Source of the DNA: Saprospiraceae bacterium
GTDB taxonomy: Bacteria; Bacteroidota; Bacteroidia; Chitinophagales; Saprospiraceae
Direction: 5' to 3'
DNA length: 64,000 nt
Assembly (NCBI GenBank): GCA_027488935.1
Contig: JAIYAP010000027.1
Coordinates: 1-64,000 of the forward strand
Shown: in pieces, positions 1-64,000 of the stretch
Position numbering within the stretch: position 1 is the stretch's first letter
Layout: each line of letters opens with the position of its first letter
Position numbers and translations under genes: made by a program
Notes under the pieces: generated by a model
What the model saw: the letters and a program-made list of their open reading frames with translations, nothing else
Told to the model about the DNA's origin: nothing
The model's database searches: none

Positions 1-3
1 TGC

Positions 4-56
4 GTAAATTGTATTGACGGGGCGACTTTTTCTGTCACCCCGCCAATACAATTTAC
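4..56. repeat. Hairpin element A (23-bp arms, 7-nt loop)
   Basis: The left arm (4-26) and right arm (34-56) pair over 23 positions around a 7-nt T-rich loop; the only two non-Watson-Crick positions are G-U compatible. The core is TTGACGGGGCGAC. A homologous hairpin lies 130 bp downstream. The remainder of 1-369 contains no convincing gene, only these hairpins and AT-rich spacer. Confidence 0.75.
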
Positions 57-135
57 ACACTACCACAAATCCTTGATAAAATCTTAAACATCAAAAAAAT
101 CGCGCGTAAATGCACGAATGAATATGCATTACCCT

Positions 136-188
136 GTAATCGCTATTGACGGGGTGACTGAAAAAGTCGCCCCGTCAGTAGCGATTAC
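136..188. repeat. Hairpin element B, homologue of element A
   Basis: Arms 136-158 and 166-188 pair over 23 positions with a 7-nt loop. Compared with element A the GTAA end and the ATTGACGGGG core are kept, while a five-base block differs (ATTGT in A, TCGCT in B) on both arms in a compensating way, so pairing is preserved. The sequence after the right arm (cATTACCACgAATatCC) also resembles that after element A. Confidence 0.75.
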
Positions 189-369
189 GCATTACCACGA
201 ATATCCGGCCGAAAAACTCAAGAAAACGAACCAATCATGCTAAGCAAATCATGCATAACATCTAAAGATTCCTATAAGCCCATGTAAATGCGTAACAAAC
301 ATCACCCCTAATCTTTGTGAAACCCAAAATTCGGGATGACTCAGGTTCATAAACTACATTATTGAACTA

Positions 370-2292
370 CTACCCCTCCAACCGCTCCATCAAACGATTC
401 GTAATCCGCAAAAAGTCCATTTCCGTGATAATGCCTACCAGTTCCTTGCCTTTTACCACCGGCAAGCAGCCAATTTTATGTTGCCGCATTTTACTCATCG
501 CCTCCATGATGGTAGTCTCCGGTGTGGCGGTTATCGGTTTTACGATCATCAGATCTTTCACCGTACGCACGGTATCGTCTTCAATTTTGTTCAATTTGGC
601 AAAATAGCGCAGCAAGATGCGCGAAGAAACCAAACCCACCAGTTCGCCTTTGCTGTCCTCTACCGGCATGTACCGGATACGCCGCCAGTCCATAATTTCG
701 GCCACCAACTCAATAACATCGTCCTTTTGAACGGTAAAGAGGTCAGTCGACATAAATTCTTCTACTTTTAGTTTAGAAGGTGTCCAGTTTTCCAAATCGG
801 TCGCTTTAGGTTCGGTCCAGGTATGCACCGGACGGTTATCTTGTTGGTTTTTGATCATCGCGGCAGTTAAGCAAACCATGGCTTCATCATTGGTAACCTG
901 GTTTTTCATGGCGGTGTAGGATCGCAATGCCCAGCGTGCGCCCGTTTTGTGCTCAGTAGCACGCGCTTCAATGATGTCAAGGTATTTGGTGATGTCGGCC
1001 GATTTCACTTTGCGGTGCTTTAAGCCTTCTTTAGCCAACGGCAATAACTCCTTCAAAATCAATTCAGTAACGGGTACTTTATTGTCTTTAAACCAGGTAA
1101 ACGTTGTATCAATACCAAATTTAGCCGACTTCAGGAAATTATCCCGCGCATCCACAAAGTCGATGTGTTTGGTCACATCTTCATAATGCAGGCCCATGCC
1201 GATCATGGCGCCTAGCCAAAACGCTGCATTAGCTGTTGCATCCACGACGGTTGGTCCGGCCGGAATGACGCGGTTTTCTATGCGCAAATGCGGTTTTCCA
1301 TTCGGTGAAATGCCGTAACAAGGGCGGTTCCAACGGTAAACGGTCGAATTGTGGATTTGCAAAGCGCGCAGTTTGGGCACTTTGCCATTGCGCACCATTT
1401 CCAGCGAATCCTCTTCAATCGAACCAGCCAGTAAAACCCGGAAACGGCTGATGTCTTCTTTATAAATTTGGGTAATATCGCCTTGCAACCAACCGCTGCC
1501 AAAGTTCACGCGTGGCAAACGCTCGCGCATGTGATCGTGTGCCGTGCGCGTATCCAGCGATTGTTGAAACAAAGCAATGCGCGATTCGTGCCACAAACGT
1601 CGACCAAATACCAGCGGCGAATTGGCAGAAATGGCAATCATCGGTCCGGCCAAAACCTGCGCGATGTTGTACATTTTGACAAATTCATTGGGCGAAACCT
1701 GCAAATGCACCTGAAAACTGGTGTTGCAAGCCTCCAGCAAGGGCGAATCGTGTTTTACCAGCAATTCATCCACGCCTTCTACCCGCAATTCGAAGGAAGT
1801 ACCCAACAAATGTTTTTGAATGGCCGCCATGAGGGCAAAATACCGGTCACGTGGCGTCAAATTGTGCATTTCCAGGTCGTGTTTGCGCAAAGTGGGTAAA
1901 ATGCCACAAAGCACAATACTCGCATCAAATTGATCCAACACCTTCTGAATCAGCGAAAGGTAATGTCGGTTTTCTTCCTCCATGTCGCTCAGGCAGGTGC
2001 CCACAAATTCGCGTGGACTGAGGTTGGTCTCCAGGTTAAATTTGGCCAACTCGGTCACACACCACGGATATTCCGTCATCTGTTCCATGACCTCCATGTT
2101 GATGGTGGCCGGTTTAAAGGTCTTGTTGTCGACCAGACACATTTCTTGTTCCGCGCCAATCCTGGTAATATCACTTTCAAACCAATTGTGTTCCAGCATG
2201 TACTCAAATGCCTTCACATCATCGAGCAGGCAGCGTACAAAATGCTGCATTTCCTGCTGTGAATCAAGGGTATTTACTTTTTGGAAGCCCAT
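370..2292 (-). CDS. Glutamate-cysteine ligase family 2 (GCS2)-like protein with C-terminal CBS pair
   Basis: About 640 residues. The N-terminal two thirds looks like a GCS2 carboxylate-amine ligase domain: an IGAEQEMCLVD segment near the start and a long family-typical central part with ACNTSFQVHLQ and RIENRVIPAGPT. The C-terminus has two CBS motifs (FMSTDLFTVQKDD.. and DLMIVKPITATPETTIMEAM..), which in other proteins bind adenine nucleotides, so ligase activity may be energy-regulated. GCS2 enzymes join an amino group to the gamma-carboxyl of glutamate; the exact substrate here is unknown. The ATG at 2292 (MGFQKVN) is preferred, because the longer open frame upstream reads into a palindromic repeat. 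A divergent glycosylase gene begins at 2532. Confidence 0.8.
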   Translation of the reverse strand: MGFQKVNTLDSQQEMQHFVRCLLDDVKAFEYMLEHNWFESDITRIGAEQEMCLVDNKTFKPATINMEVMEQMTEYPWCVTELAKFNLETNLSPREFVGTCLSDMEEENRHYLSLIQKVLDQFDASIVLCGILPTLRKHDLEMHNLTPRDRYFALMAAIQKHLLGTSFELRVEGVDELLVKHDSPLLEACNTSFQVHLQVSPNEFVKMYNIAQVLAGPMIAISANSPLVFGRRLWHESRIALFQQSLDTRTAHDHMRERLPRVNFGSGWLQGDITQIYKEDISRFRVLLAGSIEEDSLEMVRNGKVPKLRALQIHNSTVYRWNRPCYGISPNGKPHLRIENRVIPAGPTVVDATANAAFWLGAMIGMGLHYEDVTKHIDFVDARDNFLKSAKFGIDTTFTWFKDNKVPVTELILKELLPLAKEGLKHRKVKSADITKYLDIIEARATEHKTGARWALRSYTAMKNQVTNDEAMVCLTAAMIKNQQDNRPVHTWTEPKATDLENWTPSKLKVEEFMSTDLFTVQKDDVIELVAEIMDWRRIRYMPVEDSKGELVGLVSSRILLRYFAKLNKIEDDTVRTVKDLMIVKPITATPETTIMEAMSKMRQHKIGCLPVVKGKELVGIITEMDFLRITNRLMERLEG

Positions 2293-2322
2293 GGTGCTTG
2301 TTTTAAACGGTGGTTCAGTTTT

Positions 2323-2484
2323 AGACTTGTTGCGGTGGGAAGTTGAAAACGACGTAAAAACGCCCATTTTCCGCCCTTCTGCGTTTTTTTTCTTGTCCGT
2401 AGCGCTGCTACGCACAAGAAAAAAAGCCTTGAAGGCCTAAAAATGGACTGTTTTTGTCGGTTTACTCCCCACCGCAACAAGTCT
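2323..2484. repeat. Long imperfect palindrome between divergent genes
   Basis: About 80 bases on either side of a centre near 2403 are imperfect inverted copies. The outer ends are AGACTTGTTGCGGTGGG and its complement, and the inner stem is TTTTTTCTTGT.CGTAGC around an AGCGCT centre. It fills the region between the divergent GCS2-CBS and glycosylase genes. It could act as a bidirectional terminator/attenuator or be a MITE-like element; it encodes nothing. Confidence 0.7.
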
Positions 2485-2531
2485 ATTATTTTATTAAATG
2501 TGATTTCGTACAAATCATGTTACTTTGCTGT

Positions 2532-3137
2532 ATGAGCTATACAAATGCGATTCTGCACTTACAGCACGACGCCAAACTTAGGGAACTTATCCAACAAATA
2601 GATATACCCGAACCAAAATCTTCGGGTAAAATTTATTTTGACCTGTTGGAATCCATTGTCTCCCAACAACTTAGCGTTAAAGCGTCGAACACAATTTTTA
2701 ACCGTTTTCTGCAAATATTTCCGGATCAGCACCCGCATCCCGAACATTTGATCAAATTGTCCGCCGAACAACTGCGCGCTGTAGGGCTTTCCGGCCAGAA
2801 AGCAGGATATATGCAGAACGTAGCGCAATTTGCTTTGGATAACGATTTGGAAACGATGGACTGGTCTGGCATGACCGATGAAGACATTATTGCCTTCCTG
2901 ACCCAAATTAAAGGGGTAGGCAAATGGACGGTTGAAATGCTTTTGATGTTTAGCCTGGGCCGTACGGATATTTTACCCGTCGACGATTTAGGTATTCAAC
3001 AGGGAATCAAACGTTTATACGCGTTGGAGGAAACCGGGAAGGAATTAAAGAAACGAATGATTGAAATTGCGGAGCCTTGGCGCCCGTACAGAACTTATGC
3101 CTGCCGATATTTGTGGCGGTTTAAAGATCAAAAATAA
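2532..3137 (+). CDS. DNA-3-methyladenine glycosylase II-like (AlkA/HhH-GPD) protein
   Basis: 201 residues from the ATG giving MSYTNAIL; longer upstream reading lies in the palindrome region and is not believed. The HhH-GPD signature is clear: LTQIKGVGKWTVEM (helix-hairpin-helix with GVG) followed by DILPVDDLG, whose aspartate is the expected catalytic residue. Enzymes of this superfamily excise alkylated purines in base excision repair. The upstream QQLSVKAS segment is typical of the AlkA branch. There is no Fe-S cluster cysteine motif, which argues against endonuclease III. An MFS gene follows after 13 bp, suggesting co-transcription. Confidence 0.88.
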   Translation: MSYTNAILHLQHDAKLRELIQQIDIPEPKSSGKIYFDLLESIVSQQLSVKASNTIFNRFLQIFPDQHPHPEHLIKLSAEQLRAVGLSGQKAGYMQNVAQFALDNDLETMDWSGMTDEDIIAFLTQIKGVGKWTVEMLLMFSLGRTDILPVDDLGIQQGIKRLYALEETGKELKKRMIEIAEPWRPYRTYACRYLWRFKDQK

Positions 3138-3150
3138 ATATTCCTGACAC

Positions 3151-4362
3151 ATGAAAGACCGTTCGCCCGTTGGTGCCATATTTTTAACCGTTTTTTTGGA
3201 TATGCTCGGGGTAGGGATCATCATTCCGGTATTGCCCGCTTTATTTATGGCACCCGATACCAGCATCCTTCCGAGTGGTGCCAGTCATTATGATCGCTCC
3301 ATATTATATGGGTATTTGACGGCTATTTATCCGGCCTTTCAATTTTTTGGTGCACCGATGCTGGGCGCTTTGAGCGATCGTTTTGGTCGAAAACCGATGT
3401 TGCAAATGTCGCTCATAGGCACGTTGATTGGCTATTTGCTGTTTGGATGGGCTATTTTACTTAAAAACTTGCCTCTGCTGTTCTTCAGCCGGGCGCTGCC
3501 GGGCTTTACCGGGGGCAATATCAGCATCGTGATGAGCGCACTGTCTGATATTGCGACCCCGGAAAACCGGACTAAATATTTTGGCCTGGTCGGTATGGCG
3601 TTTGGACTTGGCTTTATCCTCGGACCAGCGATCGGCGGTGTTTTGGCCGATAGCAGTGTTTTACCCTGGTTCAATCACGCAACCCCATTTTGGTTTACTG
3701 CCATCCTTACCCTGGTCAACATGCTATTGGTACAGCGTAATTTTCCGGAAACCAACCTTACTCGCCGCGAAACTCCAGTTTCCTTGTTCGTGGGTTTTTC
3801 CAACCTCGGAAAAGCATTCAAATCAGCCAACTTGCGCCAGATTTTTGCGGTTTCCCTGCTGCTTTCGCTGGGCTTCTCGTTTTTTACCCAATTTTTCTCT
3901 GTTTACCTCATTCAAAAATTTGCAGTTTCAGAAAAACAAATCGGACTTATTTTTGGCTGGGTAGGCATCTGGCTGGCCTTTACCCAGGGTTTTACAGCCC
4001 GAAAACTGGCTAAATACGCCAAACCCAACCAAATTCTGCGCTGGAGCATTCCGCTGCTTGCGCTTGCAGTACTGGCTACCTTGGCGCCGAATCAATTGTG
4101 GCTTTTTTACCTTGTAAATCCCTTTATTGCAACGTTTCAGGGCCTCACTGCGCCTAACTTGACCACCATAGTGTCCACGCACGCAAGCCCACAGGAGCAA
4201 GGCGAAATCATGGGCATCAACCAGAGTATGGTTTCTGTCGGACAATTTATCCCTGCTTTAGCGGCTGGCTACCTCAATAGCATGCATGGCAGTTTTCCCA
4301 TTTTGGCGGGCAGTATTTTCATCTTTTGCGCCTGGCCGATCTATTTAATGATCCGTGATTAA
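3151..4362 (+). CDS. MFS transporter, TetA-like drug:H+ antiporter family
   Basis: 403 residues with about 12 hydrophobic segments. The N-terminal LGVGIIIPVLPALF segment and the loop 2-3 motif A, GALSDRFGRKPML, match the DHA1/TCR (tetracycline resistance-like) branch, as does GFILGPAIGGVLAD (motif C). It probably exports small amphipathic compounds using the proton gradient; the substrate cannot be read from sequence. It follows the glycosylase gene by 13 bp and converges with gldN, the two stop regions overlapping by 4 bp. Confidence 0.88.
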   Translation: MKDRSPVGAIFLTVFLDMLGVGIIIPVLPALFMAPDTSILPSGASHYDRSILYGYLTAIYPAFQFFGAPMLGALSDRFGRKPMLQMSLIGTLIGYLLFGWAILLKNLPLLFFSRALPGFTGGNISIVMSALSDIATPENRTKYFGLVGMAFGLGFILGPAIGGVLADSSVLPWFNHATPFWFTAILTLVNMLLVQRNFPETNLTRRETPVSLFVGFSNLGKAFKSANLRQIFAVSLLLSLGFSFFTQFFSVYLIQKFAVSEKQIGLIFGWVGIWLAFTQGFTARKLAKYAKPNQILRWSIPLLALAVLATLAPNQLWLFYLVNPFIATFQGLTAPNLTTIVSTHASPQEQGEIMGINQSMVSVGQFIPALAAGYLNSMHGSFPILAGSIFIFCAWPIYLMIRD

Positions 4363-5222
4363 TACGTAAACAAATCGTGCTCCAGGTTAAAAATGGATTC
4401 CCCCACTTCTTTCGACTTCATCAGGAGGTCAACGCCCGTGTAGGAATCTTCCAAGCGTAAATCGCCTACCGTATTTTCTTTGGTGATAAAGGACGAAAAA
4501 TGCCGCATTTCCATCCAGTCTTCCCAACTCAGGGTACTGGCAAAATTTCCGCCGGGCGTTACCACCTTGTGGCGCGCCAAAATTTCACGGGCTTGTGGGT
4601 AATACACCCAAAACAGCGGCTTTTCGAAGCGGAAGTTGCCTTCTTCATCTACCACATCAATCAAAGGTGCAATGCCGAGGATGCGCACTTTGAGTGAACT
4701 GGTATTCGCGTCGAAATACCAGGATTCCTTCACCCGGAAACGCTTAACGTTTTCCCAATTGATTTCGTTTTTCACAATTTGCACCCGTTCCTCACCCGTT
4801 TGCGGATCGAATACAATAATGGTGTCCTCTTTATACATTATGCTCGACACATCATCTGTACTCAAAGGTTTGGTAAAACGATCATCCACCGTGCTGTACA
4901 CCCGCATATCGCCTTGCAGGGCAGCGTCCATGAGGATTACAAACAAAGGGGATTCGGGCGCGACAAAAGGTTTGTTCATCTTTTCGCGGGTGTCAATGAC
5001 CCGCCAGATGCGTTTTTCCCAGAAAATATCCGCTTCTCGAATAGGCGCAGGTTTCAGGGTGTTTCGATCGCGGATGGTCGAGCGGGTGGTAATGTCATCC
5101 AGCGGTGTACTTTCAGCCGGGATTTCCGATTCAACAGGTTGTGCTCCAAGTAATTGGATGCATAGTAAGCAAGTCAGGAGCGCGCAATAGCGTAGCCCCT
5201 GAAACGACAAGTGGTTTGTCAT
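4359..5222 (-). CDS. gldN: Gliding motility / T9SS protein GldN
   Basis: 287 residues with a Sec signal peptide (hydrophobic stretch ending ..QLLGAQ). The conserved GldN block follows: ADIFWEKRIWRVIDTREKMN, then a DDVSSIMYKEDTI region and the aromatic LFWVYYPQAREIL segment. GldN is a periplasmic component of the type IX secretion ring (with GldK) required for export of T9SS cargo and gliding. It is normally last in a gldKLMN operon; here 224 bp of non-coding DNA and a gmhB-like gene lie upstream and no gldK/L/M is in the window, so it is either a second copy or a relocated gene. Confidence 0.85.
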   Translation of the reverse strand: MTNHLSFQGLRYCALLTCLLCIQLLGAQPVESEIPAESTPLDDITTRSTIRDRNTLKPAPIREADIFWEKRIWRVIDTREKMNKPFVAPESPLFVILMDAALQGDMRVYSTVDDRFTKPLSTDDVSSIMYKEDTIIVFDPQTGEERVQIVKNEINWENVKRFRVKESWYFDANTSSLKVRILGIAPLIDVVDEEGNFRFEKPLFWVYYPQAREILARHKVVTPGGNFASTLSWEDWMEMRHFSSFITKENTVGDLRLEDSYTGVDLLMKSKEVGESIFNLEHDLFTY

Positions 5223-5446
5223 GTTTCAGTTGTGTTTAGTAATTTTGTTAAAAAAAGAATGGATAAACCCGTGTGAGGCAAGAGATTAGCGCAAAAAGAC
5301 TAAAAGTATTCCAAGGCTACCACGATGCGGTAACTAAGCCGGTTTTTTGGACCATTAAAATAAAGGGAATCGGGTTGTGGGAACAACAGATTGCAATCGT
5401 TATTCAAAACGCGAACGTGCAAACCGTATTTTAAATGTTAAGAATT

Positions 5447-5977
5447 TTAACAAATAAAGCGGGCAAAGTCCAATAAGTTGCCAAATCTAAAATGGATGTA
5501 CATTTTTTGCAGTTCCTCGGCCTCTTCTTGTTTGCCATTGATTAATACGGTGCGCATGCCCAAAGCCTGCCCCAAGGCCATATCTGATATGGAATCCCCC
5601 ACGATCCAGCTGTTTTCAAAATCAATTTCGGGAAATTGTTCCAAAGCCAGCCAGGCCATGCCGGTTGCAGGTTTTCGGCAAGGGCAACCCGCCTCGCTGC
5701 GGTGTGGGCAGGCGTAAATGGCATCCAGTCGACCGCCGCTCGCCTGGGCAATATCGCGCAATTTCTGATGCACCGCTTCCAAATCCTCCATGGTCATCAA
5801 TCCTTTGCCGATACCTGCCTGATTGGTTACGACTACAATGCGTTCAAAACGCGCCGCCAGCATGGGAAGGGCGGTTTCCAAACCAGGGGTCGGTATAAAC
5901 GCATCCGGGTGTTGCACGTATTCGCCCGGCATTCGCACATTGAGTACGCCATCGCGATCGAGGAAAAGTGTGTCCAT
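5447..5977 (-). CDS. gmhB: D-glycero-D-manno-heptose 1,7-bisphosphate 7-phosphatase (GmhB-like HAD hydrolase)
   Basis: 176 residues, typical GmhB length. HAD motif I is LDRDGVLN at the N-terminus, motif II is VVVTNQAGIGKG, and the zinc-binding insert CPHRSEAGCPCRKP is diagnostic of GmhB/histidinol-phosphatase-type members; IVGDSISDM is motif IV. GmhB removes the C7 phosphate of heptose bisphosphate in ADP-heptose synthesis for LPS core. The gene stands alone, facing away from the FMN reductase. The symbol follows family assignment; the HisB-N phosphatase is the main alternative. Confidence 0.82.
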   Translation of the reverse strand: MDTLFLDRDGVLNVRMPGEYVQHPDAFIPTPGLETALPMLAARFERIVVVTNQAGIGKGLMTMEDLEAVHQKLRDIAQASGGRLDAIYACPHRSEAGCPCRKPATGMAWLALEQFPEIDFENSWIVGDSISDMALGQALGMRTVLINGKQEEAEELQKMYIHFRFGNLLDFARFIC

Positions 5978-6076
5978 GCAGGCAAAGGTTTGGAAAAAAA
6001 GCGAAAAAATTCAATCTGAACCATTTTCCTAATTAAATGTTTTGACACCGATTCTCATACGAACATAACCTGACCC

Positions 6077-6655
6077 ATGCATATCGCGATACTTTCCAGC
6101 AGCACCAGGCTCAATCGGCAGTCCCACCGGGTAGCCCTGGCCCTACAACAAACGATTGAAAACCAAGGCGTACACACTGCTTCGGTGCTCGATTTGGCGG
6201 CTTATCAGTTTCCCATCATGGAGGAAGTATTGCAGAAACTCCCCAATCCACCCGCAGGATTGGCCGAATTTGCACACAACGTAAAATCAGCAGACGCCTT
6301 TATTTTCGTTTCGCCTGAATACAACGGCAGTTACACGGCAGCCCTGAAAAACGCGGTGGATTATTTGAAAGAGTCTGAATTCAACAAAAAAGTAATTGGT
6401 GTAGCGTCCGTCACCTCGGGTAGTATGGGGGGCATGCGCGCGGCTTTGGCCATGCAGCAATTGGCACTGGGCGTTTCCGGGTACGCCATTCCGCAGATGC
6501 TGCTCGTTGGCCAGGTGGCACAGCGCTTTGATGAAGCCGGGAATTTATTGGATCCCTTGTTTGAAAAAAGCATGAACAGCTTTTTACAGCACTTTATTTG
6601 GCTGGCCGAGGCGGTGGTGGAGAAGAAAGCAACGGTGTTGGCGGCATCGGTTTAG
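6077..6655 (+). CDS. NADPH-dependent FMN reductase-like flavoprotein
   Basis: 192 residues with a flavodoxin-like fold: AILSSSTRLNRQSHRVA is the FMN phosphate-binding loop, and FVSPEYNGSYTAALKNAVDYL is the highly typical NADPH_dep_FMN_red (PF03358-type) segment. Likely a soluble quinone or azo/chromate-type reductase; the physiological substrate is unknown. It is followed directly by the palindrome array, with no co-directional partner close by. Confidence 0.85.
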   Translation: MHIAILSSSTRLNRQSHRVALALQQTIENQGVHTASVLDLAAYQFPIMEEVLQKLPNPPAGLAEFAHNVKSADAFIFVSPEYNGSYTAALKNAVDYLKESEFNKKVIGVASVTSGSMGGMRAALAMQQLALGVSGYAIPQMLLVGQVAQRFDEAGNLLDPLFEKSMNSFLQHFIWLAEAVVEKKATVLAASV

Positions 6656-6732
6656 TTTTTGGGGTGGGCGGAAATCGTGGAGGTATTGGATATACGAATA
6701 CCAAGCAATACCGCAAATTCGCACCAATTTCC

Positions 6733-7300
6733 ACAAATGGGGGGCCACAAATGGGGTTTTATAAATGCGGTTCTACAAATGGATGTTCTACAAATGCCTG
6801 TTCTACAAATGCCTGTTCTACAAATGCATGACTTCTCCGAAGTCAGGAGGGTGTGATTCATTTCGTTTTACAGTTCTACAAATGCACGACTTCTCCGAAG
6901 TCGGAAGGGTGTGATTCATTTCGTTTTCGCGGTTCTACAAATGCCTGTTCTACAAATGCATGACTTCTCCGAAGTCAGGAGGGTGTGATTCATTTCGTTT
7001 TACAGTTCTACAAATGCACGACTTCTCCGAAGTCATGATAGAATTACGACTTCGGAGAAGTCATGCATTTGTAGGACGTGCATTTGTAGCAAGACGAAAT
7101 AAATCACGAAGTACACCCTTCTGACTTCGGAGAAGTCACGCATTTGTAGCAAGACGAAATAAATCACGAAGCACAACCTTTTGACTTCGGAGAAGTCACG
7201 CATTTGTAGGACATGCATTTGTAGGACATGCATTTGTAGCAAGACGAAATAAATCACGAAGTACACCCTTCTGACTTCGGAGAAGTCATGCATTTGTAGA
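6733..7300. repeat. Palindrome (REP-like) array in two opposed arms
   Basis: Eight copies of a short stem-loop, GACTTCTCCGAAGTC (starts 6830, 6888, 6962, 7020) and its complement GACTTCGGAGAAGTC (starts 7048, 7123, 7183, 7273). Each is flanked by one or more TTCTACAAATGC blocks (complement GCATTTGTAG) and a GGGTGT..TTCATTTCGT spacer. The four left copies point one way and the four right copies the other, around a centre near 7041. Units recur every 58-75 bp. The open frames through it (repeats of LQMHDFSEV) are artefacts of the repeat. A HUH transposase gene begins 120 bp downstream. Confidence 0.9.
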
Positions 7301-7418
7301 ACAATCAATTTCGACGAATTTATACATTTAATTTTATGTAATTGCTATCTTGCTTTTGCGACTGTACATTTGTATCCGTTAACCTATAATCACATTCATA
7401 AACCTAATCCAACCCAAC

Positions 7419-7889
7419 ATGCCAGACGTATTTTCCCAAATATACCTCCATGTGGTTTTTTCACCCAAACACCGCCAAGCACTCATTCAACCAGAATGGG
7501 AAGACCGTCTACACCGATACATCACGGGCATCGTACAGGATAAAGGGCATAAAATGTTAGCAATTGGTGGAATGCCCGACCACATTCATTTGTTCATTGG
7601 GTTTAAGCCGTCGGAAGCAATTTCCGATTTGGTGCGAGAAATTAAAAAACGCACCAATACGTTTGTCAATACCGAAGGCCTCTCGGCTTTCCCTTTCGAA
7701 TGGCAAAATGGATTTGGAGTTTTTTCGCACAGCCGTTCTCAAATAGATGCTGTTTGTAAATACATTTTGAACCAAAAAGTACACCACTGTCAAAAGACGT
7801 TTCAGGAAGAATTTCTAAAGTTTTGCGAGGATTTTAATATTGAAATAGGTAAAAAACAACTGTTTGATTGGGTGGGTGAACCAGCTTAG
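7419..7889 (+). CDS. IS200/RAYT-type HUH transposase (Y1 transposase, TnpA-like)
   Basis: 156 residues. It starts with the family-typical FSQIYLHVVFSPKHRQALI, has the HUH metal/DNA-cleavage motif as DHIHLF, and the single catalytic tyrosine in CKYILNQ followed by HH and TFQEEF. Y1 transposases cut and rejoin single-stranded DNA at hairpins. No TnpB/IscB partner follows. Its position next to an eight-copy palindrome array suggests a REP-associated tyrosine transposase acting on that array. The ORF appears complete. The start ATG (MPDVF) is well placed after an AT-rich leader. Confidence 0.9.
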   Translation: MPDVFSQIYLHVVFSPKHRQALIQPEWEDRLHRYITGIVQDKGHKMLAIGGMPDHIHLFIGFKPSEAISDLVREIKKRTNTFVNTEGLSAFPFEWQNGFGVFSHSRSQIDAVCKYILNQKVHHCQKTFQEEFLKFCEDFNIEIGKKQLFDWVGEPA

Positions 7890-7967
7890 CAAGCAATGCC
7901 TCCGAACATAGAATCGTTTTATTCCATACTTTATATTTTGGCTACTAAAAAATATCAAAGAGAAAAC

Positions 7968-8315
7968 TCAAATTGTCCTAACCCTAATTTTGGTCGATGT
8001 GACTACAACAAAAAATCGACCATCTAAATGAGCATATTCTAGTACCACACGCAAGAGGTTTTGCTTAATTACGGGCAATTCCACTTGGCGATACCGAAGA
8101 AATACAACCGTAACTTTTGCCATTTGATGGGCAAAAACCAACTCCCCAAAATCTTTATCTTCTGTAACTAAGATAGCAGATTCCTCATAAGCCATTGAAA
8201 TAACAACCTCATCCGTTGCACCATAATTGCCTAATGCAACTGGCTTGACCTCATATCCACTTTCAATTAATGCTTTTACAAGGGCTCCATGAAGATTTTC
8301 ATCCGTAATGATCAT
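7968..8315 (-). CDS. DUF5615 PIN-like toxin component
   Basis: 115 residues. The N-terminal MIITDEN and central ILVTEDKDFGELVF carry the spaced acidic residues of the DUF5615/PIN-like fold, predicted to be a ribonuclease. It overlaps the upstream DUF433 gene by 4 bp, so the two are translationally coupled. The C-terminus (FFVVVTSTKIRVR) is also typical. The role as toxin is inferred from family and pairing. Confidence 0.8.
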   Translation of the reverse strand: MIITDENLHGALVKALIESGYEVKPVALGNYGATDEVVISMAYEESAILVTEDKDFGELVFAHQMAKVTVVFLRYRQVELPVIKQNLLRVVLEYAHLDGRFFVVVTSTKIRVRTI

Positions 8316-8533
8316 GCCTCCAACATAACTTCATCCGCAATCATTCTTGCAGCATAATCTAGTGCCGCAGCCACTTGCTCCATATTTAAATGCGGGTATG
8401 CCTCTAAAATATCTTGAATGCTAAATCCATCCGCAATTTTGCGGACCACCAATTCAACTGTAATCCGAGTCCCTTTTATGATCGGTTTCCCAAGCATAAC
8501 CTTGGGATCGCGCACAATAATAGATTCTTGCAT
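8312..8533 (-). CDS. DUF433 antitoxin component
   Basis: 73 residues matching the DUF433 pattern: IVRDPKVMLGKPIIKGTRI at the N-terminus, then VELVVRKIADGFSIQDIL and a YPHLNMEQVAAAL segment, a short winged-helix-like fold. In pairs with DUF5615 it is the predicted antitoxin/DNA-binding partner. It is the first gene of the two-gene unit, which lies between the transposase and a lipoprotein gene. Confidence 0.82.
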   Translation of the reverse strand: MQESIIVRDPKVMLGKPIIKGTRITVELVVRKIADGFSIQDILEAYPHLNMEQVAAALDYAARMIADEVMLEA

Positions 8534-8738
8534 GAATGATTCATTTTGTACAAATATACGTCAGATTTAGGTATTGGCAAAACATTTCAATCGCGGGTGC
8601 TCCAAATTTCACACATTCAGATTTACTTCAAAAACGTCAATATGGATCATTTCCCACAGCCTCGCTGAAAGGTAAAGCACCAATCCGATAGAAAAAACAG
8701 GGAATAAACACCGTAATATGTGCGAAAATTCCACCAGG

Positions 8739-9299
8739 CTACTTAAAACAATCCAACTCCTGACTCGGCAACGATTTATTCAAACGCCCGGAAGTATCGG
8801 CCTGGATGGGATAAAAACAGGTGGTTTTGCCCGTAAAAACACTTGCATCGGGCCCACATGCAACGCGACAAGCACTTCCTTTTACCGTGTATATTATATT
8901 GTTTTTTAGAAAAACGACAAATTCATACTTGAAAGGGCCAATGTAAGGTGTTCCGTCCTTTCGGTTGCCATCCCAGGCCCAGCTGGGAATGTTCTGGTAA
9001 CTAAACCCATTCCGGTCGAACAGCAAGGTATCACCTACCGCCGTATAAATCAGGTAAGCATCGAAAGCGAGCACATCGTCGTTCACGGCCGGAACAAAGT
9101 AGTCGTTGATGCCGTCCCCGTTGGGCGTGAAAACGTTGGGGACGAACATATAGGCATCGCCAAAGGTAAATTCGACGGGTTCTACACCGCAACACGATTC
9201 ATAAACCTTGTTGGTGGTCGTGGTAGTGTCTTTTTGTCCGACACAACTAGATAAATTAAGCATCAAAAGAAAAGCGATGAAGACCAAGGAGTGTTTCAT
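8739..9299 (-). CDS. Lipoprotein with CHU_C-like (gliding-associated) segment
   Basis: 186 residues. It has a lipoprotein signal peptide (LLMLNLSSC, lipidated Cys about residue 19). The central FVPNVFTPNGDGINDYF is the hallmark opening of the T9SS type B (CHU_C) domain, and WAWDGNRKDGTPYIGPFKYEF continues that fold (normally W-DG...G.Y.Y). About 45 residues with several cysteines follow, so the domain is not C-terminal as a sorting signal would be. It may be a lipid-anchored protein that reuses the fold. Confidence 0.7.
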   Translation of the reverse strand: MKHSLVFIAFLLMLNLSSCVGQKDTTTTTNKVYESCCGVEPVEFTFGDAYMFVPNVFTPNGDGINDYFVPAVNDDVLAFDAYLIYTAVGDTLLFDRNGFSYQNIPSWAWDGNRKDGTPYIGPFKYEFVVFLKNNIIYTVKGSACRVACGPDASVFTGKTTCFYPIQADTSGRLNKSLPSQELDCFK

Positions 9300-9379
9300 A
9301 TAAATTTTTTTATTGGGTGAATCTTGTGGTTATTTTTTACGCGTGCTGTATTGTTTTGTGCATGCCTTTCAGGCCGCGC

Positions 9380-9820
9380 TTAATGTATTTTTTCCCAAAG
9401 GGCCGATAAACGAGTGCCATTAAAAATGACTGAAATGAAGTAGGTTTCTGGGGGATAAGCTGTAAGATCAAAAACACCTTCCCCGATCATTTGCTGTACC
9501 AATAAATCGCCCGCAAGGTTAAAAATGCTTACCAGCGCGTTGTCGGGGACTCCCACTGTTTCAATCCTGAAAACACCGACACCTGGATTGGGCAGGATGA
9601 CCAACTTGGGTGGGGCTTCTGTTAGCGCTTGTGCAGGCTCTTCCGCGCGCTCAGTACCTGCTGCATTTACCGCGACCCGGCACAATTGCCGAATGGTTCG
9701 GTTGCCTGCTGCATCGTAGGTGAAACAGATGTCGGTTTGGGCAGAAAGTGTAAGCACTTCTGCCAATAAGACGGTTATTATTGCGATTGTTCTTAACATT
9801 TGTTGCTTATTTATATTCAA
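9380..9820 (-). CDS. Small secreted protein with YD-repeat motif and T9SS type A-like C-terminus
   Basis: 146 residues with a signal peptide (LLAEVLTLSAQ). Directly after it comes CFTYDAAGNRTIRQ, a single YD (RHS) motif. The C-terminal part ILPNPGVGVFRIET...VSIFNLAGDLL...YFISVIF matches the type A T9SS sorting pattern (P-N-P...G...Y). Its start overlaps the 3' end of the upstream lipoprotein gene by 14 bp. It looks like an internally deleted remnant of an RHS-type secreted protein with both ends kept, but it may be functional. ATG at 9799 is an alternative start. Confidence 0.6.
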   Translation of the reverse strand: MNINKQQMLRTIAIITVLLAEVLTLSAQTDICFTYDAAGNRTIRQLCRVAVNAAGTERAEEPAQALTEAPPKLVILPNPGVGVFRIETVGVPDNALVSIFNLAGDLLVQQMIGEGVFDLTAYPPETYFISVIFNGTRLSALWEKIH

Positions 9821-10235
9821 TAGTCCAATTCAAAGAATCCAGTTTGCTTTTGGAAAGATCATATCTTTTCAGAATATTATATTCTGATCTTATTTTTTCC
9901 CAGGGAACCTGATCAAAGGTGTCGCGCGAGAAAAAAAACAACATGATCGGTCTTGGATCTATTTCAAATGAAGCGATCCATGCATCATTTAAGTTTTTAC
10001 TACTATTGGCATAAAGTAATGACAAATTGTATTGCTGAATATCCGAAAGAGGTTTACTCTCGGAAAGTGTTGTGTCAGGGTATGGGTATGGACTGAAATC
10101 AAATAAAATATCTTTATTGGTTTTATTAATTAAAATAATTGTCGAGTCGGGTTTTATTTCACGACTTGGTGGGCATCCCATTAGAGATAAGACAGACAAT
10201 AATACAATTCCGAAAAGCAATTTTGATTGTGTCAT
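9807..10235 (-). CDS. Lipoprotein, paralogue of the 10849-11340 gene
   Basis: 142 residues with a clear lipobox (SVLSLMGC). The family is not recognised. The C-terminal 45 residues (MLFFFSRDT.DQVPWEKIRS.. to NWTIEYK) are nearly identical to those of the neighbouring paralogue, and the DNA of the last ~140 bp differs at only a few positions, while the N-terminal halves are much more diverged. It overlaps the next gene by 14 bp. It may be an immunity-type or accessory lipoprotein linked to the RHS remnants around it; that is inference. Confidence 0.6.
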   Translation of the reverse strand: MTQSKLLFGIVLLSVLSLMGCPPSREIKPDSTIILINKTNKDILFDFSPYPYPDTTLSESKPLSDIQQYNLSLLYANSSKNLNDAWIASFEIDPRPIMLFFFSRDTFDQVPWEKIRSEYNILKRYDLSKSKLDSLNWTIEYK

Positions 10236-10344
10236 TATTTTTTAAATTTAATGTTTTAAAATGCTGAAAATCAAGCCTGGCAGCGTTATTCAGGGCTGGG
10301 AGCATTTTTCAAAAATATGAAGCACCCTTCAATGCCCCTTCTTT

Positions 10345-10839
10345 TCATTTTTTAAGACTTGGTTTAATGAAACGATTGGTGCTATCCGGTTTTACAGGCA
10401 AATAATGAAAATAAAACGTATCTCTTCCGATGGATGGATGATCCAGGAGCAAGGTTGTGTCGTTCAGGATATATCCAGGAATTTTTGTAATTCCATAATC
10501 CCCCCATCCTTTAGTGTACCATTTCTCAATATTTATCTTTCTATCTTCTTTGATTTCAAACAAACCCCATTCATCAGGAATCAAGTAATTTTTTTGATTG
10601 TTAAGTAAAGTATCTGAATAGATGCGAGTGAGCGTATCAATATTACGAGTTGAACTAAAAAAGCCCCCGAAAACAACGCCATTTGTATAAAACATAAAAC
10701 TTAAGTATTCAGGCATATTATAATAAAATCCTTGTGTTTTTATGCCCCCTCTTGTATTTACATCATGCTGTTGGATGCCTAATTTGGGCGGGGAACATGC
10801 AACAATTAGTAGCGTTATTAGCAATAAAACGAATTTCAT
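10345..10839 (-). CDS. Lipoprotein of unknown function
   Basis: 164 residues with a lipoprotein signal (LLITLLIVAC, Cys about residue 15). No family is recognised; the mature part is rich in aromatic residues (FYYNMPEYLSFMFYTNG) and looks like a small beta-rich domain. It sits 9 bp downstream of the paralogue at 10849-11340 in the same orientation, within the RHS-debris region, so it is probably co-transcribed with it. Confidence 0.6.
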   Translation of the reverse strand: MKFVLLLITLLIVACSPPKLGIQQHDVNTRGGIKTQGFYYNMPEYLSFMFYTNGVVFGGFFSSTRNIDTLTRIYSDTLLNNQKNYLIPDEWGLFEIKEDRKINIEKWYTKGWGDYGITKIPGYILNDTTLLLDHPSIGRDTFYFHYLPVKPDSTNRFIKPSLKK

Positions 10840-10848
10840 GCTTGCCTT

Positions 10849-11340
10849 TTATTTATATTCAATAGTCCAATTCAAAGAATCCAGTTTGCTTTTCGAAAGA
10901 TCATATCTTTTCAGAATATTATATTCTGATCTTATTTTTTCCCAGGGAACCTGATCAATGGTGTCGCGCGAGAAAAAAAACAACATGATTGGCGTCGGAT
11001 CCTTTTCAAATCCTGCTATCCAATCACCTATCATACTTCTGCTATTATTAGCATGTATCAATGACAAATTATATTGCTGAAGATCCGAAAAAGGGCTGTC
11101 TCCTTCAAAAAGTGTAGTATCTGGATATGGTGTTGGACTGAAATTAAACAATATGTCTTTATTCGTTTTATTTACCATTACAATAGTAGCGTCGGGTTTT
11201 AAGTTGTCACGGTCTGGACATCCCATTAACGGTAGTAAAAATATGAGTAATAAACCTTGGGGAAATTTATGCTTTTTTATTATATGATTGTCTGGGTTTA
11301 ATACACGCCCTACCACGGGGTCATATAAATGGCCGTTCAT
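10849..11340 (-). CDS. RHS-core remnant fused to a lipoprotein-like protein
   Basis: 163 residues. The first ~18 residues, MNGHLYDPVVGRVLNPDN, match the end of the RHS-associated core (YDPxxGRxLxPD). A hydrophobic stretch LLLIFLLPLMGC follows, which is the lipobox of the downstream paralogue, without its own ATG. The rest is paralogous to 9807-10235. It could be a real fusion, or a lipoprotein gene joined to an RHS relic by recombination with translation from a non-canonical codon near 11280. Confidence 0.5.
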   Translation of the reverse strand: MNGHLYDPVVGRVLNPDNHIIKKHKFPQGLLLIFLLPLMGCPDRDNLKPDATIVMVNKTNKDILFNFSPTPYPDTTLFEGDSPFSDLQQYNLSLIHANNSRSMIGDWIAGFEKDPTPIMLFFFSRDTIDQVPWEKIRSEYNILKRYDLSKSKLDSLNWTIEYK

Positions 11341-11414
11341 ACTGATGGGTGTATATTGCTACTGCTAATATTTCCAATACCTGCATAGGTCATGGTAATC
11401 GTGGAGGAATTTGA
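11341..11414 (-). pseudogene. Out-of-frame RHS/YD-repeat relic
   Basis: On the minus strand, in a frame different from the downstream gene, the sequence reads STITMTYAGIGNISSSNIHP, resembling a YD repeat (TYDAAGNI). It runs directly into the RHS-core peptide of the next gene with a frame change, and a stop lies just upstream. The remainder to 11663 is AT-rich and shows no gene. Confidence 0.45.
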
Positions 11415-11663
11415 TTATAAATCTGCTAACAAACCTTTCAAATATACACCCCAAAACCAATAGTTGCCAAAATTAAAAATGAAATTTGTTTAATATCAAC
11501 AAAACAGTGTTAAACCACAAATGCTCAATGTTAAAATTTTGCATTTATGACTTTTTTATGGTAAGTGATATTGTGGCAGCCTCAAAAATTGCAAATAACA
11601 ATCTGTTTTCAAGCATAAAAGACAACATCACACCTTAGAAATTACCCAGGCTAAAACCGTACC

Positions 11664-14600
11664 CTAAAAATCCGTCCCCAACGCCAAATGCAAAATCGGC
11701 TTCTGCACCACCCGGGTTTCGATGCCCCAGCCATAGTCGGCTCGTAAATACATGCCAAAAATGGTTGCGCGTGCGCCCACGCCATACCCGGCCACAAGCG
11801 GATCGCGGAAATAATTCACTTTTACGGTCACGACGGGCGCTTGTCCCACCGGCCCATCGGTCAGGTACACAATGTTGATCGGGTTGTCGCCGCCATATGG
11901 ACTGCGGCCCTGCCAGGCGGAGCCCACATCAAAGAAGCCGACAATTTGAAAATTACGCCAAAAATTGCCCATCACCGGCTTGCGGGAGAAGTATTTAAAA
12001 ATTGGAACCCGCAATTCTGCATTCAACAAGGCGTGGGAATTGCCATTGCGGATGTTCTGGTTGAATCCGCGTATGTTGGATGCCAGGGTTTGGAAAGCAA
12101 AGTTTTCGCCCTCTGGCAAGGGGATGTTGTTGTTAAACTTGGGAAACAACCAATTGTCTACACCGCCCAGAAAATAAAGCATTTTTTCGGAACCAAACGA
12201 GGTGCCTGCCGCAAACCGCAAGGCCAAAATGGAGCGCTTGTCGAGCGGCTGGTAATGCCGGGCATCTATACCGATCACGGTCATGAAGCCTTTGTTCAGT
12301 TTTATGCTAAAATTGGGGTCGGAATTGACATCAAAACGCTTGACGGATTCGACCCAAACCTTGATGCGGGTACCCGTGCGCAAGTTCAAATCCACATCTT
12401 CGGTGTTGTCATACACGGCGCTCAAGCGGATGCCAGCGCGTTGTTCGGCATAATTGGGCGTTTCCAGGGTGGCATTGTTGGTGCTCAAGGTAATGGCTTT
12501 GTCCTGCCGCAAGGTGGCCATGGCCCGCACGCTGAAAAACGGATCGAGTGGGTAGCGCAATTCATATTGGGCCAGCACGGTGTTGGTACGCACCTGGGAA
12601 GGGTCCTGGGCGCTGCCGGGCAGACTTTCATCTACGGCATTGACGACCGTTTTGCGGTATAGGGCAATGCGTTTGTCCAGGCGTTTCTTTTTATCGTCGA
12701 ACCAAAGGTAATATTCGGCCCCATTAAAGGTCGTTGGGAGGCGAAAACCGGCTTCCACGACATAATCTTCCAATAAATCCTTGAAATTAGCCCTTAACAG
12801 AACGCCAGGGGGCGGTGTTTTAAATCCGTCTGGCGAACCGGCATAACTATCTAAACCGCCAAACAAGAGGTTGTTGTCAACGGTGGTGGAGATGTAATCT
12901 GTGCGGAAACGCAGGCGATAGGGGATAATGCGCGATGGATTGAAGCGAATTATGCTGTTTTGCTTGCCCATTTCTACCCAGGGGCGGGTTTGCAGGCGGG
13001 GCGCATTGCCGGGCGGGAACAACATGGAATCGGCATTGAGTACCGCGCCTGGGGTCGTAGTGGGATCCACGGGCTTGGGCGTAACCGCTTTGGGTTTAAC
13101 TGCCGGCGCCGGGACTTTCAAATAATCGGGCATTTGAAAATACCAACCGGGTTGAATCACAGGAACGGTATCTTTCTTCAGGTTTCGATCTTCTGCTGGG
13201 CCAAGTTTGGTCGTATCGTTTTGTTGCGCTTCGATCAGCTTGGGTTGCAACGGAATGGGAGCACCAATCTGATTGAGCTGGATCTCGCGTGCGCGGGTGA
13301 TGCGGGCTATTTGGGTAGCATTGGGCTCTGATTTGCGCACATAAAACAGGGTTTTGCGTTCCCGGCGCATCACTTCCACCATTTTCCCGCTTCGAATGGT
13401 GCCGTGTAGCTCGGTGAGATTTCGATCGTAATTGGTTTGGTTCCAGGTTTTTGCCCGTTTTTTATACACGGGCATAAATTTTATGCTGTCAATTTGGGTC
13501 GAATCGATGTTTTTCAGCACGGTATCAATGGGGGCTAAAAACACCGAGATGCGCGCGAGCGGCCATTCCCCTAGATTTTTGGTATCCAGGGCTTTAATTT
13601 CAGAGCCGTCTTTTAAATATATAACCGCCTGGTTGTAGGCTAAATAGGGCACTAATTCGCCTGCTGCCCGGTTCACGATCCCATTTTCAGCACTCAAAAA
13701 AGCGTAATGGCTGCTGTCGATGCTGATCGGATTGCTTTCGTCGGTAAAGGGCGTTTGGGTAATTTGAATGAGTTCGGGGCTGCGGGTTTCCAAATCGAAA
13801 AAGAATAGGTCAAACCGGCCCAAAGGCAGGATCGAATCTAGTTTTTGAAGTGAAAGCGTATCCGAAATGCGGTTACTGGCAAACAAAATGCCTTTATGTC
13901 CGTCTAAGTGGGCAAAAGAGGCGTCCAGATCATCCCAAAAATCCTGGGTTATGCGTTCGGTTTGTCTTGTAACCGTCCGGTAAATAAACAAGTCCGAATA
14001 GCCTTTTACGGCAGCGGAGAACACGATTTCGGTTGGACTGATATGGTCCATGCTAAATACCCGCTGAAATTCGGGCGACAGGGCGCGGTGTTCCCGTTTG
14101 CCGGTTTTTACCTCTATTTGCACCAATTTGGGCTGGTCGCGTTGTTCCACCAACACACTCAGGCGCTGGTTATCGGGATTCCAGGCCAATTGCGGGTAAT
14201 TATAATCGGTGGTTTGTAAGGCGTTGCGCACGCCGCCGCGCATCAGGAGTTTGCGTTTTCCATCGGAAATATCGGCTACGTATACCCGCCAGCTGCCGAG
14301 GTTATTGCTTACCCAGGCGATTTTTTTACCGTCCGGACTGATTTTTACGTGGTAAAGTGGGCGCTCTTTTTTGTTTTTAACCGCAAACAAGCCTTTCTTT
14401 TCGGGTAGTTGGTGCAGTTTTTTTTCCTCCTGATACCGGGTGATAAAATAGGTCAGCAGCGCATCTGTGGTGCGTCGGTAACCGCTGCCCAGTACATAAA
14501 GAAAGCCTGCATCAATGCTGCGGTTGATGCGGGTTAGGTACAAAAGGTTGCTGATGGTGCCTTTTCCATAATGCAGGCCGATGAAGTACCAGAAAGCCTG

Positions 14601-15263
14601 GCCTGCTAACCGCGGATACGCCTTTGCAAAACGATCGAAATTGGCGAATTTTTTATGCATCAGGATGTCGCGCAGCTGATTATCCACCCCGACATTCCAC
14701 TCTTCCCCGCAATAGGCACCCAATCCTTCCGTGTACCATCCAGGCAAGTTTAGGAGCACCGCATTTTGCACAATTTCCTGTAAATTAGCACCATACAACA
14801 TTGAGTTGATCAGCACACCTGCCACACCTTCGCGGATTTGTGCGCGCAAATGGCGGTGGTCGCCATCAAAATACACGAATATCTTATTGCCCACTACTTT
14901 CGTTTCACCCGCGCGCAGGAGAAACAGGTCGTCTTCGCCAATATTGCTTTGTTTCAGGTCGGTGATGTCGCTAAACACCAGCATTTCAATTTTATCGGTC
15001 ATTTGGTGTTCCAGCAATTGCTGCACCATGGGGAAATCCAGTTCGGCCGTTTGCAGGGCTGCCTGGGCCACATTGCGGGCATCGCCGTACCAATAGGTGG
15101 TAAAACTGTTGGTTTCGTACAGCAACCAATCGTCAAATTGATGGTGGTATTGTACTCGGTTTTTACCAAAAGAGGTTTGGGAAGTCGTTTGCGCGGCACT
15201 CCAAAAAGGGGAGAGTGCCCAAAAAATCAGAAGAAAGGGTCTAAAATAGTCAATTTTGTACAT
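11664..15263 (-). CDS. Large secreted protein: pseudopeptidase-MA, TolB-like propeller and outer-membrane barrel
   Basis: About 1199 residues from the ATG at 15263 (signal peptide FLLIFWALSPFWSAAQ); ATG 15296 is an alternative. Residues ~30-270 resemble a gluzincin Peptidase_MA domain: LPGWYTEGLGAYCGEEW keeps the third-ligand glutamate, but the expected HExxH is REGVAG, so catalysis is probably lost. Then WD40/TolB-like blades (KISPDGKKIAWVSN..), a proline-rich linker (VKPKAVTPKPVDPTT), and a C-terminal region like Omp85/surface-antigen barrels (LRTGTRIKVWVES.., FFDVGSAWQG, YGVGARATIFGMYLRADYGWG). Similar three-part proteins are known in Bacteroidota without assigned function. It is probably in the outer membrane. 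Confidence 0.72.
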   Translation of the reverse strand: MYKIDYFRPFLLIFWALSPFWSAAQTTSQTSFGKNRVQYHHQFDDWLLYETNSFTTYWYGDARNVAQAALQTAELDFPMVQQLLEHQMTDKIEMLVFSDITDLKQSNIGEDDLFLLRAGETKVVGNKIFVYFDGDHRHLRAQIREGVAGVLINSMLYGANLQEIVQNAVLLNLPGWYTEGLGAYCGEEWNVGVDNQLRDILMHKKFANFDRFAKAYPRLAGQAFWYFIGLHYGKGTISNLLYLTRINRSIDAGFLYVLGSGYRRTTDALLTYFITRYQEEKKLHQLPEKKGLFAVKNKKERPLYHVKISPDGKKIAWVSNNLGSWRVYVADISDGKRKLLMRGGVRNALQTTDYNYPQLAWNPDNQRLSVLVEQRDQPKLVQIEVKTGKREHRALSPEFQRVFSMDHISPTEIVFSAAVKGYSDLFIYRTVTRQTERITQDFWDDLDASFAHLDGHKGILFASNRISDTLSLQKLDSILPLGRFDLFFFDLETRSPELIQITQTPFTDESNPISIDSSHYAFLSAENGIVNRAAGELVPYLAYNQAVIYLKDGSEIKALDTKNLGEWPLARISVFLAPIDTVLKNIDSTQIDSIKFMPVYKKRAKTWNQTNYDRNLTELHGTIRSGKMVEVMRRERKTLFYVRKSEPNATQIARITRAREIQLNQIGAPIPLQPKLIEAQQNDTTKLGPAEDRNLKKDTVPVIQPGWYFQMPDYLKVPAPAVKPKAVTPKPVDPTTTPGAVLNADSMLFPPGNAPRLQTRPWVEMGKQNSIIRFNPSRIIPYRLRFRTDYISTTVDNNLLFGGLDSYAGSPDGFKTPPPGVLLRANFKDLLEDYVVEAGFRLPTTFNGAEYYLWFDDKKKRLDKRIALYRKTVVNAVDESLPGSAQDPSQVRTNTVLAQYELRYPLDPFFSVRAMATLRQDKAITLSTNNATLETPNYAEQRAGIRLSAVYDNTEDVDLNLRTGTRIKVWVESVKRFDVNSDPNFSIKLNKGFMTVIGIDARHYQPLDKRSILALRFAAGTSFGSEKMLYFLGGVDNWLFPKFNNNIPLPEGENFAFQTLASNIRGFNQNIRNGNSHALLNAELRVPIFKYFSRKPVMGNFWRNFQIVGFFDVGSAWQGRSPYGGDNPINIVYLTDGPVGQAPVVTVKVNYFRDPLVAGYGVGARATIFGMYLRADYGWGIETRVVQKPILHLALGTDF

Positions 15264-15350
15264 GAGCCGCGCCAATTTGCTGTAAATATGGGGCATTTTC
15301 AGGGTTTGGCGCAAGTGAAATTCGGCATGGGGTGGCAAAAAGGGGAAATA

Positions 15351-16775
15351 CTAGGAAAACAAGTCATCGATGAGCAACTGATTGGTTATGGCCATTAAGT
15401 AATGTTCATTCTTTTTTGCGCCAAAAACGCTGAGCAGTGTGATAAATATGTTTTTATTTATGCCTGTCTGCTCTTTAAATATATCAGATTTTTCTAATAA
15501 TTTTCGTGCATAGTTCTCTGATACTTCATATACAGTATTCTGAAATTTTACTTCTAAAATATTCACACAATTGTCGGCGCGATCAATAATCATATCAATT
15601 TGAATGCCTTGCTGACCTGTCTTGCTTTTAGAAACGTATGAATATTCATTGGATATAATACCACTGATACCCAATGCCTTTTTTATCTGATCTGTATGTT
15701 TAAAGCAAAGGTTCTCAAACGCATAACCCGACCAAATTTTAAAAATAGGACTTTCCGTAATTTGTGCCCAACTGCTTTGGGTTTTGCCTGCTTTCAAAAA
15801 TTTAAAATAAAACAAAGAGTATTCGTCCACCAAACGATACAAACAATCCTCCTTTGTCTTATTGATCGGATAAATGGGCATTACAAAGCCGCATTGCGTC
15901 AGCTCTTCTAAAACGGTAGTCAAACCACCGCCCCCTTTTATACCGGTCGCTTCAATAATTTCATTGCGTGTTAGACCCCTGTTTTTCGTGGACAAAGCTT
16001 CCACTACTTCTTCATGATAGGCATTGTTTTTAAAGAGCGCGGCATATAAATTTTGAAACTCATTTTTTAAAGTCGCTTGTTTGTGATAAAACAAGTGGTC
16101 AAGTATTTGGGGCACGCTTTCGCCTGCTTGTATGTTTTTGAGATAAAAAGGCACGCCTCCCACGCACATATAAATTTGGGTGATGTCTTTCAGGCTCAAT
16201 TTAACATTTTTGAGGTCAAAAAATGCCTTGGTCTCTCCCAACGTAAGGGGCATTAACAAAATATGGTGCGTCAATCGGTTGTGCAAGCCGCCTCTGTTAT
16301 TGATCACTTTATCGATAATCCAGGAAGCCGCGGAGCCACAAATCACTAAAATAATATCGTTGCGTTTGCTGCAATATTGATTCCAAAAACCGTCTAATGC
16401 TGCTAAAAAGCCTGAACGCGGGGTTTCAAACCACGGAATTTCATCTAAAAAGATGACTTTTTTTGATTCCTGTTTTTGCGTATTTAAGTAAGCGCGCAAT
16501 TGAAAAAAAGCCTCTATCCATGTTTTCGGGGGCAAAGGCGGCTGACTTTGCGGGTTTATTTCATTGAGTGACCTCCAAAAATTCTCCAATTGCTGCTCCT
16601 TGTTTTCTTCCAAAACCCCGCTGCATTCGAAGATTATTTGGTTTTTATAAACTTGCCGAATCAAATACGTTTTACCAATCCGCCTTCTGCCATACACGGC
16701 TACGAAGGAAGCTTCCTCTTTTTCAATCAGGCTTTGTAATAGCTTGATTTCTTCTTTTCTACCTGCAATTTCCAT
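15351..16775 (-). CDS. AAA ATPase, archaeal-type with DUF234-like C-terminus
   Basis: 474 residues from the ATG MEIAGRKEEI. Walker A is VYGRRRIGKTYL and Walker B is KKVIFLDEIPWF; this ARRxGKT-like loop with an FLDEIPWF Walker B is typical of the ATPase_2/DUF234 family. The middle has a winged-helix segment (LTRNEIIEATGIKGGGGLTTVLEEL) and the C-terminal portion has a nuclease-like IDMIIDRADNCVNILEVKF (D-ExK pattern). Cellular role unknown. A 38-bp palindrome sits upstream (16818-16855). Confidence 0.85.
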   Translation of the reverse strand: MEIAGRKEEIKLLQSLIEKEEASFVAVYGRRRIGKTYLIRQVYKNQIIFECSGVLEENKEQQLENFWRSLNEINPQSQPPLPPKTWIEAFFQLRAYLNTQKQESKKVIFLDEIPWFETPRSGFLAALDGFWNQYCSKRNDIILVICGSAASWIIDKVINNRGGLHNRLTHHILLMPLTLGETKAFFDLKNVKLSLKDITQIYMCVGGVPFYLKNIQAGESVPQILDHLFYHKQATLKNEFQNLYAALFKNNAYHEEVVEALSTKNRGLTRNEIIEATGIKGGGGLTTVLEELTQCGFVMPIYPINKTKEDCLYRLVDEYSLFYFKFLKAGKTQSSWAQITESPIFKIWSGYAFENLCFKHTDQIKKALGISGIISNEYSYVSKSKTGQQGIQIDMIIDRADNCVNILEVKFQNTVYEVSENYARKLLEKSDIFKEQTGINKNIFITLLSVFGAKKNEHYLMAITNQLLIDDLFS

Positions 16776-16817
16776 TGTTTTATTATTATTACTTGCCAAA
16801 TAGTGTGCAAATTACTA

Positions 16818-16855
16818 CAATTTGGCAAGATTAAAATTTTAACTTTGCCAAATTG
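16818..16855. promoter_or_regulatory. 38-bp near-perfect palindrome upstream of the ATPase gene
   Basis: CAATTTGGCAA and TTGCCAAATTG flank the self-complementary TTAAAATTTTAA; only four of 38 positions fail. Extra half-sites (TTGCCAAAT near 16793, AATTTGGCA near 16871) lie on both sides, one next to the start of the ATPase gene. This spacing and symmetry suggests an operator for a dimeric regulator, possibly autoregulation. Confidence 0.5.
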
Positions 16856-17029
16856 CAGTTTTTTTAGGGTAATTTGGCAGTATATGAATATTTATTATTA
16901 TAAAAGTAATTTATAACCAAAGTATTATACTAAAAGGGTTGTAGAATTATTGGCTTCGTAAAACAAATGCCTAAAAACTCAAAACGGTTCAAACAAACAA
17001 TCCATATCCAAGGCAACATCCACGGTGCC

Positions 17030-17190
17030 GAGGCTACATTCCGCCGAAATTAAACATCCAAAACTCAGCGGAATGTGGTTCAAAAACGCAGATTCCGCTG
17101 AGTTAATAGCTTGTAATCTCAGCGGAATGTGGTTCAAAAACACAGATTCCGCTGAGAAACACATCTTAAAATTGAGCGGAATCTTTTTTG
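17030..17190. repeat. Two CTCAGCGGAAT hairpins plus half copies
   Basis: Hairpin one pairs AACTCAGCGGAAT (17072-17084) with ATTCCGCTGAGTT (17092-17104); hairpin two pairs TCTCAGCGGAAT (17117-17128) with ATTCCGCTGAGA (17146-17157). Both carry the left-arm extension GTGGTTCAAAAAC. Partial copies lie at about 17036 (ACATTCCGCC) and 17172 (GAGCGGAATC). The GCGGAATGTGG core recurs at 28652-28800. The rest of 16856-17234 is AT-rich with no gene seen. Confidence 0.7.
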
Positions 17191-17234
17191 GGTTAGTTTT
17201 TGAGCTGTTTTTTAGCCTTGCGCCGGCAGGGTGG

Positions 17235-17633
17235 CTATATTGCTGCAGCAACGTTTAGTTCAATATAAACCAGCACGCCTATGACGGCGATTTCCGCTAA
17301 AAAATAAGTGATCCCGAGGTAAGTATGCAGTGGGAGATAGATTATCAAAAGGCCTAATGTTAAAATGCAATAAAGTAAATTGGCTATACTGATCACCCTG
17401 ATGTACAAGGTCCAATTGCCTTTTAGAAGCAAAAAACAAGTTGCTGAATAGATACCAAAACAAGCGGCAATTGCTGAAAGATAATTCAATACCGTTTCAG
17501 GCGTTCCAAAATACGCGTTGAAATTTTTTAATACGATAAACAAAAAAAACGCAGAAAGCAGCGCGCCTGAACTGTCTATCAAGAACAGTGTTCTGGGGTT
17601 TTGGGTGAGGTGGGTTATGATTTTCTTGAACAT
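17235..17633 (-). CDS. Small multi-pass membrane protein, unknown function
   Basis: 132 residues with four predicted transmembrane segments (ALLSAFFLFIVLKNF, YLSAIAACFGIYSATCFLLL, VISIANLLYCILTLGLLIIY, YFLAEIAVIGVLVYIEL). No family recognised by name. It starts a short distance downstream of the ATP synthase terminator and reads the same way, but the terminator suggests it has its own transcript. Confidence 0.6.
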   Translation of the reverse strand: MFKKIITHLTQNPRTLFLIDSSGALLSAFFLFIVLKNFNAYFGTPETVLNYLSAIAACFGIYSATCFLLLKGNWTLYIRVISIANLLYCILTLGLLIIYLPLHTYLGITYFLAEIAVIGVLVYIELNVAAAI

Positions 17634-17710
17634 TGGACTTTGATTTTTCTTTAATCAATTTAGCCTTTGCAGCGGGTGTGAACGTTCCAATTCTACTCCA
17701 CAATTTACCT

Positions 17711-17751
17711 AAAAAAAATCCGCCCGAACATCTAAAAACGTCCGGGCGGAT
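17711..17751 (-). terminator. Rho-independent terminator of the atp cluster
   Basis: On the minus strand ATCCGCCCG (17743-17751) pairs with CGGGCGGAT (17718-17726), followed by a run of eight T (17711-17718). It lies 26 bp after the atpG stop codon. Confidence 0.85.
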
Positions 17752-17776
17752 ATATATCCTAAAAAAGAAAAGTCTA

Positions 17777-18676
17777 CTAATTACCGCCTTCCAAAGCAGC
17801 CGCACCGCCCACGATTTCACCCAATTCGGTGGTAATCGCTTCCTGACGGGCTTTGTTGTAACTGATTTTGAGCGATTTCAACATTTCCTCTGCGTTATCG
17901 GTTGCTTTGCCCATGGCCGTCATACGACCGCCGTGCTCGCCTGCGATGGTATCGAGTACCATTTTGTGAAACGACAATTGTAAAATGCTGGGCACCAGGG
18001 TTTCCAACAATTGCATTTTATCGGGTTCAAAAATATAATCGACTCTTTTCTTCGACTGACCGGGTGCTGCTTCCAGTTTTGGCACCGGCAACCAGCGTTC
18101 TGCGGTTGGGAATTGGGTGGCAGCGTTGCGGAAACGGCTGTACACAATATCAATCGCGTCGTATTTGCCAGAGATAAAGGCTTCCATCAATGATTTGGCC
18201 AGGGTGCTTATATTGTCGTAGGTAGCCGTATCGTACAAACCAATATGGTCGGTATTGTAATTCAAATCGCTGTAACGACGGCGGAAGTAGTCGAAGCCTT
18301 TTTTACCAATAAACATCACGGTAACTTTGCCTTCGCTGCGTTGTTTGCCGTATTTTTCATTGATCAGCGCGACCGCTTCTTTATTGATGTTGGTGTTGAA
18401 CGCGCCGCACAAGCCCCGGTTGGAGGTAACTACCACCACCAGGGTGTTTTTTACCTCGCGGGCTGTTCCAAATGCCGTTGATGCATCACCATCGAGGTTC
18501 GACAGGATGTTCGACAACATGCGGTTGAGTCGGTCGGCGTAAGGACGCAATTGTACAATGGCATTTTGTGCCTTGCGCAATTTGGCAGCCGATACCATTT
18601 TCATCGCTTTGGTGATCTGCTGCGTCGAAATAACCGACTTAATCCGTTCGCGTACTTCTTTTAAGCCTCCAGCCAT
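17777..18676 (-). CDS. atpG: ATP synthase gamma subunit
   Basis: 299 residues. The N-terminal coiled coil MAGGLKEVRERIKSVISTQQ..ITKAMKMVSAAKLRKAQ is diagnostic, and the C-terminal helix (MTAMGKATDNAEEMLKSL..YNKARQEAITTE) is the other half of the rotating stalk. It is the last gene of the cluster, followed by a terminator. The gap from atpA (124 bp) is unusually large and holds an inverted repeat. Confidence 0.97.
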   Translation of the reverse strand: MAGGLKEVRERIKSVISTQQITKAMKMVSAAKLRKAQNAIVQLRPYADRLNRMLSNILSNLDGDASTAFGTAREVKNTLVVVVTSNRGLCGAFNTNINKEAVALINEKYGKQRSEGKVTVMFIGKKGFDYFRRRYSDLNYNTDHIGLYDTATYDNISTLAKSLMEAFISGKYDAIDIVYSRFRNAATQFPTAERWLPVPKLEAAPGQSKKRVDYIFEPDKMQLLETLVPSILQLSFHKMVLDTIAGEHGGRMTAMGKATDNAEEMLKSLKISYNKARQEAITTELGEIVGGAAALEGGN

Positions 18677-18680
18677 TGTA

Positions 18681-18802
18681 TAGTGATGAGTGTATAGTGA
18701 TGAGTGATAAGTGATGAATGTATAATGATGAATGATGTGTAATGCATATTAAGTGCTTAGGATATCTTAACATGCATCACTTATCACTCATCACTCATCA
18801 CT
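18681..18802. repeat. Inverted simple-sequence repeat between atpA and atpG
   Basis: The left part consists of AGTGATGAGTG-type heptad/octad repeats (18681-18735) and the right part (18772-18802) is their complement (CATCACTTATCACTCATCAC). In the mRNA this would form a stem of roughly 25-30 bp between the two cistrons. It ends exactly at the atpA stop codon. Confidence 0.7.
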
Positions 18803-20387
18803 ACTTCTTGTATTCCTGCGCCAAATCAGCCGCCAACGCTTTCATTTTGGCGAGGCTGCCGTCGTCCAGTTTGCCTTTGCGGAATTCTTCGAGTACCTCA
18901 GGAAGTTTGTCTTCCATGCGCTCCAGGAACAGGAGTTCAAACTCGTGTACTTTATCGAGCGGCACATCGCGCAGCAGGTTGTTGGTACCGAGGTAGATAA
19001 TGGCAACTTGTTTTTCTACAGAAACCGGGCTGTATTGTGGTTGCTTCAGGATTTCCACGTTGCGGGAGCCTTTTGCCAATACGGCCTGGGTAGCAGCGTC
19101 GAGGTCGGAACCGAATTTCGCAAATGCTTCCAACTCACGGTATTGTGCCTGGTCGAGTTTCAACGTACCAGATACTTTTTTCATTGATTTGATCTGCGCG
19201 TTACCACCTACCCGGCTCACTGAGATACCTACGTTAATCGCTGGACGAACACCGGAGTTAAACAGGTTGGATTCGAGGAAGATCTGACCGTCGGTGATCG
19301 AAATCACGTTGGTTGGAATATAGGCAGATACGTCACCCGCTTGTGTTTCAATGATTGGAAGTGCGGTCAAAGAACCACCACCTTTGATCAAACCTGCTTT
19401 CACGAGGCTTTCTGGGAGGTCGTTCATTTGGTGTACTACTTTTTCGTTGTTGATGACTTTTGCAGCACGTTCGAGCAAGCGGCTGTGCAGGTAGAATACG
19501 TCACCAGGGTACGCCTCACGTCCGGGTGGGCGGCGAAGCAACAAAGAAACCTCGCGGTATGCAACGGCTTGTTTTGACAAGTCATCATAAACGATCAATG
19601 CTGGACGGCCGGTATCGCGGAAAAATTCGCCGATTGCAGCACCTGCGAAAGGCGCGTAGAACTGCAAAGGAGCCGGATCAGAAGCCGAAGCGGCAACGAT
19701 CACCGTGTAAGCCATGGCGCCGTATTCTTCCAACGTACGCGCTACTTGTGCTACCGTGGATGCTTTTTGTCCGCAAGCCACGTAGATGCAGTAAACAGGT
19801 TCGCCGCGATCGTAAAATTCTTTTTGGTTGATGATGGTGTCCACCGCAATCGCCGTTTTACCGGTTTGGCGGTCACCGATGATCAATTCGCGTTGGCCAC
19901 GACCGATTGGAATCATGGCGTCAATCGCTTTCACACCTGTTTGGAGTGGTTCGTTTACGGGTTGACGAAAGATAACACCCGGTGCTTTACGCTCCAGGGG
20001 CATTTCGTATTTTGTGCCAACGATTGGACCTTTACCATCGATTGGTTGGCCCAGTGCGTTTACAACACGACCAGCAAAGCCTTCACCTACTTCGATCGAA
20101 GCAATCAGACCTGTGCGTTTCACCACAGAACCTTCGCGGATCGAATCAGAAGCACCCATGAGTACGACACCCACGTTGTCTTCTTCGAGGTTCAAAACGA
20201 TGGCACGTACACCATTTTCGAATTCGACCAATTCGCCGGCTTGTGCGCGGTTGAGGCCATATACGCGGGCAATACCGTCGCCCACTTGCAATACTGTACC
20301 GACTTCTTCAAGGTTGGTATCCGCTCCGAAGCCCGAAAGTTGCTGTTTCAGTATCGCGGAGATTTCTTCTGGTCTGACGTCTGCCAT
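18801..20387 (-). CDS. atpA: ATP synthase alpha subunit
   Basis: 528 residues. [17 protein letters not shown] is the typical N-terminus; the P-loop is [14 protein letters not shown] (about 170-183), and [17 protein letters not shown] is the F1-alpha signature. It is the non-catalytic nucleotide-binding subunit of F1. It lies 81 bp downstream of atpH. The C-terminal end EYKK sits at the edge of an inverted repeat. Confidence 0.98.
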
Positions 20388-20468
20388 ATTTATTGAATTA
20401 GTTGTTGTTATTGAATTTGTATTTTGATTGGGCTTTTGAAGGCACCGTTGAATGCAAAATGGGAATGC

Positions 20469-21029
20469 TTAGATTTCGCGGATGTACAAGTTTTTGGAGA
20501 ACTGACCTTTCAGTTCGCTCAATTTGTGCGAAAGGCTGGCATCGTACCGTTTGTTATCGAATTCGAGTACAAAACCGCCAATTAAGGACGGATCGATTTT
20601 GGTTTCGATTTCGAGGTTTTCGAAGGTGGTGCCGGTTTCGAGCAGTTTTTTGCGCAGTGCTTCCATGGCTGCTTCCGACAATTCGGTTGCGGTAATCACT
20701 TTTACCGAGGTGATTTTGTTCATCAGTTTGTACTGATTTACAAATTCCTTGGCGATTTCCGGGAAAAAGGCCTCGCGGTTTTTGGTGACCAACAGCGTGA
20801 GGTAGCTCATGGTGAGGCTATCAACTTTGCCATTAAACAGCGCGTTGAGGGCAGCAATTTTTTTATCGTTCTGAATCACCGGACTTTTGAGCATCAGTTC
20901 AAGGTCACGATTTTTCACAGCGTTTTTCAGCATCAGTACATCGTTGTGCACCGCTTCCAACTTGCCTTGACTTGCGGCAAGTTCGATGAGCGATTTTGCA
21001 TAACGGGTGGCGATTCTTATTGAAGACAT
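20469..21029 (-). CDS. atpH: ATP synthase delta subunit (OSCP)
   Basis: 186 residues, standard length. IATRYAKSLIELAASQGKLE is the conserved N-terminal helix, and the C-terminal EIETKIDPSLIGGFVLEFDNKRYDASL matches the OSCP/delta signature. It forms part of the peripheral stalk that connects F1 to Fo. Sixteen bases separate it from atpF. Confidence 0.96.
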   Translation of the reverse strand: MSSIRIATRYAKSLIELAASQGKLEAVHNDVLMLKNAVKNRDLELMLKSPVIQNDKKIAALNALFNGKVDSLTMSYLTLLVTKNREAFFPEIAKEFVNQYKLMNKITSVKVITATELSEAAMEALRKKLLETGTTFENLEIETKIDPSLIGGFVLEFDNKRYDASLSHKLSELKGQFSKNLYIREI

Positions 21030-21045
21030 GGTGGTGTGCGGTAGG

Positions 21046-21558
21046 TTAGTTCATTTTAATCTGGCTCACCAAGGACTGGGCGAACGTTTCCTGCTCACCT
21101 TTGTTACTGAGTTCGCGCTGGAGCACTTTCTCTGCAATTTCGATGGCCATTTGACCTGCTTTGTTTTTCAGGTCCACCATGGCAGCCATTTTCTGGTTTT
21201 CAATATCACGGATCGCGCTTTCAACCTTGCGTTTGTACTCGGCATTGGCGCGTTCTTTGGCTTCGGCGATGATTTCCTCTTTGGCTTCTTTGGCTTCTTT
21301 CAGAATTGCAGAGCGCTCTTCACGTGCATGTGCCAGCAATTTCTCGTTTTCTGCCTGCAAATTGGCCATTTCCTGGCGTGCCATTTTAGCCTGGTCGAGG
21401 GCATCCTGGATGTCCAATTCGCGTTGTTTGAGTGCAGCGCCAATTGGTTTGAACGCGAAGCGACTCATCAGGAACCAGAAAATCAGAAAGATGACCGTGG
21501 TCCAAAACATTAACCCTGGTTCGGGCTTGATCACTGAAAAATCTGCTAAAAACAGCAT
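21046..21558 (-). CDS. atpF: ATP synthase b subunit
   Basis: 170 residues. One N-terminal transmembrane helix (LMFWTTVIFLIFWFLMSRF) precedes a long charged helix (KMARQEMANLQAENEKLLA..) that dimerises as the peripheral stator. There is a 157-bp gap upstream to atpE that contains a small GAAGCA/TGCTTC stem, perhaps allowing a different amount of c subunit mRNA. Confidence 0.96.
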   Translation of the reverse strand: MLFLADFSVIKPEPGLMFWTTVIFLIFWFLMSRFAFKPIGAALKQRELDIQDALDQAKMARQEMANLQAENEKLLAHAREERSAILKEAKEAKEEIIAEAKERANAEYKRKVESAIRDIENQKMAAMVDLKNKAGQMAIEIAEKVLQRELSNKGEQETFAQSLVSQIKMN

Positions 21559-21715
21559 ATCTGAGACGATGATTTATGGATAATTTGAATCTGCACCCGG
21601 AAGTGCGTTTCGTAGTTTTGGTTTTTCGAAGCATGTTGTACGTGCTTCATGTACAAAGAATAGTGGCCGGGTTGTTGCGTCGCCAACCGCTTCGCTTCAA
21701 CCCGGATTACTTTTC

Positions 21716-21922
<207 letters not shown>

Positions 21923-21992
21923 TTATATATTTAAAGTTTTAAAAATGCTTGTTTGTTGGTTGATCAGGATTATTTGGTTTTACTGGGCAATC

Positions 21993-23342
21993 TTAATGGT
22001 GTGCGTCGTGGTGTGGCTCTTCAATGGCTGTACCAATGTAAACCGCAGATAACATGGTGAAAATGAAGGCCTGCAAAAATGCCACCAATAATTCGAGGGT
22101 CATCATAAACAGCGACAATGGCACCGATGCAATGATACCGGTGATCGATCCACTCATGCTTTTTCCGGCACCACCAAATATGAAAATCAAACTTACAAAA
22201 CTCATGATCACAATGTGACCTGCAGTAATGTTCGCAAAAAGTCGCAATAACAGGGTAAATGGCTTTAAAAAGAGCCCCAGGATTTCCACTGGCGTTAATA
22301 CCAGGATTTTCAACACAGCAGGTACACCTGGCATCCAAAGGGTATGTTCCCAAAAGTGGCGGTTGGCGCTAAAGGTTGAAATCAGGAAGGTGATGAGGGC
22401 CAAAATGATGGTAACCGAAATATTGCCGGTTACGTTGGCGCTGCCAGGGAAGAACGGAATTTGACCCACCAGATTTAAACCCAAAATGAAGAAAAATGCC
22501 GATAATAAATAAGGCATGTATTTTTCGTACTTGGGTCCAATGTTTGGTTTGGCTACTTCATCCCGAATAAAGGTATAAAAAGGCTCAATGAAGTTTTGCA
22601 GTCCTTTAGGTGCTTTGCCATGGTTGCGTGTAGCGGCATTTGCTACGGCACGAAACAGGAAAAACAACAACAACACCGTCATCAACATGGTAAACACGTT
22701 GCGGGTGATGCTGAAATCATAAAAACTGGTAAAGCCACCGCCCATCACACCGCCATCCAGCGTTGTTTTAGCATCCAGGTGGTAGCAAGTATTGTTTGCG
22801 CCAATTTTATAGACAATTTTTTCTTTACCCGCTTCTGTAGTGATTGTTTCATGGGTCGGATCGCACTGGAGGGCCACTTCGCCTTTTGGGAAAGCAGGAT
22901 CCTGAATCCGCATCACATTGCCATGCACGAGTACATAACCATCTTTTGCAATGGTACCGGTGCCGTGATGTTCGGGCTTGAAAGCACCGGAAGACGTAAA
23001 TGTCCAGCCTTGGCCGGGTGCATACAGGATCACCGGAAGATGGAAATAAACATCTCCAATGATTTGGATGGCGTTGGCATCTGCAATATGATGTACTGCA
23101 TTATCGCCTGCACTAAATTCTTCTTCTTTTTCCTCATGGGCGCCACAAGGGCAGTCCCCATGCATTTCAGCACCGTGTTCGGCCGTTTCGGCACCGGAAG
23201 TAGGTACTTCGTGCGCTGCCTCCGTCGGTTGGTGGGTTGCTTCTGTTTTCGGGCTTGTAGGTTCGCTGCCATGCTGAGCAAATGCGAATGCTGTTAAGCC
23301 GCTGAATATCAATGCAATGCAATATTTACGAATTACTATCAT
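21993..23342 (-). CDS. atpB: ATP synthase a subunit with N-terminal extracytoplasmic extension
   Basis: About 449 residues from the ATG MIVIRKYC. It has a signal peptide (IALIFSGLTAFAFAQ) and a ~170-residue His/Glu-rich extension (HGAEMHGDCPCGAHEEKEEE) before the six-helix a-subunit core. The essential arginine is in LLLRLFANITAGH. Such N-terminal extensions are seen in Bacteroidota AtpB. No atpI or atpZ is found upstream, and atpD/atpC are not in the window. Confidence 0.95.
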   Translation of the reverse strand: MIVIRKYCIALIFSGLTAFAFAQHGSEPTSPKTEATHQPTEAAHEVPTSGAETAEHGAEMHGDCPCGAHEEKEEEFSAGDNAVHHIADANAIQIIGDVYFHLPVILYAPGQGWTFTSSGAFKPEHHGTGTIAKDGYVLVHGNVMRIQDPAFPKGEVALQCDPTHETITTEAGKEKIVYKIGANNTCYHLDAKTTLDGGVMGGGFTSFYDFSITRNVFTMLMTVLLLFFLFRAVANAATRNHGKAPKGLQNFIEPFYTFIRDEVAKPNIGPKYEKYMPYLLSAFFFILGLNLVGQIPFFPGSANVTGNISVTIILALITFLISTFSANRHFWEHTLWMPGVPAVLKILVLTPVEILGLFLKPFTLLLRLFANITAGHIVIMSFVSLIFIFGGAGKSMSGSITGIIASVPLSLFMMTLELLVAFLQAFIFTMLSAVYIGTAIEEPHHDAHH

Positions 23343-23377
23343 GACCGCGTCTGGAAAGGCTTTTTTCAAATCGGGGT

Positions 23378-23413
23378 CAAAGGTACATTGGGAATTTCGT
23401 TTTAAAAAACCAA
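23378..23413 (-). promoter_or_regulatory. Possible promoter of the atp cluster
   Basis: On the minus strand a TACCTTTG (23378-23385) fits the Bacteroidota -7 element TAnnTTTG and lies 35 bp before the preferred atpB start. A TTG is present upstream at 23411-23413, but the 25-bp spacing is long, so the -33 half is doubtful. Confidence 0.35.
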
Positions 23414-23548
23414 GAAAATTATTTTTCAGAAAAAAATAGGGATTCAGGCTTACTTAGACCGGTGTCACCGAATTATATTTGGAATGTTTCATTTGTGTAA
23501 ACGGGCTTTTGCACTTTATTGTCTTTATTATGCTCACAATCTGCCCGT

Positions 23549-25930
23549 TTAGCGCATGTAAGCGGCAAACCACTTGCATTCTTTCACCATTTGGGCGTAA
23601 AATTCGGTGCCCCAAAAATGTTTGCGCATTAGTTCATAGTATTGCATAGACTCGGCAGGCAATACCGGAATCAGTTTGCTGCCGGGTTTATATCGACACT
23701 CAGGGTTGCAAAACCACTGTTTTTGCTGGCAACGGGCGGCCATAAAAGCAGCGCGGGCAGCCAATTCGGGGTTGCGGGCTTCCGAGAGTGCTTTTTCGAA
23801 ATAAGATAGGGCGACGCTCAGATCGGTATTTTCCCGATTGCCCGAGGGCGACCCGGTGAGCGGAAATACCGGACCTTGGGCCAGCCGAAGCCAATTGTAG
23901 CCACTGCGGTAACTGTCCATGGCTTCCCATTCATATCCGAAGTACGACATATTGTAGTAGCCCAATCCGATCAGGTAATAATACCAGGCTGCGATGGGGG
24001 CATTTTCGCCTGCTGCCGCTTTTGCCCGGAACTCAAATTCGATTAGTTGTTCGATGATTTCTTTTCGATTCAGTAATAAGGTATCTGTTATGGGCCGGTT
24101 GATGTGTTCGTTGGTGACTTCCCGAAAGGGGCTGTATTGGGGCATTTTTGCCAATTCGGTGGGCAAAATGTTCCGGTAGGTGGCCAGCGCGGCTTCTGGC
24201 TGACCAATTGAAAGCAAGTAAGCGCCTTTTATTTCGAGCAACCGTGCCTGTATCTGGGCCGGATTGGTATCCATCATCATGGCTTTTTCCAGGAAGATGG
24301 GGTTGTTTTTAGCGGCCTCCTGGAGCAAGTCATCCAGGATGTCCAGTTGCGGGTTAAGTCCTAGAGCGGAAGGTTCGTAAGCGGCCAACAATGCTTTGCC
24401 AGGATGTTGCGTGGCCGCGTAAGCTGCGGAAAGCCATTCTTGCAAAAAAGGTTTAAAATAGGGGTTTTCTTTAAAAACGGCATAACTTTCGATGCGAAAT
24501 GCGGCATCATCGGGGAATGGAGTAGCCGGATTGATTCGAATAATCTGCGCAAGCAAGCGCCAAATTTCTATTTGTTTTGATAAATGCTGGTCGTATGGGT
24601 CGCTACTTTTGAAAAAGGACTCGGCGCGTTTGAATGATTTTTCGGCGGCATATTCATCGCCCGCAAGCAGTTCAAGGTACCCAATCATGCAACGCCACAA
24701 TTTTGGATTGGGGGTTTGGTTATCTTGGATGACTTGACGCGTAAAATTCATCAAATCGAGCAGGTGTTTCGATCCTTTTTCACGGGCAAGGGAGCCGATG
24801 GCCTCCCCGTGTTTGATATCGGTCACTTTCGTGCGGAGGTATATTTTCTCGAGTTCCTGCACTTCACTGGCGAGTAACAGGTCCAGTTGGGGGTTGCGCG
24901 GATCGAGTTGATACACCGTTTGCATGTCTTCGATCGCGTGGGTATGGGCGCCACCGGCCCGGATCACGTGCAGGGTAGATTTTTCGGCATCGGTTTGGCA
25001 AAGTCGGAGGGTTGCTTTCCAATCGGCGTCGTTGCGGATGACGAAACTGCGGTAAGCCTGGGCGCGTTTGGAGCCACAGAATCGGAATATCATGGAATAC
25101 CGGTAGGCTGCCTCGGGGTATTTTCCCAATTTTTGCAAAGCGCCCGCGAGGTGTCCAAGTGTCCAGAAAAAAACGATGCTGGGCTTTTTGCGGTCCACTT
25201 TGGGCATTAATTGATTGTATAAATCGACGGTTTGTTGCCATTTTCGGGCATAATGGGCCAGGCGAACAATTTGGTAGGCGTATCGGAGTTTGACAAAATG
25301 GGAACGTGTGTCGTTGAAGCGGCCGATGCCTTCGCGGATGAGTTCCTGCATCGCGCCGGTATCAATTTGGGGGAGTTTCCAGCGGTCGCTCCCGCCGAGT
25401 ACGAAAGGCTCACATTTGCGGGTAAACATCAGATAATCAACCACTTCCACGCAGCTATTGATGGCAATCATTTCTGCAAAACTATTGCCTTCCATGGCAT
25501 AGGGCAGGAGGGTGCGTTTTTGTTGGTCGGCAGCACTGGCGCGTAATTCACTCAACTCCCCAAAACTTGCCTGATATACCACATATTCTACGTGCGCGGG
25601 GTTGGGTTGGCTGCAATACCGTTCGATCCATTCTTCAATATTTTCCTTTTTTTGCGGATCGGTGTTGAAAAATACCTTGTCGTAATAGTCGTCCCAGCGG
25701 ATAAAAAACGGTGCGTACGCTGCATTTTTATTGACAATTTCGGGATACAAAAAAGTATATCCATAAAAAGCTTTAGTACCGGTGCAATTGCCTTCGGGTG
25801 CAGGCGCTTGCGGGGGGAAAAACGAGCTGCAAAACAGCCAGCAAAGCAGCAACCCAATGCTATATTGAAACGGCACAAATATTTTAAAATAGACTGATTT
25901 TACCTGTTTTTTACCTGAAAATTGTGCCAT
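23549..25930 (-). CDS. Large TPR-like secreted or membrane-anchored protein
   Basis: 793 residues with an N-terminal hydrophobic segment (YSIGLLLCWLFCSSFF), then an all-helical body with TPR-like pairs (AGALQKLGKYPEAAYRYSMIF; LELLAGDEYAAEKSFKRAESFF; QPEAALATYRNILP). No enzymatic motif seen. The start overlaps the upstream lipoprotein gene by 31 bp, so it is translationally linked to it. It is the final gene of the sigma-factor operon. Confidence 0.7.
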   Translation of the reverse strand: MAQFSGKKQVKSVYFKIFVPFQYSIGLLLCWLFCSSFFPPQAPAPEGNCTGTKAFYGYTFLYPEIVNKNAAYAPFFIRWDDYYDKVFFNTDPQKKENIEEWIERYCSQPNPAHVEYVVYQASFGELSELRASAADQQKRTLLPYAMEGNSFAEMIAINSCVEVVDYLMFTRKCEPFVLGGSDRWKLPQIDTGAMQELIREGIGRFNDTRSHFVKLRYAYQIVRLAHYARKWQQTVDLYNQLMPKVDRKKPSIVFFWTLGHLAGALQKLGKYPEAAYRYSMIFRFCGSKRAQAYRSFVIRNDADWKATLRLCQTDAEKSTLHVIRAGGAHTHAIEDMQTVYQLDPRNPQLDLLLASEVQELEKIYLRTKVTDIKHGEAIGSLAREKGSKHLLDLMNFTRQVIQDNQTPNPKLWRCMIGYLELLAGDEYAAEKSFKRAESFFKSSDPYDQHLSKQIEIWRLLAQIIRINPATPFPDDAAFRIESYAVFKENPYFKPFLQEWLSAAYAATQHPGKALLAAYEPSALGLNPQLDILDDLLQEAAKNNPIFLEKAMMMDTNPAQIQARLLEIKGAYLLSIGQPEAALATYRNILPTELAKMPQYSPFREVTNEHINRPITDTLLLNRKEIIEQLIEFEFRAKAAAGENAPIAAWYYYLIGLGYYNMSYFGYEWEAMDSYRSGYNWLRLAQGPVFPLTGSPSGNRENTDLSVALSYFEKALSEARNPELAARAAFMAARCQQKQWFCNPECRYKPGSKLIPVLPAESMQYYELMRKHFWGTEFYAQMVKECKWFAAYMR

Positions 25931-26958
25931 ATAGTTTGCAGCGTGTAAGATGGAAAAGCGCGTATAACCGAACTGTCAGCCTGAAAAAAGGCCAAAACTG
26001 CATCATCCGCCAAGGCAATTGTGGCCGCTAGTTGGGCTGCTTCCTGTAGCAATGCAGGGGTGATGCGTTCGATGCGAATCTGATCGCCGGGGCGAAGATA
26101 ATGGCCGCGCAGGAAAGTGGCTTTTTGTACGGATAAGTTTAATGAATTTGCCAATGTATCAAATCGGGAACGATCCGAAAAAAGGCTGTCTTCCGGGTTG
26201 GCGATGATTTTCCATAAGTGGTCATCGCGGTATACCAGGGCCCAGGAAAAAACCGGCAGTGCCACATCCAGCGGTAAAGGATAGTGTTTGGGCGCACCTT
26301 GTATGTATTTTTTGGAAGCCTCCAAATCGAAAATGGAGTTTTGGGTGCTCGGATCGTCTATATCGCCGGTGTTGTACAGCATCAGCATGCCGCGTTCGAC
26401 CGGGGGCACGCCCGTTTGTTGCGGAAATTTGTACTGATGCAGCCGAATGGTGGCGCTTAAGCGAAAATGAGGGGGTAAACGTTTTTTAAGTGTCTGTAAA
26501 TAAGCAAAATAGGCTTTTTGGGTGCTGGCCGACCAATCGCAATCCAATTGAATTTCGGTAGGTGCTCCTTTGGTTTTGAAATTAAACCGGCCTGGAAACT
26601 GGGCACCTATACTTTCTAATGCATCCAGGGTTTTGCCAGCCAGCCACTCAATTTGAGTAGGCGTAATGTCCTGAAAAACGCTGTTGGTCAGAAAGATACA
26701 GGGAATTATGGTTTTATTGAAAAGCAACTGGGTGTCGCGGCATTCGAGCAAAGCGAGCGGTTCTATTGCGTGGTTGTCGGGATTGCGCCCAATGTCTAAA
26801 AATTTGACATACAGCGTATTACAGGAAATGTCTTGGAGGTATTGATTGAATGCGGGCGAGATGGCCAATTCAGTTTGCCAATAATAAAAACCTGTTTTGC
26901 GCGGTCCGGGTGCTGCTGTGCAAGCGAGTAGCAGGAATAAAAAGGGGAGCAGCCTCAA
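25900..26958 (-). CDS. Lipoprotein of unknown function
   Basis: 352 residues with a lipoprotein signal (FLFLLLACTAAPG). The body reads like a TIM-barrel-type fold: GFYYWQTELA, LYVKFLDI, EIQLDCDWSASTQKAYF (resembling the D-D-W motif of some glycosidase-like lipoproteins), LMLYNTGDIDDP, and DVALPVFSWALVY. The substrate is unknown. Overlaps by 4 bp with the TonB-domain gene upstream and by 31 bp with the TPR-like gene downstream. Confidence 0.65.
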   Translation of the reverse strand: MRLLPFLFLLLACTAAPGPRKTGFYYWQTELAISPAFNQYLQDISCNTLYVKFLDIGRNPDNHAIEPLALLECRDTQLLFNKTIIPCIFLTNSVFQDITPTQIEWLAGKTLDALESIGAQFPGRFNFKTKGAPTEIQLDCDWSASTQKAYFAYLQTLKKRLPPHFRLSATIRLHQYKFPQQTGVPPVERGMLMLYNTGDIDDPSTQNSIFDLEASKKYIQGAPKHYPLPLDVALPVFSWALVYRDDHLWKIIANPEDSLFSDRSRFDTLANSLNLSVQKATFLRGHYLRPGDQIRIERITPALLQEAAQLAATIALADDAVLAFFQADSSVIRAFPSYTLQTIWHNFQVKNR

Positions 26959-27401
26959 AACTGAATCGTATAGGAATAGGTGGTTTCGGCGGGTTTCGAT
27001 TCGGGTTGCGGGGTGGGTATTGGGTTGGTTTCGGTGAAGGTGTACTGGATTTGCATCACGGGCGCGACGGGTTGCGGTGCCGGTTTTTTAAACTGAATGC
27101 GTGCTTTTCGGTGAAATAGGACTTTTACCCCGCGGTTTTTGCCTACATCAAACTTCATGAGTTTAATAACGCGGCAGGCTTCTTCGTCGCAACCATGACC
27201 AATGCCCTGCAATACCCGGGTTTCAATCACATTTCCTTTATAATCAATGCCATATTCTACCAGCACACTGCCTTCCACGTTGGCTTCGAGGGCCGCTGTC
27301 GGATAGCGCAGGGCACTGTACAGGAATTTAGTCATTTCCTTTGGGCCGCCTGGATACTCTGGTTGGTTGATAAACTGGGGTTTTTTCTTATCTTTTTCCA
27401 T
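26955..27401 (-). CDS. TonB C-terminal domain protein without membrane anchor
   Basis: 148 residues. INQPEYPGGPKEMTKFLYSALRYP..A..A.VEGSVLVEYGID..GNV matches the TonB_C domain common in Bacteroidota energy-transducer families, but there is no transmembrane segment or proline-rich linker before it. The tail is proline-rich (TPQPESKPAETT). It overlaps the anti-sigma gene by 14 bp and the lipoprotein gene by 4 bp, so it belongs to one tightly coupled operon. Confidence 0.75.
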   Translation of the reverse strand: MEKDKKKPQFINQPEYPGGPKEMTKFLYSALRYPTAALEANVEGSVLVEYGIDYKGNVIETRVLQGIGHGCDEEACRVIKLMKFDVGKNRGVKVLFHRKARIQFKKPAPQPVAPVMQIQYTFTETNPIPTPQPESKPAETTYSYTIQF

Positions 27402-27906
27402 GTTGGAGCCTTAATTGCAAAAATTGCTCAAAAATACGCAAGGTTAGGAATACCAGGACAAAGAGCACACCATAAAAAAGAACCGGGCTGGCGCCAAAAT
27501 TATGAAAAGCATCAATCGAAAATGCAGGCAATTCGAAGGGTAAATTACTGAGCGGGATGTTTTGTTGCACGCCGCCGCCCAATAGCCCAAGCAATGGCAT
27601 CAGGATCAGAACGGCAAAAACGACGGGTATCAGGCGCAAAATCCAGTCTGGTGCAGCAGGTATGGCTTTTTGCACCCGTTGTTCCAGGGTCCAGGCGGCC
27701 ATCACCCGATCGGCAAAACCGGCATTTGGTTTTTCCAAGGGCAAATTCCCAAACCGTTGTTGCTCCAAAACGATTGCGTCCAGCTTAACTTTCCAGGCCT
27801 TGTTCTGCTCCAAATACGCGGCAACCTGCTGGCGCTGGACAGGATCCAACAAGCCATCTGCATAATCCCACAGGAGTTCGTCGTTGAGCAAAAAGTTATT
27901 TTCCAT
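27388..27906 (-). CDS. Putative membrane anti-sigma factor
   Basis: 172 residues. The N-terminal ~80 residues form a short cytoplasmic helical domain (LLWDYADGLLDPVQRQQVAAY), a pattern similar to zinc-finger-like anti-sigma domains but without the zinc ligands. Two transmembrane helices follow (WILRLIPVVFAVLILMPLL and YGVLFVLVFLTLRIF). Its place directly after an ECF sigma factor supports an anti-sigma role; that is inference from context. Confidence 0.65.
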   Translation of the reverse strand: MENNFLLNDELLWDYADGLLDPVQRQQVAAYLEQNKAWKVKLDAIVLEQQRFGNLPLEKPNAGFADRVMAAWTLEQRVQKAIPAAPDWILRLIPVVFAVLILMPLLGLLGGGVQQNIPLSNLPFELPAFSIDAFHNFGASPVLFYGVLFVLVFLTLRIFEQFLQLRLQHGKR

Positions 27907-27976
27907 ATTATACCAGGATAAAAGATGTGCGGAAATAAGGGGTTATATCAAAAAACAAGCCGATCATGGTTAAGGT

Positions 27977-28558
27977 TTAACGCCATTCTTTGATTTCGGC
28001 TGCAAATTTATCATCCAGTACGGATTTTAAACGTTGGCGCGCCCTGCAAAGTTTTGTTTTGGCATTGGTCATGGTCAGTCCCATGATGTCACAGATTTCG
28101 TCGAGACTTTGTTCGTACAGGTAAAAAAGCGTAATAATACCTGCATCATCGGCCGATAAATGGGCGATGGCCTGGTGCAGGGATTTGTTGCGGTCGTTTT
28201 GTTCGAGTGTTAGCGCACCATCGGGCGTGCCCTGGTCGGGGATCTGCAGCGGCTTGGAATCGTCGTCGAGCGAGCGATTATCGGGATTTTTCTTTCTTAA
28301 ATGGTTGAGTGCGGTCGTGAACACGATGCGGTACAGCCAGGTAGAAAACTTTGCTTCGCCCCTGAAATCGGGCAAATACCGAAAAGCACGCAGGAAACTG
28401 TCTTGCGCTACCTCGTGGGCGTCTTCCCTGTTTTTGACAAAACGCAGTGCGAGGGTAAAAACGTAGTTTTCGTAACGTTTTACCAGCATGCTAAAGGCGC
28501 TTTGCCGACCGCTCAGGGCCATTTGTATGAGCGATTCATCTGTAATTGTTGCTGCCAT
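27977..28558 (-). CDS. ECF-type RNA polymerase sigma factor
   Basis: 193 residues from ATG MAATITDESL. Region 2: FTLALRFVKNREDAHEVAQDSFLRAFRYLPDFRGEAKFSTWLYRI; region 4: HLSADDAGIITLFYLYEQSLDEICDIMGLTMTNAKTKLCRARQRLK. It is the first gene of a minus-strand operon with an anti-sigma factor, TonB-domain, lipoprotein and TPR-like genes, which are probably its targets or signal components. Confidence 0.92.
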   Translation of the reverse strand: MAATITDESLIQMALSGRQSAFSMLVKRYENYVFTLALRFVKNREDAHEVAQDSFLRAFRYLPDFRGEAKFSTWLYRIVFTTALNHLRKKNPDNRSLDDDSKPLQIPDQGTPDGALTLEQNDRNKSLHQAIAHLSADDAGIITLFYLYEQSLDEICDIMGLTMTNAKTKLCRARQRLKSVLDDKFAAEIKEWR

Positions 28559-28651
28559 GTACGAGGCCTTCAAGGTGTTTGTGGTGTCAGACACACTTGT
28601 TGGTAGCAAGGTTACAGATTTTTGGGGAAGGAGCAGGGTATTTTTTATTGC

Positions 28652-28800
28652 ACGCGGAATGTGGGGTGTTTTACCCGGATTTCGCTGCTAATAATTTTTA
28701 TTCGTGGCGGAATGTGGGGTATTTTACCTAGATTTCGCGGCCAATAATTTTTATCGGTGGCGAAATGTGGTGTTTTTGACCCACATTCCGCCACCAATAA
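28652..28800. repeat. Three tandem GCGGAATGTGG palindrome units
   Basis: Units start near 28654, 28707 and 28756, about 50 bp apart. Each begins GCGGAATGTGG (third: GCGAAATGTGG), has a short T-rich loop and closes with ATTTCGC or CCACATTCCGCC. The third unit makes a 15-bp stem, GGTGGCGAAATGTGG with CCACATTCCGCCACC (28781-28795). Same core as the hairpins at 17030-17190. Confidence 0.75.
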
Positions 28801-28829
28801 AACATATGCGCGATTATGCTTGTGAAAAT

Positions 28830-29525
28830 TTAGGCCATTTCCCCACGCCAATTCATCAACATTTGCGCCAGCAAAGCCGGATCAACCTGCTCCAACGGGT
28901 GTTTCGTCTGCGGAAGTTCAATAAAATGGCCATTGGACAGGTTTTGGGCCGCCAATTCGGAAGTTTCACGGGATACCATTTGATCGTCGCTGCCGCGGGC
29001 AATCCATACGGGCTGTTGGATGCTATGCAGTACTTCGGGGCTTACGAGGGGATTTTCGCCGAGTAGTGTGAGTAAATCGGCCGTTTGGCGCACCACCTGC
29101 TGCCAGTCTTCTGGTGCGTGTAATTGTTCGAGTTGCGCGGCAAAAGCGGGCACTTTTTCAGTAATTTTATCGGGATTTAATCGCCCGGCTTCTTTGGCTG
29201 CCGATTCGGGCGTCCAGTCGAACTGCGTGCCGAGGGTGAAAATGCTGCGTACGCGCGCAGGGTGGGTATGCGCGAGCCAGAGCGCGACGTATCCGCCCAT
29301 GCTGTAGCCGAAGATGTCTATTTGTGCATAGTTTTGATCATCAAGCCATTGTAGTACAAATTCGGCCATTTTTTCGATGGAAAAGGCTTCGTTGGCGGGT
29401 AAGCCGCCGTGTCCGGGCAGGTTGATGGGTTGGCCATTCCAGGAGTCGGGAAGGGCGGAAAGGAGCGGGTTGAATTGTTGTTTGGCACCGAGGGCGCCAT
29501 GGAGGAATAAAAGGGGTATGTGCAT
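28830..29525 (-). CDS. Alpha/beta hydrolase
   Basis: 231 residues from the ATG MHIPLLFLHGALG; the upstream frame is AT/GC-mixed and not needed. The oxyanion region is FLHGALG, the nucleophile elbow is GYSMGGYVA, the acid is in ARGSDDQMVS and the histidine in QTKHPLEQ. Small MenH/BioH-like esterase; the substrate is unknown. No co-directional neighbour is closely spaced. Confidence 0.85.
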   Translation of the reverse strand: MHIPLLFLHGALGAKQQFNPLLSALPDSWNGQPINLPGHGGLPANEAFSIEKMAEFVLQWLDDQNYAQIDIFGYSMGGYVALWLAHTHPARVRSIFTLGTQFDWTPESAAKEAGRLNPDKITEKVPAFAAQLEQLHAPEDWQQVVRQTADLLTLLGENPLVSPEVLHSIQQPVWIARGSDDQMVSRETSELAAQNLSNGHFIELPQTKHPLEQVDPALLAQMLMNWRGEMA

Positions 29526-29676
29526 GGGACGGGATTTTAGCGTGCAGCAGTGCGCAAAATTACAAAAGGTTGCGTGCGGTAGATCCTCGCTTGGTAGTTT
29601 TTCGGTGGCGGCCATAAATTTGACGGATGCGTTTTGCACTTGTCCATAAAGGATTCGTTTTAAGGACGGTTTTTTT

Positions 29677-29695
29677 TCTGCCTAAATTAGGCAGA
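29677..29695. promoter_or_regulatory. 19-bp perfect palindrome in intergenic region
   Basis: TCTGCCTAAATTAGGCAGA is a complete palindrome (centre A). It lies in the 29526-29864 gap between the hydrolase gene (minus) and the first CxC-family gene (plus). It could be an operator; the run of eight T just before it on the plus strand also permits a terminator on the opposite strand. Nothing else is seen in this gap. Confidence 0.4.
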
Positions 29696-29864
29696 TAGAC
29701 GAATTCTTAAAAACAGGCTATTTGCCTTAGACGTTAAAAGGTATCATTTACGAAGACTTATTCGTATCCCTCCCAATAAATGCTGGATGCTTATAGTCAA
29801 CACAAAGTGGTTATGAAAATGGCTGATATCATATTGCAAGTATTTGCAATAAATTAAATTATAA

Positions 29865-31235
29865 ATGCAAAAGTTTTTTGTTTTACCATTGTTTTTGCTG
29901 CTACTAAAGGGTAGCGGTCTTTACGCTCAGTATTTGTATGTTGGAGGCGCTTCGCCGAGCGGAGGTTTGGTTTTTGGGGTGTTCAACGTTGCAACATGTC
30001 AGTATTGTACGCAGTTTACGGTTCCTCTTAGCACTTTCCCAAATGGTTTGGTGGATGTAGTTCCCTTACCCAATGGGAATGTGGTCGGTTTTGGTAACCA
30101 AGGTCAAATTTCGATATTTTCTCCCCCAAGTTCAACCCCTATTTCGTCCACCAATGTTCCAGGAGGCGAATTCGTAACGGGCGCAGTGCTGGCACCCAAT
30201 GGAAACATTTACATAACAACCTATACCGTTGTTGGAGGTGTGGCGGATCCAAAGATTTTCGAGTACAATCCAACATCCAATTCGATTACTTTAGTGGGAG
30301 AATTCCCGGCTCCTAATGATGTAGTCTTGACACAGCCTCTATATTTGAATGGCATTTTATATGCTTTTATGATTGATTATGGCAATCCAGGCGGGACATC
30401 CTATCATTTGGTAACCGTGACGCTTGGCAATCCAATGGTCCTCAATATTGTAGATACCTATTCAATTTACTGCGGTGCGCCTGCTGCTTCCATTCCCAGC
30501 GGGCCGTTTGCCGGGATTTATGGAGGCAATTTGGATCCGAATTGCACGGGTACGGACGTGTACCAATCCAATATAGGGGGCGGTGCTACCTTCCAATGCA
30601 CAGTTCCAACGTTACTTTTATATGCGCTGGGTTCAGTCCCCACTGGATTTCCGGGAACAGCTAATTGTGGTTGTTCCACCGATGCTGGTACCGTTAATAC
30701 GCCGAGTGCTGATTTGTGTCCCAATGAAATATTTCCATTTGTAAATACGGGTGGTTTTTTAGAATCCAATGATATCAAGCAGTATGTGCTGTTTACGAAT
30801 CCCAGCGATACGGTTGGCAGCATTGTAGCTACCAGTAACACGCCCAATTTTTCCTTTGCGCCGCCGTTGCTGACTGGCGTGACGTATTATGCCGCTGCGA
30901 TGGCTGGGAATAATACGGGTGGAAATGTGGATTTGAGTGATCCTTGCCTGGATTTTTCCAATGCAACCCAGGTGATATGGCGTCCGCTGCCCACGGTAAC
31001 CTTTACGGCTGCCAACCCGAATGTATGTGCGGGTGCTTGCACTACGGTGACGGCTACTTTTACAGGCACAGCGCCCTTTACGCTCACGTACACAAGCACG
31101 GGCGGGAGTGCTGTAACCCAAACATTTCCAGGCAATAGCGGTACTTTTCAGGTGTGTGTGCCGGTGGGGGCGGCACCGGGGAGTTTTACGTTGGCGGCTA
31201 CAAGTTTGGTGGATGCTAATTGTAGTTGTCCGTAA
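29865..31235 (+). CDS. Secreted propeller-like protein with conserved CxC-terminal module (family member 1)
   Basis: 456 residues. Signal peptide (LFLLLLKGSGLYAQ); an N-terminal beta-propeller-like part with the CxxC motif (NVATCQYC), the PLPNGNVVGF and LAPNGNIY turns; then CGCSTDAG; a middle block (FLESNDIKQYVLFTNPSDTV...); and the terminal ~80-residue module (NPNVCAGACTTVTATFTG... FQVCVPV... LVDANCSCP) with five cysteines. No T9SS type A or B signal seen. Unknown function, probably secreted. Convergent with the next gene. Confidence 0.75.
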   Translation: MQKFFVLPLFLLLLKGSGLYAQYLYVGGASPSGGLVFGVFNVATCQYCTQFTVPLSTFPNGLVDVVPLPNGNVVGFGNQGQISIFSPPSSTPISSTNVPGGEFVTGAVLAPNGNIYITTYTVVGGVADPKIFEYNPTSNSITLVGEFPAPNDVVLTQPLYLNGILYAFMIDYGNPGGTSYHLVTVTLGNPMVLNIVDTYSIYCGAPAASIPSGPFAGIYGGNLDPNCTGTDVYQSNIGGGATFQCTVPTLLLYALGSVPTGFPGTANCGCSTDAGTVNTPSADLCPNEIFPFVNTGGFLESNDIKQYVLFTNPSDTVGSIVATSNTPNFSFAPPLLTGVTYYAAAMAGNNTGGNVDLSDPCLDFSNATQVIWRPLPTVTFTAANPNVCAGACTTVTATFTGTAPFTLTYTSTGGSAVTQTFPGNSGTFQVCVPVGAAPGSFTLAATSLVDANCSCP

Positions 31236-31249
31236 TTCAATGTTTTCAT

Positions 31250-32293
31250 TTAATTACAGATACAAAACGCATCCGACAAACTCGTGGATTGAATAAGTAC
31301 AGGTCCGGGCGGCACATTTCCCGGTACACAAATCGTAAATGTGCCGCTCAAACTGGCAAACGACTGTGTGAAAAGCGCCAGGGTATTCCCACCCACAACC
31401 ACCGCTACGGTTAGCGTAAAGGGCGGGGTTCCGGTAAAAACGGCAGTGAGGGTTGGACAGGCGCCAACACAAATGTTTTCATTGCCGATATTTAAAGTAA
31501 CCGTAGGCTTTGGTGTGATGTTTACAATAACCTCATCGGTATCCGAACCGCACCCTGGCGTTGTTACGGTAACCGTATAAGTAGTTGTAATGGAAGGAGT
31601 TACACTTGTGCTTGCCGTTGTTGCGCCATTGCTCCAGGCATACGTGCCGCCACCGGTAGCACTAAGATTCGCATTTGCTCCACTACAAACACTGACATCC
31701 TGCCCGGCATTGGCCACAGGCGGCGCACCGTTCAGGTTGAAGGTAATAGACCAGGAAAGCAAGGTGCCGATATCAATCGCCACGTAATCGTTAATGTACA
31801 AGGTCCAGTTTCCATCCGCATTGGTGCCATTGTAGGTACTGGCAAACGTAAATGTACCCAACGGCGGAGCATTGCTGTACGGATTGTTCAGGTTGGTTAC
31901 CCGTCCTTCTGGCCTAAAATTGCCTGTATAAGGTGGAGTGCCAGTTGTAATAAAATCACCCGCATTATCAGAAAACACCGTATTCGTGTAATTGTCCCCG
32001 CCACCACCATTGCTTGTGGATAGTTCGAGTACTTGGCCTCCCGGACCAATCAATAAAATGCCAATATCACCTACAAAAGTATGTTGCAGATCAATCGTTA
32101 CGTTTTCGATCGTCACACAGTTGCCGATGATCCCCACACCAGTCACATTGCAAAGGGATTGGGTAACACCGATGGTCTGAGTAGGTGCTCCAGGGGGGAT
32201 GGGAAGATTTCCTTGTCCCGTAAAGGTCACAATTTGGCCCTTCATCCCCCCTGAAAAACAGACCATTAAGCAAAACAACAACCGTATTTTCAT
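31250..32293 (-). CDS. P-domain/PKD-like secreted protein with the same CxC module (family member 2)
   Basis: 347 residues. Signal peptide ends near FSGGMKGQ. Residues ~20-190 form a proprotein-convertase P-like domain (VTIDLQHTFVGDIGILLIGP... GNWTLYINDYVAIDIGTLLSW). Residues ~192-260 are a PKD/Ig-like unit (CSGANANLSATGGG..YAWSNG). The C-terminus is the shared module (ENICVGACPTLTAVFTG... LSDAFCICN) with all five cysteines. It shares only this end with the propeller members, showing the module is separable. Confidence 0.78.
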   Translation of the reverse strand: MKIRLLFCLMVCFSGGMKGQIVTFTGQGNLPIPPGAPTQTIGVTQSLCNVTGVGIIGNCVTIENVTIDLQHTFVGDIGILLIGPGGQVLELSTSNGGGGDNYTNTVFSDNAGDFITTGTPPYTGNFRPEGRVTNLNNPYSNAPPLGTFTFASTYNGTNADGNWTLYINDYVAIDIGTLLSWSITFNLNGAPPVANAGQDVSVCSGANANLSATGGGTYAWSNGATTASTSVTPSITTTYTVTVTTPGCGSDTDEVIVNITPKPTVTLNIGNENICVGACPTLTAVFTGTPPFTLTVAVVVGGNTLALFTQSFASLSGTFTICVPGNVPPGPVLIQSTSLSDAFCICN

Positions 32294-32304
32294 GCTAATT
32301 TTTA

Positions 32305-35300
32305 TTATCGCAAGATCGTGACATCGCCCTTAATTGTTTCAGAAGTACCATCGCGGTACAACAATTCCGTCCAATATACATATACGCCCGGCATGACCGC
32401 CTGTCCTCTGAACTGGCCATCCCAACCCTGATTTGGATCGTTTGGTAAAAAGTTTTCTAACAACACGATTTGCGTACCCCAGCGGTCGTAAATCTGCAAA
32501 CTTTTGATTTGTACAAGCCGTTCGTCCCCAAAAATGGTAAATGCATTGTTGTTGTCGCTGTTCAAATTGATCACATTGGGGATGTAAACCTGTTTGTTTT
32601 TATTTACCCTTATCAAAAACAAGCCCTGCGCTGCACATTGGCCAAAGCCTTTTACATCCAATTGAAGCAGGGTGGTGGAAACAGGGGTCAGTACAGGATC
32701 CAGGCAATCATCGCACGACAATTGTCCGGGGCCGGAAAGCGACCAAATGATATCCAGCGGGGCAATGGTAATGCCCGCACCCGCATTGATTTTTATCGTA
32801 TCACCCAAATTAATGTCAAACGTATCACTAACAAACTCTTTGACGATTTGCGTAGGCAAAAGCACCACATTTTCGGTGGTTTTACAGCCATTGGCGTCGC
32901 TAATTTCGACATCGAAATTGCCCGCATTCAGGCTATTGAAATTCAAGGGATCAATACCATTGGTGACACCGATATCCTGCACCAGGCGTACGGTATAGGG
33001 GCCAAAACCACCTGCTACCTGCGTCACTTCGATGATACCCGCATTTTGACAAGTGGGGTTGGTTGCATCAATCGTGGCTAGTACCGCAACAGGTTCATCC
33101 AACTGCACCGAAGCAGTACCGCTACATCCTGCTGCATCGGTAAACGTGACCGAGTAAGTGCCTGCCACCAGGTTTTGGGCGATGCTGTTGCTCGATCCGT
33201 TGCTCCATTGATAACTAAATGGTGCGGTTCCACTCAATGGCGTGACACTCGCTTCGCCATTCGAGCCATCCTTACAAGCTATATTGTAACCGTTAAAATC
33301 ACTGATCGCCAAGGCATTTCCGCTTATCCCGGCACCTAAAGTAGTTTCCGTAATAACCAGGCTATCACACCCATTTGCTTTATTAAAAATTTGAATGTCT
33401 ACACCTATGGCCGACAAATCACAAGTCGTTTTTTGTAATAATATGGTGTCTGAAACGGCAATATTAACGATGGCAGAAGCCAAACCTGTACAGCCGTCGG
33501 CGTCGGTTACGGTAACATTAAACGTACCTGCCTGATTTATGGTGATCACCGAAGAAGCCTCGCCTGTATTCCAATCATATACGGTGTATCCTTGATCAGC
33601 CAACAGGATCATTTGGCTGGCACAATCTACGGGCGCTACTGTGATGGATGGGGCAAACGGCGGTTTTTGGGTCACAACAATCGTATTGGCAGCTGTACAA
33701 CCAAGCGCATCCTGCACCACCAAAGCGTATAAGCCTGGTGCCGAGACCGTAACTTCAGGGGTTGTGCCACCATTCGACCAGTTATAACTGGTAAAAATGC
33801 CCGAGGAGGATAAGTTGGTGGTTTGTCCAGCACAAAGGGTGGTATTTCCAGCAATCGTTACTTGTGGATTGGTTGGTATGGTTACCTGGGTCGTTACCGT
33901 TCCTGTGCAACCTGCTGCGTCTGAAACCGTTACGGTGTAGTTTCCGTTTTGATTTACCTTGATATCGGCGGTGTTTAGGCCATTGTTCCAATTGTAATTG
34001 GCAAACCCGGCCCCAACACTCAGGGTAATTTGTCCGTCGCATTGATACGGTAATTGGCTCAAAACGGGCGATAAAGCAGCACCTGCATTTACCGTAATAG
34101 AACTACTGCCGGTGCAGCCATTGGTATCCGTTACGGTTACCGAATAAGTACCCGCTTGGTTGGCCGACACACTGGCCGTATTTTGTCCGCCCGACCAATT
34201 AAAGGCGCTGAAATTGCCTGTTACACTTAATTGGACCGGATTGTTGCCACAAATGACATTTGGTCCACTGATTTGCGGTACAACAGTCGGTAGATTTTGC
34301 ACAATTTGGGTGGCAGTAGCGGTACATCCGTTTCCATCGCTTACGGTTACGGTAAAATTGCCGCCCGCATTTACATTGATGCTGGCGCTATTGTTGCCAT
34401 TCGACCAGGCATACGTTACAAAACCGGCATTGGCACTTAAAGTAGTTGTTTCTGCGACGCACAATAGAGCATCGCCGCTAATTTGCACACTAGGCAACGC
34501 AGGTACCTGCACTTGCAATGTTGCCGTACCCGAGCATCCGTTTCCATCGCTCACGGTGACGGTGTAATTGCCGGAAGTATTTACATTAATAGTTGCCGTG
34601 TTGCCGCCCGTGCTCCAGTTGTAATTTGGGAAGCCCGCACCAGCGTCTAAGGAAACCTGGCCATTACAAGCATAAGGTAATGGACTGATGTTGGGGGTGA
34701 TCTGGTTGGAAACAATTACCGAGGTCGAGGCGCTGGTAGTACATCCATTGCCATCGGTTACGGTCACCGTCGCCGAAGCGGGAGGCTGCACGGTAATATT
34801 GGCAGTAGTTGCGCCATTGTCCCACAGGAAACTGCTAAAATTGCCATTAATTCCTAAATTGGCGGTATTGCCTGGACAAACGCTGCTCGGACCGCTAATG
34901 GTTGCAACCGGAGCCGTGAAGATATTGGTTGTCAAGGTGTTGGTCGCAGTACAGCCAAGCGCATCCGTTACGGTTACGGTAAAAATACCTGCTGTATTTA
35001 CCGAAATTGCATCAATTTGTGCGCCCGTGCTCCAGTTGTAAGTACCAAATCCGAGGCTGGCACTAAGCGTTGTATTCCCGCCCGGACAAAATGCGGTGGT
35101 TCCGCTGATATTTACGGTGGGTAGGGAAGGTACAGTAACGGTTTGTGTTGCGATACCTGTACAGCCATTGCCATCGGTGACGGTGACGGTATATGGGCCG
35201 CTGGTTGCTACTGTTTCTATATTGTTAGTCCCTCCGTTGCTCCAGCTGTAAGCGCTATACCCGGCATCGGCAGTGAGGCTTAATGTACCATTGCAGGTAT

Positions 35301-38300
35301 AAGGTTGAACACTGGCTTGTGGTGTCGGGTTTGTGTTTACCGTGAGCGCAGCAACGGCAGTACCGATACAGCCGTTGTTGTCGGTTACAGTTACAGTATA
35401 AGGTCCACTTGCGTTGACAGAAATGCCCGCGCTGTTGCTGCCTGTACTCCAAATGTAATTTGTAAAAGATTGATTTACAGTAAAATTAGCATTATTTCCG
35501 ACGCAGATTGCGGCAGGCCCGTTGATCGCTGGCGTAGGTAGTGGTTGAGCCGTTACACTGGTGCTTGCTACGAGGGTACAGCCGTTGGCATCGGTGGCGG
35601 TTACGGTAAATGCACCCGTTGTGTTGACCGTAATATTATTTAAGGCGCCGCCGTTGCTCCACTGATAGGATTGGGCGCCGTTCGCAGTGAGTATGGTATT
35701 GGCATTTGCACAAAAGACTGGATTGCCTGTGATGGCTACCGCGCTAAGGGTAGGCACCGTGGCCGCAAAAGTATCAACGCCGATACAGCCGCTGGCATCT
35801 GTGACCGTTACAATGTAATTGCCCGAAGTATTGACCGTTGTGGTTGCGGTATTGCTGCTGTTGCTCCATTGATAAGTACTAAAGCCCAGTCCAGCATCCA
35901 AGGTAATTTGTCCGTTGCATTGATAAGGTTGTGGTAAAATATTGGGCGACAAGTTGTTGGCTACCGTAAGGCTGGCGCTTGCTGTACCGCTGCAACCTGC
36001 AATGTTGGTTACCGTAACGGCATAAACGCCACCTGTATTTACCACAATGTTTGCGGTCGTTTCGGCATTGTTCCACAAATAGCTGCTAAATCCAGCGCCT
36101 GCCGAAAGCGTTGCCGAACTATTTACACAAATTACGGCGGGTGCGCTGATTTGAGGGGCGGGCGCTGCGGTGGTATTCAAGGTAAATCCAGCGGTCGTCG
36201 TACATCCAAACACATCGGTTGCGGTAACCGTGAATGGCCCTGCCAATCCGACTGTAATATTTTCACCTACTTGTCCATTCGACCAAATATACGTACTAAA
36301 ACCGGTGCTGGCATTCAAAACGGTGCTGGCGCCCTGACAAATGGTATTTATTCCGCTGATGCTCACAACGGGCGGGGTAGGTAAATTGGCGGTCACAATG
36401 GCCGTACCGGTACAGCCGCCGCCATCCGAAACCGTTACCGTATAATTGCCATTTGCATTGATGGTTAAAGTTTGATTGGTACTCCCGCCCGACCAATTGT
36501 AGGTGGCAAATCCCAATCCGGCATCCAGGGTGATTTGTCCATTGCAGGTGTAGGGTTGTTCTACGATTTGGGGACTTAAACTGGTGGAAACGATCAGATT
36601 TTGTGTGTCGGTACCCGTGCAGCCATTGACATCGGTGACGGTAACGGTGTAATTATTAGGCGTATTTACAACAATATTGGCCGTGTTTGCCCCGGTCGAC
36701 CATTGGTAGGTACTAAAACTGCCTGCCACAGAAAAGGTTGCGCTACTGCCATTACAAATGGTTGCAGGGCCCGCAATCAATGCTACTGGATTGTTTACGG
36801 TATTTATAGAGAAGGTATTACTTGCGGTACAACCAAAAAAATCGGTTGCCGTTACGGTGTAATTTCCCGATTGTCCGACAGCAATCGTGGGTGCCGTGGC
36901 GGTGTTTGACCAAACATACCCGCTAAATCCGGGGGTGGCGGCCAGCGTTGCCGTAGCGCCTGCACATATTTGCGCTGGACCCGTAATAGACACCACGGGC
37001 AGGGTCGGAATATTGGCAAAGAAACTATTGGTGCCCGTACAACCTTGTGCATTGGTGACGGTGACGGTATAGGTTTGGGTGTTCAATACGGTTGTATTGG
37101 ACGTATTGACGCCATTGCTCCAGTTATAAGTTGCAAATCCAGCATTTGCCTGAAGCGTAAGTTGTTCATCGCACAAATAAGGCAATTCCGAAATGCCTGG
37201 GTTGGGTGCAGGGATCAAATTGAGGTTTTGCGTATCCGTGCCAGTGCAGCCATTGGCAGCGGTTACCGTCACGGTGTACAAACCAGCGGTATTGACCGAA
37301 ATGGTGGCTGAGTTTTCGCCTGTAGACCATGCATAAGTTGAAAACGGCGCACCAAGGCTATACACAGTGGAAAGTCCACTGCAAATGGAAGGCAAACCAC
37401 TGATGGTCGGATTGGGTGCGGGAATGGCATTTAGGGTGAAATTATCGGTCGTCGTACAGCCAAATACGTCGGTTACTGTAACAACATAAGTTCCTGCAAG
37501 ATTGACCGTAATATTTTGGGTAAACTGACTGTTGCTCCAAACATAGCTGGAAAATCCGCTACTTGCGCTCAGCTGCGTATTGCTGCCGGTGCAAAAACTG
37601 TTGTTTCCAGTAATGTTAACGGATGGTGGAGTAGGGATATTGGCAAAATAGGTGTCCGTTCCGGTACAACCGGCCGCATTTGTGACGGTAACCGTAAATG
37701 CACCCGAAGTAGTTACCGTATTGCTGGCGGTGTTAACACTATTACTCCAATTGTATCCGGTAAATCCTGCGCCCGCATTGAGTACGATTTGGTTGTTGCA
37801 ATTGTAGGGCGCTTCTGTAATGTTCGGCGCGGGTAGTGGAATTAAACTCAAGTTTTCGGTCGTTGTGCCCGTACAACCATTCGCGGCAGTTACCGTCACA
37901 GTGTACAAACCTGCCGTTGAAACAGAAATGCTGGCGCTGTTTTCGCCGGTAGACCAGTTGTAACTATTAAACGGAGCCGTAACGGCAAAAGTAGTGTTGT
38001 CGCCCGTGCAAATACTTGTAGTTCCACTGATATCGGGGGTTGGATTTGGAGAAACACTCAAGGTGAAATTATCTGTATCGGTACAGCCAAACGCATCGGT
38101 GGCGGTTACCGTAAAATTACCCGCCGTATTTACGCTAATGGAAGGGCCGTTTTGTCCAGTAGACCAGGAATAACTGGTAAAACCTGCATTTGAAGTCAAA
38201 TTCGCCACATCACTGCTACAAATAGAGGCTGGTCCGCTGATGTTTACGACGGGTGCCGTCGGAATGGTGACACTCAAGTCGTCGGTTGCAGAACAACCTT

Positions 38301-39426
38301 GCGCATTGGTGACGGTCACGGTGTAGGTACCGTTCGCATTTACAGCACTGGTGGCATTGGTAGGGCCGTTGCTCCATTGGTAGGTCGTAAATCCTGCGCC
38401 TGCATCCAACACATATTGACCGTTGCAGGCATAGGTTTGTTGTGAGATCGTAGGTGTAGGCGCGGGAAGGCCTGTTACAGTGGAAATGGCAGTATTGGTA
38501 CAACCATTTGATTCTGTTACGGTTACGGTATAATTTCCGGGTGCGTTCACCGAAGTACTTGGGCCATTGTCGCCCGTACTCCAGATATAGGTGCTAAATG
38601 GTGGATTGCTAACCGACAGGGTAGTGCTGGTGCCTGGGCAAAGACTTGCACTGGTAACCGCAGGCGTTGGCAATGGAAGTGCGGTGGTGGTAGCAGAGGC
38701 CGTAGTGGTACAAGTAAAAGCATCGGTTACGGTTACGGTATAAGTGCCGGGAGTGGTCACGCTCAGGTTTGCGCCAGATCCGCCACCCGTCCAGCTATAG
38801 GTTGTAAAACCAGCCGTAGCATTTAAGGTGGTGGTTGCGTTGGCACAAAAAGTAAGGTTACCGCCGACGGTTACGCTGGGTGGTGCAGGAATGTTGACGG
38901 TAAAATCGGCAGTACCAGAACAGCCTGTGGCGTTGGTAACGGTAACAGTGTAGGTCCCGTTGGTGTTAAAATTTGCGGTAGCGTTGCTTCCGCCGCTATT
39001 GCTCCAGGCATAGGTTGTGAAGCCAGCGCCTGCATTTAAAACAGCAGTACCATTACAGGCATATGGGTTTTGGGTAATGCTTGGCGCGGGCGTGGGCGAT
39101 GCGGCGATGGTTGCTTGCGCTGTATTGGTACAGCCTGCTGCATTGCTCACTGTAACCGTATAACTGCCGGGCGCATTGACCGAAATACTTTGGGTACTGG
39201 CCGAATTGCTCCAAGCATAAGAAGTAAAAGATTGGTTTACGGCAATATTGGTGCTGGCACCCGTACACAATTGAGGGGTAAAGTTCAGCGTAGGAGCAGG
39301 GGCGGCGGCTACTGTTAAAGTGATGGATCCCAGTCCTGGACAAGTTTGTGCCTGGAGGGATGTATAATATAGAAAAAATAATGCAAAGATAAATGTAAGA
39401 CGAAAGTGGTAGAATGTCTGGCGCAT
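32305..39426 (-). CDS. Giant Ig/PKD-like repeat adhesin with T9SS type B signal
   Basis: 2373 residues with a signal peptide ending about SLQAQ. It contains 28 tandem ~70-residue units, each with a Cys near its start, a YxWSNG-type motif and a G.YTVTVTDANGCTG motif. They are followed by a SprB-like unit (SYQWSNGSSN..TYSVTFTDAAGCSG), a less repetitive linker, and a terminal CHU_C domain (PNVINLNSDNNNAF... YDRWGTQIV... GWDGQFRG..MPGVYVYW). The latter is the type B T9SS sorting domain. A cell-surface adhesin is likely, comparable with SprB-type proteins. 12 bp upstream of the P-domain gene. Confidence 0.88.
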   Translation of the reverse strand: MRQTFYHFRLTFIFALFFLYYTSLQAQTCPGLGSITLTVAAAPAPTLNFTPQLCTGASTNIAVNQSFTSYAWSNSASTQSISVNAPGSYTVTVSNAAGCTNTAQATIAASPTPAPSITQNPYACNGTAVLNAGAGFTTYAWSNSGGSNATANFNTNGTYTVTVTNATGCSGTADFTVNIPAPPSVTVGGNLTFCANATTTLNATAGFTTYSWTGGGSGANLSVTTPGTYTVTVTDAFTCTTTASATTTALPLPTPAVTSASLCPGTSTTLSVSNPPFSTYIWSTGDNGPSTSVNAPGNYTVTVTESNGCTNTAISTVTGLPAPTPTISQQTYACNGQYVLDAGAGFTTYQWSNGPTNATSAVNANGTYTVTVTNAQGCSATDDLSVTIPTAPVVNISGPASICSSDVANLTSNAGFTSYSWSTGQNGPSISVNTAGNFTVTATDAFGCTDTDNFTLSVSPNPTPDISGTTSICTGDNTTFAVTAPFNSYNWSTGENSASISVSTAGLYTVTVTAANGCTGTTTENLSLIPLPAPNITEAPYNCNNQIVLNAGAGFTGYNWSNSVNTASNTVTTSGAFTVTVTNAAGCTGTDTYFANIPTPPSVNITGNNSFCTGSNTQLSASSGFSSYVWSNSQFTQNITVNLAGTYVVTVTDVFGCTTTDNFTLNAIPAPNPTISGLPSICSGLSTVYSLGAPFSTYAWSTGENSATISVNTAGLYTVTVTAANGCTGTDTQNLNLIPAPNPGISELPYLCDEQLTLQANAGFATYNWSNGVNTSNTTVLNTQTYTVTVTNAQGCTGTNSFFANIPTLPVVSITGPAQICAGATATLAATPGFSGYVWSNTATAPTIAVGQSGNYTVTATDFFGCTASNTFSINTVNNPVALIAGPATICNGSSATFSVAGSFSTYQWSTGANTANIVVNTPNNYTVTVTDVNGCTGTDTQNLIVSTSLSPQIVEQPYTCNGQITLDAGLGFATYNWSGGSTNQTLTINANGNYTVTVSDGGGCTGTAIVTANLPTPPVVSISGINTICQGASTVLNASTGFSTYIWSNGQVGENITVGLAGPFTVTATDVFGCTTTAGFTLNTTAAPAPQISAPAVICVNSSATLSAGAGFSSYLWNNAETTANIVVNTGGVYAVTVTNIAGCSGTASASLTVANNLSPNILPQPYQCNGQITLDAGLGFSTYQWSNSSNTATTTVNTSGNYIVTVTDASGCIGVDTFAATVPTLSAVAITGNPVFCANANTILTANGAQSYQWSNGGALNNITVNTTGAFTVTATDANGCTLVASTSVTAQPLPTPAINGPAAICVGNNANFTVNQSFTNYIWSTGSNSAGISVNASGPYTVTVTDNNGCIGTAVAALTVNTNPTPQASVQPYTCNGTLSLTADAGYSAYSWSNGGTNNIETVATSGPYTVTVTDGNGCTGIATQTVTVPSLPTVNISGTTAFCPGGNTTLSASLGFGTYNWSTGAQIDAISVNTAGIFTVTVTDALGCTATNTLTTNIFTAPVATISGPSSVCPGNTANLGINGNFSSFLWDNGATTANITVQPPASATVTVTDGNGCTTSASTSVIVSNQITPNISPLPYACNGQVSLDAGAGFPNYNWSTGGNTATINVNTSGNYTVTVSDGNGCSGTATLQVQVPALPSVQISGDALLCVAETTTLSANAGFVTYAWSNGNNSASINVNAGGNFTVTVSDGNGCTATATQIVQNLPTVVPQISGPNVICGNNPVQLSVTGNFSAFNWSGGQNTASVSANQAGTYSVTVTDTNGCTGSSSITVNAGAALSPVLSQLPYQCDGQITLSVGAGFANYNWNNGLNTADIKVNQNGNYTVTVSDAAGCTGTVTTQVTIPTNPQVTIAGNTTLCAGQTTNLSSSGIFTSYNWSNGGTTPEVTVSAPGLYALVVQDALGCTAANTIVVTQKPPFAPSITVAPVDCASQMILLADQGYTVYDWNTGEASSVITINQAGTFNVTVTDADGCTGLASAIVNIAVSDTILLQKTTCDLSAIGVDIQIFNKANGCDSLVITETTLGAGISGNALAISDFNGYNIACKDGSNGEASVTPLSGTAPFSYQWSNGSSNSIAQNLVAGTYSVTFTDAAGCSGTASVQLDEPVAVLATIDATNPTCQNAGIIEVTQVAGGFGPYTVRLVQDIGVTNGIDPLNFNSLNAGNFDVEISDANGCKTTENVVLLPTQIVKEFVSDTFDINLGDTIKINAGAGITIAPLDIIWSLSGPGQLSCDDCLDPVLTPVSTTLLQLDVKGFGQCAAQGLFLIRVNKNKQVYIPNVINLNSDNNNAFTIFGDERLVQIKSLQIYDRWGTQIVLLENFLPNDPNQGWDGQFRGQAVMPGVYVYWTELLYRDGTSETIKGDVTILR
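33480..39330 (-). repeat. Coding super-repeat, ~627 bp, nine copies
   Basis: Within the giant gene the units come in threes. The PYxCNGQ-type unit recurs at about 34040, 34665, 35292, 35914, 36543, 37169, 37797, 38425 and 39055 (spacing 622-630 bp). Each is followed, in protein order, by a PPxVxIxG..xC type unit and a PxPxIxG..xxC..FSxYxW type unit. Confidence 0.8.
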
Positions 39427-39529
39427 AAAGAATCAGTTTTCTTAAACAATGAGTAAAAGTAACACTAATTTAGGGATGTGGTTGTCATGTATTATAGGTA
39501 AATGTTAAAATTAGGCAATTCTTTTTCAC

Positions 39530-40873
39530 CTAATTCCCGCAAGTACAATTACCATCCACCAAATTCGTCGCGTTTACCGTAAGTGGACCACTATATCCAG
39601 CCGGTGCACAAACTTGAAAACTTCCGGTCAGGCTATTAAAGGTTTGTGTAAAAGTTTGGGTATTACCGCCTGCAGTAACCTGGTAGGTGAGCGAAAAGGG
39701 CGACGATCCGGTAAACGTGGCACTAATTGTTTGGCAAGATCCGTTGCCGCAAATAATCGGTGCGCCGCTGAAACTAACGGTGGGGCTTTGTGACCAGCGA
39801 ACCCGTCTATAGCTTCCTGTAAAGTCGGCGCAAGGCTCCGTGAAATCTACGGTTCCGGGCAGTTCATTTGCCGCTACGGCCATAATCGAATAAATCACGC
39901 CCGTTTGCATGAGGCCTGGTATAAATGTCGCAATTGGATCAGTATACGTGTACAAAATGTTGTATTGCACATCCGGCGTGGCGCTATAGTCATACGTCCA
40001 AACCACAAATACAAGATCATCATCACTGTCTAATAGTTGATTCCCATTGTGTTGTAAGGGAATTGGATCCAGGCTGCAAGCGGTCAATAAAGGCGGCCCG
40101 GCAAAGGAGCCAGATTCGGAGGTGCAATCACACAAAGGACCGGAGGCATTGAGCGGATCGGGTGCCCAGGAATAAAAACCACTGTCAATAAAGTCACCGT
40201 AACAAAGGGCATTGTAATTGCCGGTGCTTACATCGAGTTCGCCGAATAAATCAGATCCGTTTACTGGACCAAATACCTTGTTACATATCCCCATGAGTGG
40301 CCCGGAAGGCGTAGGGAAAAGCGTAACTAGTTGGGACGAAAATGTCGGTGATACGGTGATTTGATAGATATTGCCGTTTGGGTGGTTCGTATAAAGATTC
40401 CCGTTGTATTCAAACATTTCTGAAAACCCGTTCAGTCCAGATTGGGTGCCAACCAATGTTGCGGTATTTTGATTGATATTATAAATATAAAAATTACCAT
40501 TTTGTTGCCAAAGCAAGGTGCTGTCCGTCAATCCGTACAAGGAACCCGAACCTGCCAATGGTAGGGTAAATTCCATGGTTGTGGTGGCCGTAACAGGATC
40601 ATATTTAAATATCTGGCTGTGGTAGGGGGGATCCGGCATGCCGCCAGAAATGTATATCGTGCCATCTGGCATCATCCAAAAATCACCAATGCGCATGGAC
40701 AGGCCCGGCGCTACAGGCGTTTGTTCACAGGTAAGCAGGTTTACGGATACGATGGTATTGGTGCTCGTGCCAAGCATGATCAAAATACTTTGGGCATGGG
40801 ATGAGGTTTGCTGTAAAAGTATAAAAAGGACCAAGCCTAGCGCTCCTCGGTCGATAAATCTGCATGTTTTCAT
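39530..40873 (-). CDS. Propeller-like secreted protein with CxC module (family member 3)
   Basis: 447 residues. Signal peptide (VLFILLQQTSSHAQ). The N-terminal propeller-like domain has MMPDGTIYISGG, but the CxxC seen in other members is CEQT, missing the second cysteine. A CDCTSESG motif and the middle block (DSDDDLVFVVW..) follow and the terminal module ends LVDGNCTCGN. It is the most divergent of the propeller members in both halves. It lies 104 bp upstream of the giant gene on the same strand. Confidence 0.75.
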   Translation of the reverse strand: MKTCRFIDRGALGLVLFILLQQTSSHAQSILIMLGTSTNTIVSVNLLTCEQTPVAPGLSMRIGDFWMMPDGTIYISGGMPDPPYHSQIFKYDPVTATTTMEFTLPLAGSGSLYGLTDSTLLWQQNGNFYIYNINQNTATLVGTQSGLNGFSEMFEYNGNLYTNHPNGNIYQITVSPTFSSQLVTLFPTPSGPLMGICNKVFGPVNGSDLFGELDVSTGNYNALCYGDFIDSGFYSWAPDPLNASGPLCDCTSESGSFAGPPLLTACSLDPIPLQHNGNQLLDSDDDLVFVVWTYDYSATPDVQYNILYTYTDPIATFIPGLMQTGVIYSIMAVAANELPGTVDFTEPCADFTGSYRRVRWSQSPTVSFSGAPIICGNGSCQTISATFTGSSPFSLTYQVTAGGNTQTFTQTFNSLTGSFQVCAPAGYSGPLTVNATNLVDGNCTCGN

Positions 40874-41056
40874 TGAATATGCTATATTATATTTGAAGAA
40901 AAATATTAGTAGTTTTATCAGACTGTTTTTGCCGTTTAACTTCTTAACGCACCAAAAATAATCAGCAATGCCTAGAAAACTTTAAAAATGTTGTTTCCGT
41001 TCGTAAATAAAGTACCTAAATGTTAAAATTAGGCATAAGGAACCAACAACTATTCT

Positions 41057-41148
41057 AAGCGCCGCCTGAAAGACAGCATTCATTGTCTTGCTGAGCGCTG
41101 ATTTAAATAACTTAGGCCAAAGGCCGTGTGCAAAACTATACAGCGCGA
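41057..41148. repeat. Dispersed ~92-bp repeat, copy 1
   Basis: AAGCGCCGCCTGAAAGACAG... CTGAGCGCTGATT ... AACTTAGGCCAAAG matches a second copy at 59204-59296 at most positions. It lies just upstream of the TerB-DnaJ gene. The rest of 40874-41229 is AT-rich with no gene seen, apart from a TAAATGTTAAAATTAGGCA string that also occurs near 39503. Confidence 0.65.
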
Positions 41149-41229
41149 ACCGTCGAAACTTTAACCCCCATAATTTCCAAAACACCTACCTTTGCCTTTC
41201 CTGTTCAAATACAGGACCTCTGTGTATTC

Positions 41230-42036
41230 GTGGAACTTAAAGGCAAAATCATAGCCGGTTTGGTTGGTTTATTTGTCGGAGACCTTTCCGGGTTCCCGCT
41301 TGGTGGTTTGTTTGGCTTTATCCTGGGCACTATTGCCGGTCATTTTATCTTTGATCAACCCAAGGAAACGGCTGTATCGGATGGTGAATTTCGGGCCTAT
41401 CAGCGGCGACAAGGCCAGTTTATTTACCACGTTTTCCGCATGTGTGCCAAATTGGCGAAAATCGACGGCGCCATCAACCGAGCAGAAGTAGGCTACATGG
41501 AACAACTAATGCGGCAACATTTTCGCATGAATGACCGCGGACGCGCCCAAGCCATCAAAATATGGAAACAAGCCAAAGATTCCGCCGAGCCGTTCGATTT
41601 AGCCGCCCGCGCTTTTTACACTGAATTTGGTAAGGAACGCCACCATATCCTGAATATGATGGATTTGCTATTTGCCACCGCTGTCGCCGATGGAGGCCTG
41701 CATCCCCGTGAAGAAGAATTGCTGCTTCGTGCCGCTGGGGTTTTTCACATCGGCCGACTCCAATATGACCGTATCAAAAGCCGATACTATCAAACCGCCC
41801 CAAAACCACAACAACGCTCGACGCCCCTCGATCCGCATTATACCACCCTCGGCGCCAAACCCACCGATTCCCTCGAGGAAATCAAGAAAAAATACCGCGC
41901 ACTCGCCATGAAATGGCATCCCGATAAGGTGCTATCTCAAGGCGCATCAACCGATGCACTGCGCCATGCTAAGGAAAAATTTCAACAAATTAATGAAGCC
42001 TGGGAGCAAATTGAGGCGGCGCGTAAAACTTCGTAA
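41230..42036 (+). CDS. TerB-like and DnaJ domain co-chaperone (DjlA-like)
   Basis: About 268 residues using GTG at 41230 (an upstream GTG at 41128 extends into a dispersed repeat). An N-terminal glycine-rich hydrophobic segment (IIAGLVGLFVGDLSGFPLGG) is DjlA-like. The middle is TerB-like (AKLAKIDGAINRAEVGYMEQLM...). The C-terminal J-domain has YRALAMKWHPDK with the HPD motif intact. It probably recruits DnaK at the inner membrane. Stands alone before the outer-membrane barrel gene. Confidence 0.8.
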   Translation: MELKGKIIAGLVGLFVGDLSGFPLGGLFGFILGTIAGHFIFDQPKETAVSDGEFRAYQRRQGQFIYHVFRMCAKLAKIDGAINRAEVGYMEQLMRQHFRMNDRGRAQAIKIWKQAKDSAEPFDLAARAFYTEFGKERHHILNMMDLLFATAVADGGLHPREEELLLRAAGVFHIGRLQYDRIKSRYYQTAPKPQQRSTPLDPHYTTLGAKPTDSLEEIKKKYRALAMKWHPDKVLSQGASTDALRHAKEKFQQINEAWEQIEAARKTS

Positions 42037-42267
42037 GTAGATTTAAATGCAGTAAATTTTTCTTTTATCCGTATTTCAACAACGTTCGTCTATGCCCAAA
42101 TGGCGTTGACGTCCCACATGCAGCCTTTCTGTAACCTTTCTGTCTTTCTCCGAGTCTTAGCCGACAGAAAACAAAAATAAGTACCACTATTGAACGATTA
42201 GTTCCCGCATTTCATCGGTCAATTGTAGTGTTTAATAGAAAGTAGCATGTTAAAGCATGTTCTTTGT

Positions 42268-42300
42268 ATTGCATAGTAGTTGGTTTTGTGCTTATCTTTG
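42268..42300 (+). promoter_or_regulatory. Probable promoter of the barrel protein gene
   Basis: ATTG (42268-42271) and TATCTTTG (42293-42300) fit the Bacteroidota -33/-7 pattern with 21 bp between. The start codon is 68 bp further on. The rest of 42037-42267 shows no gene. Confidence 0.45.
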
Positions 42301-42367
42301 TCCTACACAACAAGCCACAAAAGCACCTTCTCAGAATATAAACAAAAACACAACTGCGCGTTAAGCT

Positions 42368-44791
42368 ATGAAAACAAATTCCCTTGTCATTTTAATCCTT
42401 CTATGGAGTACTGCCATGATGGCACAAAATATCAGCGGCACCTTGTTGCAACCCGACAAAACGCCTGCACAGTATGCCACGGTCACGATCCGGTCGGCTA
42501 AAGACTCTACGGTGGTGAAAGGCACCCTTTCAGACGAACAAGGTGCTTTTTCCTTTAAAAATGTGGCAAATGGCAACTATTTTGTCCAGGCAGAACTGAT
42601 TGGAACCGGCAAAAAGACCAGCCCGGTGTTTCAATACGATGGCGCCGAAAAAGTGGTGGAATCCCTGCAACTGGAACCTTTAGATAAATCCTTGGCCGAA
42701 GTAACTATCACGGCCCGCAAACCCCTGGTGGAAGTACAAGCCGATAAAACCATCCTGAATGTGGAAGGTACGATCAATTCCACGGGCCTAAACGCCTTGG
42801 AAGTGTTGCGCAAAGCTCCCGGCGTTACGGTGGATAACAACGACAATGTCAATCTGAAGGGTAAAAACGCAGTAAAAGTGATGATCGATGGCCGAGATGT
42901 TCCGCTCGATGGCAAGGATTTGGCGGCTTTACTAAAAGGCACCCAGGCGGCTGATATTGCCAACATTGAAGTGATTACCAATCCTTCCGCCAAATACGAC
43001 GCTTCGGGCAATGCCGGTATTATCAATATTAAATTGAAGAAAAACAAGGCCTTAGGCACCAATGGCAACGTGGGATTGGAGGCCACGATGGGCGAAACCC
43101 CTAAAGGCGGCATGAACTTCAGCCTTAACCACCGCGCCGAACGTTTTAACCTGTTTGGTTCCTACAACAACCATTTCGGCGATTGGCACAATACCAATTC
43201 TTTCTACCGCGAACAAAATGGCCTGGTGTTTGACCAAAAAACGACCCAATACAGCGAAAGCCGCTGGAACAGTGCGCGTGTGGGGGCCGATTTTTTCATC
43301 AATAGCAAACACACCGTCGGCGTATTGGTCAATTCCAATTACGACCCGGGTAACTGGCATTCCCAGGGTGATACAAAAATTGGCCGCATCGAAGCGCCAG
43401 GTAGCGTTGACTCCCTGCTACAAGCCACCAATGATATCCAGAACAACCGTTTTGATTACAATGGCAACCTGAACTACCGATTTTCGGATACCAGCGGCCA
43501 CAGCTTAAACATCGACTTTGACCGCGGCTCCTACCGCATTCGGGGCGAAAGTTTCCAGCCCAATTACTACCGCACGGCCAATGGTACCGAACTGCTCAAT
43601 CAGCGTATTTACAGCAACAATACGCCTTCCAATATTGATTTAACCACGGTTAAAGCCGATTATGAACAAAATTTGTGGAAAGGCAAATTCGGCATCGGGT
43701 TTAAATTTTCTGCGGTAAACACGGATAACACCTTCGATTTTTTCAATGAAATCAACGGAGAATCCATCAAGGATGTAAAAGTGAGCAACCGCTTTGTGTA
43801 CAAGGAGCGTACCACTGCCGGATATATCAATTATAACCGCATGTTTGCCAAAAAACTGAATGTACAAGCGGGTTTGCGCCTTGAAAATACCGATTTTATG
43901 GGCGATTTAATTTCCCAAAACGACCAGAACGGACAACGCGTGGGCAATAATTATACTAAATTGTTCCCAAGCGCCGCAATTACCTACACCTTCAACCCGA
44001 CCCTCGGCCTTAACCTTACCTACAGCCGCCGCATCGACCGACCTAGTTACCAGGACTTGAACCCGTTCGAAAACAAATTGGATGAACTGACCTATCAAAA
44101 GGGCAATCCGCGCCTGCGTCCGCAGTTTACCAATAGCATCGAACTGAGTCCGACGTACAAAGGTTATCCGGTCGTTTCGCTTGGCTACAGCCACACCAAA
44201 GACGTGTTTACGCAGGTGCTTGACACCACCAACACCCGCGCCACCTTTATTACCCAGGAAAACATTGCAGACCAGAAGAACTTCACCATGAGTTTGAATT
44301 TCCCGACACCAATTGCCAAGTGGTGGGATGGTTTTGTGAGTTTTACGGGTTACCGCAGTGCCTTTAAGGCCAAATTCCGCGAAAATTTTGAATTTGAACA
44401 GGCTTTTTACGCTTGCAATGTGTACAGCGAGCAGACCTTCAAATTGCCCAAAGGCTTCAGTGTTCAATTGTCGGGTTGGTTCAACAGCCCTGGCTATTGG
44501 GGTACCATGCGCAGTATTTCCCAAGGCGCGATGGATTTTGGCGTACAAAAGAAAATCCTCGACGGCAAAGGCGAATTGCGCCTGCGGGTAGGCGATATTT
44601 TACGCACCGCTGGCTGGGGTGGTACAACCGTGTTTTCTCCGGGCTTGGTCATGAACGCCCGCGGAAACTGGGAAAGTAAAACCGTGACCCTCAATTTCTC
44701 TTACCGTTTTGGCAGCGCCGAAGTAAAAGGTGCCCGCGAGCGCAAAACTGGCCTCGAAGATGAAAGCAAACGGGTGAAAGGAAAAGGGTAA
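42368..44791 (+). CDS. TonB-dependent-type outer membrane barrel protein (OMP_b-brl family)
   Basis: 807 residues with a signal peptide (LVILILLWSTAMMAQ). Residues ~22-95 are a CarboxypepD_reg-like domain (ISGTLLQPDKTPAQYATVTI). A plug follows (LNALEVLRKAPGVTVDNNDNVNLKGKNAVKVMIDGR..IEVITNPSAKYDASG), then a barrel with the family's RIDRPSYQDLNPFENKLDELTYQKGNPRLRP segment. Substrate unknown. A terminator follows directly. Complete at both ends. Confidence 0.88.
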   Translation: MKTNSLVILILLWSTAMMAQNISGTLLQPDKTPAQYATVTIRSAKDSTVVKGTLSDEQGAFSFKNVANGNYFVQAELIGTGKKTSPVFQYDGAEKVVESLQLEPLDKSLAEVTITARKPLVEVQADKTILNVEGTINSTGLNALEVLRKAPGVTVDNNDNVNLKGKNAVKVMIDGRDVPLDGKDLAALLKGTQAADIANIEVITNPSAKYDASGNAGIINIKLKKNKALGTNGNVGLEATMGETPKGGMNFSLNHRAERFNLFGSYNNHFGDWHNTNSFYREQNGLVFDQKTTQYSESRWNSARVGADFFINSKHTVGVLVNSNYDPGNWHSQGDTKIGRIEAPGSVDSLLQATNDIQNNRFDYNGNLNYRFSDTSGHSLNIDFDRGSYRIRGESFQPNYYRTANGTELLNQRIYSNNTPSNIDLTTVKADYEQNLWKGKFGIGFKFSAVNTDNTFDFFNEINGESIKDVKVSNRFVYKERTTAGYINYNRMFAKKLNVQAGLRLENTDFMGDLISQNDQNGQRVGNNYTKLFPSAAITYTFNPTLGLNLTYSRRIDRPSYQDLNPFENKLDELTYQKGNPRLRPQFTNSIELSPTYKGYPVVSLGYSHTKDVFTQVLDTTNTRATFITQENIADQKNFTMSLNFPTPIAKWWDGFVSFTGYRSAFKAKFRENFEFEQAFYACNVYSEQTFKLPKGFSVQLSGWFNSPGYWGTMRSISQGAMDFGVQKKILDGKGELRLRVGDILRTAGWGGTTVFSPGLVMNARGNWESKTVTLNFSYRFGSAEVKGARERKTGLEDESKRVKGKG

Positions 44792-44839
44792 ACGGTCTTA
44801 AATTTGGAAAGTTTGATTTGGTTATATTCGGAGAAATCC

Positions 44840-44868
44840 CCCGCTGATGCAAATTGGCGGGTTTTTTT
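44840..44868 (+). terminator. Terminator after the barrel gene
   Basis: CCCGC (44840-44844) pairs with GCGGG (44857-44861), followed by seven T (44862-44868). It overlaps the 3' end of the convergent DUF2809 gene by two bases. Confidence 0.65.
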
Positions 44869-45241
44869 ATGCTTTTTTTCTTTCAAAAAACAACAAAATA
44901 ACGATTCCTACAGTATAAGCCAACAAATCGGCCCAGGCAAACGATGTCCCAATCACAATTCGGGCAATCTTGGAATCCTGCAATCCAAGCAAAGCCACTA
45001 GATCAAAATACTGCAACACTTCAATGGTATACGAAAAAATTAATACGCCGATCGCCGTAGGCCAAACCGGCGTGTTCAGAAAGGATTTTACAAAACAATA
45101 AATCAGGATGACCACGATTAAATCGCCGATATAGGGCCGAATGATGCGGTCGTGTGCATACAGGGCTATGAGGACTTCGATGAGAAAGAGGAATAGGGTA
45201 ACGCGGAAGTAACGCGGCGAGAACGTTAAGGTTTTAGGCAT
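44867..45241 (-). CDS. DUF2809-like membrane protein
   Basis: 124 residues with four hydrophobic segments (VTLFLFLIEVLIAL, IGDLIVVILIYCFV, AIGVLIFSYTIEVLQYF, WADLLAYTVGIVILLFF). The HDRIIRPYIGDLIVV and FSYTIEVLQYF..LL motifs match the DUF2809 family of small membrane proteins, of unknown function. It converges with the barrel gene and stands alone. Confidence 0.82.
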   Translation of the reverse strand: MPKTLTFSPRYFRVTLFLFLIEVLIALYAHDRIIRPYIGDLIVVILIYCFVKSFLNTPVWPTAIGVLIFSYTIEVLQYFDLVALLGLQDSKIARIVIGTSFAWADLLAYTVGIVILLFFERKKA

Positions 45242-45405
45242 ATTTGTAATTTATCCTAAGTTTGATTGCTCTATGATTGTTAAAAAGAGTTTTATTTTCT
45301 TTTCTATTTTTCCTAAAAAAATAGGATTTTTAGAAACAAAAATACAAATATTTCAAAATCACTCAAAGCTTTCTCCCAACTTGCATACCCAAAACATATC
45401 CAAGC

Positions 45406-46872
45406 ATGATACACCGAGCACTCCTGTTTTTCCTGTTTCAATACGCCACAACTTGCCTCGCACAAGTGCATCTCGGTCCAGGGCAACCCTACCCGAACGT
45501 TCAGGCAGCCGTGGCAGCAAACGCCGTTCAGCCGGGCGATACTGTATTCTTGCACAGTGGCTCCTATGCGGGCTATCAATTGGTGACCGATCTGAAAGGT
45601 AAAAACACTGCATGGATTGTGATAAAACGATACCAAAACGACCCGATCGATATATCCGGGGGCTGGCAGTTTGTTCGTTGTGCCTATCTGAAATTTCAGA
45701 ACCTGAATTTTGAGGGCAATATTACCTACCCGGGTCGGCTGTTTAGTATTGACAACGGCGGGAGTTGTGCCACACAATCCAAGCATATCATCGTAGACAG
45801 TTGTTCCTTTTCAAAAACAACAGATGCCGCGGCGACCGTAGCCTTTAAATTCGCGGGCGTGGATTCTTTTGAAGTCCGTAATTGTATTTTCAAAAGCATC
45901 CCTGCCTGCGAAGCAATGGATTTTAACACCTGCCATGCCGGCTTAGTCCGGGGCAACTACTTCGAGAACTGCTTGAGTGGCGGGCATATTAAGGGGGGCG
46001 CTTCCGATATCACCATGACGCAAAACCTGTTCGTCAATGCATCCCAGCCACCTTGGGTGGCGTATGAATTGGGGGGCGATACAGGAGCACCCTTCTATTG
46101 CCCCGGGGATCAATTTGAAGTAAAAAACCTCCAATTTTTTTCCAATATCATCGTCGGCGGCTATCGTGGCCTGGCTTTATCCTCTGCGAGAGACTGCAAG
46201 GTGATCAACAATACTTTTTACAATTGCGGACAGGCCACCATGCGCTTCCTGACCACCAGTGCGATGTATCCAGACTTGATAGGCAACCGGGTGGAAAACA
46301 ACCTTTTTGCATTTGGTGCCTCTGCCTACTTCAACGGCGGAAACCAGCCAGCCAATGCGGTTACATTCAGCAAAAACATCTATTACAGCATTCAAAATGC
46401 CACGTTTAATGGTCCTTATTGGGACACACCGGCATTGGATCCCATCAAAGACCCCAATCCGCTGAATTTTGGAGCGAACACACCCATGTTTGTGAATGGC
46501 CCTGGCAACGACTTTCAATTAGCCACAGGAAGCCCCGCCATCGGAAGCGGAAATGCTCAAATTGAACCTGTTTTCGATTTTTTCGGAAACCCTTTTGCTG
46601 CTACTGCGCGCGCCATTGGGGCAGTAGAGTTGAAAACCATTACCCAGGTCATTACGCCAGATGAGGACCCGATCCTCCTTTACCCCAACCCGGCCACCGA
46701 TTTTATAGCGGTACTTTCCGACCGACCTATTGGCAGGATAGAAGTTTGGAACACCCTGGGAATGAAGGTGATACAATCCGAATCCGCACAACCCATTTCC
46801 ATCGGGGATTTGCCGCCGGGCCTGTATTATTTAAATATTGAACATGTTTTTTATCCCTTTGTGAAGTTGTAG
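45406..46872 (+). CDS. Right-handed beta-helix protein with T9SS type A signal
   Basis: 488 residues. Signal peptide (LLFFLFQYATTCLAQ). QPYPNVQAAVAANAVQPGDTVF is typical of pectate-lyase-like beta-helix proteins; coils with Asn/Ser repeats fill residues ~60-400. The C-terminus (LLYPNPATDFIAV... IEVWNTLGMKVIQ... GLYYLNI) is a T9SS type A sorting domain. Probably a secreted surface polysaccharide-binding or degrading protein; no catalytic residues can be named. Confidence 0.85.
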   Translation: MIHRALLFFLFQYATTCLAQVHLGPGQPYPNVQAAVAANAVQPGDTVFLHSGSYAGYQLVTDLKGKNTAWIVIKRYQNDPIDISGGWQFVRCAYLKFQNLNFEGNITYPGRLFSIDNGGSCATQSKHIIVDSCSFSKTTDAAATVAFKFAGVDSFEVRNCIFKSIPACEAMDFNTCHAGLVRGNYFENCLSGGHIKGGASDITMTQNLFVNASQPPWVAYELGGDTGAPFYCPGDQFEVKNLQFFSNIIVGGYRGLALSSARDCKVINNTFYNCGQATMRFLTTSAMYPDLIGNRVENNLFAFGASAYFNGGNQPANAVTFSKNIYYSIQNATFNGPYWDTPALDPIKDPNPLNFGANTPMFVNGPGNDFQLATGSPAIGSGNAQIEPVFDFFGNPFAATARAIGAVELKTITQVITPDEDPILLYPNPATDFIAVLSDRPIGRIEVWNTLGMKVIQSESAQPISIGDLPPGLYYLNIEHVFYPFVKL

Positions 46873-46929
46873 GGTGCGTGTCTTTAGGGTATTAGGAAGC
46901 GCTTGGCATGCTCAAATGCGGTATTTTGT

Positions 46930-48057
46930 TCACTGGCAAGTACACCAAGCGTCCGTAAACGCTGTCGCCGTAACCACCAAACTCCCTGACGACGACCCCG
47001 GCAGAGTACACACCTGAAACGTTCCCGTATTTCCCGGAAAAGTTTGTGTTACAGTCCCGGAAGTGGGTGAAGTATACGTCAGCGTAAAAGGTGCCGTGCC
47101 GGTGAAAGTGGCCGTTATCGTCGTGCAGGCCCCTGCGCACACATTGGGATTGGCAGCAGAAAAAGTGACTGTTGGCAGAGGCCGCCATACCACCTGCACG
47201 GTATTTGAAATATTAAGACAAGGGTCGTTGAGGTCCACATTGCCATTCACGCCATTGCCCGCTATCGCTGCTATGTAGTAGGTCACGCCCGTCTGCATGG
47301 TGGCTGGATTGAAACTGAAGGTGGGTGTTGTGCTGGTAGCGACGATGCTACCGAGGGTATTGGCGGGGTTGGTAAACAGAATATATTGCAAAAGGTCATT
47401 CGACTCCAAAAATGTTTGAGAGGCCGGAGGAATCGTCGCGTTGCTACCCGGACAAAGATTGAGGGGGCTCGCCGAAATCACGCCAGCGTTGGTCACACAG
47501 CATTGGGAACAGATAAACAGGGAAAAAACAACGCCATTGGGAGTGCCTGAAATGATCACGTCTTCCACCTTTAAAGTACTGATCGTCGTGTTGATGTCCA
47601 TATTTCCCCAAGCACCAGTTTGTCCGGGGGCACCTCTGACTGCACCAGGCGGCGTTATAATAGCCGGTGTAAAGCAAGAGCCAGGTGTACCGGGTATCGT
47701 AATTGGATAAGGGGCTCCATTGATTTCAAATAGCACCTCTTCCACTGCCTGAGAACCAAACTGATTATTGTCTATGCCGGTCAAGCCTAATGACACACCG
47801 GAAACAGGTGGGGAAAAAGTGAACGTATAACTTCCATTGTTGCTTCCATTACCAGCCCAATAAGGCGTTTCGCCACAATAATTCAGCGTGGTAGTTGATC
47901 CCTGGGCTGTAACTGTAACATTTGTGCAGCCTACCTGAATAGTACCTGATGTATGAAGAACTGGTGTGGTACATTGCCCTTGCAGCTGGTACGGTAAAAA
48001 AACCATGAGCAGTGAAAATAAACTGAAAAGAGGGAATAGGCGTATTAATTTTTTCAT
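46930..48057 (-). CDS. CxC-module protein with a distinct N-terminal domain (family member 4)
   Basis: 375 residues from ATG MKKLIRLFPLF (longer upstream frame is a shadow of the next gene's 3' end). Signal peptide ends ..QLQGQ. Unlike other members the N-terminal domain is not propeller-like (YTFTFSPPVSGVSLGLTGIDNNQFGSQAVEE.., a carbohydrate-binding-like pattern). It has CCVTNAG, the middle block (FLESNDLLQYILFTNPANT..), and the terminal module ending FTDAWCTCQ. Start and stop are tightly spaced from the next gene (20 bp), suggesting an operon. Confidence 0.75.
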   Translation of the reverse strand: MKKLIRLFPLFSLFSLLMVFLPYQLQGQCTTPVLHTSGTIQVGCTNVTVTAQGSTTTLNYCGETPYWAGNGSNNGSYTFTFSPPVSGVSLGLTGIDNNQFGSQAVEEVLFEINGAPYPITIPGTPGSCFTPAIITPPGAVRGAPGQTGAWGNMDINTTISTLKVEDVIISGTPNGVVFSLFICSQCCVTNAGVISASPLNLCPGSNATIPPASQTFLESNDLLQYILFTNPANTLGSIVATSTTPTFSFNPATMQTGVTYYIAAIAGNGVNGNVDLNDPCLNISNTVQVVWRPLPTVTFSAANPNVCAGACTTITATFTGTAPFTLTYTSPTSGTVTQTFPGNTGTFQVCTLPGSSSGSLVVTATAFTDAWCTCQ

Positions 48058-48077
48058 TTCAAAATCTGTTGTGAGCG

Positions 48078-49424
48078 TTAGTTGCATACGCACCAAGAAT
48101 CTGTCAGCGATGTTGCTGCCACCGAGTAACTCCCCGGCGGCGACCCCGGCAGGGTACACACCTGAAATGTGCCTGTATTTCCCGGAAAAGTTTGTGTTAC
48201 TGTCCCGGAAGCGGGTGAAGTATAAGTGAGGGTAAAAGGTGCGGTGCCTGTAAAAGTCGCTGTCACGGTCGTGCAAGCGCCTGCACAAACATTGGGATTG
48301 GCGGCAGAAAATACTACCGTCGGCCGCGGCTGCCAAATGACGGAGACCGCATTGGATATATCAAAACAAGGATCATTAGTATCCAAATTCCCGTTTGGCA
48401 ACAATGGGCCAGCCATCACCGCATAATAATAGACCGTACCTGCTTGCATGGTTGCCGGGTTAAACGGTATGGTTGCCGTCGTACTGATGGCGATGATGCT
48501 GCCAAGTGTGTCAGTCAGATCCGTAAACAAGATGTAACGCACGGCTTGCCCGACGTCAAGGGTGGGATTTTGTGTCGCATAGCCAGTTACGGCGTTGGGA
48601 ATACAGGGGTTCAGGGGGTTGGCATCCAATATACCCGCTGAGGTGGCGCACACGCAGGGGAACTCCGGCAACCCGGGCGGTGCCGCCGACAAACCGGTTA
48701 ATTGAATGATGAAGCCTATGTTCCGAAAGTCGCAGAGCCGAATAGTGTCGTTGGTTGCCGGATCAAACGAATACAAAATTTCTCTGGACCCATCGGCCGC
48801 TGTGGTATACGCACCACTGCATATCCCTCCGTCCAAACCGCCTGCCGTGAGTGGTGCATTCTGAGAAAGAATGATGGAGGCCGAAGGGGTGGTCGTATTT
48901 ACTTCAATGATAGACCAGCCGCCAGGCACCAAAGCATTGGCGTACAGGGTGTTGTTCTCTATAAAGAAACCGCCCAGACTCCAATTAAGCGGAAAATTAC
49001 CGAGGTACGTTAGGGTTCCGGCTACCGGGTCGAAAGCAGTAACGCCAGTAACACCCGCCCCGTTAATAATGGTGTATACATACACGATGCCATTCAAAGG
49101 TTCTGAAATGGTGTAGTAATAATGGTTTCCAGGCCCGGAAAAAGTCTGGGTAGGATTCTGATTTGGCGGTGTAAAGATCTGGAGTTGATTGAGCGCGCCT
49201 GAGGAGATTACGGTACCGTCGGGCATTACCACTAGGTCAACACCTGAACTATTGACATTGAATTGACCAACTTTGCAGGCGGTGCAGTTGGCAACGTCTA
49301 TTTTGATCAAATTGCCACCAAAAGTCCAGGCGTATACGATTTGCCCTTGGACCTGTGGTACATTACTCCCCAAAAACAGCACAATGACAAATGCAAGGCG
49401 CCAATTCAAAAAAGTTCTTTTCAT
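48078..49424 (-). CDS. Propeller-like secreted protein with CxC module (family member 5)
   Basis: 448 residues. Signal peptide (VIVLFLGSNVPQVQGQ), CxxC in DVANCTACKVG, DLVVMPDGTVISSG, then a propeller-like part, CVCATSAG, the middle block (LDVGQAVRYILFTDLTDTLG), and the terminal module ending LTDSWCVCN. The terminal module DNA is almost the same as in the next two copies downstream and upstream. It lies 44 bp from member 6 in the same direction. Confidence 0.78.
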   Translation of the reverse strand: MKRTFLNWRLAFVIVLFLGSNVPQVQGQIVYAWTFGGNLIKIDVANCTACKVGQFNVNSSGVDLVVMPDGTVISSGALNQLQIFTPPNQNPTQTFSGPGNHYYYTISEPLNGIVYVYTIINGAGVTGVTAFDPVAGTLTYLGNFPLNWSLGGFFIENNTLYANALVPGGWSIIEVNTTTPSASIILSQNAPLTAGGLDGGICSGAYTTAADGSREILYSFDPATNDTIRLCDFRNIGFIIQLTGLSAAPPGLPEFPCVCATSAGILDANPLNPCIPNAVTGYATQNPTLDVGQAVRYILFTDLTDTLGSIIAISTTATIPFNPATMQAGTVYYYAVMAGPLLPNGNLDTNDPCFDISNAVSVIWQPRPTVVFSAANPNVCAGACTTVTATFTGTAPFTLTYTSPASGTVTQTFPGNTGTFQVCTLPGSPPGSYSVAATSLTDSWCVCN

Positions 49425-49468
49425 GTTATTAATTTTTATTTACAGCGTGTCTTTTGCGGCAATCAGCT

Positions 49469-50836
49469 TTAATTACAAGTACAAAATGCATCCACCAATT
49501 CAGTCGCCGGAACCACCAAACTCCCCGGTGGCGACCCCGGTAGGGTACACACCTGAAAAGTGCCTGTATTTCCCGGAAAAGTTTGTGTTACTGTCCCAGA
49601 AGTGGGTGAAGTATAGGTGAGGGTAAACGGTGCGGTGCCTGTAAAAGTCGCTGTCACGGTCGTGCAGGCGCCTGCACAAACATTGGGGTTAGCGGCAGAA
49701 AAAGTGACAGCAGGTAAAGGCCGCCAAACGACTTGCAGCGCATTAGAGAAATCCAGACAAGGATCGGTCAAGTCCACATTGCCATTCAGGTTGTTGCCTG
49801 CCATGGCTGCTATATAGTAGGTTACACCCGTTTGCATCGGCGGTGCGAATGAAAATGAGGGTGTATTGCTGGTTGCAATGATGCTGCCCGCTGTGTCGCT
49901 AGGGTTGCTGAAAAGGATGTAGCGTAGGATGTCATCGCTTTCTAAAAACACGCCCGTACTCCCAGAAAAGTCAGCATTGTTATTTGGACAGATATTTAGC
50001 GGGGCACCAGTGAGGATCCCAGCGTTGGTGTTGCAGACGCAGCCGTACTCGGGCACGCCCGCAGGGGGGAAGGAAAGACCGACTATGTATAAATCATTAG
50101 GCAGGTCGCAGATAAGTTCCGAACTTTGGGTTTGGGCGTTATAGAAAAAAATATCCGAGGCATCACTAACTGCCAGGGAGTAAAAAATCCCCGCATTGCC
50201 ATTCCAAGTGCCGCCTTCTGCCCCGGCAGTAGGAAACAAAGGCCCTAAGATAATTGACATAGAAGGATCACCGATATTAATTTCCACCAGAAGTGGATTA
50301 AAAACGGCATCGTAGGCTGTTCCATAAAGCACGCCATTAATGTAATAAATTTCATCAACGAAAGAAATCGTACTGGGCCAATTTCCGAGATAAGCGACCG
50401 TATTGGTTGCAGGATCGAAGGTGCCCAAGCCCAAATCTCCGGCTAAGTAAACCAGCCCGTTTGGAGCCAACTGGCCCGTATAGTAAAGTTGCGGGTCATT
50501 GGACTGCCATACTATCTGAGTGGACGGGGGCGGTTGGGTCCTTTTTAACCCATTGAAAAAGATACCAAATATATTCAAAATGTCTCCTCCCGGCAGCACC
50601 ACCATGTCACCAACACTCAGATTAGGGGATGCTGGCGTGACAGCACAAAAATCACAGGTGCTTAAATTTATTTTGTAAATGAATCTTTGTTGCCCATTAG
50701 TACTATAAAGTGTTGCATAAATAATTTGGGCATCCACCTGATTGGGCAAGATGAAACAGATCACAATGACCACTGAGTATAAAGCGGTTTTTGAGATGGT
50801 GTAAGCGCAGTTTGTAATAAAATTGAGATGTTTCAT
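49469..50836 (-). CDS. Propeller-like secreted protein with CxC module (family member 6)
   Basis: 455 residues. Signal peptide ends ..LPNQVDAQ. CxxC in NLSTCDFC, DMVVLPGGDILNIFG, LAPNGLVYLAGDLGLGTFDPATN blade, CVCNTNAG, middle block (FLESDDILRYILFSNPSDTAGS), terminal module ending LVDAFCTCN. First gene of a three-gene minus-strand group (with members 5 and 4). Function unknown; the propeller blades resemble SMP-30/lactonase-type repeats but no catalytic residues are identifiable. Confidence 0.78.
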   Translation of the reverse strand: MKHLNFITNCAYTISKTALYSVVIVICFILPNQVDAQIIYATLYSTNGQQRFIYKINLSTCDFCAVTPASPNLSVGDMVVLPGGDILNIFGIFFNGLKRTQPPPSTQIVWQSNDPQLYYTGQLAPNGLVYLAGDLGLGTFDPATNTVAYLGNWPSTISFVDEIYYINGVLYGTAYDAVFNPLLVEINIGDPSMSIILGPLFPTAGAEGGTWNGNAGIFYSLAVSDASDIFFYNAQTQSSELICDLPNDLYIVGLSFPPAGVPEYGCVCNTNAGILTGAPLNICPNNNADFSGSTGVFLESDDILRYILFSNPSDTAGSIIATSNTPSFSFAPPMQTGVTYYIAAMAGNNLNGNVDLTDPCLDFSNALQVVWRPLPAVTFSAANPNVCAGACTTVTATFTGTAPFTLTYTSPTSGTVTQTFPGNTGTFQVCTLPGSPPGSLVVPATELVDAFCTCN

Positions 50837-50928
50837 ATTGTATCTGCTTCAATAGTTCGTTAAAAAAGGGTGCATTTCAAATTGTCGCATGATCTGACAA
50901 ATATATATGTTTGCGGTTAAAAAACGTC

Positions 50929-51114
50929 ATGACAAAAGAACAATATCTACGCTTAGCCGAAACCAAATGGCCTGAATTGGAACAATTGAAAGCGGCGGGT
51001 GACTTTTACGCTTACGAGAAGCGGTTTGCAGAGATTTGGATTGAGTTAGGTCGGGCTGTACTGGAGTCTTCGGTGAGCGAAATACCTACATTGACCTTCC
51101 ATCTGCTGCGATAA
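50929..51114 (+). pseudogene. Truncated N-terminus of an insertion-sequence transposase
   Basis: 61 residues: MTKEQYLRLAETKWPELEQLK..FYAYEKRFAEIWIELGRAVLES. This looks like the N-terminus of transposases found in Bacteroidota and cyanobacteria, where a DRRKKK-containing segment would normally follow the EIP site; here the frame ends 11 residues later in unrelated sequence. No terminal inverted repeats seen. Identity rests on memory of the pattern, so moderate confidence. The following 165 bp hold nothing else. Confidence 0.4.
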
Positions 51115-51279
51115 AAAAGTTACGAGCAGCAGGGTTAACCCGAACAGCGAAAAATTCCATTTAATGAACAAATGATTCATATTAAATTATTTTGACAATT
51201 GTTTTAAGGTATCACATCCAATATTAGCATTCCATCGCCCTGTTTTTTCTACGCTGTTTTCCCACTTCCAATATTCCGT

Positions 51280-52638
51280 TCACTGGCAAGTACACAAAGC
51301 GTCTGTCAACGCAGTCGCCGGAACCACCAAACTCCCAGGCGGCGACCCAGGCAAGGTACACACTTGAAAAGTGCCTGTATTGCCTGAAAATGTCTGCGTT
51401 ACGCTGCCAGTGGCCGGGTTGGTATAGCTCAGGGTAAACGGTGCCGTACCCGTAAAAGTCGCTGTCACCGTCGTACAGGCTCCCGCGCACACGTTGGGAT
51501 TGGTAACGGAAAACGTAACCGCCGGCAAAGGCTTCCACTCCACTTGCAGTGCATTGGAAAAATCAAGGCAGGGATCGTTCAAATCCACATTTCCGTTCAG
51601 GTTGTTGCCCGCAATGGCCGCGATGTAATAAGTCACGCCCGTTTGGAGGGGCGATGCAAAGTTGAAATTAGGCGTGGCGCTGGTGGCCACAATGCTGCCT
51701 GCCGTATCACTCGGATTGCTGAAAAGAATGTAACGCAGGTTGTCATTGGCATCGAGCACGGTGCCGGTAGTGGCAGGGAAAGAAAGGGTACTGTTGGTGC
51801 AAATATTGTACGGTCCACCCGAAGGAAGGGTGCCTGCGTTGGTGGTACAGTTTATAATGCAGCCGTATTCCGGAAGGCCGGGCGGCGGGAAGGATAAGCC
51901 ACTAATAATCCCATCCGCTGGTATATCACAAACCAAAGTACTGGTGCTGTCCGCTGGATTATAAAAATACAGGTCACCCAAGGCATCTCCGGCAAAAATG
52001 CCCGCATTTCCATTCCAAGTCCCACCTTCGACGCCTCCCAGGAAAGGGTATGCGCCAAGAATGATCGATTGGGAAGGGTTGGCTATATTTACTTGAAGAA
52101 AAAAGGATGCGCCAAAACCATCATACCCTGCTCCATATAATACCCCATTGATATAAAATAGATCAACTACCCCTAAAACGCCTGGTGGCCAGTTACCTAT
52201 GGAAGTCACGGTATTGGTGGCGGGATCAAAAACAGAAAAACCCGGTTCGCCTCCCAAATAAACCAAACCATTGGGCGCCAATTGTCCGGAATAAATTTTC
52301 CCGGGAAAGTTAATTGTTTGCCAAATGGCTTGCGTGGAGGGAGGCGGAAGCAGCCTGCTAAGGTTGATATTGCTAATGTGAAGGTGGTTGCCGTCTGGTA
52401 GCAGAACCAAATCAAGGTCCCCAACATTGAGCGAATTCGGTGTAATGGCACAAAAAGTACAGGTATTTAAGTTTATTTTTATCATATACGCCTGACCGGC
52501 AACAAAATCAAAAAAGGTACCGTACATGATTTGCCCATGCAGTATTTTCGAAAAAAATAAGCCCAGGAATACAAGATTAAAACAACGATTACCTACCTGA
52601 AATAAGCACCGAGAAAAAACAGCCTTTAAATGTTTCAT
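51280..52638 (-). CDS. Propeller-like secreted protein with CxC module (family member 7)
   Basis: 452 residues. Signal region ..LVFLGLFFSKILHGQ. CxxC in NLNTCTFC, DLVLLPDGNHLHIS, LAPNGLVYLGGEPGFSVFDPATN, CIINCTTNAG, middle block (LDANDNLRYILFSNPSDTAGS), terminal module ending LTDALCTCQ. Closest to member 6 in the N-terminal half. An IS relic separates the two. Confidence 0.78.
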   Translation of the reverse strand: MKHLKAVFSRCLFQVGNRCFNLVFLGLFFSKILHGQIMYGTFFDFVAGQAYMIKINLNTCTFCAITPNSLNVGDLDLVLLPDGNHLHISNINLSRLLPPPSTQAIWQTINFPGKIYSGQLAPNGLVYLGGEPGFSVFDPATNTVTSIGNWPPGVLGVVDLFYINGVLYGAGYDGFGASFFLQVNIANPSQSIILGAYPFLGGVEGGTWNGNAGIFAGDALGDLYFYNPADSTSTLVCDIPADGIISGLSFPPPGLPEYGCIINCTTNAGTLPSGGPYNICTNSTLSFPATTGTVLDANDNLRYILFSNPSDTAGSIVATSATPNFNFASPLQTGVTYYIAAIAGNNLNGNVDLNDPCLDFSNALQVEWKPLPAVTFSVTNPNVCAGACTTVTATFTGTAPFTLSYTNPATGSVTQTFSGNTGTFQVCTLPGSPPGSLVVPATALTDALCTCQ

Positions 52639-52869
52639 ATCGTATTTACTTTTACAATATAGCCAACGCTAAATGGTTCTGAAAACGGCTGAATTCTAAT
52701 CCATTGAAAATCAATTTTTTTATCCATCCATCCTTCAAACCTACTTTAACCTTGGTCTAAAAATGCGCATGACAAAAATAGGCCATGGATAGGGTGCAAA
52801 CAAAGCTGTTCAGCCTGAAAATGATACAATTGTACAAATTGTACAAATCACTCAAAACTGAAAGTATTG

Positions 52870-52901
52870 CTTGTGGTTGATACCATGAAAAGTTAATTTT
52901 G
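52870..52901 (+). promoter_or_regulatory. Promoter of family member 8
   Basis: TTG (52871-52873), 20 bp, then TAATTTTG (52894-52901), an exact fit to the Bacteroidota consensus. The same arrangement occurs upstream of the broken copy (55982-56013). The leader to the start codon is 63 bp. The remainder of 52639-52869 shows no gene. Confidence 0.6.
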
Positions 52902-52964
52902 TTGAAAAAAATGCAAAGTCCCCCTTGTTTATAATCAATTTTCCTGTCCAATTTTATTGCAACG

Positions 52965-54281
52965 ATGAAATTTTCCCTACTTGCCCCAATCGCAGCACTC
53001 CTGCTGACCATAACACTGCAACCACCCTGCTCCGCACAAGCCCAGCAGAAAGCCTTGCTCACAGGGCCTATTTTATACGGGGTAGATGATTACGGTTTAT
53101 TTTATAAAATAGATGTAATGAACTGTACAATTTGCCCGATATTTCAGGCGACCGGATTCATAGGAGGTATAAGTGATTTTGTAGTATTGCCCGATGGCAA
53201 TATCTTGGCACAATCGGGATTTGGATTAAGGTTATATGACCCGCCTAATCAGACACCTATTTGGTCTGATAATACCTTGGCCACTGGAAGTATTTTGGCA
53301 CCTAACGGTCTTGTTTATCTTTCTTCAAATCTTACCCTAAGTGTGTTCGACCCTGCTTCTAATACAGTAACCTTAATTGGTAATTGGCCTGCAGGTTTAT
53401 CAGTGGATGAACTTTATTATCAGGGCGGAGTTTTATATGCAATTGCTATAGATATAGCCCCTCCTAACCAAATTAAAATCATTGAAGTCAATTTGACAAA
53501 TCCGGAGTTGTCCGTTATTGTCGTGCCAATGCCTCCGATAAATATTAGTGGCGGTACCACAAATAATGGTTACACAACATCTATAAGTTCCACTAATATT
53601 TTAAGACAATATAATACGATTACAAATAGTTTTAACACTGTTTGTACGCTACCCATTTCTATATCTGGACTTAGTGATCTCCCGCCGAATGTACCAGAAG
53701 AACCTTGTCTTTGTCTAACAGATGCTGGTTCTGTAAATACAATTAACTACAACGTTTGCGTCCCCGGTAGCGTAACGGTACCCTTTAATAACAATGCCAT
53801 TTTAGACGGTAATGATATCTTGCGCTATATCTTATTTTCTAATCCAAGTGATACCTTGGGCAGTATTTTGGTACAAAGCAGCAGCGCCACCCTTAATTTT
53901 AATCCGGCCACCATGCAAACTGGTATTGTATATTATTTGGCTACACTCGCTGGCGACAATCTGAATGGCTCGGTGAATTTGACCGATCCTTGTCTCGACA
54001 TTTCAAATGCAGCGCAAGTGATTTGGCGACCCAAACCTGTCGTATCTTTTTCGGTAAGTAACCCGAATGTATGCGCCGGTGGATGCACTACCGTAACGGC
54101 AACTTTTACGGGTACGGCTCCTTTTACGCTCAGTTACACTACACCCGGAAACGGAACACAGACGCAGACTTTTTCGGGCAATACCGGCACTTTTCAAGTG
54201 TGCGTACCCGCAAATGCCGCTCCTGGCAGTTTTCAATTGACCGCTACGTCCTTGGTGGATGCCTGGTGTAGTTGTAATTAG
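52965..54281 (+). CDS. Propeller-like secreted protein with CxC module (family member 8)
   Basis: 438 residues. Signal peptide (LLAPIAALLLTITLQ..CSAQ). CxxC in DVMNCTICPIF, DFVVLPDGNIL, LAPNGLVYLSSNLTLSVFDPASN, CLCLTDAG, middle block (AILDGNDILRYILFSNPSDTLG), terminal module ending LVDAWCSCN. Its promoter, leader, signal peptide and terminal module closely match the broken copy at 56077-57414. It reads on the plus strand, opposite to members 3-7. Confidence 0.78.
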   Translation: MKFSLLAPIAALLLTITLQPPCSAQAQQKALLTGPILYGVDDYGLFYKIDVMNCTICPIFQATGFIGGISDFVVLPDGNILAQSGFGLRLYDPPNQTPIWSDNTLATGSILAPNGLVYLSSNLTLSVFDPASNTVTLIGNWPAGLSVDELYYQGGVLYAIAIDIAPPNQIKIIEVNLTNPELSVIVVPMPPINISGGTTNNGYTTSISSTNILRQYNTITNSFNTVCTLPISISGLSDLPPNVPEEPCLCLTDAGSVNTINYNVCVPGSVTVPFNNNAILDGNDILRYILFSNPSDTLGSILVQSSSATLNFNPATMQTGIVYYLATLAGDNLNGSVNLTDPCLDISNAAQVIWRPKPVVSFSVSNPNVCAGGCTTVTATFTGTAPFTLSYTTPGNGTQTQTFSGNTGTFQVCVPANAAPGSFQLTATSLVDAWCSCN

Positions 54282-54364
54282 ATGTGCCAAGTTCCAAACT
54301 CAAAACTATTTCCAGAACACAATTTTGCTGGCGGACTGCAACACGGCCTTATCGCACAAGAACT

Positions 54365-54397
54365 GGAGCACGGTCATCCCGGAAATGACCGTGCTCC
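54365..54397. repeat. Perfect 13-bp hairpin in possible transposase relic
   Basis: GGAGCACGGTCAT (54365-54377) pairs with ATGACCGTGCTCC (54385-54397) around a 7-nt loop; no T-run follows. The region 54282-54420 read in frame gives ..VIPEMTVLHSDGYKAYKP.., resembling the DGxKAY segment of some transposases, so it may be an IS relic. The match is too short to be sure. Confidence 0.4.
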
Positions 54398-54416
54398 ATT
54401 CCGATGGCTATAAAGC

Positions 54417-55778
54417 TTACAAGCCCTTCACTTCAACCCGTCGGTTTTCAAAGTTTTTATAACTTGTTGCCGGGTACAGCGCTTTTTCGGTACCGTAAAA
54501 TTCAACTTTAATCTGATTTCTAGTCTGCAGCGCCTGGTACCGCTCCGAACGTTTTCTTAGTTTCTGATCGACGTATTTAAATACCTCCGTTTGGATGAGT
54601 TCTGCGCGTTTGCGTGCTAATTTCAAATTTTTTAAAGCGTCTCCATCTGGGCTGGAATGCCCTTCAATCACAATTTTGCTGTTCGGATTGGCGATTAAAT
54701 ATTCCGCAATTCCGATAATGGACGCGTTGAAACTTTTTCTTTGTGGTCGTATGAGGGTTGTTGTATTTGAATCGAATAAAAAGGTGTGAAACTGAATGGC
54801 TTCCGCATCAAATGGCTTGAATGCGTTTGGATCGGTGAGTGTCAGTTTGCCGGATATCTTTGGGCTATTGGATTTAATGACCACCGGATAACCAAAAGAT
54901 TTTTTGCATTTTCCCTTTAAAATATAATGATTTGAAAATCGGTCGCCTAATTCTTTAAAAATACTGGTGTCGATTCCATTCGACGGATAAAACTTACCAC
55001 CGGTGTACCGACACAATGAATCCAATATGGCGTAGCCGCCGACATCAAAACCAATGGCATAAACGCTGACGTTATTTTCCTTTGCCTTTTTCCAAACGGT
55101 TTGCATCCCGATCCCGCTGGAATTTTCATAACCATCGGTGAAAACAACCAGCGCCCGATCTCCTTTCGATTGTGAGAGCGTTTCAATACCATCGCGAATG
55201 GCAGCATATAAGGCCGTTCCGCCGCCATAATCATTGTAGTTGTCATCCAAGACAGATTTTGGCGTTTTGGTAGGCACGGCATCCACGGGTTTTCTGACAA
55301 GGTTATCATCAAAGTTGAGGCGTGTAAACAGGTTCCCGGATAGTCGTTTGATGAAATTTTCGGCCATCGACTTCAAATCAATTACATAATGAGACATCGA
55401 ACCGGAATAATCCAACACAACCGCAATGTTTATTGGATCCACAATTTCCATTTCCTCTTTCATTTCGGTCACTTCAAAAGTTGGACAAAGTTCCTCAACC
55501 TTTGGTCGTATAATCGTCAAAAGTGATTTTTTCGACGATTTTCCTGCCAAACCAGTGATGAATCTTCCCGTTACTGAATCCTGAACGGCTATTCGAATGG
55601 AAAACATACCGTCATCAACCACTTTTGTAACAGGCGTGATCTTTACGATTAGTTTTTGTTGATCGGACAGGGAATCAATGTTGATAAAATTTGATTGTCC
55701 AAAAATTGGAGTCGACAGGATAAATGCTCCAAGGCACATTAAATGTCTGAAAAAAGCGATTGTAATCATTTGTTTCAT
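54417..55778 (-). CDS. VWA domain and OmpA C-terminal domain protein
   Basis: 453 residues. A signal peptide (..LGAFILSTPIFGQ) precedes a von Willebrand A domain with an intact MIDAS motif, VLDYSGSMSHY, and a C-terminal OmpA/MotB-like domain (HTFLFDSNTTTLI.., IVIEGHSSPDGD, ARKRAELI). The OmpA domain would hold it at the peptidoglycan while the VWA domain binds a protein. It lies inside the CxC-module cluster, on the minus strand between two closely related plus-strand members. Confidence 0.85.
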   Translation of the reverse strand: MKQMITIAFFRHLMCLGAFILSTPIFGQSNFINIDSLSDQQKLIVKITPVTKVVDDGMFSIRIAVQDSVTGRFITGLAGKSSKKSLLTIIRPKVEELCPTFEVTEMKEEMEIVDPINIAVVLDYSGSMSHYVIDLKSMAENFIKRLSGNLFTRLNFDDNLVRKPVDAVPTKTPKSVLDDNYNDYGGGTALYAAIRDGIETLSQSKGDRALVVFTDGYENSSGIGMQTVWKKAKENNVSVYAIGFDVGGYAILDSLCRYTGGKFYPSNGIDTSIFKELGDRFSNHYILKGKCKKSFGYPVVIKSNSPKISGKLTLTDPNAFKPFDAEAIQFHTFLFDSNTTTLIRPQRKSFNASIIGIAEYLIANPNSKIVIEGHSSPDGDALKNLKLARKRAELIQTEVFKYVDQKLRKRSERYQALQTRNQIKVEFYGTEKALYPATSYKNFENRRVEVKGL

Positions 55779-55981
55779 GTGTAAATGGTATGGTGATCGT
55801 TTTGTAAAAAAGAAGATTGCCTGATTAAAGTATATCTAAATTAAATAATCGGAAATGTGGAATCGTGCAGTATTTCGAACTCATGGCAAATATATGTCAT
55901 GTAATTGATGTAGTATTTTTTTATTTAATTTAATTTTAAAAATAATATAATTGTACAAATTGCTGAAAACTGAAAGTATTG

Positions 55982-56013
55982 CTTGTGATTGATGCCATGA
56001 GACATTAATTTTG
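55982..56013 (+). promoter_or_regulatory. Promoter of the broken family copy
   Basis: TTG (55983-55985), 20 bp, TAATTTTG (56006-56013). Sequence around it matches the 52870 promoter nearly base for base. The leader is 63 bp, as in member 8. Confidence 0.55.
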
Positions 56014-56076
56014 TTTAAAAAAATGCAACGCCGTCCTTGTTTGTAATTAATTTTCGTGTCCAATTTTATTAAAACG

Positions 56077-57414
56077 ATGAAACTTGCCCTACTAATCACC
56101 AGCGCTGCACTCCTGCTGACCACAGCAATTTACAAGATATACCCTTCAAAGGCCACACAAAAAGCGTTGATGACCGAGCCGATATTATATGGCATTAGGT
56201 CGGATGGCCAGTTGTTCAAAATAGATGTGATGAACTGCACCGCCTGCCCCATTGCGAATTTATCGGGAATCCTCGGTGGCGCAAGTGATGCATTGGTACT
56301 GCCCAATGGCGATATATTGGTACAATCAGGAGGATTGCTGCGTTACACGCTACCTGATCCTAATCCAATCTGGTCCGAAACTAATACGGTTTATAGCGGA
56401 TCAGTTATCGCCCCAGGTGGCACCATTTACCTGAGCAGGGTTGTTCCTACTGCGGGGCTAAGTGCTTATGATCCTATCACCAACGATATTTTGTTTATAG
56501 GAGACTGGCCATCGGGAATGATTATTTACGAATTTTTTTACCAAAATGGGATATTGTATGGTTTTGGGGTGCTGTCTGGGAATGGTGTGGTCGTGCAAAT
56601 CAATACAAGCGATCCAAGCCAGTCAACGGTCGTGTATTCCGGAGTGTTCACGGATAGTGGCGGTACAACGAATGGGGGATATACTACGGCTTTAAGCGGT
56701 TCAAACGGCAAAATAATCTATAAATACAATGTTTAAACAAATTCATTTGAACTCATTTGCGATCTGACGGCACTTCTTCCTGGACTACCAATAAGTGGTC
56801 TTACGGATCTACCATCCGGCATTCAAGAGGTCCCCTGCCTGTGTAGTACCTTTGCTGGCACCGTAAACCCCACTACTTTCAATATTTGCCTTCCAGGCAG
56901 CGTGACTGTGCCGTACAACAACAATGCCGCATTAGACGCCAACGACATCCTTCGCTATATTTTATTCTCGAATACGAATGACACCCTGGGCAGTATCATC
57001 CTGCAGAGCAGCAGCACTGTTATGGCTTTCAACCCCGCTACCATGCAAACAGGTGTAACCTATTACTTGGCCACTCTGGCAGGTAACAACCTTAATAGCA
57101 ATGTAAACCTGAATGATCCATGTATAGATGTTTCCAATATCGCTGCGCAAGTTACCTGGCGCGACGCGCCCACCGTGTCTTTTTCAGTCGCCAATCCAAA
57201 TGTATGCGCGGGTGGATGCACTACCGTAACAGCAACTTTTACGGGTGCTCCTCCTTTTACGCTCAGCTACACTTCGCCCGGAAACGGGACACAAATACAA
57301 ACTTTTTCGGGCAATACGGGCACTTTTCAGGTTTGCGTACCCGCCAATGCCACCCCTGGCAGTTTTCAATTGACCGCTACGTCCTTGGTGGATGCTTGGT
57401 GTAGTTGTAATTAG
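56077..57414 (+). pseudogene. Propeller/CxC family member 9, interrupted by one in-frame stop
   Basis: Reading continues in one frame from ATG 56077 to 57414 except for a TAA at 56734-56736, after KYNV. The next codons (TNSFELICDL..) resume the family sequence, and CLCSTFAG, the middle block (LDANDILRYILFSNTNDTLG) and the terminal module ending LVDAWCSCN are intact. So it is a nonsense mutation rather than a frameshift, unless it is a sequencing error. The N-terminal part has CxxC in DVMNCTACPI. Confidence 0.8.
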
Positions 57415-57490
57415 GGATGGGGATTAATCTTCCTGAACCCTAAAAAGGGATACTAACCTGAATTACTATATCTTTTCAAACATTCCATGC

Positions 57491-58678
57491 CTAAATCTTC
57501 CCCAAAGCCTGCTCCACATCCCAAATAATATCTTCCACGTTTTCCAGGCCTACCGAAACCCGCACCAAACCCGGCGTGATACCCACCGCCTGCCGTTCCT
57601 TTTCGCTCAGTTTGGAGTGGGTCGTAGAGGCAGGATGCGAGGCAATGCTGCGGCTATCGCCCAAATTATTGGTCATTGAAATCATTTGCAAGGTATTCAA
57701 AAACCGCTGACCGCTTTCCAAACCGCCTTTTACCTCAAAAACCACGATGGCGCCGCCATTTTTCATTTGTTTTTGCGCAATCGCATATTGCGGATGGTTG
57801 GGTAAAAACGGGTATTTTACAAACGATACCTGCGGGTGTTGCGTGAGCGCCTGCGCGAGTTGCAAAGCATTTTGGGCGTGTTTCTCCATGCGTAAGTGCA
57901 AGGTTTCCAAACTTTTACTCAACACCCAGGCATTAAACGGACTGAGCGACGGACCCGTATTGCGCACCATCAGGTACAACATATAAATCAGTTCTGATTT
58001 TCCGACCACGACGCCACCCAGCACGCGGCCTTGTCCGTCCATGAATTTGGTCGCAGAATGAATCACCAAATCAGCGCCAAACAAAATGGGCTGCTGTACC
58101 ACCGGCGTGGCAAAACAGTTGTCTACCACATACAAAATATCGTGTTTTTTACATATTTCACCTAATAAGGCAAGGTCAATAATGTCCAAACCAGGATTGC
58201 TGGGGGTTTCAACATACAACATTTTGGTATTCGGCCGTATCAACGCTTCGATGGTTTCCGGCTGGGTCATATCGAAATAGGTCGATTCAATGCCCCATTT
58301 GGGTAAATATTTGGTCAATAAAGTATGGGTGGATCCAAACACTGCCGAAGCCGATAAAATATGGTCGTCTTTGCTTAAAAACGTCATAAACGTGGCAAAT
58401 ACCGCCGCCATACCCGTCCCGGTCGCCACGCCTGCCTCCGCGCCTTCCAGCAATACCACTTTATCCACAAACTCATCCACCGATGGATTGGAAAAACGGC
58501 TGTAGATATTCACATCCAAATCGTCGTCCTGAAATGCCGCAGCCATATCCTCTGCCGAATCATACACAAAACTGGAAGTTAAAAACAAAGGGGTAGCATG
58601 TTCTTTTTGAGCGCTGCGGGGTGTTTGCGTGCGAATGGCTAAGGTTTCCGGGCCAAATTGTCTGGGTGTATCTTCCAT
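57491..58678 (-). CDS. metZ: PLP-dependent Cys/Met metabolism enzyme (O-succinylhomoserine sulfhydrylase-like)
   Basis: 395 residues. Fold-type I trans-sulfuration family: GTGMAAVFATF (phosphate-binding region), YVETPSNPGLDI, VVDNCFATP, and the PLP lysine in HSATKFMDGQ. The N-terminal PRQFGPETLAIRTQTPRSAQKEH with a FxSSFVYDSAEDM segment resembles MetZ more than cystathionine gamma-synthase. It would make homocysteine from O-succinyl- or O-acetylhomoserine with sulfide. Symbol given by resemblance; other family members are possible. Confidence 0.8.
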   Translation of the reverse strand: MEDTPRQFGPETLAIRTQTPRSAQKEHATPLFLTSSFVYDSAEDMAAAFQDDDLDVNIYSRFSNPSVDEFVDKVVLLEGAEAGVATGTGMAAVFATFMTFLSKDDHILSASAVFGSTHTLLTKYLPKWGIESTYFDMTQPETIEALIRPNTKMLYVETPSNPGLDIIDLALLGEICKKHDILYVVDNCFATPVVQQPILFGADLVIHSATKFMDGQGRVLGGVVVGKSELIYMLYLMVRNTGPSLSPFNAWVLSKSLETLHLRMEKHAQNALQLAQALTQHPQVSFVKYPFLPNHPQYAIAQKQMKNGGAIVVFEVKGGLESGQRFLNTLQMISMTNNLGDSRSIASHPASTTHSKLSEKERQAVGITPGLVRVSVGLENVEDIIWDVEQALGKI

Positions 58679-58732
58679 CTTTTTAGTTTTTTAATATATC
58701 TCCAATCATTTGTCGTAAAATTGGGGAGAAGT

Positions 58733-59158
58733 TTATCCTGCCGGTTGGGTTAGAACTTCCCAGGTAACCTCCGCGCCCGCTTTGCGCAAGGTTTCGGTTA
58801 CGCTACAGTATTTAAGCATGGATAATTCCACGGCTTTTTCGGCTTTTGCCTGTTCTACTTGGCCGATTACCGTGAAAACAACGTGTACGGTTTGCCAAAG
58901 TGAGGGCTCTTTATCGGGTTCGCGTTCAGCCTGAATGTCCATCCACAGGTCTTCCACCTGCTGCCGTTGTTTTTTCAAAATCACCAGAATATCTACCGCC
59001 GCACAGCCTGCCATGCCCATGATGAGCACCTGCATCGGCCGGATCCCGGTAGCGGCCCCGCCCGCATTTTCGGGTAAATACATTTCAAGTTGGTTGCCCG
59101 CTGCATCAGTGGCAATGGTGTGCCCGCCGTCGGGACTGCGTTGTAGTCGAAATTGCAT
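58733..59158 (-). CDS. OsmC-like peroxide-detoxifying protein
   Basis: 141 residues, typical for the family. The two redox cysteines are in GMAGCAAVDILV and MLKYCSVTETL. A soluble thiol peroxidase-like fold that reduces organic hydroperoxides or binds thiols. It lies 54 bp upstream of the sulfhydrylase gene on the same strand. A TACCTTTG element lies just upstream on the minus strand (59177-59184). Confidence 0.85.
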   Translation of the reverse strand: MQFRLQRSPDGGHTIATDAAGNQLEMYLPENAGGAATGIRPMQVLIMGMAGCAAVDILVILKKQRQQVEDLWMDIQAEREPDKEPSLWQTVHVVFTVIGQVEQAKAEKAVELSMLKYCSVTETLRKAGAEVTWEVLTQPAG

Positions 59159-59203
59159 CTTTGCTTAAAATTTGCGCAAAGGTAGCGTTTTGGTCGATAT
59201 ACA

Positions 59204-59296
59204 AAGCGTCGCCTGAAAGGCAACAATAATTGTCATACTGAGCGCTGATTGTCAATAATTTAGGCCGAAGCAATGCATAAAAGAATATAACGCGCA
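59204..59296. repeat. Dispersed ~92-bp repeat, copy 2
   Basis: AAGCGTCGCCTGAAAGGCAA ... CTGAGCGCTGATT ... AATTTAGGCCGAAG aligns with copy 1 (41057-41148), about 18 kb away, in the same orientation. It sits between divergent genes. Confidence 0.65.
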
Positions 59297-59363
59297 GTAA
59301 AGCACTTGTTTTATTAAGAAACATTTTGTTTATTTGCAGCAAAATCTTAAAACACATTAGCCC

Positions 59364-59735
59364 ATGTCTGCTCCATTCCTTGGTCTGCGTACCGTTATTT
59401 ACCGGGTATCCGATTTAGCGGCTGCAATAAGCTGGTACTCAAATGTAATTGGCCATCCACCTTATTTTAACGAACCCTATTACGTTGGTTTTAATGTAGG
59501 CGGTTTTGAACTGGGCCTGCAATCGGAAGAAAATGCCGGATCCAATAAAGCCGAAAACGTGGAAGTGTATTGGGGCGTTGAAAACATTGAAGTGGAATAC
59601 GCACGTATGTTGTCCTTGGGCGCAACCGAACACAGTGCGCCCGCGCAGGTAGGCGAAGATTTATGGGTAGCCACCCTCAAAGATCCCTGGGGCAACTTGA
59701 TCGGACTGATCCGCAATCCGCATTTTAAAAATTAA
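59364..59735 (+). CDS. VOC/glyoxalase-family protein
   Basis: 123 residues with the paired beta-alpha-beta-beta-beta pattern of the VOC superfamily (LRTVIYRVSDLAAAISWYSNVIGHPP.. FELGLQS.. NLIGLIRNP). Metal-ligand positions are not clearly conserved, so it could be a non-catalytic or resistance-type member. The YdeI-like gene begins 3 bp after its stop. Confidence 0.82.
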   Translation: MSAPFLGLRTVIYRVSDLAAAISWYSNVIGHPPYFNEPYYVGFNVGGFELGLQSEENAGSNKAENVEVYWGVENIEVEYARMLSLGATEHSAPAQVGEDLWVATLKDPWGNLIGLIRNPHFKN

Positions 59736-59738
59736 AGT

Positions 59739-60272
59739 ATGGAAACGCCGGAAAATATCCTGGAGTTTGATACCATCATCGAACTATCCGACAATCGAAT
59801 CTGGGGTGCGCATTTTCATGTGCCGGATTTAATATCTAAAGTTTTTCTCGACACTGGCTCTAAAAGGGTAGTGGTACGCATCAATGATGCCTTCGAATAC
59901 CAGTGTGCCCTGCAATCCAAAGGCGAGGGCTATTACGTCATCACGGTCAACAAAAAGAACCGCGACAAATTTGGCTTCAAACAAGGTACGCCCTTGAAAG
60001 TGAAAATCTGGAAAGATGAAAGTACGTATGGTTTGCCCATGCCGGAAGGATTTGCCGAACTCTTAGCCCAGGACGAAGAAGGGAACCGTTTGTTTCATGG
60101 TTTAACCGCCGGTAAGCAGCGCAACCTGCTCTATTACGTTGGCCAGGCCAAAAACCTGGATAAACAATTAGAAAGAGGCCTCGTGATGCTCGAACATTTG
60201 CGCAAAATGAATGGCAAAATTGATTTTAAAATCCTCAACCAGGATCTGAAAGATATGAACCGGATGCTATAA
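59739..60272 (+). CDS. DUF1905 and YdeI/OmdA-like protein
   Basis: 177 residues. The N-terminal half forms a small beta domain (FDTIIELSDNRIWGAHFHVP.. RVVVRINDAFEYQCALQ) matching DUF1905; the C-terminal LTAGKQRNLLYYVGQAKNLDKQLERG matches the OmdA/YdeI helical segment, a bacteriocin-protection family. Function here unknown. It is followed by a strong hairpin shared with the convergent protease gene. Confidence 0.78.
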   Translation: METPENILEFDTIIELSDNRIWGAHFHVPDLISKVFLDTGSKRVVVRINDAFEYQCALQSKGEGYYVITVNKKNRDKFGFKQGTPLKVKIWKDESTYGLPMPEGFAELLAQDEEGNRLFHGLTAGKQRNLLYYVGQAKNLDKQLERGLVMLEHLRKMNGKIDFKILNQDLKDMNRML

Positions 60273-60310
60273 AAAAACAGGGCCGACGATCTGCAACAGA
60301 TGGTCGGCCC
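60272..60310 (-). terminator. Strong hairpin terminator (bidirectional position)
   Basis: GGGCCGAC (60280-60287) pairs with GTCGGCCC (60303-60310), and ATCTG/CAGAT extends the stem inside. On the minus strand it is followed by seven T (60272-60278), so it ends the protease transcript; it can also act on the plus-strand transcript. Confidence 0.8.
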
Positions 60311-60333
60311 TTAAATATCAGACAAATAAGCAA

Positions 60334-62043
60334 TTAAGCCCGTGGTGAAACCGTAGCCTTGTCTTTTTTGATCACTTTACCCATACCGGCTTCCTGCCAG
60401 ATGGCTTTTTTAACTTTTTTACCTTTGGTTTTTTCAGCCGCTGCTGCTGCATTGCTTGCGCTGATGATGCCACCGCTTACACACAAATCAGAGAATTTAA
60501 CTTTCTCTGTAGAACCTGGCTTGTTTACATCGCCTTCCTGTTTTACTACAGAAGTTTCGAGGATGCTTTTTACCTGTTTCGCAGAAAGTTCAGGGTAGTA
60601 AGAACGGATGATTGCCGCAACACCCGCCGCTGCAGGAGAAGCCATAGACGTGCCTTGGAAAGAAGCGTATTTGTTGTCTGGCACCGTAGAGTAAATGGCT
60701 ACGCCTGGAGAAAACAAATCGACATTTTTCTTGCCATAGTTAGAGAAACCTGCTGCGCGTTTTTCGCCGCCTTTCCAAGAAAGTGCACCAATTTCCATCC
60801 AGGTAGCTACATTTTTCTCTTTTTTCAAGAAACCTGCTTTTACCGGCTTTTTGTAAGCATCGTTCGGGAAGTTCGGGTCGGTATCGTTGTTTTCTGAGTC
60901 GTTACCGGCTGCGTGTACCAACAAAACATCGTGGTCGGCAGCATATTTCATGGCCGCATCTACATACGCTTTGTTCGGGCTGTAGCCTTTACCAAACGAC
61001 ATGTTGATGATGCTTGCGCCATTGTCTACCGCGTAATAAATCGCATTGGCCACGTCTTTGTCGCGTTCGTCGCCGTCAGGTACGCAACGCACGCTCATGA
61101 TGCGCACATTGTCGGCAACACCGTTGATGCCTACGCCATTGTCGCGTTTGGCAGCGATGATACCCGCTACGTGCGTGCCGTGGCTTGCATCGGGTCCGCG
61201 GTAGTCATTGTTACCATAAAAACGATTGGTAAGGTCTTCGTAGTTATCGCCAACGATCGTACGTGGATTGAACTCCGTGTTGTAGCCATATTCAAGGCCG
61301 CCAGAGAAATATTCACTGGCTTCTGCTTTTTGCTCCGCCAATGATTCCGGGGTAAGGCCTTGTGCCATAACCGCTTTGCACATGCCTACGGCATCTTTCA
61401 ATTCGGTATTGGTGCCAGGCTCAATTTTACCAAGGTCTTCTGCAGTAAAGTTTTTCTTGCCAGTTGCTTTTTCTACTGCCGCGAATGCTGCCTCAATTTT
61501 GCCGAATTGGGCATCCATTTGTGCTTTTTGACCTTCTAATTCGCCGCGTTTTTCCTCGTACGCTGCTTTGATTTCCACAAAGGCATCATATTCTTTTTTA
61601 TCAGCAGCATTCAGTTTTTTCGGGTCGGTGCCAGCAAAACGCTTCGACAAACGCGCATACTCGCGGGTAAGCTCATAAGAATCATGCGAAACGTTTTTGC
61701 CATCTTTACCACCGATGAAGTTCCAACCGTGGATGTCGTCGATGTAACCATTGTTATCATCGTCTTTTCCGTTGTTTGCAATTTCACCCGGATTGGTCCA
61801 CATCACGTCTTTCAGGTCTTCGTGTTTATAATCAACACCAGAATCCAACACAGCGACGATGACCGTTTGACTTTTTTTGCCTTTGGCTTTCAATTGCTTC
61901 AGGGTTTCATCGCCACCGGTACCATTCACCTTGTCTTTCACAGGATCGAGGGTAAACCAGCTATCTGGCGCTTTAGATTGTGCGCTTGCAAAAATGACAG
62001 GCATGCACAATGCAAGCACCATCAAACATTTTTTAAAATTCAT
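60334..62043 (-). CDS. Subtilisin-like serine protease (S8 family)
   Basis: 569 residues from ATG MNFKKCLM; a signal peptide ends about FASAQ. Catalytic aspartate in VAVLDSGVDYKHEDL, histidine in ASHGTHVAGI, oxyanion asparagine in HAAGNDSE and serine in FQGTSMASPAAAG. Between the Asp and His there is a ~170-residue charged, helical insertion (LKQ/KAA-rich, EEKRGELEGQKAQMDAQFGK). No T9SS signal is obvious; the tail is lysine-rich. Probably secreted to the periplasm or outside. Confidence 0.9.
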   Translation of the reverse strand: MNFKKCLMVLALCMPVIFASAQSKAPDSWFTLDPVKDKVNGTGGDETLKQLKAKGKKSQTVIVAVLDSGVDYKHEDLKDVMWTNPGEIANNGKDDDNNGYIDDIHGWNFIGGKDGKNVSHDSYELTREYARLSKRFAGTDPKKLNAADKKEYDAFVEIKAAYEEKRGELEGQKAQMDAQFGKIEAAFAAVEKATGKKNFTAEDLGKIEPGTNTELKDAVGMCKAVMAQGLTPESLAEQKAEASEYFSGGLEYGYNTEFNPRTIVGDNYEDLTNRFYGNNDYRGPDASHGTHVAGIIAAKRDNGVGINGVADNVRIMSVRCVPDGDERDKDVANAIYYAVDNGASIINMSFGKGYSPNKAYVDAAMKYAADHDVLLVHAAGNDSENNDTDPNFPNDAYKKPVKAGFLKKEKNVATWMEIGALSWKGGEKRAAGFSNYGKKNVDLFSPGVAIYSTVPDNKYASFQGTSMASPAAAGVAAIIRSYYPELSAKQVKSILETSVVKQEGDVNKPGSTEKVKFSDLCVSGGIISASNAAAAAEKTKGKKVKKAIWQEAGMGKVIKKDKATVSPRA

Positions 62044-62205
62044 GTTCAAATTTTTTTATTGAAAATAGGTACAAACAAACGGTCCTGCTCCAAATAAATT
62101 GGAAGGACTTGATTGAATCGGCAAAATTAATGGTTTCTGATACGAGCATGCACCGTTTAGACAAACAATCGCTCTAAACCGCTCAATGATCATATCAAAC
62201 ACGTT

Positions 62206-63339
62206 TTACAGGTTGCCCCGCAGTTCCTGTTCGCGTTCGATCGCTTCGAAAAGTGCTTTGAAATTACCTTTGCCAAACGATTTGGCACCCCGGCGTTGTA
62301 TAATTTCAAAAAACACGGTCGGACGATCCTGGATTGGTTTGGTGAAAATTTGCAACAAGTAACCGTCTTCATCGCGGTCAATCAGGATGTTCATGGCTTT
62401 GAGCGCCTCCATGTCTTCAATAATATGGCCCACCCGTTGTGGCACATCTTCATAGTAAGTATCCGGTACCCGCAAAAATTCTACCCCATTGTTGCGCATG
62501 GCGGATACGGTTGCCAGAATATCGTCTGTGGCTACGGCAATATGCTGCACACCGGCCCCTTTATAAAACTCGATATATTCTTCAATCTGGCTTTTCTTTT
62601 TGCCCTTGGCGGGCTCATTGATCGGGAATTTGATGTACCCGTTGCCATTGCTTACTACTTTCGACATTAAAGCGGTGTATTCCGTGCTGATGTCTTTATC
62701 ATCGAAGGTAATCAGCAATTTAAAGCCCATTACATCTTCATAAAATTTGACCCATTTGTTCATGTCGCCCAGTTCTACGTTGCCAACGCAGTGGTCTACA
62801 TAGTTCAGGCCGACTGGTTTTACTGGAAAAACGCTTTTGCGCGCTTCATAGCCGGGTAAAAATGGGCCGGTGTAGTTGCGGCGTTCCACGAGGGTATGGA
62901 TGGTGTCGCCGTACGTTTTGATGGCTGCCAGCACCACCGAACCGTGTTCGTCTTCCTGATGTATGGGTGCAAAAGCGCTTTCGGCACCGCGTTCCATCGC
63001 TGTTTTGTAAGCGTGTTCAGCGTCATCTACCCAAAGGGCCAATACTTTCACCCCGTCGCCGTGCAGGGCAACGTGACGGGCAATTTCATGGTCGGGCGTA
63101 AGGGCCGAACTGAGCACAATACGGATCTTATTTTGTTGTAAAACATAACTCACCCGATCGCGTACGCCCGTTTCGGGGCCGCTGTAGGCCACCCATTCAA
63201 AACCAAGGGCTGCCTGGTAAAACACGGCGCTTTGTTTGGCATTGCCCACATAAAACTCCAAATGGTCGGTGCCATTGATGGGAAAGGTGTCGGTGGTGGC
63301 GGGTGCAGTTGCGAGTTTGGATTCGGTTAGGACTTCCAT
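62206..63339 (-). CDS. hppD: 4-hydroxyphenylpyruvate dioxygenase
   Basis: 377 residues, two VOC-fold domains. Iron ligands: His in NYVDHCVGNV, His in GVQHIAVATDDI, and Glu in FFEIIQRRGAKSFGKGNFKALFEAIE, the last being the family's signature end. It converts 4-hydroxyphenylpyruvate to homogentisate in tyrosine catabolism. A TACCTTTG lies upstream on the minus strand (63384-63391). No homogentisate dioxygenase gene is next to it in this window. Confidence 0.93.
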   Translation of the reverse strand: MEVLTESKLATAPATTDTFPINGTDHLEFYVGNAKQSAVFYQAALGFEWVAYSGPETGVRDRVSYVLQQNKIRIVLSSALTPDHEIARHVALHGDGVKVLALWVDDAEHAYKTAMERGAESAFAPIHQEDEHGSVVLAAIKTYGDTIHTLVERRNYTGPFLPGYEARKSVFPVKPVGLNYVDHCVGNVELGDMNKWVKFYEDVMGFKLLITFDDKDISTEYTALMSKVVSNGNGYIKFPINEPAKGKKKSQIEEYIEFYKGAGVQHIAVATDDILATVSAMRNNGVEFLRVPDTYYEDVPQRVGHIIEDMEALKAMNILIDRDEDGYLLQIFTKPIQDRPTVFFEIIQRRGAKSFGKGNFKALFEAIEREQELRGNL

Positions 63340-63421
63340 AGACTTTACTTTAGGATAGATAGAACATTTGAGAACAAACGCCGCAAAGGTATGGATAAGT
63401 TGAAGATTGTATGCAGTCTTC

Positions 63422-63952
63422 TTAATAGTATGCCCGGAATTGCAAATCCAGTCGCGTTGTGGTTTCTTCCTGAGTAATATTGCGCAAACGCAAAGCCAAA
63501 TCGATACTGAACCGCGAACCCTTCAAGTATTTCTTAATGTCGGGCTGATTGGGAATAAGCGGCAAACTATTGCCTGGATCGAGGGGGACTGGCGACCGAT
63601 ACGCAACCTCTACAAAATCATTGGGGGCCGATTCATTGTAAATCCGCAACACGGCCTGGTCGATAAAACTATAATTTGCATCGCCAAAGGTGCCATTTAG
63701 TGCAAACTGCGACGGTAAAATTTTAGTAACATCTACATCCTGTTTGCTGTATTGCGATAAATAGGTCAAATACCGGGTGCTGAGGTCTTTGATGTAATAA
63801 TGGTGTACCACATCGGTACTCAACCCAGGCTGAATAACAATTTCTGCCTGATAAATCATGTCGAAACCAGGGGCTAATTCGTTGTCTTTCTTGCAGTTAC
63901 CTAAGGTAAATAGCAGGCAACATGCAATGCCGTACATGCAAAGTCTTTTCAT
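63422..63952 (-). CDS. Lipoprotein of unknown function
   Basis: 176 residues with a lipoprotein signal (LLFTLGNCKKD, lipidated Cys about residue 20). The mature part reads as a beta-rich domain (YQAEIVIQPGLSTDVVHHYYIKDLS.., SIDLALRLRNITQEETTTRLDLQF). No family recognised. Its start is near the right end of the window. Confidence 0.65.
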   Translation of the reverse strand: MKRLCMYGIACCLLFTLGNCKKDNELAPGFDMIYQAEIVIQPGLSTDVVHHYYIKDLSTRYLTYLSQYSKQDVDVTKILPSQFALNGTFGDANYSFIDQAVLRIYNESAPNDFVEVAYRSPVPLDPGNSLPLIPNQPDIKKYLKGSRFSIDLALRLRNITQEETTTRLDLQFRAYY

Positions 63953-64000
63953 AATCTATATTTTTAGTGCTATGACGCTAAAAAGGGTAAATGGGTTGGA

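Follow-up and report, generated by a model that had tools for sequence, protein, structure and literature searches.

The window analysed here is a stretch of 64,000 nucleotides at the start of contig JAIYAP010000027.1 of a Saprospiraceae bacterium, and it contains nine genes whose products end in the same module. On the plus strand, the module is encoded at 30984–31232 in member 1 (gene 29865–31235), at 54030–54278 in member 8 (gene 52965–54281), and at 57163–57411 in member 9 (gene 56077–57414). On the minus strand, it lies at 31253–31513 in member 2 (gene 31250–32293), 39533–39790 in member 3 (gene 39530–40873), 46933–47181 in member 4 (gene 46930 to about 48087), 48081–48329 in member 5 (gene 48078–49424), 49472–49720 in member 6 (gene 49469–50836), and 51283–51531 in member 7 (gene 51280–52638). 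The TTG start listed for member 4 overlaps member 5, and the ATG at 48087 or 48057 is the likely start. The reading frame of member 9 is interrupted by a TAA at 56734–56736; this means that the gene is broken as assembled. A tenth module (29572–29643, plus strand) is a decayed remnant, in which only the last third is left, ending in CTCP. The signal peptides of the nine members were called by eye, without a predictor.

Alignment of the nine products bore out the original prediction of a shared C-terminal module: it spans 83–87 residues with 23 invariant columns, and the five cysteines are invariant in all nine. The last cysteine, which had been placed 0–3 residues from the end, is indeed close to the C-terminus, the exact spacing being 1–2 residues before the stop. 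The usual T9SS tails are absent, as had been stated: no T9SS-tail match was obtained in the nine proteins with Pfam (E ≤ 1) or NCBIfam (E ≤ 0.1), member 9 being scanned as its 170-residue 3' part only.

The N-terminal parts differ among the nine, which also agrees with the prediction. A beta-propeller was detected by profile in members 1, 3, 5, 6, 7, and 8. That of member 6 (50045–50728, minus strand) was found by profile and structure search, and the structure search with the mature part of this protein gave matches over the propeller only. The same propeller family is encoded at 29928–30659 and 53070–53702 on the plus strand and at 40136–40786 and 48660–49343 on the minus strand, and the N-terminus of member 9 resembles a propeller on visual inspection alone. 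Member 2 has a P-domain, assigned by Pfam (region 31727–32236, minus strand), together with a PKD-like part, and member 4 has a further cysteine-rich domain, termed class III (47506–47976, minus strand). The penultimate domain of member 1 (30666–30983, plus strand) is the "AGT" domain, with the pattern CxC...AG...DPCLD. Further copies are at 53706–54029 and 56836–57162 on the plus strand, and at 39791–40132, 47182–47502, 48330–48656, 49721–50041, and 51532–51852 on the minus strand; member 2 is without it. N-termini of at least four kinds are followed by the module, namely the propeller, the P-domain with PKD, class III, and Ig arrays. In all of the 159 distant paralogue pairs, the module was more alike than the propeller (mean identity of 42% vs 22%, with 35% for the AGT domain), although structural constraint could account for this steeper conservation.

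The module had been described as novel-looking, which does not hold at the level of the fold: it is a Pom152-type immunoglobulin-like domain. A single-domain profile search gave a significant match to Pom152 (PDB 5tvz; E = 6.5e-5), and the predicted structure is Ig-like with six strands, other Ig folds being among the structure matches; the criterion for a type A tail is a seven-stranded sandwich. Besides the fold, the module shares with the Pom152-type domains (PF23664, PF24312; PDB 8t9l, 5tvz) the signature C-x-G ... G-x-x-P-F-x-L-x-Y ... D-x-x-C, and the first and fourth cysteines are aligned. It differs from them in three added cysteines and in the strictly terminal position of the five-cysteine form. 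Neither the 50 structure matches listed for the module nor the first 50 from Foldseek included a T9SS tail, a result that excludes nothing.

Weaker relatives of the module occur in mid-protein, as Ig repeats of giant adhesins (for example, in locus L037). Of the copies fetched, five cysteines are present in each of the 91 at a C-terminus and in none of the 25 inside a protein; these counts leave out identical duplicates (76), partial matches (23), and copies at cut ends (2). The internal relatives are under-sampled in this comparison, because the profile was built from five-cysteine copies, and a Fisher test of the contrast takes no account of relatedness among the copies, so that it is not read as a probability. 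The fifth cysteine is at column 82 in 87 of the terminal copies and elsewhere in 4. The 25 internal copies have four cysteines in 19 cases and two in 6; large ORFs with internal copies were read in 16 cases among the matches listed in the order-wide search. In 12 of the 13 complete giants with internal relatives, a CHU_C-like tail was recognised by eye at the end. The suggestion that the module is merely a domain often found before CHU_C is therefore right for the wider family, which lies in mid-protein in mostly CHU_C-tailed giants, but not for the five-cysteine form, since those relatives are without the fifth cysteine. Likewise, a mostly mid-protein position, which had been named as evidence against a sorting role, applies to the broad Ig family and not to the five-cysteine form. 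In one genus of Saprospiraceae-like bacteria and in two more from the same family, the five-cysteine form seems to have become specialised as a C-terminal end domain.

A terminal position might also arise if the genes were truncated remnants of longer proteins, with the CHU_C end lost by frameshift. Some copies are in fact broken, namely member 9 and short ORFs in the loci L012, L016, and L024. However, the 91 terminal copies come from several genomes, keep the five cysteines, and stop 0–2 residues past the profile match. On the contig of the window, moreover, CHU_C is found only at 32317–32586 and, below the cut-off, at 8952–9146, in neither case behind a module. Truncation is thus very improbable, and this explanation was dropped on the consistent stop and the five cysteines of the 91 copies.

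The cysteines are probably paired as C15–C80 and C19–C58, the former pair being putatively ancestral, with cysteines at the corresponding positions of Pom152 too. In most members, the fifth cysteine, near the end, would tie the tail to the preceding part of the protein; a tie to a partner is less likely. The total number of cysteines is even in 53 of the 67 AGT-domain proteins, which favours pairing inside the molecule and weakens a free terminal thiol as a general mechanism. A covalent link between proteins through this cysteine, whether in disulfide-bonded multimers or as anchorage to a partner on the surface, would fit the odd number of cysteines in each of the 91 terminal modules, the nine cysteines after the leader in member 2, which has no AGT domain, and the odd total in three of five P-domain proteins. 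The even totals of the AGT proteins speak against such a link, as does the low confidence of the predicted model at its last three residues, and it is regarded as rather improbable.

The genome that carries the window is T9SS-bearing: SprA is present (2310 bits), and there are at least 150 Por_Secre_tail places and 56 CHU_C places. The type A tail (Por_Secre_tail; PF18962, TIGR04183) forms an Ig-like beta-sandwich, about 80 residues long, at the end of proteins with varied N-termini, much as the module is predicted to do, and it ends P-domain relatives as the module ends member 2. Export with type A tails depends on the T9SS and PorV, and these tails are usually cleaved. The module, in contrast, has no conserved lysine near the end, contains five cysteines, and ends in CxC. 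The type B tail (CHU_C; PF13585, TIGR04131) ends proteins with the same propeller and AGT-bearing giants. It differs from the module in sequence and profile and in its cognate PorP/SprF-like neighbour, which is usual but not universal. No such gene (E ≤ 0.001) was found in the 22 ORFs flanking 11 other module loci or in the three window neighbours scanned, and no protein family was common to more than three of the regions flanking these 11 loci. Profile comparison by hhalign gave no similarity of the module to type A (probability of 0.05%) or type B (0.46%), whereas types A and B gave 52% with each other in the same test; distant homology to either tail was therefore dropped.

The model NF033708 (T9SS_Cterm_ChiA) is presumably the type C (cl41395) of PMC10202324. 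It matched none of the nine proteins (NCBIfam, E ≤ 0.1), so that membership of type C was dropped as well, and its three sub-cutoff places in the genome are all outside the module genes. Type C is like the module in being another class of terminal sequence, and a less common one, as described in PMC10202324. According to PMC11285876, the type A tails are Ig-like sandwiches too, tails can be specific to their host, secretion of RgpB is lost when the contact of its tail with the preceding domain is disturbed, types A, B, and C have little sequence in common, and the defining features of T9SS substrates are open.

The domains that precede the module were compared with their relatives elsewhere. 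Among 41 propeller-bearing ORFs read in other genomes, CHU_C stands at the end of all 34 complete ones; this count covers neither the four matches in G244 and G292 known to end in the module nor another 50 of the matches listed. The search was run without the HMMER speed filters, which had hidden 14 of 40 loci. For the P-domain, 12 of the 19 ORFs read were complete and ended in Por_Secre_tail (7), CHU_C (3), or neither (2). Many of the P-domain relatives are remote. The sole other match of the class III domain, in G376, is weak, and the end of that protein was not recognised by eye. Within the genome itself, the 30 AGT-bearing ORFs end in the module (26), CHU_C (3), or a type A tail (1). These comparisons indicate that proteins with T9SS tails elsewhere carry the same N-terminal domains, which is not to say that the module proteins are T9SS substrates. 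The module and the known T9SS tails are complementary in distribution.

Because the module ends proteins whose relatives carry a T9SS tail, it could be a sorting or anchoring end for the cell surface that has so far gone unrecognised. The original suggestion of an undescribed secretion or attachment signal gains in part from this, from the strictly terminal position of the five-cysteine form in the copies fetched, and from its presence behind unrelated N-termini. As far as sequence comparison can tell, the most likely reading, with a rough probability of 0.45, is that the module acts as a stand-in for a T9SS tail that sorts or anchors, with no homology to such a tail being detectable. The proteins would pass through Sec, as suggested by leaders ending in Q at +1, and the Ig domain at their end might then substitute for a type A or B tail in crossing of the outer membrane by the T9SS, in surface retention, or in both.

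Nearly as likely, these short proteins have lost their sorting tail and act in the periplasm or are released otherwise, with the module as an ordinary Ig end domain that has a structural role or binds a ligand. The relationship of the module to the Ig repeats inside giant adhesins and to the Pom152 domains fits this explanation, as do the lack of homology to known tails and of a shuttle gene beside the loci scanned. This explanation leaves open, however, why the five-cysteine form is confined to the terminus, why every AGT-bearing ORF of the genome has either the module or a tail, and why unrelated N-termini are capped. Against the stand-in reading are the lack of profile likeness to types A and B, which do resemble each other, the lack of a PorP/SprF-like gene around the 11 other loci, and the narrow distribution of the strong form. 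Among 395 genomes of the phylum, this short-ORF form was found in the genome of the window only. With 13 candidates scored in each genome, 12 genomes of the same genus had a match, and in four of these all matches were weak and lay in large ORFs.

A more specific form of the stand-in reading is put forward more tentatively than either of these: by gaining the terminal cysteine, an Ig repeat of giant adhesins might have been recruited for sorting or anchoring at the C-terminus, where it would replace the type A and B tails of several protein families, without sequence homology to them, and constitute another class of C-terminal signal for the T9SS. If so, it would illustrate the origin of a new sorting end from a mid-protein repeat with fewer cysteines. 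The literature searches found no description of such a module. Twenty-seven near-complete copies, including the nine of the window, are present in the genome, and these would add surface proteins that the tail models miss. A terminal fragment of the module is located on another contig.

The nine module genes (29865..57414 in the window) encode a C-terminal module of 83–87 residues with 23 invariant columns, and these include all five cysteines, which the original prediction had described as kept in every member. In the alignment, the stop codon lies 1–2 residues past the last cysteine in all nine members; the near-terminal place predicted for this cysteine was borne out, and the range of 0–3 residues is narrowed. 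The N-termini differ, as predicted, according to profile matches and, in part, inspection by eye. A propeller was recognized by profile in members 1, 3, 5, 6, 7, and 8, and the N-terminus of member 9 is propeller-like by eye. The N-terminus of member 2 comprises a P-domain (Pfam, E=1e-12) and a PKD-like stretch, and member 4 has another Cys-rich N-terminal domain (class III). Eight of the nine members carry a domain named AGT, after its pattern 'C.C.T.AGT...DPCL', between the N-terminus and the module; member 2 is without it. Sec leaders with Q at +1 were predicted by eye, only some of which were detected by a strict leader pattern. A Q rule for this residue has reportedly been described in PMC5837995.

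Member 9 contains an in-frame TAA (56734–56736), and both halves otherwise resemble member 8; it is either a broken copy or mis-assembled. A remnant of a tenth module, consisting of the last third only and without a gene, adjoins member 1 (29572–29643). The module arrays seem to be growing and decaying. Split or truncated copies are also present in other arrays of this genome, on contigs C78 (L118, 4815–6202) and C37 (L119, 6606–9440).

The module profile gave 38 places in the 6.28 Mb genome (E≤1). Of these, 27 are near-complete, each 0–2 residues before the stop; the others are one terminal fragment and 10 weak matches, 8 of them in ORFs of more than 2000 residues. In the order-level search, which scored up to 13 candidates in each genome, matches at E≤1e-5 were obtained in 86 of 396 genomes. 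Strong matches lay in ORFs of about 350–500 residues, from the same genus and from two other genera of its family, g6 (G244) and g33 (G292). In two same-genus genomes (G270 and G284; loci L098–L101), the arrays consist of ORFs, mostly of 640–905 residues, whose N-termini are Ig-like repeats and which end in the module. Among 12 same-genus genomes with a match, the terminal form was found in 8 and only weak large-ORF matches in 4, again with at most 13 candidates per genome. The same module occurs in Saprospiraceae bacterium SJ275 (L045) and same-genus G344, and in a named scan it was C-terminal in 10/10 loci. At the phylum level, 13 of 395 genomes matched, and the strong short-ORF form was confined to this genome, which is the sole member of its genus in that set.

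All loci fetched and the window, minus 76 identical duplicates and 23 partial matches, gave 118 copies: 91 C-terminal, 25 internal, and 2 at cut ends. Five cysteines are present in 91/91 terminal copies, the last being at profile column 82 (the CxC end) in 87; in the remaining four the fifth is placed elsewhere (two 'CC' and two 'VIC...C'). Loci L033 and L225 represent a minor subtype without the CxC end, in which the fifth cysteine is in 'VIC' and the total stays five. Internal copies have four cysteines in 19/25 and two in 6/25, and the fifth was found in 0/25. Their second and third cysteines are both present in 19 and both absent in 6; the first and fourth, which align with cysteines of Pom152, are kept in 5/6 two-Cys copies as aligned. 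This joint presence or absence, the retention of the first and fourth, and the Pom152 alignment suggest the disulfide pairs C15–C80 and C19–C58, leaving over the fifth cysteine. Since the total number of cysteines is even in 53/67 AGT-bearing proteins (2/5 P-domain proteins without AGT), the fifth is probably bonded to the upstream part in most proteins.

Conservation rises toward the C-terminus. Among 19 propeller members of this genome, 159 of 171 pairs (propellers less than 40% alike) were used; mean identity was 22% for the propeller, 35% for AGT, and 42% for the module, and the module exceeded the propeller in 159/159 pairs. The window copies have the same gradient at the DNA level, where no identical run exceeds 41 bases.

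T9SS substrate tails are of type A, B, or C, according to PMC10202324. Type A tails are Ig-like sandwiches; their structure is important, and so is their contact with the domain before them, according to PMC11285876. This genome has SprA, at least 150 type A places, and 56 type B places, a few of which match both. The T9SS tail models matched 0/9 members, in agreement with the predicted absence of a usual T9SS end. In the profile comparison, no homology of the module to type A or B tails was found, whereas the same test did detect a resemblance between these two types. The main rival, to which we give rather less than even odds, is that the module serves as an ordinary end domain of proteins staying in the periplasm or leaving otherwise.

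The ends of relatives sharing the N-terminal domains were compared as well. Of 248 genomes of the family searched with the propeller profile, 67 had matches. Outside this genome 95 places were listed: 4 were set aside, 41 (40 regions) were read, and 50 were not fetched. The four set aside (G244 C197 and G292 C51) end in the module, and all 34 complete ORFs among the 41 read have a CHU_C (type B) end by Pfam. The P-domain profile matched 106 of 199 genomes, and 19 regions were read, mostly high-ranking or short-ORF matches and including L204 and L205 from this genome. The 12 complete ORFs of the 19, several of them remote, end in Por_Secre_tail (type A; 7), CHU_C (3), or neither (2); the nearest two complete relatives (G176 and G240) have CHU_C. 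The class III domain was found in this genome only, plus a weak match in G376 (one region read). AGT occurs here at 35 places in 30 ORFs, ending in the module (26), CHU_C (3 giants, assigned by contig, strand, and ORF length), or a type A tail (1); none of the 30 was without both module and tail. The best reading, at a probability of roughly 0.45, is that the module is a recruited Ig domain putatively taking over the function of a T9SS tail.

PorP/SprF-like shuttles serve type B substrates, and their genes are often, not always, adjacent, according to PMC12618676. The PorP/SprF model matched 0/22 ORFs flanking other copies in 11 regions. The hits of these ORFs are to unrelated proteins with housekeeping, regulatory, or surface roles, several of which have a type A tail, and no protein family was common to more than three of the regions. 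In the C37 and C60 regions (L119, 11792–13365; L124, 6340–8070), module genes are adjoined by the gene for a Peptidase_S74 protein (endosialidase chaperone) that carries a type A tail and is split in one of the two. On contig C61, a phage tail sheath-like gene (L125, 8203–9702) lies directly behind a module gene. In the window, a VWA and OmpA protein (54417–55778) lies between members 8 and 9, and a short ORF (8739–9299) gives a weak, incomplete CHU_C match of 25 bits, below the cut-off. A giant adhesin (32305–39426) with PKD_6 and Ig-like matches and a CHU_C end adjoins the array; Ig-like_POM152 was also found inside it by Pfam.
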